Source: a virus. From it: a stretch of 35,063 nucleotides of DNA. The translations under genes were made by a program, and so were the position numbers. Positions within the stretch are counted from its first letter, which is position 1; every line of letters begins with the position of its first letter. This document shows, in pieces, positions 1 to 35,063 of the stretch. The notes beneath the pieces are model-generated. The model ran no database searches and was not told the DNA's origin. It saw only the letters and a program-made list of their open reading frames with translations. The DNA is taken from the IMG/VR virus record IMGVR_UViG_3300022540_000911, positions 1 through 35,063 of that record. One strand, 5' to 3'.

Positions 1-9
1 TTAATTGTT

Positions 10-333
10 TTAGTGTTTATGAACCCTCGAATGGGGGGGTCTTTTAACTAACTGTCCGTTTGCATCAAACTCAACATCGTGTCTTATATATTTTGAATCC
101 ATATGTATAAAATTATGACAGTCTATACATAATAAGGTTAGATTATCTTCGTTCAAAGTTATCATAGGATCATGAAGATTCGCATCTGTAACTGACTTAA
201 TATGATGGACAAGAAACCCATTCTTACCACACTCTTGACATGTTGATTTGTACTTGATTCTAATGTACTTTCTCATCGTTTTCCATGCTTTAGATTGATA
301 GAAATTGAAACGCTTTTTGCTCATTTTTGCCAT
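10..333 (-). CDS. HNH endonuclease (packaging-associated)
   Basis: A 107-residue protein with a compact HNH nuclease fold: a CxxC pair (CQECG, about residues 33-37), the catalytic-type HHI near residue 43, the N of EDNL and a second CxxC-H (CIDCHNFIH). Such small HNH proteins sit next to the terminase genes of many cos-type siphoviruses, where they help DNA cleavage and packaging. Here the gene reads off the left edge of the window, and the small terminase gene starts at the right edge in the same orientation, so the two would be neighbours if the ends join. A GGTGAT ribosome site precedes the ATG at 333, and a strong promoter lies just upstream. Family call is firm; a packaging role is inferred from context. 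Confidence 0.88.
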   Translation of the reverse strand: MAKMSKKRFNFYQSKAWKTMRKYIRIKYKSTCQECGKNGFLVHHIKSVTDANLHDPMITLNEDNLTLLCIDCHNFIHMDSKYIRHDVEFDANGQLVKRPPHSRVHKH

Positions 334-357
334 ATTATCACCACTTTTATCACTATT

Positions 358-385
358 ATTATAGCATTATGATGGTATTTGTCAA
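358..385 (-). promoter_or_regulatory. Consensus sigma-70-type promoter for the HNH/late genes
   Basis: On the minus strand there is a perfect -35 TTGACA (385-380), a 16-bp spacer and a perfect -10 TATAAT (363-358), extended by TGC just upstream of the -10. Transcription would start near 350, about 17 nt before the HNH start codon. It lies directly downstream of the early-operon terminator. If the genome is circular or concatemeric, this promoter would read through HNH into the terminase and head genes. No other clear promoter was seen for the late operon. Confidence 0.75.
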
Positions 386-400
386 TCACTTTGAAAAGAA

Positions 401-424
401 AAAAAGCAGCAAATGGCTGCTTTT
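401..424 (-). terminator. Intrinsic terminator of the leftward early operon
   Basis: A 9-bp perfect stem (AAAAGCAGC at 402-410 with GCTGCTTTT at 416-424) closes a 5-nt loop. On the minus strand it is followed by a run of T from 401 downward. It overlaps the stop codon of the zinc-ribbon gene at 423. It separates the early unit from the HNH promoter. Confidence 0.8.
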
Positions 425-722
425 ATTTAATATCTTTGTTTGCATTAGCTTGATAAGTGTGTCCACATCTTTGACATTCTCTCCAAACAACTTTATATAC
501 TTTGTTATCCAATCCCGTGTAATCATTTGGTACTTGACTTGGAAATTGAATAACTGTTTCCATTCCACATATAGGACAACATGTGATGCTTGGTACCTTT
601 ACTTCTACCTTCTCCTTAACTATCTTATCCTTAGTAATTACTTTAGGGATTTCAATAACTTTAGGATCGGTAATAGCTTTAAACTCTTCAACTGTTGTTA
701 TCTCAATGTTTGCTTTAAACAT
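423..722 (-). CDS. Zinc-ribbon protein, unknown function
   Basis: 99 residues. The N-terminal half is rich in V, I, K and E (many EIPKV/VKEKVEVK-like strands). The C-terminal half carries two cysteine pairs, CPIC (with a preceding Cys) and CQRC, spaced about 34 residues apart, as in a zinc ribbon. It is the last gene of the early operon. A strong ribosome site (AGGAAGGAGG) precedes the ATG at 722, and the stop of the preceding 49-residue gene abuts that site. I do not recognise a family; DNA or RNA binding is only suggested by the zinc ribbon. Confidence 0.7.
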   Translation of the reverse strand: MFKANIEITTVEEFKAITDPKVIEIPKVITKDKIVKEKVEVKVPSITCCPICGMETVIQFPSQVPNDYTGLDNKVYKVVWRECQRCGHTYQANANKDIK

Positions 723-736
723 AGTGTTCCTCCTTC

Positions 737-886
737 CTATTCAGCGTTTAATGTTACTTGAAATCCATTGCTAAATTGTATAACAATGGTGTTGTTATGG
801 TCATATTGTGTGATGTCATCTACCACTACACCTGATCCTTTGAGTAAATCAATATCAACTACTCCTTCTAACTCTTTATATTCCAT
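737..886 (-). CDS. Small acidic protein, 49 residues, unknown
   Basis: A short gene filling what would otherwise be a 180-bp gap. It starts at ATG 886 behind AGGAAGGAG and ends with TAG at 739-737, inside the ribosome site of the next gene. The product begins MEYKELEGVVDID and ends FQVTLNAE, with mostly beta-type alternating residues and net negative charge. No family recognised. Support comes from the ribosome site, operon spacing and an open frame that fills the gap. Confidence 0.65.
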   Translation of the reverse strand: MEYKELEGVVDIDLLKGSGVVVDDITQYDHNNTIVIQFSNGFQVTLNAE

Positions 887-901
887 TATGTTTACTCCTT
901 C

Positions 902-1444
902 CTATTTACAATCATACCAACAATGGAATGTGTAATGTTTACCTTTTTTTTCTGTATCTTTCCTATAATAAAGTTCATCGTTTTCTTCTATTTCAATGGA
1001 TGCATACCATTCTTTAACATCCACATCAATTGCTTTTTCAAAAGAGTAAAATTCTACCCAATCAATTAATAGTAACTTCATTAACTCTTCTTCATCAAAT
1101 CCACTAGATGGGTCTATTGGGTCCAATTGTTTAAATAGTTCATCAAATACATCTCTTTCAATTGCAAACCATTCGCCATCCTCACCTAAGCCAATTAAAT
1201 CATTCTTAATAACATCTCTAAGCATAATCTTTTCTTTGATCAGATTAAACACATCTTGAGCGTAATGCTCATCTTTATTACAAATATAATAATCACTTTC
1301 TTTATAACCTTTGATTTTTTTTCTTTCAGATAGCAACATAATGGATTTTGATAATTCATCATACTCTTTGTTATCGAATAATTCATTAAGATGCTCTACT
1401 TTAAGGATAATGTGAGTATTATTCTTTAATTCAAATTTTTTCAT
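902..1444 (-). CDS. Hypothetical acidic protein, 180 residues
   Basis: No family recognised. The protein is rich in D, E and K, with no membrane segment, and its C-terminus ends in HCWYDCK. The start codon at 1444 overlaps the stop of the DUF5131 gene upstream (ATGA) and has AAGGAGGG before it, so the two are translationally coupled. DUF5131 genes can have a dedicated partner (TcmP), but this protein is smaller and does not resemble what I know of TcmP. Confidence 0.75.
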   Translation of the reverse strand: MKKFELKNNTHIILKVEHLNELFDNKEYDELSKSIMLLSERKKIKGYKESDYYICNKDEHYAQDVFNLIKEKIMLRDVIKNDLIGLGEDGEWFAIERDVFDELFKQLDPIDPSSGFDEEELMKLLLIDWVEFYSFEKAIDVDVKEWYASIEIEENDELYYRKDTEKKGKHYTFHCWYDCK

Positions 1445-2181
1445 TGATTTCCCTCCTTTGGAAATTCTAGGTATTTTATACCTTTTAACTCCTGGACCTT
1501 TTGTCCATCTATGTATTGTTGTTTAAAGAAGAATGGGATGTTTCTAGTTCTCGCTTCTTCTAATAAGCTTAATGCCCAACTCTCTTGAAAGCTTCTTCTT
1601 TTGTTTCCTGTTTCAGCTCCTACAATAACCCATGACACATCTATCAAATCAAATAGGTCCTTAGTTACCATTCCTTCTAGTAGTGGCTCAAATGATATAA
1701 ACAATGGTATATCATAAGCTTTGTATTGTGTATAAACCTTTACCATATCACTAATGTTGCATATGCTAACACCAAACATTATATTACCTGGTAATGAGTC
1801 TTTCATTGTTAGTAATATCTTAGATAACCGATCATATCTCTTTGTGAGGATCATGAATGTATGCATTGGATATTCATTGCAAATTCTAAATATCTTGCTA
1901 ATAAAGTTGATCGGAACTAATTGATGAAATAAGTCGCTCATACTACATAAGAAGATTCTTTGAGGTTTCTTTAGTGATTCAAGCTTATCGATTAGAATAT
2001 CAACATTAGCTGTTATATCACCAAAATCCTTCATTTCTCCATATAGACCTTTACCGATCCCTTTCAATCTAGGAAACATAACATTTCCAGCATAACAATT
2101 CTTGCATCCATCAGATATAGGATGACATCCCACTAATGGATTTATAGTTCTATCAGCCCATTCAATCTTTGTCTTAGGCAT
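1441..2181 (-). CDS. DUF5131 / phage Gp37-Gp68 family three-Cys protein
   Basis: 246 residues starting MPKTKIEWADRTINPLVGC. It has the family's three-cysteine cluster at C19, C26 and C29 (CX6CX2C), then the conserved blocks FMILTKR, GVSICN, SFEPLL, IVGAETG and the C-terminal FFFKQQ. The family resembles radical-SAM TIM-barrel enzymes and probably binds an Fe-S cluster; its reaction is not established. It is common in phages and mobile elements of low-GC bacteria. It sits in a cluster of small early genes with coupled starts. Family call is strong, biochemical role open. Confidence 0.85.
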   Translation of the reverse strand: MPKTKIEWADRTINPLVGCHPISDGCKNCYAGNVMFPRLKGIGKGLYGEMKDFGDITANVDILIDKLESLKKPQRIFLCSMSDLFHQLVPINFISKIFRICNEYPMHTFMILTKRYDRLSKILLTMKDSLPGNIMFGVSICNISDMVKVYTQYKAYDIPLFISFEPLLEGMVTKDLFDLIDVSWVIVGAETGNKRRSFQESWALSLLEEARTRNIPFFFKQQYIDGQKVQELKGIKYLEFPKEGNQ

Positions 2182-2182
2182 T

Positions 2183-2479
2183 TCACATCACTACCTTAAT
2201 TTTAACTATCCAAACTGGAACTTTGTTTCCACAAGCAACCAAATAAGGTGTGTGGCAATCTGGAATATGCCAACCATTTTGGACTTCATCATCGCAATTC
2301 AAGAAATATCCATATTGAGTATAACTTGTAAATATTTCCAATTTAGTATCTTCTTCCAACCATACATCTAATTCAATTATTGCTTGTTTAAGTGCTTCTT
2401 TTTTAGTCCACTTTTTTTTGTTAAATACAACAACATGATTATCGCCATCAGTCATATAATCATAATCAAATTTACTCAT
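2183..2479 (-). CDS. Hypothetical protein, 98 residues
   Basis: Unrecognised. I place the start at ATG 2479 (MSKFDYDYMTDGDN), about 9 nt from an AAAGGAG site; an ATG at 2485 is possible but too close to that site. The C-terminal half contains cysteines and histidine (NCDDEV, GWHIPDCHTPYLVACGN) ending in a hydrophobic strand (VWIVKIKVVM). The stop lies one base before the next gene, consistent with one operon. Confidence 0.7.
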   Translation of the reverse strand: MSKFDYDYMTDGDNHVVVFNKKKWTKKEALKQAIIELDVWLEEDTKLEIFTSYTQYGYFLNCDDEVQNGWHIPDCHTPYLVACGNKVPVWIVKIKVVM

Positions 2480-2484
2480 TAACA

Positions 2485-3006
2485 TCAGCTCCTTTTAACA
2501 TAAACTTTTTCCCAACTATCTCTACACCAATTGACAACTTGATTTTTCTTAATGAAGAAGTGTTCCGAATGGTGATCGGGAGTTGTAAATCTTATGCTTG
2601 GACTTAAGGAAATTGTTCCATTTTCGTGTTTTTCAAATCCCCAAATATGTTTACCATTTTCTGTTCTTTTAGTTTTCTTAATATTTAATACTAAAATATC
2701 ATTTCTAGCTGGTGAGTAAAACATAACAACATTGTTATATATGGTAATTGTATCTTCTTCAACTTCAAGCTTACCACTATAAAATTCTTCATCAATGAGT
2801 TTTATTTTTGAATAAGATGTTTTTTTAGGTGCTAGGTATTGTTTAGTTTGGACATAATTAATTGGACTATCATCTAAAACCTCTACATCTATATGCATAT
2901 ATCCACTATAGCGATATTGATTTCTTGTTTTTTCAATAATAACTCCAGCCGAATATGTATCTACTACATCATATTGTTTTCCATCTTCTAATAATTTTAT
3001 TTTCAT
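2485..3006 (-). CDS. Hypothetical protein, DUF6527-like C-terminus
   Basis: 173 residues, coupled to MazG by a TAATG overlap at 3006. The C-terminal third, HIWGFEKHENGTISLSPSI, followed by an H-FFI-N-V-W pattern (SEHFFIKKNQVVNW), resembles my recollection of the DUF6527 consensus, a phage-associated domain of unknown role. The N-terminal part is beta-rich and unrecognised. The resemblance is by eye only and should be treated as tentative. Confidence 0.65.
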   Translation of the reverse strand: MKIKLLEDGKQYDVVDTYSAGVIIEKTRNQYRYSGYMHIDVEVLDDSPINYVQTKQYLAPKKTSYSKIKLIDEEFYSGKLEVEEDTITIYNNVVMFYSPARNDILVLNIKKTKRTENGKHIWGFEKHENGTISLSPSIRFTTPDHHSEHFFIKKNQVVNWCRDSWEKVYVKRS

Positions 3007-3548
3007 TATAACACCTTGTTTCCATGTCGATAAGATCGGGATTTGTTATATTCTAATTTTTCTCTAATTGCAGCATCTAAGTCAATTCCATAATAACCAC
3101 AAAAATCTCCAATTCTTATAATAATATCAGCTAATTCAGAAGGAATCCCTTCTGGTTTGTTTGCTTCTATATATTCATTACTAACAAAAATTGCTTCACC
3201 TTTTATTGCGCTTGTAATTACTGTTGTTATTGATGATTTATCACTATCATAAGTTGCTGATTTTATTACTTGTTTTCCAGAGTAATAAGTTTCATTTGGA
3301 AGATGCCCATTTCTAACTTCTTCTAAGGCTTCTGAAACCTCACTATGAAATAAACATAATAGTTCAGCTTCTGTTTTTTCATGATCCCACCAACCTTTTT
3401 CTTTGGCGGCACTATGAGATATTTCTACAATTTCATCAACTGTGATCGGTTCTTTATCATGCATTTCTTGTAAAATTTTAATTACTTGTTGCTTTGAATT
3501 TATACCATCTGTTTGTAATAATTGGAGCATCATTTGGATTCTAGTCAT
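3006..3548 (-). CDS. mazG: MazG-like nucleotide pyrophosphohydrolase
   Basis: 180 residues with the all-alpha MazG metal-binding arrangement. The helix ELLCLFHSEVSEALEE (about residues 62-77) gives the ExxE pair, and SELADIIIRIGDFCGYYGID (about 137-156) gives the ExxD pair. The tail HGNKVL is typical of phage MazG proteins. The family hydrolyses (d)NTPs or alarmones to monophosphates, and phage copies are thought to tune nucleotide pools or starvation signalling. The N-terminal 45 residues are an extra helical extension. The start overlaps the preceding stop (ATGA). Confidence 0.85.
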   Translation of the reverse strand: MTRIQMMLQLLQTDGINSKQQVIKILQEMHDKEPITVDEIVEISHSAAKEKGWWDHEKTEAELLCLFHSEVSEALEEVRNGHLPNETYYSGKQVIKSATYDSDKSSITTVITSAIKGEAIFVSNEYIEANKPEGIPSELADIIIRIGDFCGYYGIDLDAAIREKLEYNKSRSYRHGNKVL

Positions 3549-3796
3549 TGGTTAATCCCCCTCTTTGATTTTCTTTCAAATTTATCATCATTTGGGTCAT
3601 ATACCCAACCAATGTTGAACATGGCTCTTTCTATTGCTTTTGGTAATATGTTAATTTTCATTTCTTCGGGATTTAATGCTAATTCTTGAGCTATCATATC
3701 TCGAAGTTTTTTATTTGAAATTTTATTAGTTTTGTCTTTTGTTAATTTCACTAATAACCCTTCAAAATGTTGCTTAGTTATAACTCCATACATCAT
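3545..3796 (-). CDS. Hypothetical protein, 83 residues
   Basis: Small basic-to-neutral helical protein, no family recognised. Two adjacent ATG codons (3796 and 3793) follow AGGAGG; the second has the better spacing. The first overlaps the stop of the upstream gene, and its own stop overlaps mazG. The tail is positively charged (FERKSKRGINQ). Confidence 0.7.
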   Translation of the reverse strand: MMYGVITKQHFEGLLVKLTKDKTNKISNKKLRDMIAQELALNPEEMKINILPKAIERAMFNIGWVYDPNDDKFERKSKRGINQ

Positions 3797-4227
3797 TCTT
3801 CCTCCTGGTATTCAATTTTGGATAAAATTAATTTCATCTTTTCTAATTTACCAACTATCAAATCATTAAAAGCAAACCATATTTCTTTTAAGGAATGTTG
3901 TATGTCTTTTTTTAACATATGATTACAACTTGACCTTTTATGAAGTGCCACTTTTTTTGGTAGATTGTTGGCATTAAAGAAGTCCTCTAATTCTTGATAA
4001 TTCTTAAGAGTTAATTCATTATCAATACTTATTAAATCTATCTTCTCATAATTTTCCGATCCATATGATTTTGTTACTATAATATTAACTTTTGGACCTT
4101 TCAATTGATGTTCATAGTAATAAGCTATTCTTAGCACATTTTCATATTCATCAATTACATCATCAACTACTTCAACATACATTAAATTCAATAATATCTT
4201 TTTGATTTTGCTATATTCTGTTTCCAT
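3793..4227 (-). CDS. Hypothetical protein, 144 residues
   Basis: Unrecognised. The ATG at 4227 follows AAAGGAG; the frame also allows a TTG one codon earlier. It contains a predicted beta region (GPKVNIIVTKS) and a helical C-terminus ending YQEEE. There are single Cys and His residues (SSCNHML) but no complete metal site. It overlaps its downstream neighbour by 4 nt. Confidence 0.7.
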   Translation of the reverse strand: METEYSKIKKILLNLMYVEVVDDVIDEYENVLRIAYYYEHQLKGPKVNIIVTKSYGSENYEKIDLISIDNELTLKNYQELEDFFNANNLPKKVALHKRSSCNHMLKKDIQHSLKEIWFAFNDLIVGKLEKMKLILSKIEYQEEE

Positions 4228-4444
4228 CAATTGGCTCCTTTTCTACTATTATTTGATTTGTAATATAGATTGTTCCTCGATAAATAATGCTTTCTGTTTC
4301 ACATTTGAAGTGCTGATCCTTCTCAGTGCTAGAAATCTTTTTCCCAAAGATTCTAGCCATAAGAGGAACTTTTTTAATTTCAATATTTACTGTTACATTT
4401 GATATAACTCCACCTAACTTCTCTTTATACTTGAATTCACCCAT
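4211..4444 (-). CDS. Hypothetical protein, 77 residues
   Basis: Unrecognised, beta-rich (GGVISNVTVNIEIKKVP). The ATG at 4444 lies one base after the upstream stop; a GTG at 4453 overlapping that stop is an alternative. Neither has a clear ribosome site, so translational coupling is likely. It overlaps the following gene by 17 nt. Confidence 0.6.
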   Translation of the reverse strand: MGEFKYKEKLGGVISNVTVNIEIKKVPLMARIFGKKISSTEKDQHFKCETESIIYRGTIYITNQIIVEKEPIDGNRI

Positions 4445-4445
4445 A

Positions 4446-4685
4446 TTAGGCACTTTGTTTCATTTGATTCAAGTTTTTCTTAAGTTGTTTTTCTTCCATT
4501 GGTGGAGAGAATCTATAATCATTTACTTTGTAGCTATAAAGAGATTTGTTACCAATTTTATGATGCATTATTTTAATTTTTCTTCCATTAATTATACCTT
4601 CAATTAATGAAGATTCATCAAAATCAGAAATTGATTCTGGTTTATCAAATAAATCCTTGATTCCTTTACTTACTTTTTTTGCCAT
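4446..4685 (-). CDS. Hypothetical basic protein, 79 residues
   Basis: Unrecognised. The ATG at 4685 follows AAAGGAG at good spacing, giving MAKKVSKGIKDLFDKPES; a longer frame from 4718 lacks a ribosome site. Lysine-rich ends flank a short beta region. It overlaps the end of the preceding gene by 20 nt. Confidence 0.65.
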   Translation of the reverse strand: MAKKVSKGIKDLFDKPESISDFDESSLIEGIINGRKIKIMHHKIGNKSLYSYKVNDYRFSPPMEEKQLKKNLNQMKQSA

Positions 4686-4896
4686 CTTTATTTGCTCCTT
4701 TCCTTTTAGCGTTTTCAAAATCTAAAAATAATCTTAATTGCAACATTTGTTTAGCAATTTTATTGAAAGCTTTTTTATGCCACACTTCAATGAAATTTCT
4801 ATTTTTGATTAGTAATTTTTGGTGGTCCTCTCTTGCATATTGACACTCCCAACAATTACAAATTCTAGGTTTTCTTTTTTGCTTTGATTTTGCCAT
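4666..4896 (-). CDS. Small basic Cys-containing protein, 76 residues
   Basis: Starts MAKSKQKRKPRICNCWECQ. The cluster C-x-C-x-x-C near residue 13 might bind metal, but no second half-site is visible. The rest is a lysine/arginine-rich helix. The start at 4896 lies inside the previous gene and has GAGG about 10 nt before it. Nucleic-acid binding is suggested only by charge. Confidence 0.6.
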   Translation of the reverse strand: MAKSKQKRKPRICNCWECQYAREDHQKLLIKNRNFIEVWHKKAFNKIAKQMLQLRLFLDFENAKRKGANKDGKKSK

Positions 4897-5041
4897 ATGA
4901 TACAACCTCACAATCACTTGATTTGATGTATATTAATGTTCCCATAACCTTTATATGATAGCCATCTCCGTCTTTATAGACAATTTCATATGTGTTTCCA
5001 ACAATAACACTTTGTTTATTTGTTATTATGATTTTCTTCAT
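4865..5041 (-). CDS. Small beta-rich protein, 58 residues
   Basis: Begins MKKIIITNKQSVIVGN, with an SH3- or KOW-like run of short strands (YEIVYKDGDGYHIKVMG, then LIYIKSSDCEVVSYG). I choose ATG 5041, preceded by AAGGA at suitable spacing, over 5065. No family assigned. Confidence 0.6.
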   Translation of the reverse strand: MKKIIITNKQSVIVGNTYEIVYKDGDGYHIKVMGTLIYIKSSDCEVVSYGKIKAKKKT

Positions 5042-5201
5042 TAGCCGCTTCCTTTTCACCTTCACCTAAATGTGCAATTATTTGATCGGCTTCATCATTC
5101 GTGAATGGAGTTGCATATGCTTTACTTGATTCTACTAATACGCTCCAATTTTCTTCTCTAACATATTTACCATTGGAGCATTTTATAATAGTGTCTTTCA
5201 T
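5016..5201 (-). CDS. Hypothetical protein, 61 residues
   Basis: Begins MKDTIIKCSNGKYVREEN and ends in an acidic tail (GEGEKEAANEENHNNK). The ATG at 5201 overlaps the stop of the 45-residue gene upstream and has AAGGGGAG before it. The N-terminal motif resembles small phage proteins seen in replication clusters, but I cannot name it. Confidence 0.65.
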   Translation of the reverse strand: MKDTIIKCSNGKYVREENWSVLVESSKAYATPFTNDEADQIIAHLGEGEKEAANEENHNNK

Positions 5202-5335
5202 CTTCTCCCCTTCTTTCCAAATTGCTTTTTATGTGATTTTTTAAAGTTTTTAGATGCTACAAATTTTTGATTTTTAGGTCTTTTCTTCTTGTTTTTAAGC
5301 TTATGTATTTCATCTTTCAATTCATCATATTTCAT
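5198..5335 (-). CDS. Lysine-rich small protein, 45 residues
   Basis: An easily missed gene filling the space between the helicase-loader gene and its downstream neighbour. It starts at ATG 5335 overlapping the loader's TGA (ATGA) and ends with TGA 5200-5198 overlapping the next ATG. The product begins MKYDELKDEIHKLKNKK, with an acidic/amphipathic start and a very basic tail (HKKQFGKKGRR). Perfect overlaps at both ends make it a convincing coupled gene. Function unknown; nucleic-acid binding is possible from charge. Confidence 0.7.
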   Translation of the reverse strand: MKYDELKDEIHKLKNKKKRPKNQKFVASKNFKKSHKKQFGKKGRR

Positions 5336-5793
5336 CCAATCATCTTCCTTTCAGTATATTGCAATTCTTCTTGCTGCATCATTTTTCGATATTTATCAAG
5401 ATCAGCTTGAAATATTGTTGGAACCCGATCTTCTAATAACCACATATTATGTTTTCTAACTCTATTATCTCTATTCCAGGATGCTAATTCACTATGAATG
5501 GTTTTTCCATCTGCATCCCTATCGTTAAAATATCCTTTACCAAGCATAAATTCAACTAAGGGGTGTCTAAATGATTCTTTCTTCTTATCATGGAGTTTTA
5601 TCAATTCAGCGATGCTTGGAGCAAATTTATTGCCATTTTTAATATAATCAATTAGTGCTTGTTGGATAATTTTATAATTATAATCTTGTAACATTAAGAA
5701 CCATACCTCATCTCCTTCCTCTTTATCCATTTTAACATATGGATAAGATTCATTGATGATAGCTCTAATCATAATAACTTGTTCGGCTTTCAT
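5332..5793 (-). CDS. Helicase loader, G39P-like
   Basis: 153 residues. The N-terminal half matches the replicative-helicase loader/inhibitor type (phage SPP1 G39P): short helices with VWFLMLQDYNYKIIQQALIDYI and the family-like block FAPSIAELI (about residues 56-64). The C-terminal half is polar and probably flexible, as in G39P. Such proteins deliver the hexameric DnaB-type helicase to the initiator complex. No phage helicase is seen here, so it would recruit the host DnaB. A strong GAGGAGG precedes ATG 5793. The DnaD-like initiator lies three genes upstream. Confidence 0.7.
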   Translation of the reverse strand: MKAEQVIMIRAIINESYPYVKMDKEEGDEVWFLMLQDYNYKIIQQALIDYIKNGNKFAPSIAELIKLHDKKKESFRHPLVEFMLGKGYFNDRDADGKTIHSELASWNRDNRVRKHNMWLLEDRVPTIFQADLDKYRKMMQQEELQYTERKMIG

Positions 5794-5795
5794 TT

Positions 5796-6584
5796 CTAAT
5801 CCTCCTCGAATATATTTGTTTGTTCTTTCATTTTTTTCGTTACTCCTGTGCCATTGAGAATTAATGTTGGAAATCTCGTTGCATAATCCTTAATAAATTT
5901 ATTTTCAATTTCATAGAGTAATTCTTTATTCTTAACAATAATTAATATCTCAAATTTGTAATCTTCTATTTTATCAATTGGAAATCTTGATGATTTTAAA
6001 TGTTGCGCCCACCTAAAGACTGGTAATGTATTTGTTTGACCTATATAAAATTCTCCTGTGGATTTTTTTGTAATCATATATATATATCCAGGACCATTAT
6101 AATATGAGCTTCTATCAATAAAATTGTGTGGGTTTATTCCATCATTTTCATCAAGAAGTTGTTGTGTTAATATCTTTAAATGATTGTTTTGGCATTTTCT
6201 TCCACAATAATCGTATCTGTTTTTATCTCTAATATCATAATGTTTAACATTTACAAATTTGTTTTCCCATTTTAGGAATTCTTCATAAATTATTTCCTTA
6301 CCACAATTAGCACATTTTGTTATAGTAGGTAGAGCATCTCTAAATCTTGATTCATCTTCTGTTTTCATAACCACCACACAATATAAATCTCCATCTACCA
6401 TTTTTTTAGATCGGGCAAATTTTATATTGGACCCATGTGTTTCTCTTATATGTTTTTTAAACAATTCATGAGAATCACTAATTATCGTTTGATAATCAAT
6501 TAAGGTTCTTGGTTTTGAATATCCAAATCCAGTTGGATCGGATTCACCACCTACTTCATATATTTTGTATTTATGAAATATCAT
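5796..6584 (-). CDS. GIY-YIG endonuclease with zinc-finger region
   Basis: 262 residues. An N-terminal region of unknown fold is followed by a CxxC...CxxxC metal site (C91, C94, C127, C131) and then a GIY-YIG nuclease domain: GYIYM at 166-170, YIG at 180-182, catalytic-type R191 and a downstream E in KDYATRFP-flanked helices. The architecture suggests a free-standing homing endonuclease or phage DNA-processing nuclease. The ATG at 6584 overlaps the upstream stop (ATGA), so it is well integrated into the replication cluster rather than a recent insertion. Confidence 0.8.
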   Translation of the reverse strand: MIFHKYKIYEVGGESDPTGFGYSKPRTLIDYQTIISDSHELFKKHIRETHGSNIKFARSKKMVDGDLYCVVVMKTEDESRFRDALPTITKCANCGKEIIYEEFLKWENKFVNVKHYDIRDKNRYDYCGRKCQNNHLKILTQQLLDENDGINPHNFIDRSSYYNGPGYIYMITKKSTGEFYIGQTNTLPVFRWAQHLKSSRFPIDKIEDYKFEILIIVKNKELLYEIENKFIKDYATRFPTLILNGTGVTKKMKEQTNIFEED

Positions 6585-7063
6585 TGCTTTTCCTCTAAAT
6601 TTAAAAACTCATTTACTCTTTTTATGTAGCTTTCTTGGTCAAAATGTGGTCCAAAATCTCCAACAAGAAGAATATTAATATTTTCATCTATCATTCTAAA
6701 ATATTTTGTTAATAATATATAACAACTAAATTTAACTTTATGGTATGTATTTATTGCTTCCTGATCATTACTAAAAACCATGCCATTTAAAGTTCTATCT
6801 TGTCTATCAATACCAAAATCACTTACACCATATCTTGTTTTAAGCCAACTATGTGCAATGCATTTTTGAGAATAATAAGTGAACCATAAATTATAACTTT
6901 TTTCTTTATAGTTGAATCTAACACAAACAGTAGTTGATGGTTCTAATAGATTACCATCAAAGAATCTTACACCACTTGATAATTGTTCAAATAATAATCC
7001 AAATTTATTTTCTTGAAAAATATTATTGAGAGCTTTAGTTGAATATCTTTTATATTTACTCAT
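6581..7063 (-). CDS. Hypothetical protein, 160 residues
   Basis: Unrecognised. I start it at ATG 7063 (MSKYKRYSTKALNN), which overlaps the end of the initiator gene by 8 nt; the longer frame to 7204 lies wholly inside that gene and has no ribosome site. It contains aromatic-rich segments (LWFTYYSQKCIAHSW, CYILLTKYFRMI) but no clear transmembrane span. Position beside the initiator hints at a replication role, without further evidence. Confidence 0.7.
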   Translation of the reverse strand: MSKYKRYSTKALNNIFQENKFGLLFEQLSSGVRFFDGNLLEPSTTVCVRFNYKEKSYNLWFTYYSQKCIAHSWLKTRYGVSDFGIDRQDRTLNGMVFSNDQEAINTYHKVKFSCYILLTKYFRMIDENINILLVGDFGPHFDQESYIKRVNEFLNLEEKQ

Positions 7064-7982
7064 TTTTGCCACTACCAAATTTGTTTTTAAGGTTATTAGC
7101 TCTATTTTGTAGATTGTTATTTGCATTAGGAACATAATCTTGTTCAACATAATTTCCTTCATATACTTTAACAAAGTTATTAGGATGACCAAATATCCAA
7201 TCAAATGTAGCTACCCAATTTTTCTTATTAGAACCCTTCATAAAAGGTGATAATCTAGTATTGTCTATTACTTTATAAATGACATCTATGCCACCTTGTT
7301 TTTTATATTCTTTAATTCTAGCATCAATGTTTGTTTTACGCTTAGAAGTCATTCTTAAAATTTCCTTGAGTCCTGAATGGGTATTAAAGTAATTAGCAAT
7401 AGAAGAATAATCAATTTTTGGAGAAGTAATAATAGGATCGGTAGGTGGAGATAATTCTACAACTACCAAAGAATCGCTAGATTCATCCTTCTTTGCTTTA
7501 CTCTTCTCTTCTTTCTTTTTCTTTACTTTAGTTTCCTTTTCTTTACTTTGGGGATTGATTCCTACATTTACTAAGTTAATGTTGTCATTAACTATTTCTA
7601 CTAACATATATTCATCAATAGCAATAACTTCTTTTCTATTCTTAGTAGCATCAAAATATGTTTTTTGGATTCTCCTTGATGTTAAAATTTTGTATTCATC
7701 ATACATTATTTCATCAAATACTCCCCACTTTACTAAATCATTAATAATGTCTTTAACTTCATTAATGTGAACATTAACTCGTTTAGCGAGTAATAAACTT
7801 GACTTTTCACACCATTTAATGAAATATCCCTCTTCTTGATATATCTTCATATACAACTTAATTATTGTTTTAAATCCATTAGTTGCATATTTTCCCTCTA
7901 GCATTTCTATATCATCATTTGTTTTGTCCATTGTTACATCTAAAGGAAAATAATCTAGTCCTTTTTTTTGTGGTCTAGCCAT
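7056..7982 (-). CDS. Phage replication initiator, Lin1244/DnaD-like
   Basis: 308 residues. The N-terminal 120 residues (MARPQKKGLDYFPLDV, then KYATNGFKTIIKLYMKIY and FIKWCEKSSLLLAKR) match the DUF4373/Lin1244-type winged-helix domain of phage replisome organisers. A charged linker rich in KE/KKK follows. The C-terminal domain carries the conserved block LSPFMKGSNKKNWVATFDW, then PNNFVKVYEGNY. Such proteins bind the phage origin and recruit the helicase loader. ATG 7982 has GAGAGGTG before it and lies inside the end of the upstream gene. Family call is strong; I did not identify an origin of iterons inside the gene. Confidence 0.85.
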   Translation of the reverse strand: MARPQKKGLDYFPLDVTMDKTNDDIEMLEGKYATNGFKTIIKLYMKIYQEEGYFIKWCEKSSLLLAKRVNVHINEVKDIINDLVKWGVFDEIMYDEYKILTSRRIQKTYFDATKNRKEVIAIDEYMLVEIVNDNINLVNVGINPQSKEKETKVKKKKEEKSKAKKDESSDSLVVVELSPPTDPIITSPKIDYSSIANYFNTHSGLKEILRMTSKRKTNIDARIKEYKKQGGIDVIYKVIDNTRLSPFMKGSNKKNWVATFDWIFGHPNNFVKVYEGNYVEQDYVPNANNNLQNRANNLKNKFGSGKNE

Positions 7983-8214
7983 TGGAAACACCTCTCAATT
8001 CCTTAAATATAATTTCTCTTACTTTTCTTTTTTCAGGATTGGTTAATAAATCATAATCCTTTCCAAAGAAGTTTGAACACATTATTTTCATATCATCATT
8101 AGATAATATCTTTTTGCCCAACCAATGAACTTTATGCTTGGACCCCTCAAGAGCTTCATATTGTGTTCCTTTAAGCCTTAATTCAATTACAAAATCTTTT
8201 TGATTATAGATCAT
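7975..8214 (-). CDS. Hypothetical protein, 79 residues
   Basis: Unrecognised helical protein (MIYNQKDFVIELRLKGTQYE...). It is coupled at both ends: its ATG overlaps the stop of the cytosine methyltransferase gene (ATGA), and its stop overlaps the initiator's start. It could be an accessory of either neighbour. Confidence 0.7.
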   Translation of the reverse strand: MIYNQKDFVIELRLKGTQYEALEGSKHKVHWLGKKILSNDDMKIMCSNFFGKDYDLLTNPEKRKVREIIFKELRGVSNG

Positions 8215-9431
8215 GATTTACCTCCTAGAAACATTACTTCAAATATTGCTTCAAGTGTGCCAATATGAATACTATTTCCAGCCACTTTATAAATGACTTT
8301 CTTTGGCATCATTGATGCTAAATCATCATAATTCTTTAAGCTAAATCCCATCCCAAGCATTGCTGATCTTGGACTACCGATCCATATCTTCTCGTTATGC
8401 TCAAATTTGAAATTATAATTACTAAAATTTCTTGTTGTAATGGTAGGGATTAATTTGCTATTTAATTGAAATACTTGTTTCATTTCTTCAAACTTGTATA
8501 AATCTAATACTTTATATAAACAATCTTTTCCTCTAATCTTAGCGTTTTCAAAATATTCATCAAAGTTTGTTTTATTAGTTTTTTCAAAATATCGATTACT
8601 GATCTTATTTGTTATATCTCTTTGGTCGCCATCCAACAACAATTGGGATGGTGTAATATCGAGTTTTCTTTTTCTAAGGTCATCTATTCTATAATCTTGT
8701 AAATACTCCTTTAAAACACTAATAATAAACACTCTATCTCTATTTTGACAAATACCATAATTACAAGCATTTTCTTTCAACATTAAATTTTCATATCCTA
8801 ATGTTTTCAATCTTCTTCTCATCTCTTTAAATCCTTGAATATGGGATGGATTTATAATAGCGGGAACATTTTCAAACAATAGAAATGTTGGTAGCTTATT
8901 TTGTTCTTTTAACTTATCAAATATATCCAATGTTTTAAAGGTTAAACCACCTTTGTGTCCATCAAATCCGGCTCCTTTTCCAGCAAGAGAAAAATCTTGA
9001 CAAGGTGTACTCCAGGAGATGAAATCAACCTTTGGAATATCATCTATATTTACCCCATAAACATTTCCAAAATTGGATGTGATTTGTTGAGCTAAATATA
9101 ATTGTTTAAGTACCTTCTTTGGTAGTTTTGAGATGTCATAAGGTTTTTCGCTCTTCCACCAATCATAAGGTGTTAAATAATCAAGCATTTCTTCTTGAGA
9201 AGGAAATTCATGATCCTTAAATTTTTCTTCTAGGTTGTAATGGATCAGTGCATAGGATATTGTAGCTTCAATATCAACTTCAACTAAGAATCTTGTTCCG
9301 ATCGGAATATTTTTATTCTTTAATGCTAAATGTTGTGCGCCTATTCCTCCATAGAATTCACCAATACTTAATAGTCCATTCCATTTAGGAAGATGGTCTT
9401 GATATTGTTCAAATATTGTTTGTTGTCGCAT
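8211..9431 (-). CDS. DNA cytosine-5 methyltransferase
   Basis: 406 residues from ATG 9431 (MRQQTIFEQYQDH), chosen because AAGGAGGG lies just upstream; the frame continues to 9488 but through the leader hairpin. The canonical m5C motifs are in order: motif I FYGGIG (26-31), motif IV TPCQDFS with catalytic C144, motif VI ENV (187-189), motif VIII QNRDR (229-233), a target-recognition region of about 110 residues and motif X GNSIHIGT. It methylates C5 of cytosine in an unknown target. No cognate restriction gene is nearby, so self-protection against host restriction is the likely job. It has its own promoter and structured leader. Confidence 0.93.
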   Translation of the reverse strand: MRQQTIFEQYQDHLPKWNGLLSIGEFYGGIGAQHLALKNKNIPIGTRFLVEVDIEATISYALIHYNLEEKFKDHEFPSQEEMLDYLTPYDWWKSEKPYDISKLPKKVLKQLYLAQQITSNFGNVYGVNIDDIPKVDFISWSTPCQDFSLAGKGAGFDGHKGGLTFKTLDIFDKLKEQNKLPTFLLFENVPAIINPSHIQGFKEMRRRLKTLGYENLMLKENACNYGICQNRDRVFIISVLKEYLQDYRIDDLRKRKLDITPSQLLLDGDQRDITNKISNRYFEKTNKTNFDEYFENAKIRGKDCLYKVLDLYKFEEMKQVFQLNSKLIPTITTRNFSNYNFKFEHNEKIWIGSPRSAMLGMGFSLKNYDDLASMMPKKVIYKVAGNSIHIGTLEAIFEVMFLGGKS

Positions 9432-9436
9432 TTTTG

Positions 9437-9546
9437 CCCTCCTTGTATATAAAAATCGGTGATTGATTAGAGAATAGAAGTCGACCAAGACTATGATTCT
9501 ATGCTCTAATCAATCACCGATGGATTGATATATTTGTGTCTTGGTC
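9437..9546 (-). promoter_or_regulatory. Structured leader / putative attenuator of the methyltransferase gene
   Basis: The leader contains a perfect 18-bp inverted repeat (9455-9472 and 9504-9521) with a 31-nt loop, inside which a further ATAGAA/TTCTAT helix can form. On the minus strand the stem is followed by TTTTTATATA, like an intrinsic terminator, and only then by the AAGGAGGG ribosome site (9444-9437). The first nine predicted leader bases GACCAAGAC (9546-9538) are perfectly complementary to GTCTTGGTC in the loop (9491-9483), allowing a pseudoknot. A competing 7-bp helix (9529-9523 with 9515-9509) would break the terminator stem. The mechanism is inferred; the complementarities are seen directly. 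Confidence 0.7.
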
Positions 9547-9552
9547 ATAAAT

Positions 9553-9581
9553 ATTCTACTATATTATTTCTCAAATGGCAA
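9553..9581 (-). promoter_or_regulatory. Promoter for the methyltransferase leader
   Basis: Minus-strand -35 TTGCCA (9581-9576), 17-bp spacer and -10 TAGAAT (9558-9553). Transcription would begin near 9546, exactly where the loop-complementary 9-mer starts. It overlaps the 3' end of the upstream winged-helix gene, whose stop is at 9566-9564. Confidence 0.6.
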
Positions 9582-10319
9582 GATTTCTTTTACTAAATCA
9601 TCACTATAAACCATTATATGGTCTTTTTCAGTATGGAACACCAAGCGACCTTGCTTGTTGATTTTCATATATTTCCCTTTTAATTCGTTAAGGAATCCAT
9701 AATACAACTTGATGTTAGTTCCATTAATGATGTCTGTTTTGATAGCGTTCAAATTCTTATTTGTAGCAAAGGAAATTCGATTCCTATGCTCTTCTAATGG
9801 CAATCCATATCCATAAGTTGGATGCGAATCTACAACTCTTGTATAAACACCACTTCTTTTAATTCTTAACATATTTTGGGTTCTTAGATGCATTGAACTT
9901 TTGATTGTGTTAAACCCTAATTTATCATTTACTTTTTTAATAATAAACCAGGAATGTTTCCAATTATCATGATCCCCAACACAATATTCTTCTAGGACTT
10001 TAATAACTTCCCAATCAACTGTTGTTAATTCTTTTCTAAACAGTGTATCTTTAGCCGTTCGGAGTATCTTGTTAAATGCCACTTTAAAGCCTACTCTATT
10101 GCTATTATCAACTGTTTGTACTAAATCAAAGTGAGTAATATTTCCCTCTGTTTTTACTTGAATTTTTCCTTCTTCAACCAATAATTGAACATTATCGAAG
10201 ATTGTTCCTAATGCGATTCCAGTTTCATTTGATAAATCTCGATAAGAGCAAACCACACCATTGTTTTCCAGGATGTAAATGTATAACTGATCTCTTGGAT
10301 TTCTTTTAATGATTGTCAT
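9564..10319 (-). CDS. Winged-helix protein, unknown target
   Basis: 251 residues from ATG 10319, which overlaps the upstream stop (ATGA) and follows AAAGGAGG; a frame to 10349 is not needed. The N-terminal region (IYILENNGVVCSYRDLSNETGIALGTIFDNVQLLVEEGKI) reads as a winged helix-turn-helix, with recognition helix near GIALGTIFDNVQLL. The rest is a mixed domain of unknown family, basic and rich in beta strands. A transcriptional or replication-control role is plausible; the following transcription unit (methyltransferase) starts at its 3' end. Confidence 0.7.
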   Translation of the reverse strand: MTIIKRNPRDQLYIYILENNGVVCSYRDLSNETGIALGTIFDNVQLLVEEGKIQVKTEGNITHFDLVQTVDNSNRVGFKVAFNKILRTAKDTLFRKELTTVDWEVIKVLEEYCVGDHDNWKHSWFIIKKVNDKLGFNTIKSSMHLRTQNMLRIKRSGVYTRVVDSHPTYGYGLPLEEHRNRISFATNKNLNAIKTDIINGTNIKLYYGFLNELKGKYMKINKQGRLVFHTEKDHIMVYSDDLVKEILPFEK

Positions 10320-10801
10320 TGTTTTTCCTCCTTTTGTTTTTTTCTCCATATAGGAAGCATTGTTACATCATAACTACTTTCAATAAATTTAATGCATAAT
10401 TCTCGATTGACATTGTTTCCTAAATAGGTATAAATTTCTCCTATATCATCATTAGTGAATTTGGTTCCTAAGAACTTGTTTATTCCATCTAAATACCATT
10501 TACTTGATTCTTCGCCACCTTCTTTGTGAGCAGCTCTTGATAACCATTCTAACACTTTATGTTCAAGGGTTTCATCCCCTTCATATCTAAAACATTTTTC
10601 ATGATCTTTTGTTTCTAATTTGGTGTATTTTTTTGGAGCATCATATGGTCCATCATAATCCCAAGTATCTTCATAATCGATTTTATTAAAGTTCCAAACA
10701 CGCTCTTTGTAATGACCTTTGAAGATTACTTCTCCAAATTTGTTAAGATAAATCATTCCTTCATTTCCAAAACTTTGCATCAATTTTTGAAGTTTTTTCA
10801 T
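10316..10801 (-). CDS. Hypothetical protein, 161 residues
   Basis: Unrecognised. Aromatic and acidic in the middle (YEDTWDYDGPYDAPKKY), with a basic tail (IWRKKQKEEKQ). Both ends overlap neighbours by 4 nt (ATGA), typical of the coupled early operon. Confidence 0.7.
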   Translation of the reverse strand: MKKLQKLMQSFGNEGMIYLNKFGEVIFKGHYKERVWNFNKIDYEDTWDYDGPYDAPKKYTKLETKDHEKCFRYEGDETLEHKVLEWLSRAAHKEGGEESSKWYLDGINKFLGTKFTNDDIGEIYTYLGNNVNRELCIKFIESSYDVTMLPIWRKKQKEEKQ

Positions 10802-11292
10802 TTTTTAACCTTTTTCCGATCGCTCATTAGCTGATCTATGTATTTTGTAATATCTTTCAAACATTCACTATCGAAGAACATTCCAGATGCTATAAAGAAA
10901 GCATATCTTCTCCATCCTGGATGCCATTTGATAATTCCTAATCCAACTCCATCTTTGTTTGAAACATCGATGTTGAAGGTTTTTTTGCCATCATATTTCA
11001 CTCTGTCAAATGTTAAATATTTGGATTCAATTAAATCGATTGGTTCATCCTTAATTTCATCCACTTTAATAATTACTCCATATCCATTTTTATCCCGATC
11101 ACAAACACAAATTTCATTTTCTTTACATTTGAAAGTTGAGTAATTCCCAACTTCAAGATAACAACTATTAGTTGATAGTGAAACTTTTTTAGTGAGTTTA
11201 ATGATTTTTCCAAGAACCATCACATACTTACCAACAAAATCTTGTTGATTTTTGATTATTGATTTTTCTAATACTTCTTTCGATATTGCCAT
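10798..11292 (-). CDS. Conserved phage protein with IKW-WRRY-FF C-terminal domain
   Basis: 164 residues. The C-terminal half, GLGIIKWHPGWRRYAFFIAS followed by a Cys-Leu helix (SECLKDITKYI), matches a small domain I have seen in many low-GC phages (consensus LGxIKWyxxWRxYxFFP...CLxDI), of unknown function. The N-terminal half is beta-rich with four cysteines (FKCKENEICVCDR). Ribosome site AGAGGTG before ATG 11292. Confidence 0.72.
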   Translation of the reverse strand: MAISKEVLEKSIIKNQQDFVGKYVMVLGKIIKLTKKVSLSTNSCYLEVGNYSTFKCKENEICVCDRDKNGYGVIIKVDEIKDEPIDLIESKYLTFDRVKYDGKKTFNIDVSNKDGVGLGIIKWHPGWRRYAFFIASGMFFDSECLKDITKYIDQLMSDRKKVKK

Positions 11293-11304
11293 TTTTTCAC
11301 CTCT

Positions 11305-11805
11305 TTAAAAGTTTTTGATTCCTTTTGATATTCTTTCATGTGATACTTTCATAAGTCTTTCCTTTTGATGTGGATTATAACCAACTTCAAGTTCGTGCAT
11401 CAATTCTAATAGTAATTCGTGGACCTTTCCATAATGAGGTATTTCTAGGGAACTTCCACTTGTTCTAAATCTAATTCCATCATTTACAAGGGTTGGATAA
11501 AACCATATATCGCTATCATTTGCAATAACCATTTTGATATACCCTCCACCATCATCACACATCAAATCAACTTCTCTTCCTTTTGGTCTAATTATTGATT
11601 TTGCTTTCTTAGATTCTTTTTCATCAATAAGACAATCCAAGTGTTTCTCTGTTACTTCAATGGCGATTTGTTTTATTTTTTCAAAGTGTTCATCATATTC
11701 ATCTGTTAAAAGCTCATAAGAATCATATAAACACTCTTTTTCAAGTAATTCTTCTAAGACATCACTTACTAAATTTCTAATAAATCCTTTGACATTTACT
11801 TCCAT
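11305..11805 (-). CDS. Hypothetical acidic protein, 166 residues
   Basis: Unrecognised. The N-terminal half is helical and acidic (SDVLEELLEKECLYDSYELL), the middle beta-rich (GGGYIKMVIANDSDIWFY), and the C-terminus basic. The start overlaps the preceding stop as TAATG, preceded by AGGAAGG. Confidence 0.7.
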   Translation of the reverse strand: MEVNVKGFIRNLVSDVLEELLEKECLYDSYELLTDEYDEHFEKIKQIAIEVTEKHLDCLIDEKESKKAKSIIRPKGREVDLMCDDGGGYIKMVIANDSDIWFYPTLVNDGIRFRTSGSSLEIPHYGKVHELLLELMHELEVGYNPHQKERLMKVSHERISKGIKNF

Positions 11806-12155
11806 TATTTAACCTTCCTCATATTTTTATAGTGTGCTGCAAGTATTGAGATTCTTTCAAAATATTCTTTATCTAAAGTTGAAAATGCATAAGTTTCTTT
11901 TGATTTGAATATTTTTTCAAAATCTTCATCTTCTATTACTAATGTTGGACAACCAAACACTCTATTAACATTAAGTGGATCGGTTACTATTTCATTAGTA
12001 CCTGGATTTAGATTTAATTCAACAAAAGATTTTTTTAAGATAATAGATGGAACTTGCATTGCCGATCCTTTGTGAGAACATTCTCTTAGTTTTTTAATTC
12101 CATCCAAGATGTCTTGGTATGAGGGTTCTTTTATAACACTTTGATTTTTATCCAT
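11805..12155 (-). CDS. Hypothetical protein, 116 residues
   Basis: Unrecognised. Contains FGCPTLVIEDEDFEKIF in the middle and a basic helical tail (AAHYKNMRKVK). AGGGGGA precedes ATG 12155. Its stop overlaps the next start. Confidence 0.68.
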   Translation of the reverse strand: MDKNQSVIKEPSYQDILDGIKKLRECSHKGSAMQVPSIILKKSFVELNLNPGTNEIVTDPLNVNRVFGCPTLVIEDEDFEKIFKSKETYAFSTLDKEYFERISILAAHYKNMRKVK

Positions 12156-12166
12156 TAAGATTCCCC

Positions 12167-12646
12167 CTATCCTAAATCATTGATGATTGTTTGAATTGCA
12201 TCTTCAAGTCCATATAATGCATCCTCAAGAGTTTCATCTTCATCAATTTCCAATTCTTCTAATTCTTGAAGTGCATTATCAATTATTCCCGATCGCTCTT
12301 CAAGTAGTTCTCCAACTGGCGCCCATCTTAAATTTTCTGGAAGATTCTCCATTTTTTCTTCTAACATCTCTTGAAGTGGTGTTAGGATTTCTATTAGTTC
12401 ACTTTTTAGGCTTTCAAAATCTTCAATTGAATCAACTTTTATGGTTCTTTCTTGTAACAAGAAACATTCTTTCAAATATTCATTTTGAGTTAATTCACTA
12501 TTTTTTGGTTTGTGATTAATACATCTAATGCTAGGTTTAGATCGGAAAAACGAGAATTTATAATATTCCGATCCTACTTCAATAACTTCTTTACATCTTC
12601 CACAAATGTATGGTTTTCTTGCTTTTTGTTTTGTAACTTTTGGCAT
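12167..12646 (-). CDS. Zinc-finger protein with long acidic helix
   Basis: 159 residues. The N-terminal 45 residues contain CGRC and CINH (CX2C...CX2H), a treble-clef-like metal site with basic residues around it. The C-terminal 90 residues form an acidic helical stretch (LLEERSGIIDNALQELEELE). Similar two-part proteins occur widely in Firmicute phages, without known function. Ribosome site AAAGGAGG before ATG 12646; the start overlaps the stop-adjacent base of the membrane-protein gene upstream. Confidence 0.72.
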   Translation of the reverse strand: MPKVTKQKARKPYICGRCKEVIEVGSEYYKFSFFRSKPSIRCINHKPKNSELTQNEYLKECFLLQERTIKVDSIEDFESLKSELIEILTPLQEMLEEKMENLPENLRWAPVGELLEERSGIIDNALQELEELEIDEDETLEDALYGLEDAIQTIINDLG

Positions 12647-12888
12647 TATAATTCCTCCTTTAATTTTTCAAGCTTATCAAATTCTTCCATTTCCTTTGGA
12701 TAATGTAATCTAAGCATATCCGATAGTGATTTAATAATTTCATTTTGTATTTCTTGAATTTTGTTATTTGTTTTAATTATTGTTGATTGAACTTCAATTG
12801 TTTTATTTTTTGCCCTTAAAACTAATTGATTAAAGATAATTGCTAAAATATAGAAAGCTATTGCTACTATTATTAATGCTGTTTTCAT
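12646..12888 (-). CDS. Membrane-anchored coiled-coil protein, 80 residues
   Basis: One N-terminal transmembrane span (about residues 4-23, ALIIVAIAFYILAIIFNQLV) followed by a charged helix with heptad spacing (KTIEVQSTIIKTNNKIQEIQ). Topology suggests a short inner face and a soluble coiled coil. Function unknown; superinfection exclusion or membrane recruitment are possibilities without direct support. AAGGAGG precedes ATG 12888. Confidence 0.7.
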   Translation of the reverse strand: MKTALIIVAIAFYILAIIFNQLVLRAKNKTIEVQSTIIKTNNKIQEIQNEIIKSLSDMLRLHYPKEMEEFDKLEKLKEEL

Positions 12889-13091
12889 TGATTTTTTCCT
12901 CCTTGAATTTGTTCATCTCAATGTTACATAACGCTAAAGAATGACAAATTCGTTTTATTTTTGGTTTACTACCTATTGAAGCCTTTTAAGTAGTTGGTAC
13001 CACACGCTTGAAATATTCGAATGTTACTATAGTGATTTTTGACACATTGGCACTTATTTAAAAAAATATAAGATTTTCTTTTTTCTCTTTT
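12889..13091 (-). other. Non-coding leader, 203 nt
   Basis: The only long gap inside the early operon. Apart from the ribosome site near 12897-12903, no open frame is convincing. A weak inverted repeat (ACTACTT/AGGTAGT around 12969-12995 on the minus strand) is present. I found no promoter with good elements and spacing. CpG-containing hexamer CCGATC is absent. Confidence 0.4.
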
Positions 13092-13202
13092 TTAATAGAT
13101 AGCACTTAGTAATCCTATGAAACAACTAAGGATAATTAAGGTTGCAAAGACTCCTACAAAGAATCCATATTTGAAATATTGGTTACTTGTTAGCTTTTTC
13201 AT
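13092..13202 (-). CDS. Small membrane protein, 36 residues
   Basis: Starts MKKLTSNQYFKYGFFVG and continues with a single hydrophobic span (about residues 13-35, ending LLSAIY). Two lysines at the N-terminus suggest N-in topology. The ATG at 13202 shares bases with the upstream TGA (TGATG), so it is translationally coupled. It ends at TAA 13094-13092. No family recognised; position and size resemble single-pass phage membrane peptides. Confidence 0.7.
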   Translation of the reverse strand: MKKLTSNQYFKYGFFVGVFATLIILSCFIGLLSAIY

Positions 13203-13627
13203 CATTCATGATCTCCAAATAATAATTCTTCAAATTCTTTCAAAGTCATTTTTGTCGAAACACTTCTTCCATATACTTGGATTTCTAATAATTTAACTTC
13301 TTCTTGATTATTATCGATATTGGTTCTTTCTTCATAACCTAGAATTCCGTCTAATTTAACTTTGAAAGGGTTTGGAATTGGTCTGCCTTCCCAATCACAT
13401 TGTGGAATTTCTATAAAACTTCTTTTTACTTTTGATTCAATTGATGTTGATTCACCTAATTCAACTAAAGCTGATGTGATGATTCCTAAAACTTTAGCTG
13501 ATCCTTCTAATTCTTTTCTATCTGTTTCATTAAGCTTTGGATCGGTTGGAATCTTTGTTGAGATTGTCTTAACTCTCTTAAGTTGGATTTCAGCCAATTC
13601 CTCTAATATTAATTTGATTTTACTCAT
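13202..13627 (-). CDS. Hypothetical protein, 141 residues
   Basis: Unrecognised. N-terminal helix (LILEELAEIQLKRVKT), then a beta-rich part with IPQCDWEGRPIPNPFKVKLDG and an acidic end (EFEELLFGDHE). Start overlaps the previous stop as TAATG; AGGAATAGG precedes it. Confidence 0.7.
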   Translation of the reverse strand: MSKIKLILEELAEIQLKRVKTISTKIPTDPKLNETDRKELEGSAKVLGIITSALVELGESTSIESKVKRSFIEIPQCDWEGRPIPNPFKVKLDGILGYEERTNIDNNQEEVKLLEIQVYGRSVSTKMTLKEFEELLFGDHE

Positions 13628-13935
13628 TATTTTTTCCTATTCCTTTTCCTAGATTTTTTGGTCATATTTCTTTTATTTTTTTTATGCTGCTCTTTCTTAG
13701 TTCTTCGCTTAAATCCAGCTTGTCGAAGTTTCATTCTCATTCGTTGTTCAAGTTGATACTTCTCAAGTAATTCTTGAGCTTTTGCCTCCTGGATTTCTTT
13801 TTGAGTTGGGTTCTTAAGTAGAAGATCAGATTCACCAATATTTTTACCTTTCTCATCCAAGACTTCAACGCTTTTTTTTATAGCTTTTTCTTTGCCTGGT
13901 ATTCTACCCGATCCTACCACTACAATATTAGTCAT
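13627..13935 (-). CDS. Highly basic protein, 102 residues
   Basis: Begins MTNIVVVGSGRIPGKEK at ATG 13935, which follows AAGGAGG and overlaps the methyltransferase-like gene by 8 nt; a frame from 13962 adds only an arginine-rich stretch. The middle is helical (EIQEAKAQELLEKYQLEQR), and the last 35 residues are almost all K, R and N. Probably binds nucleic acid non-specifically; no family known. Confidence 0.68.
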   Translation of the reverse strand: MTNIVVVGSGRIPGKEKAIKKSVEVLDEKGKNIGESDLLLKNPTQKEIQEAKAQELLEKYQLEQRMRMKLRQAGFKRRTKKEQHKKNKRNMTKKSRKRNRKK

Positions 13936-14551
13936 TCTTCTCTTCCTCCTTTTGAAAGTCAAATAATTCTAATTGTTCTAGTTTAGGTAAATTAACATCT
14001 AATAGAGGAGTGTTTTTATAAATCAATTTTTCAAATATAAGCTTTTCTGGTAAAACTTTCCAACAAAAATACATACTTCCAAAATGATTACTTTTTTGTG
14101 CTATATGCATTGTATCTCTTGTATGGTACCCCACTCTATCATCATACACCAATAATTCTAATCCATTTACCTTAAACATTTTACCTCTAGTTATTCCTTG
14201 AAGTGTTGGTACTGGCAACAATAACATAAAAGGTTTCCCAATCTCATATAACTTAGCTATTATCTTATCTTTAATGCTAAATGGAGGATTACTAATGATA
14301 TAATCACACTCTACTTTTGTAAAGAAGAAGTTTTCATCATTGTCTAAATGAGTATAGACAACTTCATGTCCATTTTGAGATAGAACTTTTACAAATGCAC
14401 TCCACTCTTTATCAAATGGACACCATATCTTTGAGTTTGGTTTAAGATATTTCAATATAGGTTCTACAGCATAGTATGGAGTATATACTTCATCACTATC
14501 TTTAGTTGATTTGGAACCTAAATAACCAACATTTCCTACTTTATCATTCAT
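13928..14551 (-). CDS. DNA methyltransferase-like protein (NPPF motif)
   Basis: 207 residues. It carries motif IV NPPFSIKDK (about residues 88-96), the catalytic signature of N6-adenine/N4-cytosine DNA methyltransferases, preceded by a degenerate cofactor region (KIWCPFDKEWSAFVKVL) and VVYTHLDND, where acidic residues usually contact AdoMet. This short form resembles EcoRI-methylase-like phage proteins. The usual FxGxG motif I is not clear, so activity is uncertain. AGGAGG precedes ATG 14551. It sits between integrase and a basic protein. Confidence 0.72.
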   Translation of the reverse strand: MNDKVGNVGYLGSKSTKDSDEVYTPYYAVEPILKYLKPNSKIWCPFDKEWSAFVKVLSQNGHEVVYTHLDNDENFFFTKVECDYIISNPPFSIKDKIIAKLYEIGKPFMLLLPVPTLQGITRGKMFKVNGLELLVYDDRVGYHTRDTMHIAQKSNHFGSMYFCWKVLPEKLIFEKLIYKNTPLLDVNLPKLEQLELFDFQKEEEKND

Positions 14552-14560
14552 TTGAACCTC

Positions 14561-15184
14561 CTAGAAATCCATTTTGAACTTCCTTCTTTCTTCATCCACT
14601 TGAGATTGAACCATCCCTATATATACTAATGTTACTTGAGTATTTGAATGTTTAAACATTTTTTGTAGACCAACAATGTTATTTGTTTTCATATAATAAT
14701 GATACCCAAATGTTTTTCTCAAGCTATGAGTAGCTATTGGAAATTTCCATTTAAGGTCTTTTGAAACTCTCTTAATAATATTTGTTGCACCTTGTCTTGA
14801 AATTGGGCTGTTATAACCTTTTCTACTTTTGAATAAGTAAGCTTCATGATCCAGGTTAAACAAATCAATATATTCTTTTTTCATTTTATCAATAACATCT
14901 TGATTCAAAGTTATTTGTTGAATCTTTCCAGTTTTCTTTTCTCGAAGCTGGATGAATCCATTTTGAATTGAGCCTACCTTAATTTGAGTTAAATCACTGA
15001 TCCTTAATCCAATGTTGATTCCTAGATATATGAGGAAATAATTTCTAACAGCTAGTTGCTTCTGTTTTTTGTGTGTTTCAATATCAAATGATTCTATCTT
15101 TCTTTTCAGATATGTGAAACAATCCTCAAGGTCTTTCTTATCTCGAATAGGTTGGACTACATTTCTTCCAAAATCGTTAGCCAT
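14561..15184 (-). CDS. int: Tyrosine recombinase / integrase
   Basis: 207 residues, mostly the catalytic domain. The active-site set is visible: R61 (GLRISDL), a beta-hairpin lysine at 84 or 87 (EKKTGK), H153-x-x-R156 (HSLRKTFG), H179 (KHSN) and nucleophile Y188 (LVYIGM). It lacks the long N-terminal arm-binding domain of lambda-type integrases, so it is closer to compact Xer-like enzymes. It catalyses site-specific integration/excision or dimer resolution. It is immediately downstream of the XRE regulator in the leftward operon. No attP core could be identified from this sequence alone. Confidence 0.9.
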   Translation of the reverse strand: MANDFGRNVVQPIRDKKDLEDCFTYLKRKIESFDIETHKKQKQLAVRNYFLIYLGINIGLRISDLTQIKVGSIQNGFIQLREKKTGKIQQITLNQDVIDKMKKEYIDLFNLDHEAYLFKSRKGYNSPISRQGATNIIKRVSKDLKWKFPIATHSLRKTFGYHYYMKTNNIVGLQKMFKHSNTQVTLVYIGMVQSQVDEERRKFKMDF

Positions 15185-15195
15185 AAAATACCCTC

Positions 15196-15414
15196 CTAAT
15201 CGTTCGCAAAAAAGTCAGCCACAACATCTAAGTTTGTGCCGATCGCTTTTGCAATTTTTTGACCCATTGAAACTCTAGGTTCTTGTTGCCTTTGTTCATA
15301 TTTGGCATATTGTTGTTTATTGATTCCAAGTTCATCCGCTACTTGTTGTTGAGTTTTTTTAGCAGCGACTCTTAAAGATTTAAGCAATGCTGAATTTGTA
15401 GTTACCAAGAACAT
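15196..15414 (-). CDS. XRE-family HTH repressor/Cro-like regulator
   Basis: 72 residues, essentially one helix-turn-helix domain: LKSLRVAAKKTQQQVADELG, then INKQQYAKYEQRQ and EPRVSMGQKIAKAIG. It lacks a peptidase or oligomerisation domain, so it is Cro-like or a minimal repressor. The ATG at 15414 is only two bases from AAAGGAGG; a TTG two codons later has better spacing. It is the first gene of the leftward unit and faces the divergent control region with repeated palindromes, its likely operators. Confidence 0.85.
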   Translation of the reverse strand: MFLVTTNSALLKSLRVAAKKTQQQVADELGINKQQYAKYEQRQQEPRVSMGQKIAKAIGTNLDVVADFFAND

Positions 15415-15432
15415 CGCCTCCTTTCATCTTTT

Positions 15433-15462
15433 ATTCTACACTACAGATCGGACCCATGTCAA
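15433..15462 (-). promoter_or_regulatory. Leftward early promoter
   Basis: Minus-strand -35 TTGACA (15462-15457), 18-bp spacer, -10 TAGAAT (15438-15433); predicted start near 15426. The operator palindrome ACTTTTAAGT abuts the -35 from upstream. One copy of the abundant hexamer CCGATC lies inside the spacer. It should drive the regulator, integrase and the rest of the early operon. Confidence 0.7.
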
Positions 15463-15589
15463 CTTAAAAGTATAAATACTATGCTAAAAAGTTCCATATA
15501 TATATAGAAAAGTATTAATCATATATAAAACAGTTCACTAACTATACTTAAAAGTGTATAAAAAAGCTTGACTTTGTAAACTTATAAGT
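15462..15589. promoter_or_regulatory. Three operator-like palindromes
   Basis: The near-identical 10-mers ACTTAAAAGT (15462-15471), ACTTAAAAGT (15546-15555) and ACTTATAAGT (15580-15589) are each a full or near palindrome and each is followed by TATA or GTATA. The first touches the leftward -35; the third lies within the rightward promoter spacer. This placement fits binding by the 72-residue XRE regulator to silence or balance both promoters. The inference rests on repeat identity and position only. Confidence 0.6.
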
Positions 15590-15596
15590 ATAAAAT
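15568..15596 (+). promoter_or_regulatory. Rightward promoter
   Basis: TTGACT (15568-15573), 17-bp spacer, TAAAAT (15591-15596); predicted start near 15603, followed by AAAAGGAGG and ATG at 15629. An operator palindrome occupies the spacer. Confidence 0.7.
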
Positions 15597-15628
15597 AGGT
15601 ATGTAAGCAATATAAAAAGGAGGAAATT

Positions 15629-15901
15629 ATGAAAGATAACCGAAAAAAACAATCAACATTACACCCTAGAGTTGTAGAATTTATTGAGGAATGTGAAAAA
15701 GACAACATTGAAGTAACAATACTAAAGGACTATGCCTTAAGAACTAAACTTGAATTATTATTTGAAGATGGATTACTGATCAAACAATTTGAATTGGACC
15801 ATCACATTGTAAATTCAAAAGAATATTATAAAGGTTTCTTTGCAAAATTTGTTAAGATGCATAGAGATTATGAAAATAAACAAGGAGGAATTCAAAAATG
15901 A
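15629..15901 (+). CDS. Hypothetical protein, 90 residues
   Basis: First gene of the only rightward operon. Strong AAAAGGAGG before ATG 15629. Basic N-terminus (MKDNRKKQSTLHPRVVEFIE), then mixed strands and an aromatic helix (EYYKGFFAKFVKMHRDYENK). No HTH seen and no family recognised. Being first behind a regulated promoter opposite the XRE gene, it could be a lysogeny or antirepressor function, but that is positional inference only. Its stop overlaps the next start region. Confidence 0.7.
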   Translation: MKDNRKKQSTLHPRVVEFIEECEKDNIEVTILKDYALRTKLELLFEDGLLIKQFELDHHIVNSKEYYKGFFAKFVKMHRDYENKQGGIQK

Positions 15902-16596
15902 AACTTGGACAAGAATTTATGCATAAAGGTAAAAAATACGCTTTCAAAGGTTACAACAAAAACGGCAATATTAAAATGCAAGATGTGGTTACAAAGAGCA
16001 ATTATTCATTCAATAATTATATGGATGAAAGTCAATTAAAAGTATTAGAAACAATGAACCAAAGTGTATTAGATGAAAGAGAATTAGAAAACAAAAAAGA
16101 GATGGAAGTATTAAGTACCATTTCAAGAATGAGAAAGAATCAATTATTTATAGGACAAAGTGGCAAAAAATTTATATTTGTTAAAGCTAATAGAACTAGA
16201 TTTGAGTATAGAGATGTAGATGGAAATAACCATTATACAAATACATTTGGATATATTAAAGAGGCATTAAATGAATTTGCTCAAGATGAAGTAGAAGAAG
16301 AAGTAATCAATATGTATTCACTTAAAAAAGGACAAGTATTTATTGGTAATGATAATAAAAAATATGTATTTATGAAGGCTAATAGAACAAAATTTGTAAT
16401 GTATTTATATGAGAATCCTCAAATACAATTCAATGCTCAACCACAATTCATTAAAGAATTATTGGATGAAATTAAAATCCTTAAGAATTGTAAATATTGT
16501 GGAACACCCAATGCTAATTCAACTAAAGATGAAGATTTATTATGTGATTCTTGTTGTGAAGATTTTGGAATTCATACAAGATATAGCGAATTATAA
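15898..16596 (+). CDS. Triple-repeat protein with C-terminal zinc ribbon
   Basis: 232 residues. Three related segments occur: residues 3-20 (LGQEFMHKGKKYAFKGYN), 81-107 (NQLFIGQSGKKFIFVKANRT onward) and 144-170 (KGQVFIGNDNKKYVFMKANR onward). Each is a G-x-x-F-x-x-x-x-K-K-[YF]-x-F beta-hairpin unit. The end holds CKYC and CDSC (C198, C201, C216, C219), a zinc ribbon. Repeats 2 and 3 are nearly identical, so a tandem duplication is likely. Coupled to the previous gene. Function unknown; nucleic-acid or protein binding would fit. Confidence 0.75.
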   Translation: MKLGQEFMHKGKKYAFKGYNKNGNIKMQDVVTKSNYSFNNYMDESQLKVLETMNQSVLDERELENKKEMEVLSTISRMRKNQLFIGQSGKKFIFVKANRTRFEYRDVDGNNHYTNTFGYIKEALNEFAQDEVEEEVINMYSLKKGQVFIGNDNKKYVFMKANRTKFVMYLYENPQIQFNAQPQFIKELLDEIKILKNCKYCGTPNANSTKDEDLLCDSCCEDFGIHTRYSEL

Positions 16597-16608
16597 TTAT
16601 TACATCCC

Positions 16609-16640
16609 AAAAGCCACCAAGATTAATTCTAGGTGGTTTT
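16609..16640 (+). terminator. Possible weak terminator between rightward genes
   Basis: A CCACC/GGTGG hairpin (16614-16618 with 16632-16636), extended by flanking A and T bases, is followed by TTTT. The stem is short and the loop 13 nt, so partial termination at most. It lies in the 83-nt gap before the next gene, which has its own ribosome site (AAGGAGATG). Confidence 0.45.
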
Positions 16641-16679
16641 AAGGGTTTAATAATACAAATATATAAGGAGATGAAATAA

Positions 16680-17084
16680 ATGTCTAAAAACAAAGAAAAC
16701 GAGATTAAAATAGAAATAGATTCATTGATTAGAGGAGAAGTTATAAAAATACCAAAAGATGTGGTTATAAGAGCAAAATCAAGTATTCAATTTGATACTT
16801 ATATGTTAAGAAGATTTGGATTAATATGTGTGGCTCAAGTTGGTTATACTAAGTATTATAGAGTAGAAGAATCAAAAGGAAACTTTGTTTGGAAACATAT
16901 GATGATGAACCTTCATATTGGACACGAAGTTGAAGTTGAAACAAGATATGACTTAAAAATAGAGATTAATGATTATGATGGTGAATTCATGATCCTAGAA
17001 AGTTCGATGGAACATCATAGATGTAATGATGAGTATTTGCTTGATGTTTGGAATAAAATTGTTGAGAAGGTGATTAACGAATGA
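16680..17084 (+). CDS. Hypothetical protein, 134 residues
   Basis: Unrecognised, beta-rich, mixed charge (IEIDSLIRGEVIKIPKDVVI; VGYTKYYRVEES; KIEINDYDGEFMILES). Contains HHRCNDEY near the C-terminus. Starts at ATG 16680 after AAGGAGATGAAATA. Overlaps the next gene by 4 nt (ATGA). Confidence 0.7.
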   Translation: MSKNKENEIKIEIDSLIRGEVIKIPKDVVIRAKSSIQFDTYMLRRFGLICVAQVGYTKYYRVEESKGNFVWKHMMMNLHIGHEVEVETRYDLKIEINDYDGEFMILESSMEHHRCNDEYLLDVWNKIVEKVINE

Positions 17085-17404
17085 ATTCAATGAAACTATT
17101 TAGTGAAGATAAAGATAAAAGAAAGAATAATAACCACCATTTAAGTAATTTGGTAACTCAATTAAAAAAAGGTAAGAATGATTGGATCAGAAAAAAAGAA
17201 CAAGTAGAAGAGTTGTCCAATCTATTAGGAAAAAACATTATAATTATAGCTAGAAGATATAATGGAATGTATAATGTTCACATTGCATCAATGGATGAAG
17301 TATGTAAAGAGATGTTGGGATGGGCTATTGCAAATAGATTAAATGTTAAAGATGCAAGGACATTAACAAAGTTCATCAATGAAAATAATATAATATGGAC
17401 CTAA
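17081..17404 (+). CDS. Hypothetical protein, 107 residues
   Basis: Unrecognised. Basic N-terminus (KDKRKNNNHH), a helical middle (LVTQLKKGKNDWIRKKEQVE) and a C-terminal helix pair. Last gene of the rightward operon; coupled to the preceding gene and followed within a few bases by a strong terminator. Confidence 0.7.
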   Translation: MNSMKLFSEDKDKRKNNNHHLSNLVTQLKKGKNDWIRKKEQVEELSNLLGKNIIIIARRYNGMYNVHIASMDEVCKEMLGWAIANRLNVKDARTLTKFINENNIIWT

Positions 17405-17408
17405 CAGT

Positions 17409-17432
17409 AAACCCTAATTAATAGGGTTTTTT
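17409..17432 (+). terminator. Terminator of the rightward operon
   Basis: Stem AAACCCT (17409-17415) with AGGGTTT (17423-17429), 7-nt loop, followed by a T run to 17432. Good intrinsic terminator on the plus strand. Confidence 0.8.
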
Positions 17433-17444
17433 GTTGCATAAGAA

Positions 17445-17468
17445 AAGGTCCATATCTCTATGGACCTT
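17445..17468. repeat. Perfect 10-bp inverted repeat, third copy upstream
   Basis: AAGGTCCATA (17445-17454), a 4-nt loop TCTC, then TATGGACCTT (17459-17468). There is no T run, so it is not a simple terminator. The 9-mer TATGGACCT also occurs at 17394-17402, at the end of the last rightward gene, so the left arm has two possible partners, one on either side of the 17409 terminator. Confidence 0.65.
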
Positions 17469-17562
17469 AAGGAAGGGGATGTTGAGCCAATGACTCACCA
17501 TGCTCTGTAAGGGATAAGTGTTCCAAATCAATGGAGTTACACTCAATGGTAGTATAACAAAA
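17469..17562. other. Non-coding island between convergent operons
   Basis: About 94 nt with no convincing gene, bounded by the inverted repeat and the late-operon terminator. It contains TCAATGG twice within 22 bp and a TGAG/CTCA pair. It has slightly higher GC than its surroundings. Could hold an attachment site, a small RNA or gene remnants; nothing in it decides between these. Confidence 0.35.
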
Positions 17563-17587
17563 AAAAGCACTTTTGAAAAGTGCTTTT
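17563..17587 (-). terminator. Terminator of the leftward late operon
   Basis: A near-perfect palindrome with AAAAGCACTTTT and AAAAGTGCTTTT around one base. Read on the minus strand it is followed by T8. It overlaps the stop codon of the last late gene (17588-17586). Confidence 0.85.
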
Positions 17588-18098
17588 ATAATAATATTTT
17601 TGATTCTAGTTCTTTAAACTCATCATATCGAGTTTTAGCTACTTCTCGATCGGACTTAAGTTCATTTCTTAGTTCTTTAATTTCTTCAATTAAAGGTTCC
17701 AAAATCTTCTCAAGTTCTTCTGTTGAAAACTTAATTTCTACTTCTAGTGATTCTTTTTCTTCACCAGGAGGTGCATCTTTTTCTTCACCAGGAGGTGCAT
17801 CGTTTTCATGATCTTCTCCAATTTCTTCTTTATGATCAGATTCAACTTCCTCTTTTTCTTCAACCACGATTGGAGATGGCACTTCGAAATGCCCACCTGA
17901 CTTTGCTACTTCTGCCATAATATCAAGTGATAATCCTAGTTTCTCACTAGCTTCTTCAATAGTGATTTTTTGAGGTTTATCTTTTTCATTATCAAAAGAA
18001 TATAATTCTCCCGATCTCGTTACACCAACATTGTTTTCATCTTCTTCACATAATGCTTTAAGTTCCATTGCATTAGTGATCGGTTTAAATTGACCCAT
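17586..18098 (-). CDS. Acidic coiled-coil protein with tandem repeat, last late gene
   Basis: 170 residues. N-terminal globular part (MGQFKPITNAMELKALCEED...), then a very acidic linker with the 8-residue unit DAPPGEEK twice, encoded by a perfect 24-bp tandem repeat, then a charged helix with heptads (LEKILEPLIEEIKELRNELK). No signal or membrane segment. It follows the membrane-protein genes and is coupled by TAATG. Possibly a scaffold or partner of the membrane proteins; no family recognised. Confidence 0.72.
   Translation of the reverse strand: MGQFKPITNAMELKALCEEDENNVGVTRSGELYSFDNEKDKPQKITIEEASEKLGLSLDIMAEVAKSGGHFEVPSPIVVEEKEEVESDHKEEIGEDHENDAPPGEEKDAPPGEEKESLEVEIKFSTEELEKILEPLIEEIKELRNELKSDREVAKTRYDEFKELESKILL
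17752..17799. repeat. Perfect 24-bp tandem duplication
   Basis: Two identical in-frame 24-bp units (17752-17775 and 17776-17799) encode the repeated DAPPGEEK in the acidic linker. The unit contains CACCAGGAGGTGC, itself an imperfect palindrome, which may favour slippage. Confidence 0.85.
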
Positions 18099-18565
18099 TA
18101 TTCCAACTCCTCATTGGGATTTAGTTTTGCAAGCAGCTCATCAACCTTCTGCTTGTATAATCCTTTAGATTTCATCAATTCATCATAACGCTGTTTTAGA
18201 TGTGGCGGAATGATTCCATCGATTCTATCAGCTAGAATTTCATCAATATCTAAATTGATTGCATCTAGTTTTTGCTGCCATTTTTTAGACTCTGCTTTAG
18301 TTGCAGCTTTATTAATTGCTGTTTCATTTCTCAACTTATTGAGAGTGTTTCCTGTCCAACCTTCGCCACCTACAGCCCAAAGCACTAGGAACATAACAAA
18401 TGTTGCTACATAGTACCAAACATCTGGTGGTAGATTGTATTTTTTACTCCAACCAAACAATGAATCTAGGAAAAATAGTATTACTACAATATACACTGTG
18501 AACATTTTCTTGTTTGAAGTAAGAAATGTTAAAGCTTCTGCTTGCCATTTTTTAAATTTACTCAT
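18098..18565 (-). CDS. Nested in-frame product of the membrane gene, 155 residues
   Basis: Inside the larger gene an AAGGAGG (18580-18574) stands exactly 8 nt before ATG 18565 (MSKFKKWQAEALTFLTSNKK). This is the best ribosome site in the area, better than that of the full-length start. Translation here would give a protein with only the second transmembrane pair and the helical tail. Dual-start membrane proteins are known among phage holin/antiholin pairs; here it is an inference from the ribosome site. Confidence 0.5.
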   Translation of the reverse strand: MSKFKKWQAEALTFLTSNKKMFTVYIVVILFFLDSLFGWSKKYNLPPDVWYYVATFVMFLVLWAVGGEGWTGNTLNKLRNETAINKAATKAESKKWQQKLDAINLDIDEILADRIDGIIPPHLKQRYDELMKSKGLYKQKVDELLAKLNPNEELE

Positions 18566-18919
18566 TTTCATTTCCTCCTTAATTTTTTTAATAACCGGTT
18601 TAATTTGTTCTGCTACAATTTCACTTGTTTCTTCAAAATACTCTTCATTCATTTTTGCGATTGGGCTTACAATTCTTAAAAAGAACTTTAATGATTTCCC
18701 AAACCAAGAATTTTCAATTCTACTATACAACTTAGTTGTTGGAACACCTAGATTTTTAGCTATCAAAATCAATAATAATAAGATTACAAGGACTTGAGTG
18801 GTCCGATCTAAGTATGTCCAAAACATCGCTGTAGCTAATACAGGCATTACAACTCCATCTAGTAATTTCAATGTGGGTTTAAAGAAATTAAATATTGGTT
18901 TCAAATTATCCCATCGCAT
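18098..18919 (-). CDS. Four-span membrane protein, late operon
   Basis: 273 residues with two pairs of transmembrane segments: about 19-37 and 40-59, then about 139-157 and 168-186, separated by a basic, amphipathic region and followed by a charged helical tail (AESKKWQQKLDAINLDIDEI). It occupies the slot where holin and endolysin genes usually lie, but shows no enzymatic domain. It might disturb or remodel the host membrane for release, which would suffice in a host without a wall. A strong internal start suggests a second product. Overlaps both neighbours. Confidence 0.72.
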   Translation of the reverse strand: MRWDNLKPIFNFFKPTLKLLDGVVMPVLATAMFWTYLDRTTQVLVILLLLILIAKNLGVPTTKLYSRIENSWFGKSLKFFLRIVSPIAKMNEEYFEETSEIVAEQIKPVIKKIKEEMKMSKFKKWQAEALTFLTSNKKMFTVYIVVILFFLDSLFGWSKKYNLPPDVWYYVATFVMFLVLWAVGGEGWTGNTLNKLRNETAINKAATKAESKKWQQKLDAINLDIDEILADRIDGIIPPHLKQRYDELMKSKGLYKQKVDELLAKLNPNEELE

Positions 18920-19265
18920 CGATTATTAGTTGCACCCATTCATCAAGTTTAGTAAATAATTCAAAGTAATGTAATAGGTACCCACCAATCAAACCAAATG
19001 CAATAGCCCAAAATTTAATCCATAATACAGTTGCCCACACACTAGATTCATCATACTTGTCGGTGATAGACAATTTAAGCGCTTTTCTCATGTGATTAGC
19101 ACTTTTACCACCTAAAGACCAAGCTAGTTTTATTGTTTCAAGAATCCATTTTAATGTGATAATGAAAAATAGAATCTTTTTTAAAACTGATCTAAATCTT
19201 GCAAATGGACTAATTTTGTTTACTACAGTTTCATTCAATACTTCTTCAACAATTTTGTTTTCCAT
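18906..19265 (-). CDS. Two-span membrane protein, 119 residues
   Basis: Polar N-terminus, hydrophobic segment about 29-50 (KKILFFIITLKWILETIKLA), a polar loop (GGKSANHMRKALKLSITDKY) and a second span about 82-104 (TVLWIKFWAIAFGLIGGYLL). Size and two-span topology are holin-like, but no holin family is recognised. Directly downstream of the baseplate gene, overlapping the four-span protein by 14 nt. AAGGAAGG precedes ATG 19265. Confidence 0.7.
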   Translation of the reverse strand: MENKIVEEVLNETVVNKISPFARFRSVLKKILFFIITLKWILETIKLAWSLGGKSANHMRKALKLSITDKYDESSVWATVLWIKFWAIAFGLIGGYLLHYFELFTKLDEWVQLIIDAMG

Positions 19266-19302
19266 CTTTGGCTATTCCTTCCTTAATTATTTTTATTTCT
19301 AT

Positions 19303-19318
19303 ACATCGTTATCGATGT
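19303..19318. other. Small hairpin between baseplate and membrane genes
   Basis: ACATCG/CGATGT, a perfect 6-bp stem with a 4-nt loop in the 67-nt gap after the baseplate gene. No T run follows on either strand, so it is not an evident terminator; it may be an mRNA processing or stability element. Confidence 0.35.
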
Positions 19319-19332
19319 TTGCAGCTTCTAAT

Positions 19333-20511
19333 TTAAGGTACAACTATATGACCTTCTGCTATAACTTCAAATGAAGTTAAACCTAATAAATCATCTTGAA
19401 TTACAATTTCTAAATTTTCTCCTGGAGCCAATCTAATTGCTACTCCAATTTTATTTTGTCCTGCAAATGTTAATCTACCTACAAATCCATTTTGACCTTG
19501 ATTTGGATTTGAAACTGTAGTTAAAACAAAATCAAACATTAAGTTTGCTAAGTCTGCATTGCTCTTTGCATTAAAAATATTTTGAGTAGTTCCATCTACT
19601 CTTCTTAATACAATACCATATGTTAGTTTTGGTAAATCTCCAAAATCAGCTAGACTTGGTGCGCTTGCAGTAAGCGCCGTTAATATAATTCTAGTAACAT
19701 CAAATGATGTTGGTATATTAACTACTTCATCCCTAAGGTTGAATGTTTTTGTAATTGAACTCCCATCAACATTCATGTTAGTTATATTTGCAGTAATCAC
19801 ACTTCCAGAAGGATATGCAAAATCAAATGGTGTATCTAATGTGATTGTTGTTCCTGATACGCCAACTACTGTAGCTAATCCAAATCTATTAGATGTAGCA
19901 TCAATAATAATAAAATATGTTCCAATGGCAAATCCTGTTGCATTAGCCACTACAATGGTGTGGTCATCTATTGCTACTACACCAACAGATGTTGTTCTAT
20001 TTGTTTCCATTTTGAATTTTGAAATAATAGCTGGTGATACCTGATCTTGCACATTAACATCTAATGCTACCGAACTAATAATATTTACATCCATATCCTG
20101 GACCTCCTCTTCTAAAGCTACAACTCTTTGTTCTAAATCAAATATAAAATCATCTCTAAGTATTACATCCACTGTTCCAGCTTCTGCCTGGTTTCTAATA
20201 ACAACATTGTGGCTTGGAATATATTTGATTTTATTTAATCCATCATATACAAATGGAGTGATAATTAATTCACCGGCAATTGTTGATGGATAAGTTAAAT
20301 CTAATATAACAGTATCATCAAGACCTAAATCATATCTTAAGCTTGTTCCATCCTTTGCGACTAAATCAACCCACTTATTAACACCTAGCTGTTCGGTATT
20401 AGTAAAGTCAATTGTCATTCGTGATGCATTGTTTTCATTATTTATATGTAGATCGGAAGATTCTATTGAAGCTCGACCAGTATCATAACAAATAATATTA
20501 ATCGATTTCAT
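19333..20511 (-). CDS. Baseplate/fibre protein, BppU-like N-terminus
   Basis: 392 residues. The N-terminal 120 residues read as an immunoglobulin-like baseplate attachment domain of the BppU type: NNASRMTIDFTNTEQLG, then WVDLVAKDGTS and VVIRNQAEAGTVDVILRDDF. A short coiled coil (LEQRVVALEEEVQDMD) marks a trimerisation stalk, followed by beta-rich sequence with VVAIDDHTIVVANATGF-type strands and a C-terminal domain ending FEVIAEGHIVVP. It would sit at the tail tip and contribute to host binding. The last tail gene of the late operon. Confidence 0.72.
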   Translation of the reverse strand: MKSINIICYDTGRASIESSDLHINNENNASRMTIDFTNTEQLGVNKWVDLVAKDGTSLRYDLGLDDTVILDLTYPSTIAGELIITPFVYDGLNKIKYIPSHNVVIRNQAEAGTVDVILRDDFIFDLEQRVVALEEEVQDMDVNIISSVALDVNVQDQVSPAIISKFKMETNRTTSVGVVAIDDHTIVVANATGFAIGTYFIIIDATSNRFGLATVVGVSGTTITLDTPFDFAYPSGSVITANITNMNVDGSSITKTFNLRDEVVNIPTSFDVTRIILTALTASAPSLADFGDLPKLTYGIVLRRVDGTTQNIFNAKSNADLANLMFDFVLTTVSNPNQGQNGFVGRLTFAGQNKIGVAIRLAPGENLEIVIQDDLLGLTSFEVIAEGHIVVP

Positions 20512-20512
20512 A

Positions 20513-21826
20513 TTAATTCCCTCCTTTTACAAGTTCAGTGAAGAGAGTTTTTTTGAATCCTAACTTCACATTATATCCTTTATTAGTCCATTCAATTTCA
20601 GATACAGGAACTACTTTTGATGTTCCTTCACTATCGAATATGGTTACTAATTCATACAATGAAAGTGTTCTAATATCAATTGGTCCAATGTTTGTTTCAT
20701 TTAAAATAATATATTCAACATACCTTGCATTAATTAATTCAGATATTGCTAGATATTGTGATGCACTAAAGTATTCCTCATTAAATATTTTGGAAACTGT
20801 TGGTTCTATTCTTTGAGCTGCTGGGATGCTATCAATATAAACTTGGTTATCTTTTCCTAAGTAATAGTTAATTCTAACTGTTTCTATTACTCCAGTAAAC
20901 CCCCAATTTATTACATTTTGCATATAGAATGTTCTTAATAAAGTATCTTCATATGCTGTTCCATCCCATAGTTGTACTTTGAAAACATAATCAAAGTTCC
21001 AATCTTCTGTTGAATCATCAAAGTTTGATGGTTTCCAAGTTTCGGGTAACAAGACACCTTCAACATCAATAATTTCTTGTAACGCTCCAGGTGTTGCATT
21101 GTATAGTTCTTCCGATGAGTAAATAAAGGTATGATTAGTAAATGTTTCTTGAGTTCTCAATACCGCTATAGTGTTGTTGATTTTCACTTCCGTTGTTGTT
21201 TTATCGAATGTGAAATCATCAAGTTTAATTTCTTCGGTTTCGGTACTTGCAATGATTGATATTTTAACAGTTGGAACACTCGATATTAATCCTAGATACT
21301 CCATTTCAATATAATAATTATAATGAGCTAAGTATATCTTAAGATATTTCCAAGCATTAACAATGTTGGATGTTCCAGCATAATTTCCTACAAATGATGT
21401 GTCTTGAGTGTTGGCTGGTATCACATTGATGAAATCAATATTACCATTATACTGGGTTTCAACTTCCCCGATCACTCTTGTAAATACATTTTCTAAACTC
21501 ATATACTCTTCATCAAGTTCAATTTCATAAGTAGTTAATTGTGTATAATCCATTATGATTTGTGTGTCAAATACTTTTCTAAAATCATCACCTCTAAATG
21601 TTACAAGTCCATTGTCTTGAGTAATGTTTTTCATAAATCCAGAATATTGATAATGTCCAATGTCATTTTTAAAAACAAAGATTAATCCATCAGATATATC
21701 ATCATGTGTAACACCTTTAAAAGTGCTTGTATCAAAATCAAAAACTCTTCTAATGATGCTCCATTCTTCTATTTCAATGTTTGAAAGATGTACTCCATCT
21801 TTATCATATACTTCAACAAAATACAT
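20513..21826 (-). CDS. Tail-associated protein (Tal / Gp37-like)
   Basis: 437 residues from ATG 21826 (MYFVEVYDKDGVHLSNIEIEEWSIIRR), which fits the usual N-terminus of Tal-type siphovirus tail-tip proteins and has AGAAGGAG 8 nt upstream. The rest matches the prophage tail endopeptidase/Gp37-like fold: repeated beta blocks and alpha regions, ending EWTNKGYNVKLGF. No peptidase domain is seen, which agrees with a host lacking peptidoglycan. It forms the hub below Dit. An in-frame extension upstream encodes a hydrophobic segment (separate entry). Confidence 0.75.
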   Translation of the reverse strand: MYFVEVYDKDGVHLSNIEIEEWSIIRRVFDFDTSTFKGVTHDDISDGLIFVFKNDIGHYQYSGFMKNITQDNGLVTFRGDDFRKVFDTQIIMDYTQLTTYEIELDEEYMSLENVFTRVIGEVETQYNGNIDFINVIPANTQDTSFVGNYAGTSNIVNAWKYLKIYLAHYNYYIEMEYLGLISSVPTVKISIIASTETEEIKLDDFTFDKTTTEVKINNTIAVLRTQETFTNHTFIYSSEELYNATPGALQEIIDVEGVLLPETWKPSNFDDSTEDWNFDYVFKVQLWDGTAYEDTLLRTFYMQNVINWGFTGVIETVRINYYLGKDNQVYIDSIPAAQRIEPTVSKIFNEEYFSASQYLAISELINARYVEYIILNETNIGPIDIRTLSLYELVTIFDSEGTSKVVPVSEIEWTNKGYNVKLGFKKTLFTELVKGGN

Positions 21827-21925
21827 ATCATCAACTCCTTCTATTTCCGGTCTTGATTCTACCAATAATATTGTGCATAAAACCATGATCATTAGTGATG
21901 TTATTACTAATATTTTTTTCCACAT
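21827..21925 (-). other. In-frame N-terminal extension with hydrophobic segment
   Basis: ATG 21925 lies one base after the Dit gene stop and opens 33 codons in frame with the Tal gene: MWKKILVITSLMIMVLCTIL followed by LVESRPEIEGVDD. Two lysines then an 18-residue hydrophobic stretch look like a signal or membrane anchor. Upstream GGGTGG is a modest ribosome site. If used, a membrane-anchored isoform of the tail protein would be made. Confidence 0.45.
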
Positions 21926-21926
21926 A

Positions 21927-24842
21927 TTAATCAACCACCCATTCTTTCCAAGTTGTTTTTCCAGCCGTTGCTCCATTAATAGTGATTCTATGATTTCCTT
22001 CTGGAATACTAAAGAATGTTTCATCACTTTTATCTACATAATCATAAGCATTAGAACCATCAGCAAATTTTATAGTTTTCTTTTCACTATCAATAATGTA
22101 AGTTAGTGGATAGCTTTGTCCTGATCCTGTGAAATCCATGTTAATTTCTTGATCGGTTGTTAATGTATCAAGATTTTCTAATTCAATTAACATAGTAGCA
22201 CTATTTGTTGTAAACTCCATTATAGGAAGGATCGGTAATGGATAATTGTTAGTTATATTAACTTCATCACTCGCTATTACTTCATTATATAAGTAAAATG
22301 GTGTTAATCTCTTCCACGTGAATTTACTAATGATTAAGCTCGATGTTTCTTTTTCAGTTTTTGGAGCTGCTAATAATCTTACATCTGTAAATCTTGACCC
22401 TTGACCCCAATCGTATTCAATAATGTTTTCATCATCTGCGATGAATTGCATTAATAAGTTATAACCATCATATGCATTATAATTGATTCCAAAGTTGATT
22501 TTAAATTGCATATTTTCAAAGTCTAATTCTTGTCCATATACTAAATCTCCAACACTTAGCAATTTTGTTCTTGTTCCAAACCCTATTGGCTCTGTAATCA
22601 AGAATACTTCTGGTTCTACAATTACATTTTCTATTAGATAAAATGTTGATGCCATAGTGTCTAATTGTGATTGCGTAATTCTTTCATCAAATATGTTTAT
22701 ATCAAGTAAAACAACTTGACTTAAATAAAAATCTTTGCCTGTTGCTTCGACTAAATCAAGATAGTTTGCTCTAAATCTTAATTGTGAATCATCATCAATT
22801 TCATCTAAAGATGACAAAATATAATCTCCTATTGCAATTGGTTCAACTAAAGAATCAAATAATTCAGAACCATTTGTATATAGTCTAAATAAATTCATAA
22901 CACTATCTACTATCCCTACTTTTGCTCTTGTAAAATAATTATGTGCGTGTTCTAAAACAATATCGGTTAGTTGGATATATGTGTAAAAGGCATCGCTTGT
23001 TCCAGCGCTTTCCACTTTCAATTTTCCATCTTCTCCAAGTGTTATAGATGCATGTGATGTTAAGAAATTGACAAAATCAACACTAATCTGGTTGAATTTT
23101 TCAAATATATCACTATAAGTTAATTCTGTTTTTTCTAAATTTCTTCTTGCTAAATACATTTCCACCCAAATATCCATTTGTAATTGTGTTGGTTCAACTG
23201 CAAATAATGACATATTAACTATAATAAAATTTTTAGCTTCCCATTCGTTGCCGCTTAATTCATTATCAAATCCTATTCTAAAACTACCAGGAAAATCAAC
23301 TGTATGACTAAATATGATACTTAATTTTTGCCATAACCCATTCCCAGTATAGTCAATTATTCCAAGACTTCCTGAATGATTTATAGCATTAATATTGTTA
23401 GCTGTAGATTTCAAATCAATAGCATAATAATAGTTAATGTTAGCTAATAAATTAAATACATATCCAATATAAGATGTGTTTATTCCATCATTTTCAAAAT
23501 GCTGAATTCCATTAGAAACACCTAAATTAATACAATTAATATTAACATAGTTATCAGCAAGAGAATCTCCATCTTTATCTTCGAAAAATGGATTTGATGC
23601 ACCATTATTATGTTCAAATATATCTCTTAAGGTTAATCCTTCATAAACAACTTCATCTATTGATTTATTTGTATAGGCTATATCTAATTTTGAAGTTCCC
23701 GATCCTTTATAATAAGTTTTACCATTTTCTTGATAATCATATTTGATTTTTTTATATAGAGCAATAATATAATCCATTATTTCTTTTGTCATATACTCAT
23801 CAAAGATTTTTAGATTGAACACATATACATTATCCATTCTTAAATTTGTTCCTTCTGCCAATGCTGCGCTAGAATAATTATGTCTTAAATAAAGACTGGC
23901 ATCAGCGTGAACTATTTCTGTTTCTAAAATACCACTTAAATTGTACCAAGTGTCCATTGTTGGTAATGGAACGATTTCAAATTGGTGGTCTACCGATCCA
24001 TCATAATATAAAAGCCATAAGGATTCCAAAACATTATTATCAACTTTAAAATCGGCATTTGCATACATTTTAGAATATTCATGTATTAAATCATCTTGTG
24101 CTGAGTAACCAAATGTTGCCGAAGCATCAATTATAGAATTGTTTAATTCTTTATCAATTATAGAGTTTACATTAGTTCCTTTAGCTCTCCAATCGCTCAA
24201 ATCTGAATTATCAAAATTTCCATTTATTACTAAGTTTTCTACTACAAACTCTCTTAAAGTATATGTTTCTTTTGTGATACCATATCTCAATTTATAAGTT
24301 TCTATCCACATATTATATTGTGTTTTTGAAGGAGAATTAACGGGTAAAAATGTTTCTTTCTCACTAATAAACTCAACTGTATTTGCTTGTAAGAATGTTT
24401 CTAAATCTGAACTTGTGTTTCCACCTAAACGAGATTGTAGTATTTTAAGTCTAAATTGACCTGTAGTTTTATTTATTACGATGCTTTCCTCATCTAAAGT
24501 GAATTGATTAGGTGTTCCATCTTCGGTATATACAGGAAATTCAATATTTCCAATTCTCAAATATACATTAGCTGTTTTGGTTCCATCGGTTACTATTTTA
24601 TATCCAAGTATAGATTGTAATTCCTTCGAAAATCTATATGTGATTGTATCAGTTTGTGATAAAGTCCACCCCGTAGCAAACTTAACAACATCGTTATAAT
24701 CTCTTAAAAATATATCACGATAAGTATATTGTGTACCATCACTATCAATATAAGCTACTTCATCAATGGTTTTATTTGTATAAATAATTGTATCTAGTCC
24801 TATTTTTTCATAATCTTTATTTAATATATCAATTTTTCTCAT
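21927..24842 (-). CDS. Large distal tail (Dit-like) protein with repeated insertion modules
   Basis: 971 residues. The last 225 (GTRTKLLSVGDLVYGQELDF to the C-terminus) resemble the N-terminal ring domain of siphovirus Dit proteins. Ahead of it are three similar beta-sandwich modules of about 160-200 residues, ending near 342-365, 542-567 and 711-737 with a shared pattern (IFDEYMTKEIMDYI, VEPTQLQMDIWVEMY, IFDERITQSQLDTM) and linked by TYTLREF/TLRDIF/TYSDIF motifs. LVINGNFDNSDLSDW is typical of carbohydrate-binding (CBM4/9-like) modules. Likely function is tail-tip ring plus receptor binding. AGGAGG precedes ATG 24842. Confidence 0.7.
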   Translation of the reverse strand: MRKIDILNKDYEKIGLDTIIYTNKTIDEVAYIDSDGTQYTYRDIFLRDYNDVVKFATGWTLSQTDTITYRFSKELQSILGYKIVTDGTKTANVYLRIGNIEFPVYTEDGTPNQFTLDEESIVINKTTGQFRLKILQSRLGGNTSSDLETFLQANTVEFISEKETFLPVNSPSKTQYNMWIETYKLRYGITKETYTLREFVVENLVINGNFDNSDLSDWRAKGTNVNSIIDKELNNSIIDASATFGYSAQDDLIHEYSKMYANADFKVDNNVLESLWLLYYDGSVDHQFEIVPLPTMDTWYNLSGILETEIVHADASLYLRHNYSSAALAEGTNLRMDNVYVFNLKIFDEYMTKEIMDYIIALYKKIKYDYQENGKTYYKGSGTSKLDIAYTNKSIDEVVYEGLTLRDIFEHNNGASNPFFEDKDGDSLADNYVNINCINLGVSNGIQHFENDGINTSYIGYVFNLLANINYYYAIDLKSTANNINAINHSGSLGIIDYTGNGLWQKLSIIFSHTVDFPGSFRIGFDNELSGNEWEAKNFIIVNMSLFAVEPTQLQMDIWVEMYLARRNLEKTELTYSDIFEKFNQISVDFVNFLTSHASITLGEDGKLKVESAGTSDAFYTYIQLTDIVLEHAHNYFTRAKVGIVDSVMNLFRLYTNGSELFDSLVEPIAIGDYILSSLDEIDDDSQLRFRANYLDLVEATGKDFYLSQVVLLDINIFDERITQSQLDTMASTFYLIENVIVEPEVFLITEPIGFGTRTKLLSVGDLVYGQELDFENMQFKINFGINYNAYDGYNLLMQFIADDENIIEYDWGQGSRFTDVRLLAAPKTEKETSSLIISKFTWKRLTPFYLYNEVIASDEVNITNNYPLPILPIMEFTTNSATMLIELENLDTLTTDQEINMDFTGSGQSYPLTYIIDSEKKTIKFADGSNAYDYVDKSDETFFSIPEGNHRITINGATAGKTTWKEWVVD

Positions 24843-24854
24843 GATCCTTACCTC

Positions 24855-27059
24855 CTAGAATTGTTGTGCTAATTTTAGATTTATTTCACTAATTAAAGCA
24901 TCCGTATCTAATTCATCTGCAAAGTTTTCTACTGTTACATTTATTACTATATCCCTTTGCGAATTATCAATGTTTGTTGTTGGTGATGTTGATGCAAGTA
25001 AATCTCCTGCCGATTGTTCACCAATCACATTTTGAGTATCTAATTCTAATGGGATTGCATCTGGAATGTCTGTTGTATCTACTCCAGGTGCTGTTGCTAA
25101 TTTTGTAACTGTTTCTCCAACAAAGTTGACAACTTCATCAAATCCAGGAACTTCAAAATCGGGAATTGTTACATTTATTGCAATATCTTCTAGCTCTTTA
25201 AGTTTATCAAATCCTAAGAATCCAGCGATTGCATTAAAACCTTTTATTAGTCCATTAATCAAATCTAATGCTCCGTTTATTGTACTCTCAATTGCATCAA
25301 TAACTTTTTGTAATATAGATGGAACCACTCCAAAAACTTTACCCCATAAATTCCCTATAAATTCAAGTACCGGAGCTAAAACTTTTGAAAGTTTATCTGA
25401 TAAAAATTGAACTCCTTCTGCAACTTTATCAATTGCGAATGTTACAACTTTATTTAATATATCAGCAATGAATTGAAACACTTTTGCCATAAATTGCATT
25501 TGCATAGCATTGGCTTTAAGGATCGGTTGCAATACATTTAATAAGATATTTATTAAAGGAATTATTGATTCTACCATTCCACTAAATTGATTTATTATTA
25601 ATGATAATATTGGTGATAATATGTTTAATAGGGCATCAATTAAAGGCATTAGTGATTGGAATAATGTTTGGAATAACCCCATTATTACATTCAAAATTGG
25701 CATCAATGCCGATCCTAATGTTTTAACTAATCCATTTATGCTATCTCTAAATTGTTCGTTTCTTGCATATAGCAATGCAAGTAATCCGATCACAACTGTT
25801 ATAACTAAAATGATTGGATGAGCTGAAAGGAATGTTAATGCTACTCGAAGCCCTTTTACCATCTTAATCAATCCACCTATTCCAGATGTAAGCTTTCCAA
25901 ATATTATCAACATTGGTGCCAAAGCTGTTATAAACGCTAATACACCAAAGATAATAGACATTTGTGCTTCACTTAAATTACCAAACCATTCTGCCAATTT
26001 CTGGACAAAAGGAATCACATTGGTTTGTATGATTCCGGCTAGTGTTGTCATTAATGGAATAAGAGCTGCTCCAAGTTGATTCTTAATTTGTTCAAATCCA
26101 AATTTTAATTTGTCTAATGTTCCATCTAATTCTCCTAATGAATTTACTTGTTCATTAGTTAAAAATCCAAATGTTTCAAATTCACTAGATAATTCGGCTA
26201 CTCCTTCCGATCCAACTTTTAATAAAGGGATCATGGATGCACCTAATTTAGTTCCAAATATTTCATTTGCTAATGCAACTTGTTGAGTTTCAGATTCTAA
26301 ATCAGCTAAAGCATTTATTATGTTTTCTAGGTTTGCTTCCATTCCTAGACTAGCTTGTTCTGTAGTTATTCCTAAACTTTGCATTGCTTTAGCTGGTCCA
26401 TCTAAATTTCCTTGAGCCAAATTTGCTAATGCATCTTGAATTTTTACTGTTCCAGCTGCGAATTTTTCCGTTCCAACATCTGTTTGTTCGGCAATAAAAT
26501 TCCATCTTTGTAATGCTTCGGCTGATATATTCAAAGAAGTAGACATTGTTGCTATGTCATCTCCTGCTTCAATAGCTGATGAACCTATTTTAGCAAATCC
26601 TACTAATAAGGCTCCAGCTGCCGCGCTTAATGGAAGTAATTTTTTTCCTGTATTTTCTATACTTTTCCCGACTTTATCGAATTGTCCGGCTAATTTTTCT
26701 ATTTTAAGGTCTTTAATTTCTTTAAGTTTCTCACCAAATTTAGCAGCTTGAAATTCTGCTCTTGACAATGCTCTTTGAACATTTTCATATTCAGCGGATG
26801 TTTTATCAGTTCCTGTTTCATCAAGAAACTTTAATCTATCTCTTAAAGATTTAACTTTGATTTCAGTTTGTTCAAGTGAATCTTGAGCCAATTTTTGCGC
26901 TCTTAAGAATTGTTTTGCATCCCACTTAATATCTAATGACTTAGATAAATTGAAAACTTCCGTATTTGTTTGACGGATTGATTTATCCATTTTTTTGATT
27001 TCTTTATTAAACTTCTTAGTATCGGCATCAATACCGATCGTTAAACCAACAACAGCCAT
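24855..27059 (-). CDS. Tape measure protein
   Basis: 734 residues from ATG 27059 (MAVVGLTIGIDADTKKFNKE), chosen for the AGGTGG site and because the frame further upstream overlaps the chaperone. N-terminal coiled coil (about 10-140), then the TP901-type core with SLNISAEALQRWNFIAEQTD and IFGTKLGASMIPLL (about 190-310), a hydrophobic membrane-like region (about 365-430, IIFGVLAFITALAPMLIIFG), and long helical segments (MPILNVIMGLFQTLFQSLMP). No lytic domain. It sets tail length and may form a membrane channel at ejection. Confidence 0.9.
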   Translation of the reverse strand: MAVVGLTIGIDADTKKFNKEIKKMDKSIRQTNTEVFNLSKSLDIKWDAKQFLRAQKLAQDSLEQTEIKVKSLRDRLKFLDETGTDKTSAEYENVQRALSRAEFQAAKFGEKLKEIKDLKIEKLAGQFDKVGKSIENTGKKLLPLSAAAGALLVGFAKIGSSAIEAGDDIATMSTSLNISAEALQRWNFIAEQTDVGTEKFAAGTVKIQDALANLAQGNLDGPAKAMQSLGITTEQASLGMEANLENIINALADLESETQQVALANEIFGTKLGASMIPLLKVGSEGVAELSSEFETFGFLTNEQVNSLGELDGTLDKLKFGFEQIKNQLGAALIPLMTTLAGIIQTNVIPFVQKLAEWFGNLSEAQMSIIFGVLAFITALAPMLIIFGKLTSGIGGLIKMVKGLRVALTFLSAHPIILVITVVIGLLALLYARNEQFRDSINGLVKTLGSALMPILNVIMGLFQTLFQSLMPLIDALLNILSPILSLIINQFSGMVESIIPLINILLNVLQPILKANAMQMQFMAKVFQFIADILNKVVTFAIDKVAEGVQFLSDKLSKVLAPVLEFIGNLWGKVFGVVPSILQKVIDAIESTINGALDLINGLIKGFNAIAGFLGFDKLKELEDIAINVTIPDFEVPGFDEVVNFVGETVTKLATAPGVDTTDIPDAIPLELDTQNVIGEQSAGDLLASTSPTTNIDNSQRDIVINVTVENFADELDTDALISEINLKLAQQF

Positions 27060-27069
27060 TATCTTCCAC

Positions 27070-27758
27070 CTACTTTCTAAGTATTTCAGAATTAGAAGCT
27101 TCTCTAATTGTAACTCCTTGTTCTGCCAATCTTTCTTTTTCAAGTTTTTTGAAATGAACTAATAATTCTTCAATATCATATTCAACCATTAATGCAAGTA
27201 GATCGGTGTAGTTCAATCTACACATTAAGGCATATGGAACTCCATGATGTTTACACCTTTTGATAAGCGTAAAAATAAAAGGCGTGTTAGTCATTTTCTT
27301 CGGTTTCGAACTACCCGAAACTTTATTACTTAATTTACGAAGGTAACTAACACGCTCTTCTAGTTTTTTGAAACAGTATTTCCTAACTGTTCTATTATTA
27401 GTATGATTTTACCTAATATTTGTTCGGCAATTTCATAATCAAATAGTTTTGCAAAAGCTTTAAATGTAGGTAATTGTTCACTATTAACATAACAATATAG
27501 TAATTTCATAGCTCCTACAAAATTAACTTTCTTATCTTTGTTTGGATTTTTACTCCACTTTTTAACCATAGTAGTATAAGTGTTCAAATCATATCCTACT
27601 GTTGATTCAAAATGTTCTTCCCATTTTAGATGGGCTTGAAATGATGTATCAATTTCAACTGTCATTTCACCTTCGTGGCGTATAACTTTTGCAACTTCAA
27701 CACCATCAATTGTTTCAAATGTAACTTCCTTTTTTAGAGTTGGTAATTTAGTAATCAT
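27070..27758 (-). CDS. Tail assembly chaperone GT fusion, made by -1 frameshift
   Basis: Slippage on A AAA AAC (27369-27363) just before the TAG of the shorter chaperone moves ribosomes to the -1 frame, which is open from CTA (27363) through KKLEERVSYLRKLSNK and MTNTPFIFTLIKRC to the stop at 27070. The fusion would have about 229 residues. The downstream frame is too short and lacks a ribosome site of its own, and the G-then-GT layout before the tape measure gene is conserved in siphoviruses (lambda G/GT). The fusion binds the tape measure protein and recruits the tail tube. Confidence 0.8.
27282..27369 (-). promoter_or_regulatory. -1 ribosomal frameshift signal
   Basis: Heptamer A AAA AAC at 27369-27363 in the required register, a 7-nt spacer, then a perfect 10-bp stem GCGTGTTAGT (27355-27346) with ACTAACACGC (27291-27282). 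The 54-nt loop contains a further hairpin GTTTCG/CGAAAC (27321-27316 with 27308-27303). The zero-frame stop TAG follows the heptamer directly. Confidence 0.85.
27360..27758 (-). CDS. Tail assembly chaperone G
   Basis: 132 residues, ending QLGNTVSKN at the frameshift site. Starts MITKLPTLKKEVTFETIDG after AAAAGGGGG. Between the major tail protein and the tape measure gene, as expected for the G protein, which coats the tape measure during assembly. Mixed beta N-terminus and helical C-terminus. Confidence 0.82.
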   Translation of the reverse strand: MITKLPTLKKEVTFETIDGVEVAKVIRHEGEMTVEIDTSFQAHLKWEEHFESTVGYDLNTYTTMVKKWSKNPNKDKKVNFVGAMKLLYCYVNSEQLPTFKAFAKLFDYEIAEQILGKIILIIEQLGNTVSKN

Positions 27759-27778
27759 TGGTATTTCCCCCTTTTATT

Positions 27779-28390
27779 TTATGTTGCTGATTTTGGAGTA
27801 GGTACAGTATCACCAAATGTTGCATAATCTGCATCTCCAGGAACTGATTTCATTCTAAATACTTTAATAGTATTTCCATTTGTATCTACAAAGTCATCTG
27901 TTGATAAATTTGCTTCTAAATTTTGACCTAATACCGTCAATGGATATTCATAATTATTGATAGTAGGGTCATCTTCTGTTTGTTGGAAAGTTTCTCCAGC
28001 TTTTCCTGTGATACATCCAAACATCCAGAATTTAACTGTTTTAGTAACACCTAAAACAAGTGCATCTACTTCAAAATAAATAGCATGTTCGATTGTAGCT
28101 CTTTGTTGAATATCACCATGAGAACCATCATCTAATAATATTGCTCTATTACATGCGATTTCATAATCATCTTCAATGTTAGTAACTCCAATAGTTCCAG
28201 TTTTACCTTTATCATCACCAATAATCCCGATCACCATTCCATCACCATATAATTTTGTTTCATTATAATCGGCTTCTAAAGTTACGGCTGTTGCATAAGC
28301 AATCTCAATTGGAGCTGGATATGTCTTTGGTGCTGTTGGGATTGAATATTTTAAATTCTTACAGTTAAACTTAACCATAGTTGTTTTCAT
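27779..28390 (-). CDS. Major tail tube protein, phi13-like
   Basis: 203 residues, beta-rich. The pattern KNLKYSIPTAPKTYPAPIEIAYATAVTLEA with YNETKLYGDG, then IACNRAILLDDG and a long C-terminal part fits the phi13/TP901 family of major tail proteins. Forms hexameric rings of the tail tube. AAGGAGG precedes the ATG at 28390. Placed between HK97 gp10-like protein and the chaperones. Confidence 0.85.
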   Translation of the reverse strand: MKTTMVKFNCKNLKYSIPTAPKTYPAPIEIAYATAVTLEADYNETKLYGDGMVIGIIGDDKGKTGTIGVTNIEDDYEIACNRAILLDDGSHGDIQQRATIEHAIYFEVDALVLGVTKTVKFWMFGCITGKAGETFQQTEDDPTINNYEYPLTVLGQNLEANLSTDDFVDTNGNTIKVFRMKSVPGDADYATFGDTVPTPKSAT

Positions 28391-28393
28391 ATC

Positions 28394-28732
28394 TTATTTC
28401 CTCCTTAATTTACTTTCTATTCTTTTTATAAGATTTTGTGCTATCTGTGGTTCATTTCTTCGGAATGTAGCGATTATAAAAGGTTTTGGACCCCTTGCGC
28501 TATATTCCACAATGTTTGTTAATGGTCCATTCCAAGTCCAGGCTGAATTTGGATAATCTTTCGTTTTCCATCCTGCTTTGAACTTTCCAGTATCAACATT
28601 TATTGTGCTTCTTTCCATTAACCTTTTCACTTCTTCGTTTTCTTCTCGAAGGGCTTCATTGGTTAATTTGAAGTTTATTTTTTTAAATTCATTTAATGCT
28701 GTTTTCATTTGTTTTTGAAAATCATCTGCCAT
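28394..28732 (-). CDS. HK97 gp10-like neck/tail protein
   Basis: 112 residues. N-terminal helices (FQKQMKTALNEFKKIN), the conserved VDTGKFKAGWK block (about residues 44-54), and a basic C-terminus. The family sits at the head-tail junction or tail top. GAGGAG precedes ATG 28732. Confidence 0.8.
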   Translation of the reverse strand: MADDFQKQMKTALNEFKKINFKLTNEALREENEEVKRLMERSTINVDTGKFKAGWKTKDYPNSAWTWNGPLTNIVEYSARGPKPFIIATFRRNEPQIAQNLIKRIESKLRRK

Positions 28733-28736
28733 TGTA

Positions 28737-29180
28737 TCACTCCTCTACTGGTAGATCGGTGATGTTGGCTGATGCTATGAATGAAAAATTGTAAGCTAGA
28801 AGCGATGTATCATAAACAACTTGCCTCAACTCAAAATTTCCAAATGTAACCAGAAATGAATTATTTGTTGCATTTAGTAATGTAAATATCTTTTTATCGC
28901 GTGAATAAATATTAAGCTGAATCCTAGCTCTCCGAACACTTGGTTGTCCATCGCCATGTGCTAAGGCACCAAGATCAGAAACTTCATAAGTTGCATAAAG
29001 TGGTTTATCACTTGCATCTTTAGAGGTTACTTTCATAAACCAAAATAATGGATTGGATTCAACTTTTATTTCAGAAGCTTTTAATGTTGAGCCATCAATG
29101 AACCCAGCATTAATTAAAGCTTTTTCCGTTGCATCTATAGTTTGTTCTAATGCACTAACTACAGTAACCATTATAGCCAC
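28737..29180 (-). CDS. Putative tail terminator/completion protein
   Basis: 147 residues: an N-terminal helix (VVSALEQTIDATEKALINAG), strands WFMKVTS and RARIQLNIYSRD, and a C-terminal beta part. Fold pattern suggests a tail terminator or tail completion protein, which caps the tube at the neck. It lies before the gp10-like gene, the reverse of the common order, so the label is tentative. Overlaps the preceding gene by 10 nt. Confidence 0.6.
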   Translation of the reverse strand: MAIMVTVVSALEQTIDATEKALINAGFIDGSTLKASEIKVESNPLFWFMKVTSKDASDKPLYATYEVSDLGALAHGDGQPSVRRARIQLNIYSRDKKIFTLLNATNNSFLVTFGNFELRQVVYDTSLLAYNFSFIASANITDLPVEE

Positions 29181-29536
29181 CTCGTTTCAGCATATTCTTT
29201 TGTATTAAGTTCGCCACCTCGAATTGTGATTTCAGCTTTATAGAATTCTCTCATATCAATAAAATTTACCTCATAAGTCTTTTCTCCAAAACCTTTATCA
29301 AATTCAATAAACATATCATAGTTAATATCTCTTTTCATAATCACAAATTCATAACTACTTGAATTTTGAATACCATCCAATGCAGCTTGTTCATTACCAC
29401 TTAATTGTCTAGCATAGGCGTGAATGTATTTACCATTTGGATGGATGTATTGCTTAACCGATCCATCTTCATCTTCATAAAAAATCTTTATTTTGTGGGG
29501 TTTTAGGGGATATTGTAATTTTTTAAGTCCAGCCAT
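29171..29536 (-). CDS. Head closure / head-tail adaptor protein
   Basis: 121 residues, beta-rich (HKIKIFYEDEDGSVKQYIHP; KTYEVNFIDMREFYKAEITI). Size and position right after the connector match the SPP1 gp16/HK97 gp7-type stopper that closes the portal. TAATG overlap with the connector gene. Confidence 0.65.
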   Translation of the reverse strand: MAGLKKLQYPLKPHKIKIFYEDEDGSVKQYIHPNGKYIHAYARQLSGNEQAALDGIQNSSSYEFVIMKRDINYDMFIEFDKGFGEKTYEVNFIDMREFYKAEITIRGGELNTKEYAETRWL

Positions 29537-29841
29537 TAAGTTGCTGCCAATATTTTCTCATCTGCAATTATTTGCAAATCAACAATCAAACTATTTAATC
29601 CAATCGAATAATCGAATTCTTTATTATATCCTTCTGCCCCAAAGAATAAACTTCTTACATATTTTATTGCCCACTCTACAGCCAATGGCTCTTTTTCTAG
29701 TTCTGATGCAAAATCAAAACCAGTTTTTCTTTTAATTAAAGAGGAGGCTGTTTTTGAAAGTCGTTCTAACTCTTTATCATCATAATCGAAGTCCAAGTAT
29801 AAAGCTTCTCTAACCTCTTCAACTGTTAGTATTAAATTCAT
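29536..29841 (-). CDS. Head-tail connector, gp6-like
   Basis: 101 residues, mostly helical. N-terminal TVEEVREALYLDFDYDDKEL, then SSLIKRKTGFDF and a helix AVEWAIKYVRSLFFGAEG are typical of the HK97 gp6/SPP1 gp15 connector fold. Directly after the capsid gene. AGAGGAGG before ATG 29841. Confidence 0.82.
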   Translation of the reverse strand: MNLILTVEEVREALYLDFDYDDKELERLSKTASSLIKRKTGFDFASELEKEPLAVEWAIKYVRSLFFGAEGYNKEFDYSIGLNSLIVDLQIIADEKILAAT

Positions 29842-29871
29842 AATTTGCCTCCTCTAATTTTATTTTATTTC

Positions 29872-31047
29872 TTATGCTGCTGGAGTAGTTAAGATAACAA
29901 ATGCATCTCTATCTACTACTTTTCCATCTGCGATTAATGTTGATTTTTCTACAAACTCATCAGTATCTTCATCGAAGTATCTACGAGTAGTAATTTGTAG
30001 ATTTGTGTTTACTAAGTAATCCGATAAATCTCCATAAATCAAGAATGGTTCTGATAAATCAGTTGTATCTAAATGTGAAATTTCATCACGAAGTAATACT
30101 TCTTTACCTAAGAAACGGTATTGAGGTTGTCCTTCAATTCCATATGTTACTCTAGCAACAGGTTGTCCATTTGAATCAACCATACCTGCCATATATTTAT
30201 CAAATGTTAATGGATTAACAATGATAACACCATTTCTTTTCTTACGATAAGCTAATGGGATTTTACCTAAAAAGGCTGTCATCCAATATTGATAATCTAC
30301 TGATGCTTTAACAAATTCAAATACATTTACGATGTCTGTATCAACTGTTAAACCTAACGGTTGCCCAACACCTGTTCCATTTAAGATTGCTACTTCTAAA
30401 GCTAAAACCATTGCTTCCGCGATGTTTTCAGATACTACATTTTCATAAGATTCTAATGATACAGTTGTAGCAACTAAAGTTGTTGCAACTCTAATTTGAA
30501 GTTTATAATAATTGAATACAATTTCAGAAACAGCTTTCTTTTGTTTTTCAGCTACTGATCCTTCGGCTGTCCATGAAGCCGTTGGTTTTGCACTTGCAAT
30601 CGGAACATTAACTCCACCCATAAAGTTTGTTTTAGTTACTCTCGCCCATATTTCTCCATAATCCGTCATTTTTTCAACAACTTTATTAAGGATAGTTTCT
30701 GGAATTAAAGCGCCAATATCAGTAGTAGCAGTTGTTGCATCTGCTCTTGCTTCTGGCATCTTTAAGATGTCATTGCTTGTACCTTGCATATAACTTCTAA
30801 ATGCTTGGCGATAAGCTAATGTATTTGTTCCAGTTAATACAACTTCTTCTTCTCTTAATTCTTGGAATACAGGAACTTTAGTTCCAGCTGCGAATTTTTT
30901 TCGCATTTCTACTTCATGATCCTCTAAAGATTTTTTCTCTAATAATAAAGCATCTAGTTCTTTTTCATGAACATCTGTTGCTTCACTTCGTTCAACGATT
31001 CCTTCAATTTCTTTAATTCTTAAAATAATTTCTGCTAATCTTTTCAT
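29872..31047 (-). CDS. Major capsid protein, HK97 fold
   Basis: 391 residues. N-terminal 1-55 is an acidic/basic coiled-coil scaffold (delta) domain, followed by a mature part beginning near residue 100 with GALIPETILNKVVEKM (about 112-127), N-arm, E-loop region and A-domain signatures (VALEVAILNGTGVGQPLGL). The conserved VIIVNPLTFDKY and GKEVLLRDEI lie in the C-terminal half. The scaffold would be removed by the protease encoded upstream. Self-assembles into the icosahedral head. Confidence 0.93.
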   Translation of the reverse strand: MKRLAEIILRIKEIEGIVERSEATDVHEKELDALLLEKKSLEDHEVEMRKKFAAGTKVPVFQELREEEVVLTGTNTLAYRQAFRSYMQGTSNDILKMPEARADATTATTDIGALIPETILNKVVEKMTDYGEIWARVTKTNFMGGVNVPIASAKPTASWTAEGSVAEKQKKAVSEIVFNYYKLQIRVATTLVATTVSLESYENVVSENIAEAMVLALEVAILNGTGVGQPLGLTVDTDIVNVFEFVKASVDYQYWMTAFLGKIPLAYRKKRNGVIIVNPLTFDKYMAGMVDSNGQPVARVTYGIEGQPQYRFLGKEVLLRDEISHLDTTDLSEPFLIYGDLSDYLVNTNLQITTRRYFDEDTDEFVEKSTLIADGKVVDRDAFVILTTPAA

Positions 31048-31061
31048 TAGTTTTTCTCCTT

Positions 31062-31700
31062 TTATTTTTTATTTAGTTTTATTTTCATGATCATTCTTCT
31101 ATGTAAATCAGATTTTGTTCGCTTCTCTGCCTCTACAGTCTTTAAAACATCCTCTAATGCTTCTAAAGAACGAGCGAATACTTCTGTGTTTTCATAGGCT
31201 GGAATGTCAACTAAAGCCACATCATATAATCTTTTAATCTTTAATATAGTTCTTCTTGGCATATCGCCATCTAAACTTTCCCATTTACTTCCACCATCTT
31301 CGTAATCAATAGTAAATGCAAATGAACACTCACTTAATAATCCTTCTTGAACCATTTTAAATACATCTCTATTTGATTGTGTATCAATTAGATCGGCTTC
31401 AAATTTTAAACCTTTTGCATCTGGTATTAATCTTAAACTACCATTTTTTGTTGATGCAATTGCTAAATAACTTCCAGCATGATTATACTTTAATGGAACT
31501 TTTTTCATATCTGTTGAATCAAGGGCATGTATATCAATTGATTCTATATACCCATATTCTTCCGATCCAATCAATGTATCTTGATTGAAAATTAATGCAT
31601 AACCTTCCAAAACCATTTTATTATCTTCATCTTGCCTAATTTCTAGTCCTTGAATATAGCGAACTTCTTTATCATTCTTAATAGGTTTTTTAGTTTTCAT
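31062..31700 (-). CDS. Prohead maturation protease (HK97 family, U35)
   Basis: 212 residues. Catalytic-type His in PLKYNHAG (H74) and Ser in LLSECSFAF (S126), with the family's RDVFKMVQEG helix between. Cleaves the capsid delta domain during maturation. The start lies inside the end of the portal gene and follows AGGAGG. Its C-terminal 30 residues are basic. Confidence 0.9.
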   Translation of the reverse strand: MKTKKPIKNDKEVRYIQGLEIRQDEDNKMVLEGYALIFNQDTLIGSEEYGYIESIDIHALDSTDMKKVPLKYNHAGSYLAIASTKNGSLRLIPDAKGLKFEADLIDTQSNRDVFKMVQEGLLSECSFAFTIDYEDGGSKWESLDGDMPRRTILKIKRLYDVALVDIPAYENTEVFARSLEALEDVLKTVEAEKRTKSDLHRRMIMKIKLNKK

Positions 31701-32901
31701 TTGGTTTTCCTCCTTTATTATTTACTTTAGATAATTGATAAGCTAATGCTTTGTCTGATTCTATATAGTTTAATGAAACTAACCTTACATCCCCACCTTC
31801 AATTGGGTCCAGGTTAAACATTTTTCTATATTCATTTACTGTCATTAGTCCGAGTTCTCTTGATTTTTCTAAGATTGCTATTTTCGAGCTAATACTAATC
31901 ACTTGTAAATCACTACTTGATATGATGACTCGATTCCCCATATCATATTCTCTTACAGTAAATAATTTATCGGTTAATTCATTTTGAAGTTTATTATTAA
32001 TTGTTTCCATATTAGTTTCGTAATAGCTTTGCCATTGATTTTCTGAGAAATCAGCACTAATTATTGGTTCACTAATATTAAGATAATTCATGATCTTCTT
32101 CTCAAGAAGCTTCATCATTTCAGCATTTGCATATTCTGCTTTACTATTAACTTGAGTTAATTCAGCACTTGCATCTAAATATGCAACACCTGTTCCATCA
32201 TTCGCTAAATATGTTTTTGCAAAATCTTCTGATTTTGTTTGCTTTTGTTTATCTGTTAATAATGTAGTTGTATTAATAACAAATCTTAGGAATCCACTTG
32301 TTTTGATTGCAGCTTCAATCCCACTATAATTGGTATTAATAACACTTAGCACTTTGTTTATTGCTGAGTCTTTTTCACCAAATATTTCTGTATTACCAAC
32401 ATTTCTAGGTATATGAACTATATTATCAAGACTTGTTGTTATTTGTTCCCCTTGTAATTGGAATTGTAAGACAAAATCCATAGTTCCTTTGATATGACTA
32501 ACATTAATATTTGTTGGGTCCAATATCCACATGCTTCTTAGTGGTTGTTTTGGTTTGCTCAAATCCCAATCCAAATATATAAAGATGTTATTATCAATAA
32601 AATAGTTCCTACAAGCTTTTTCCCAAAATGAACCTGCTTCCATTATTGGATTAGGTTTCATTGATAGAATCTTAGTCATCCATGTTTTATCCTTTTTATC
32701 CTTTAAATACACCGTTGGCTTAATCTTGCTTAAATGCTTAGCGTGTGTATTTACCCCGATCATAAATGTATCGTTTAATTCAGGATTTACTGAATCAGAA
32801 AAATATGGTGTGAATAGATTCATTAACTTTGAGGTGCTTGTTTTTAAGTCTTTCTTATTGCTAAAAATACTTGTAAATATTCCTTTAAAACTCAATGCCA
32901 T
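31690..32901 (-). CDS. Portal protein, HK97-type
   Basis: 403 residues with portal signatures: FWEKACRNYFIDNNIFIYLD, then DLSKPKQPLRSMWILDP and NIVHIPRNVG, a crown region with QTKSEDFAKTYL and the helical stem after NYLNISEPIIS. Forms the dodecameric ring at one capsid vertex. AAGGAGG before ATG 32901. Confidence 0.9.
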   Translation of the reverse strand: MALSFKGIFTSIFSNKKDLKTSTSKLMNLFTPYFSDSVNPELNDTFMIGVNTHAKHLSKIKPTVYLKDKKDKTWMTKILSMKPNPIMEAGSFWEKACRNYFIDNNIFIYLDWDLSKPKQPLRSMWILDPTNINVSHIKGTMDFVLQFQLQGEQITTSLDNIVHIPRNVGNTEIFGEKDSAINKVLSVINTNYSGIEAAIKTSGFLRFVINTTTLLTDKQKQTKSEDFAKTYLANDGTGVAYLDASAELTQVNSKAEYANAEMMKLLEKKIMNYLNISEPIISADFSENQWQSYYETNMETINNKLQNELTDKLFTVREYDMGNRVIISSSDLQVISISSKIAILEKSRELGLMTVNEYRKMFNLDPIEGGDVRLVSLNYIESDKALAYQLSKVNNKGGKPNEN

Positions 32902-32912
32902 AATGCACCTCC

Positions 32913-34598
32913 TTAATCTTCTACAGTCATGAAGAATGTTCTATTTTTAATATATCCAACATAACAGTTTAATATCGTTGCTACTCCATCTATTTTTCTT
33001 TCATAACTTCCCTTTTTAGGAAGGTAATTCCCATTTCTATCTTTCTCTAATTCAACATTACTTAAACACCATTTTGTAACTGGATTGTTTTGATATGATA
33101 CTATATCTTGTTTCAAATTGGCTTCCATTTCTTGCATTGGGATGCTCAATGTTTTTGAGCCTTGATATGTTTTAATTAGAACATGTTCTTTTGAATATCC
33201 TATTGCCTCTAGGTCATTAATCAAATATCCAGCTGAATATGGGTCATAGTGTATATATTGGAATCTAAACTCATATTTTTCAACAATCTCCTGGACATAA
33301 GAAACAATATCATGATAATCAATTAATTCCGATCCACTTTCTCTAATATATCCATCTTTAACCCATTGAGTCATTGGAACCTTTGTTGTTCTTTTTACAT
33401 ATTTAGTTGTTGCCCAATACATAGTGTGATTCACTATTTTTTCATTTTTCTTATCGAATAACATTATATTAAAAGCTGTTAAATCTCCCGTTCTCGATAA
33501 ATCAAATCCACCGATCACTATATGACCTCTAAACTCTTCTAAGTCATAAATTTTATCATTATTGAAGTCATCATATGAAAGCCATGAATGTTTGCTATTT
33601 TGCCGAACATTAAATGATTTACATAATAGGTTTATAAGCTTTTGTTTGTTATCTTTAGCTTTCTCAACTTCTTCATAAAATTGATTGATTGATTGACTGA
33701 TCCCTAGATTGGGATTAGCTTTCCATGCGTTTTTAATATCTTTCCATTCTGATTCTTTATCTAATTCATAACAGAAAACCAATAATCTTGGGTCTTTCCA
33801 ATCTCCTTTAAGGACATTTGAATCTGAATCATATATCTCATCAAATGTTGATTGGCGTTCGGTACCCATAGTTGTTGTTATAAACTCGATTGGTTGTGAT
33901 CGGGATTTAGTTCCATCCCACAATACATCGATAATATTTGAATCTGTAATTGCATGTAACTCATCAATATGTGAGAAGTGAACATTTTTCCCATCCATCT
34001 TTTTTGATTCTTTTGATAATGGAAGGAATGATGTATCTCTAAAAGGTTTCAAATAAATTCCATTAATTGTAATATCGAACTTCCTGTTTAGTACTGGACT
34101 TTGTTTGATAATCAGCTTCACCATATCCCATGCGATTTTTGCCTGATCTCTTTTTGTAGCTCCAGTGTAACATTTGGCTCCTCGTTCACCACCAAGAAGC
34201 ATTTCATAAATAATTATACATCCTGCAAGTAATGTTTTTCCGTTTTTACGCGCAATGTATAAATGCAATCTTCTATGTTTTCTTAATCTCGATTTTATTC
34301 CAATGAATCCATACAATGATGAGATCATGGCTTTTTGCCACAATTCCAACTTGATCGGATGTCCAGCATATTCCGATCCTTCAACATGTTTGCAAAATGT
34401 TTCTATAAATGCAATTGGTCGATCGGCATATGTTTCATCATACTCAAAGAATTCTTTCGTTCCATCATAATGGGTTATATAGTTTTCTTCTGGATTCCTA
34501 ATGAGATAAACTAATTTCTCAATTTGTGTTAATATTTTTTTTCCGACTAAGATAGTGCCGTTGGTTATTTGTTCATAATATTCTTCTATATATGTCAT
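32913..34598 (-). CDS. terL: Terminase large subunit
   Basis: 561 residues. N-terminal ATPase: Walker A ARKNGKTLL (K121/T122), Walker B HIDELHA with D212/E213, and the coupling segment FITTTMG. The C-terminal RNase H-like nuclease begins at GGFDLSRTGD (D366) and ends with KIDGVA. The motor cuts concatemers and pumps DNA. Start shares one base with the TerS stop (TAATG). Confidence 0.95.
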   Translation of the reverse strand: MTYIEEYYEQITNGTILVGKKILTQIEKLVYLIRNPEENYITHYDGTKEFFEYDETYADRPIAFIETFCKHVEGSEYAGHPIKLELWQKAMISSLYGFIGIKSRLRKHRRLHLYIARKNGKTLLAGCIIIYEMLLGGERGAKCYTGATKRDQAKIAWDMVKLIIKQSPVLNRKFDITINGIYLKPFRDTSFLPLSKESKKMDGKNVHFSHIDELHAITDSNIIDVLWDGTKSRSQPIEFITTTMGTERQSTFDEIYDSDSNVLKGDWKDPRLLVFCYELDKESEWKDIKNAWKANPNLGISQSINQFYEEVEKAKDNKQKLINLLCKSFNVRQNSKHSWLSYDDFNNDKIYDLEEFRGHIVIGGFDLSRTGDLTAFNIMLFDKKNEKIVNHTMYWATTKYVKRTTKVPMTQWVKDGYIRESGSELIDYHDIVSYVQEIVEKYEFRFQYIHYDPYSAGYLINDLEAIGYSKEHVLIKTYQGSKTLSIPMQEMEANLKQDIVSYQNNPVTKWCLSNVELEKDRNGNYLPKKGSYERKIDGVATILNCYVGYIKNRTFFMTVED

Positions 34599-35020
34599 TA
34601 CTTAAGTTTGTATTTCTTTTCAAATAGTGCAATCAAATCTCCACCATCACCATTCATCGGTAAGAAATCTTTTAATCTTCCTAATAATGTTGAATAAGTT
34701 TTTCCAACTTGATTAATCATATCAGATGCTACACTTTTTTTAAATCCATGTTGATTAGCACCATTTTGATATTTTTCAAAATAACCATCTCGCTTAACAA
34801 TTGCTCTTAGCTCTTCTAGTTGAACAATGCAAAAAGCAATATTCTCAATTAAGGGCATTGCTACATTTTTTTTATCTTTGTCGAGGTTCTTAATAATCTT
34901 CTTAAGTTTTCTAAACTCTTTCTTTATTTTTTCATCTCGCTCTTCATCTGTAAAAAACTTTCCATTTTCTAAATCCAATTCTTCCTGGACCACTTTTTCT
35001 TCTTTTTCTTTGGCTTCCAT
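34598..35020 (-). CDS. terS: Terminase small subunit (P27-like)
   Basis: 140 residues from ATG 35020 (MEAKEKEEKVVQEELDLENG), which has AGGGGGG about 8 nt upstream; the frame extends to 35053 but without a ribosome site. Charged N-terminus, central helices (FRKLKKIIKNLDKDKKNVAM, then AFCIVQLEELRAIVKRDG) and the block YFEKYQNGANQHGFKKSVAS typical of P27-type small terminases. Recognises phage DNA and regulates TerL. Confidence 0.85.
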   Translation of the reverse strand: MEAKEKEEKVVQEELDLENGKFFTDEERDEKIKKEFRKLKKIIKNLDKDKKNVAMPLIENIAFCIVQLEELRAIVKRDGYFEKYQNGANQHGFKKSVASDMINQVGKTYSTLLGRLKDFLPMNGDGGDLIALFEKKYKLK

Positions 35021-35063
35021 GAAGGTACACCCCCCTAACAGTATCACACGCACAAAGTTTAGG
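35021..35063. other. Right-edge non-coding segment, possible cos region with the left edge
   Basis: 43 bp upstream of terS with a block of six C residues (ACCCCCCT near 35028-35035) and no promoter. With 1-9 from the left edge it would form a gap of about 52 bp between HNH and terS. A matching run of seven G lies at 33-39 within the HNH gene. Confidence 0.4.

Follow-up and report, generated by a model that had tools for sequence, protein, structure and literature searches.

A strand-balanced hexamer, CCGATC, is iterated throughout a 35-kb phage genome

Results

Motif sites and associated genes

The window analyzed here is the whole stretch of 35,063 nucleotides of IMG/VR virus record IMGVR_UViG_3300022540_000911, a phage genome of 30% GC whose host is probably a Firmicutes. 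The hexamer CCGATC (GATCGG on the opposite strand) recurs along its entire length (Table 1). Among the genes that bear on the motif, the C5-cytosine DNA methyltransferase carries the usual motifs of its class by inspection (FYGGIG, TPCQ, ENV, QNRDR, and GNS). Its nearest solved structure is 4dkj/8c56 (E 2e-23), which we take to be M.MpeI, and its variable (recognition) region aligns poorly to that enzyme. M.MpeI is CG-specific (PMC10899764). The presence of a tyrosine integrase makes a temperate lifestyle probable; no recombinase was recognized among the phage's genes.

Table 1. Coordinates of motif sites and motif-related genes in the window
Feature	Position	Strand	Details
CCGATC/GATCGG set	665..34426	both	55 exact sites
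CCGATC, n = 29, starts	1828, 2054, 4056, 5425, 8377, 9298, 10816, 11095, 12062, 12289, 12568, 13908, 15239, 18011, 18803, 21468, 23699, 23993, 25709, 25786, 26207, 27034, 28227, 29458, 31562, 32756, 33329, 33511, 34373	+	
GATCGG, n = 26, starts	665, 1909, 2574, 3034, 3444, 5084, 6409, 6536, 7436, 9300, 11978, 12540, 13540, 15446, 17648, 18078, 20451, 22151, 22230, 25521, 27201, 28754, 31391, 33898, 34353, 34421	+	
CCGATC site	665..670	-	first of set, intergenic
CCGATC site	5084..5089	-	intergenic
C5-cytosine DNA methyltransferase	8211..9488	-	candidate motif modifier; PF00145, E 9e-37
Palindromic double site CCGATCGG	9298..9305		sole one; within C5 methyltransferase gene
Adenine methyltransferase-like protein	13928..14551	-	NPPF motif, second candidate modifier; phrog_799, E 2e-32
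Tyrosine integrase	14561..15184	-	PF00589, E 8e-21
CCGATC site	15239..15244	+	intergenic
CCGATC site	15446..15451	-	intergenic
CCGATC site	27201..27206	-	intergenic
Large terminase	32913..34598	-	query for finding relatives; phrog_9, E 3e-133
CCGATC site	34421..34426	-	last of set, inside terminase gene

CCGATC is the most over-represented hexamer

We counted 55 exact copies of the motif, 29 as CCGATC and 26 as GATCGG on the top strand. The sequence-only reading had reported 54 loci, a roughly 12-fold excess, and equal use of both orientations; the recount corrects the first figure and leaves the abundance, the excess, and the strand balance standing. Expected counts under Markov models of orders 0, 1, 2, and 3 were 4.5, 3.0, 4.8, and 6.1, none of them near the observed number, and correspond to an enrichment of 12-fold at order 0, 18-fold at order 1, and 9-fold at order 3. 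The order-4 expectation, 24.5, is higher solely because almost every CCGAT or CGATC pentamer lies within the motif. CCGATC/GATCGG ranked first among all hexamers by a wide margin (z ∼28, order 1), and CpG hexamers were not enriched in general: the next in rank (CGATCC, ACCGAT, and CGATCG) are overlaps of the motif. One-letter neighbors of CCGATC were nearly all at or below expectation, CTGATC being the main exception, and CpG outside the motif was depleted (0.46).

The excess resides in the DNA rather than in the encoded protein, as had been proposed. Shuffling of synonymous codons (300 shuffles, 10,935 codons) yielded 3.5 ± 1.9 genic copies against 50 observed (14-fold; z 23); for other hexamers z was at most 7.6, and the top three of these overlap the motif. 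The further proposal that the motif forces rare codons was true of 26 of the 50 genic sites (TCG at 14, CCG at seven, and CGG at five), the other 24 using ordinary codons. Motif sites hold 14 of the genome's 38 TCG codons, seven of its 14 CCG codons, and five of its eight CGG codons.

Sites are dispersed and strand-balanced

Sites were found in every gene module, early and late alike, at about eight per 5 kb. The overall density was 1.57 per kb, or one site per ∼640 bases, with a largest gap of 2.2 kb, and the five intergenic sites out of 55 are consistent with a genome that is 92% coding. The orientation ratio of 26:29 showed no polarity along the genome (best split, P = 0.79), unlike the strong strand skew of KOPS-like sites. 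Flanking bases were near background except for a mild excess of C after the word. With six informative positions and no flank conservation, CCGATC is not part of a longer repeat. Spacing among sites of the same orientation was more even than chance predicts (P = 0.019 and 0.030; by label permutation, P = 0.027), a weak per-strand effect (P ∼0.02–0.03) that palindromic words in other phages did not show.

Dispersed sites at such intervals could be bound by a DNA-organizing, partition, packaging, or uptake protein of the phage or its host, with selection for regular placement. Uptake signals reach comparable densities: the DNA uptake sequences of Neisseria and Pasteurellaceae, a host competence feature, are likewise strand-balanced and dispersed at about one per kb. 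However, their consensus spans 9–12 bases with conserved flanks, whereas CCGATC has six informative bases between near-background flanks, and resides in a phage. Six positions are also short for a partition site, the word lacks the palindromic symmetry of typical dimer sites, and it is equally common in early and late genes. A packaging signal sits poorly with related phages that carry different words. We regard a binding site of any of these kinds as quite improbable.

The enrichment is private among the relatives compared

Motif-poor relatives were located through the large terminase. The six closest (48 kb) held only two copies of CCGATC/GATCGG, 24 phage contigs of like composition held one, and 103 other phage contigs held 355 where 464 were expected. 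At homologous positions, the relatives were mostly three to four bases out of six away from CCGATC. The enrichment is thus private to this phage among the relatives compared. Amino-acid identity to the relatives was 0.497 at motif codons versus 0.537 on average (P = 0.14); this drop is not significant and so does not support selection strong enough to bend proteins. CCGATC was absent from Fusobacterium phages that match 81 bases of the adenine methyltransferase gene. IMG/VR scans with the methyltransferase, replication protein, and integrase found no relative, and a scan with DUF5131 returned two matches at ∼31% identity.

Could the motif simply follow from bias in codons, amino acids, or composition, or belong to a dispersed longer repeat? 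The codon shuffle, the presence on both strands, the lack of flank conservation, and the relatives with homologous proteins but no motif all contradict such an origin; we found no support for it and give it very little credence.

Other phages carry iterated hexamers of their own

Several related phages have their own dispersed, strand-symmetric hexamer at 1–2 per kb, in many cases with the form of a modification site. GGATCC occurs 17 times in phage L143 (0.9–1.5 expected). The two halves of the L177 record contain 40 and 27 copies of CTGCAG (4.6 and 3.8 expected) as well as 23 and 30 of TCCGGA (4.0 and 4.7 expected). TCCGGA is also common to two prophages of isolate 2883940520, including their non-homologous arms (seven versus 2.5 and 12 versus 3.1 expected). 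Phage L173 iterates the non-palindromic word TACAGC (22 + 19 by strand). Most phages in our panel with an iterated word showed neither a PF00145 (C5) nor a PF01555 (N4/N6) methyltransferase, suggesting that a phage-encoded enzyme is not generally required.

A variant word is compatible with cytosine deamination

CTGATC was found 23 times in this phage (14.8 expected at order 1 and 9.8 at order 2), including 22 times in genes (10.3 by codon shuffle), and was deficient in the relatives (19 versus 51.6 expected). This excess hints that the second C of CCGATC, the CpG cytosine, may be 5-methylated and then deaminate. CTGATC could instead be an alternative accepted form of the word and not a deamination product. 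CCAATC was high in this phage and its relatives alike and is therefore uninformative on deamination; we saw no sign in the phage genome of deamination at the first C (TCGATC) or the last (CCGATT).

A C-to-T footprint at the second position would suit a motif methylated by the phage's own C5 enzyme, the phage benefiting from methylated sites as self-marks, in regulation, or through a repair bias that is coupled to methylation and affects phage DNA only. The encoded enzyme looks complete, its nearest solved relative is specific for the CG that CCGATC contains, and CpG is otherwise scarce. On the other hand, the poor match of its recognition region to M.MpeI, two panel phages (L054 and L204) that have a C5 enzyme but no such iterated motif, and the lack of one in most iterated-word phages make this reading unlikely.

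Restriction sites and Chi words behave differently

The general remark that phages usually avoid restriction targets applies here to many motifs besides CCGATC: the genome contains no CCNNGG, GTSAC, GAGAC, or RGATCY, which sharpens the contrast with CCGATC, whose departure from expectation has the opposite sign. Helicobacter pylori likewise has an unexplained excess, not an avoidance, of a modification-type site: the restriction site CCGG is over-represented there with Kr ∼1.4–1.5 (PMC4687349), whereas the excess of CCGATC here is 12- to 18-fold.

We also considered GATCGG as the Chi sequence of a host AddAB or RecBCD enzyme, which the phage would have built up so that its DNA is protected and the host's recombination machinery is recruited. 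Those lambdoid phages that lack a recombinase over-represent their Chi, GCTGGTGG, with a median enrichment of ∼3 (PMC3784561), and no recombinase was recognized here. Like the lambdoid word and the Firmicutes words AGCGG and GAAGCGG, GATCGG is an over-represented, non-palindromic word within the 5–8 base range, ending in GG (CGG, as in the two Firmicutes words), and its even spacing in each orientation looks as though the two strands required separate sets of sites. The earlier dismissal of Chi and KOPS on grounds of strand balance nevertheless mostly stands, in that the clearest phage Chi words lie largely on one strand: AAGCGG is oriented 16:0 and 12:0 and AGCGG 46:4 and 55:8 in Firmicutes phages, and the known Chi words of phi11 and 80alpha are all on one strand. 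Phage Chi words are also enriched only 1- to 4-fold (∼1.1- to 4-fold in Firmicutes phages), against 12- to 18-fold here, and Chi is not palindromic, unlike the iterated words of several other panel phages. Given the weaker enrichment of known Chi words and the polarity of the clearest examples, Chi fits CCGATC less well, and we think this account improbable.

Search for the host

In ∼50 genomes sampled from 398 Bacillota, CCGATC reached at most ∼2.5 times expectation. A terminase search of all 398 gave a best identity of 42% and no host, and one in the order and class of a compositionally similar genome (G122) found nothing closer than 40%. Scanning genome contigs with the terminase recovered only a distant Streptococcus prophage, and a search with the methyltransferase yielded one match, at 31% identity.

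Discussion

The reading we tentatively prefer, short of real confidence, is a HIP-like one, in which a modification or repair system of the host, or selection in the host, drives the iteration of CCGATC and the phage has acquired the motif. Cyanobacterial HIP words include GCGATCGC (HIP1), GGCGCC, RCCGGY, and GCSGC, occur at 0.5–2.5 per kb, and were linked to methyltransferases by Elhai (PMC4390886). CCGATC resembles them as one short GC-rich word with extreme enrichment (about 10-fold or more), dispersed genome-wide in single copies at a density within the HIP range. Like HIP1, it contains both GATC and CGATC, and the likeness to HIP1 suggested by the sequence-only reading holds for density and for the CGATC core. 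Unlike HIPs, which are palindromes, CCGATC is non-palindromic, and its palindromic form CCGATCGG occurs only once; it also lies in a GC-poor phage of a probable Firmicutes host, where the C5 enzyme and the adenine methyltransferase-like protein are candidates for the cognate methyltransferase.

Under the HIP-like reading, point substitutions would have built up CCGATC across the whole phage genome to about one per 0.64 kb. The word would be promoted in the host, either through a modification enzyme linked to repair or to strand discrimination or through selection that acts directly in favor of the modified site, and its presence in the phage would mark the host in which the phage lives. CCGATC would then be methylated and also enriched in the host chromosome, with repair, or selection for sites carrying the modification, as the driving force.

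A bolder and more doubtful generalization is that CCGATC, TACAGC, GGATCC, CTGCAG, and TCCGGA are private "password" hexamers, dispersed and strand-symmetric at 1–2 per kb in temperate phages of several hosts, written by a modification-linked repair or self-recognition system of the host and identifying the long-term host. If so, the words that are not palindromes would represent a novel type of iterated sequence, in which one strand is modified and sites are regularly spaced on each strand separately.

How iterated words such as HIP1 arise and are maintained is an open question that has been studied mainly in cyanobacterial chromosomes. This phage offers a way to test it: its genome is small, its case is clean and non-palindromic, few enzymes are candidates, and its relatives either have no such motif or iterate different words. 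An iterated word may act as a barcode tying phages to their hosts.

An exact hexamer is enriched throughout a phage genome

CCGATC/GATCGG occurs 55 times in the window and ranks first among its hexamers under Markov models of orders 0, 1, 2, and 3, which predict 4.5, 3.0, 4.8, and 6.1 copies, respectively. The over-representation claimed in the sequence-only reading was therefore borne out, as was the equal use of both orientations (29 and 26). Genes hold 50 copies, versus 3.5 ± 1.9 after synonymous-codon shuffling (10,935 codons). Nearly all one-letter variants were near or below expectation (CAGATC, 1; CGGATC, 0; TCGATC, 2; ACGATC, 1; CCTATC, 2), the exceptions being CTGATC (23), CCAATC (31), and CCGAAC (9), the last resting on small counts, so the excess is confined to one exact word. 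Neither outcome that the sequence-only reading had named as refuting was seen, a Markov expectation close to the count or equal enrichment of many other CpG hexamers; the enrichment is real and strong.

Copies are spread through early and late genes at about eight per 5 kb, with each codon phase represented in both orientations; five of the 55 are intergenic. Rare codons, which the word had been said to force, are used at about half of the genic copies and not at the remainder. The flanks are nearly information-free, with only a mild preference for C 3′ of the word, ruling out a longer dispersed repeat as its source.

The phage and its relatives

The window (35,063 bases, 30% GC, 92% coding) is a virus record with the gene set of a temperate siphophage: large terminase, portal, head protease, capsid, tape measure, replication initiator, and integrase. 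The HNH and small terminase genes occupy opposite ends, and in a relative (L001) the HNH gene is immediately upstream of the large terminase; the record is therefore probably a near-complete, circularly permuted genome. Among the proteins searched (15629–24842), none was recognized as an endolysin or holin, possibly a hint of an unusual host envelope or of unknown lysis genes.

Selected features of the window
Feature	Position	Strand	Remark
HNH gene	10–333		One end of the window
DUF5131 protein	1441–2181		Distantly similar to radical SAM mobile pair protein
GIY-YIG homing-type endonuclease	5796–6584		Near helicase-loader-like gene and replication initiator
C5-cytosine methyltransferase	8211–9488	−	Complete-looking
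Adenine methyltransferase-like protein	13928–14551	−	Candidate modifier
Segment of adenine methyltransferase gene	14348–14428		81 bases, 83% identical to Fusobacterium phage Fnu1
Small terminase	34598–35053		End opposite the HNH gene

The word is private to this phage among the contigs compared. Six of the closest relatives found (terminases 59%–66% identical) hold two copies in 48 kb; 103 other phage contigs (each at least 9 kb, mostly relatives by terminase or capsid) hold 355 versus 464 expected, and the 24 panel contigs with similar GC and CpG hold one altogether. At positions homologous to the window's copies, relatives usually differ at three to four of six bases, suggesting that the copies most likely arose through substitution within this lineage.

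Similar words in other phages and a possible host origin

When hexamers were required to be enriched on each strand separately, the window was the extreme of the panel. Other contigs had their own words: GGATCC (L143), CTGCAG (L040), both CTGCAG and TCCGGA (L177), TCCGGA (L156 and L158), GAGCTC (L192 and L197), and the nonpalindromic CCAGAA (16 and 17) and TACAGC (22 and 19) in L173, again with near-random flanks. Outside the two GAGCTC contigs, these words are dispersed and strand-symmetric at about 1–2 per kb. Enrichment of CTGCAG and TCCGGA continues over the remainder of their records; GAGCTC is uneven along that of L197 (two in one part, 13 in another). L156 and L158, prophages of one isolate, share 12.7 kb at 97.6%, yet TCCGGA also abounds in the left arm of each, where the two are nonhomologous (seven vs. 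2.5 expected; 12 vs. 3.1), which points, on small numbers, to the host as supplier of the word.

The closest likeness is to HIP1 and alternate HIPs, the highly iterated palindromes of cyanobacteria, which occur at about 0.5–2.5 per kb, are accompanied by matching methyltransferases, and were proposed by Elhai to be created by methylation-directed mismatch repair (PMC4390886). The HIP1 comparison made earlier holds for density and core, and the word also fits in strength; HIPs, however, are palindromic and this word is not. We tentatively favor, as the most likely explanation, a HIP-like, modification-linked word set by the host, in which a host process linked to modification would write the iterated word into the phage genome. 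A version in which the phage's own enzyme does so is less likely. Most word-bearing contigs, several of them fragments in which absence is not proof, had no PF00145 or PF01555 methyltransferase match, so a phage-encoded enzyme is not a general cause of such words.

Among cellular genomes (about 50 sampled of 398 Bacillota), enrichment was at most about 2.5-fold; phage-like densities of the word went with higher GC (at least 0.45) in the genomes sampled, and in G122, whose composition resembles that of the window (GC 0.32, CpG 0.48), the word was at 1.1 times expectation.

Orientations alternate beyond chance (37 runs vs. 28.4 expected, p = 0.012). Taken one orientation at a time, the copies also lie more regularly than randomly placed ones would (CV 0.66 and 0.70 vs. 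0.95; p = 0.019 and 0.030), although not when pooled (p = 0.11). The pattern weakly suggests a need for separate copies on each strand, and such spacing would suit a Chi site, a possible reading. Chi sites are nonpalindromic and over-represented in some phages (PMC3784561). Chi words were, however, mostly one-stranded and enriched about one- to fourfold in two Staphylococcus phages and in L050 and L055, two loci whose top word is AGCGG, whereas the window's word is 26:29 by orientation and 18-fold enriched. Some other loci have strand-balanced AGCGG or AAGCGG, which may not be Chi of their hosts. We rate Chi slightly below the phage enzyme, and another kind of binding site slightly lower again.

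A hint of methylation

The window has an excess of CTGATC, a word that relatives carry at 0.37 of its expected count; CCAATC is about equally elevated in the window and in relatives. The CTGATC pattern is the trace expected if the second C of CCGATC were 5-methylated and then deaminated; alternatively, CTGATC could be a second accepted form of the word. CTGA/TCAG tetramers are strongly depleted across the window (111 vs. 251 expected), the CTGATC excess notwithstanding. The nearest solved relative of the C5 methyltransferase is 4dkj/8c56, which we take to be M.MpeI. M.MpeI is CG-specific (PMC10899764). This C5 enzyme and the adenine methyltransferase-like protein are both candidate modifiers of the word, with targets that sequence does not reveal. 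The adenine protein is only 38% identical to its Fnu1 counterpart, and the 81-base match may reflect a conserved catalytic region or recent exchange.

Avoided words in the same genome

RGATCY (33–43 expected), CCNNGG (26), GTSAC (25), and GAGAC (29) are all absent from the window, as are 14 of the 38 six-base palindromes expected at least three times. RGATCY is also missing from several relatives; the other three are present in relatives. Many restriction systems have evidently left their mark on the genome, and CCGATC is the single word going strongly against avoidance. The avoidance pattern could serve to infer the restriction systems of the host.
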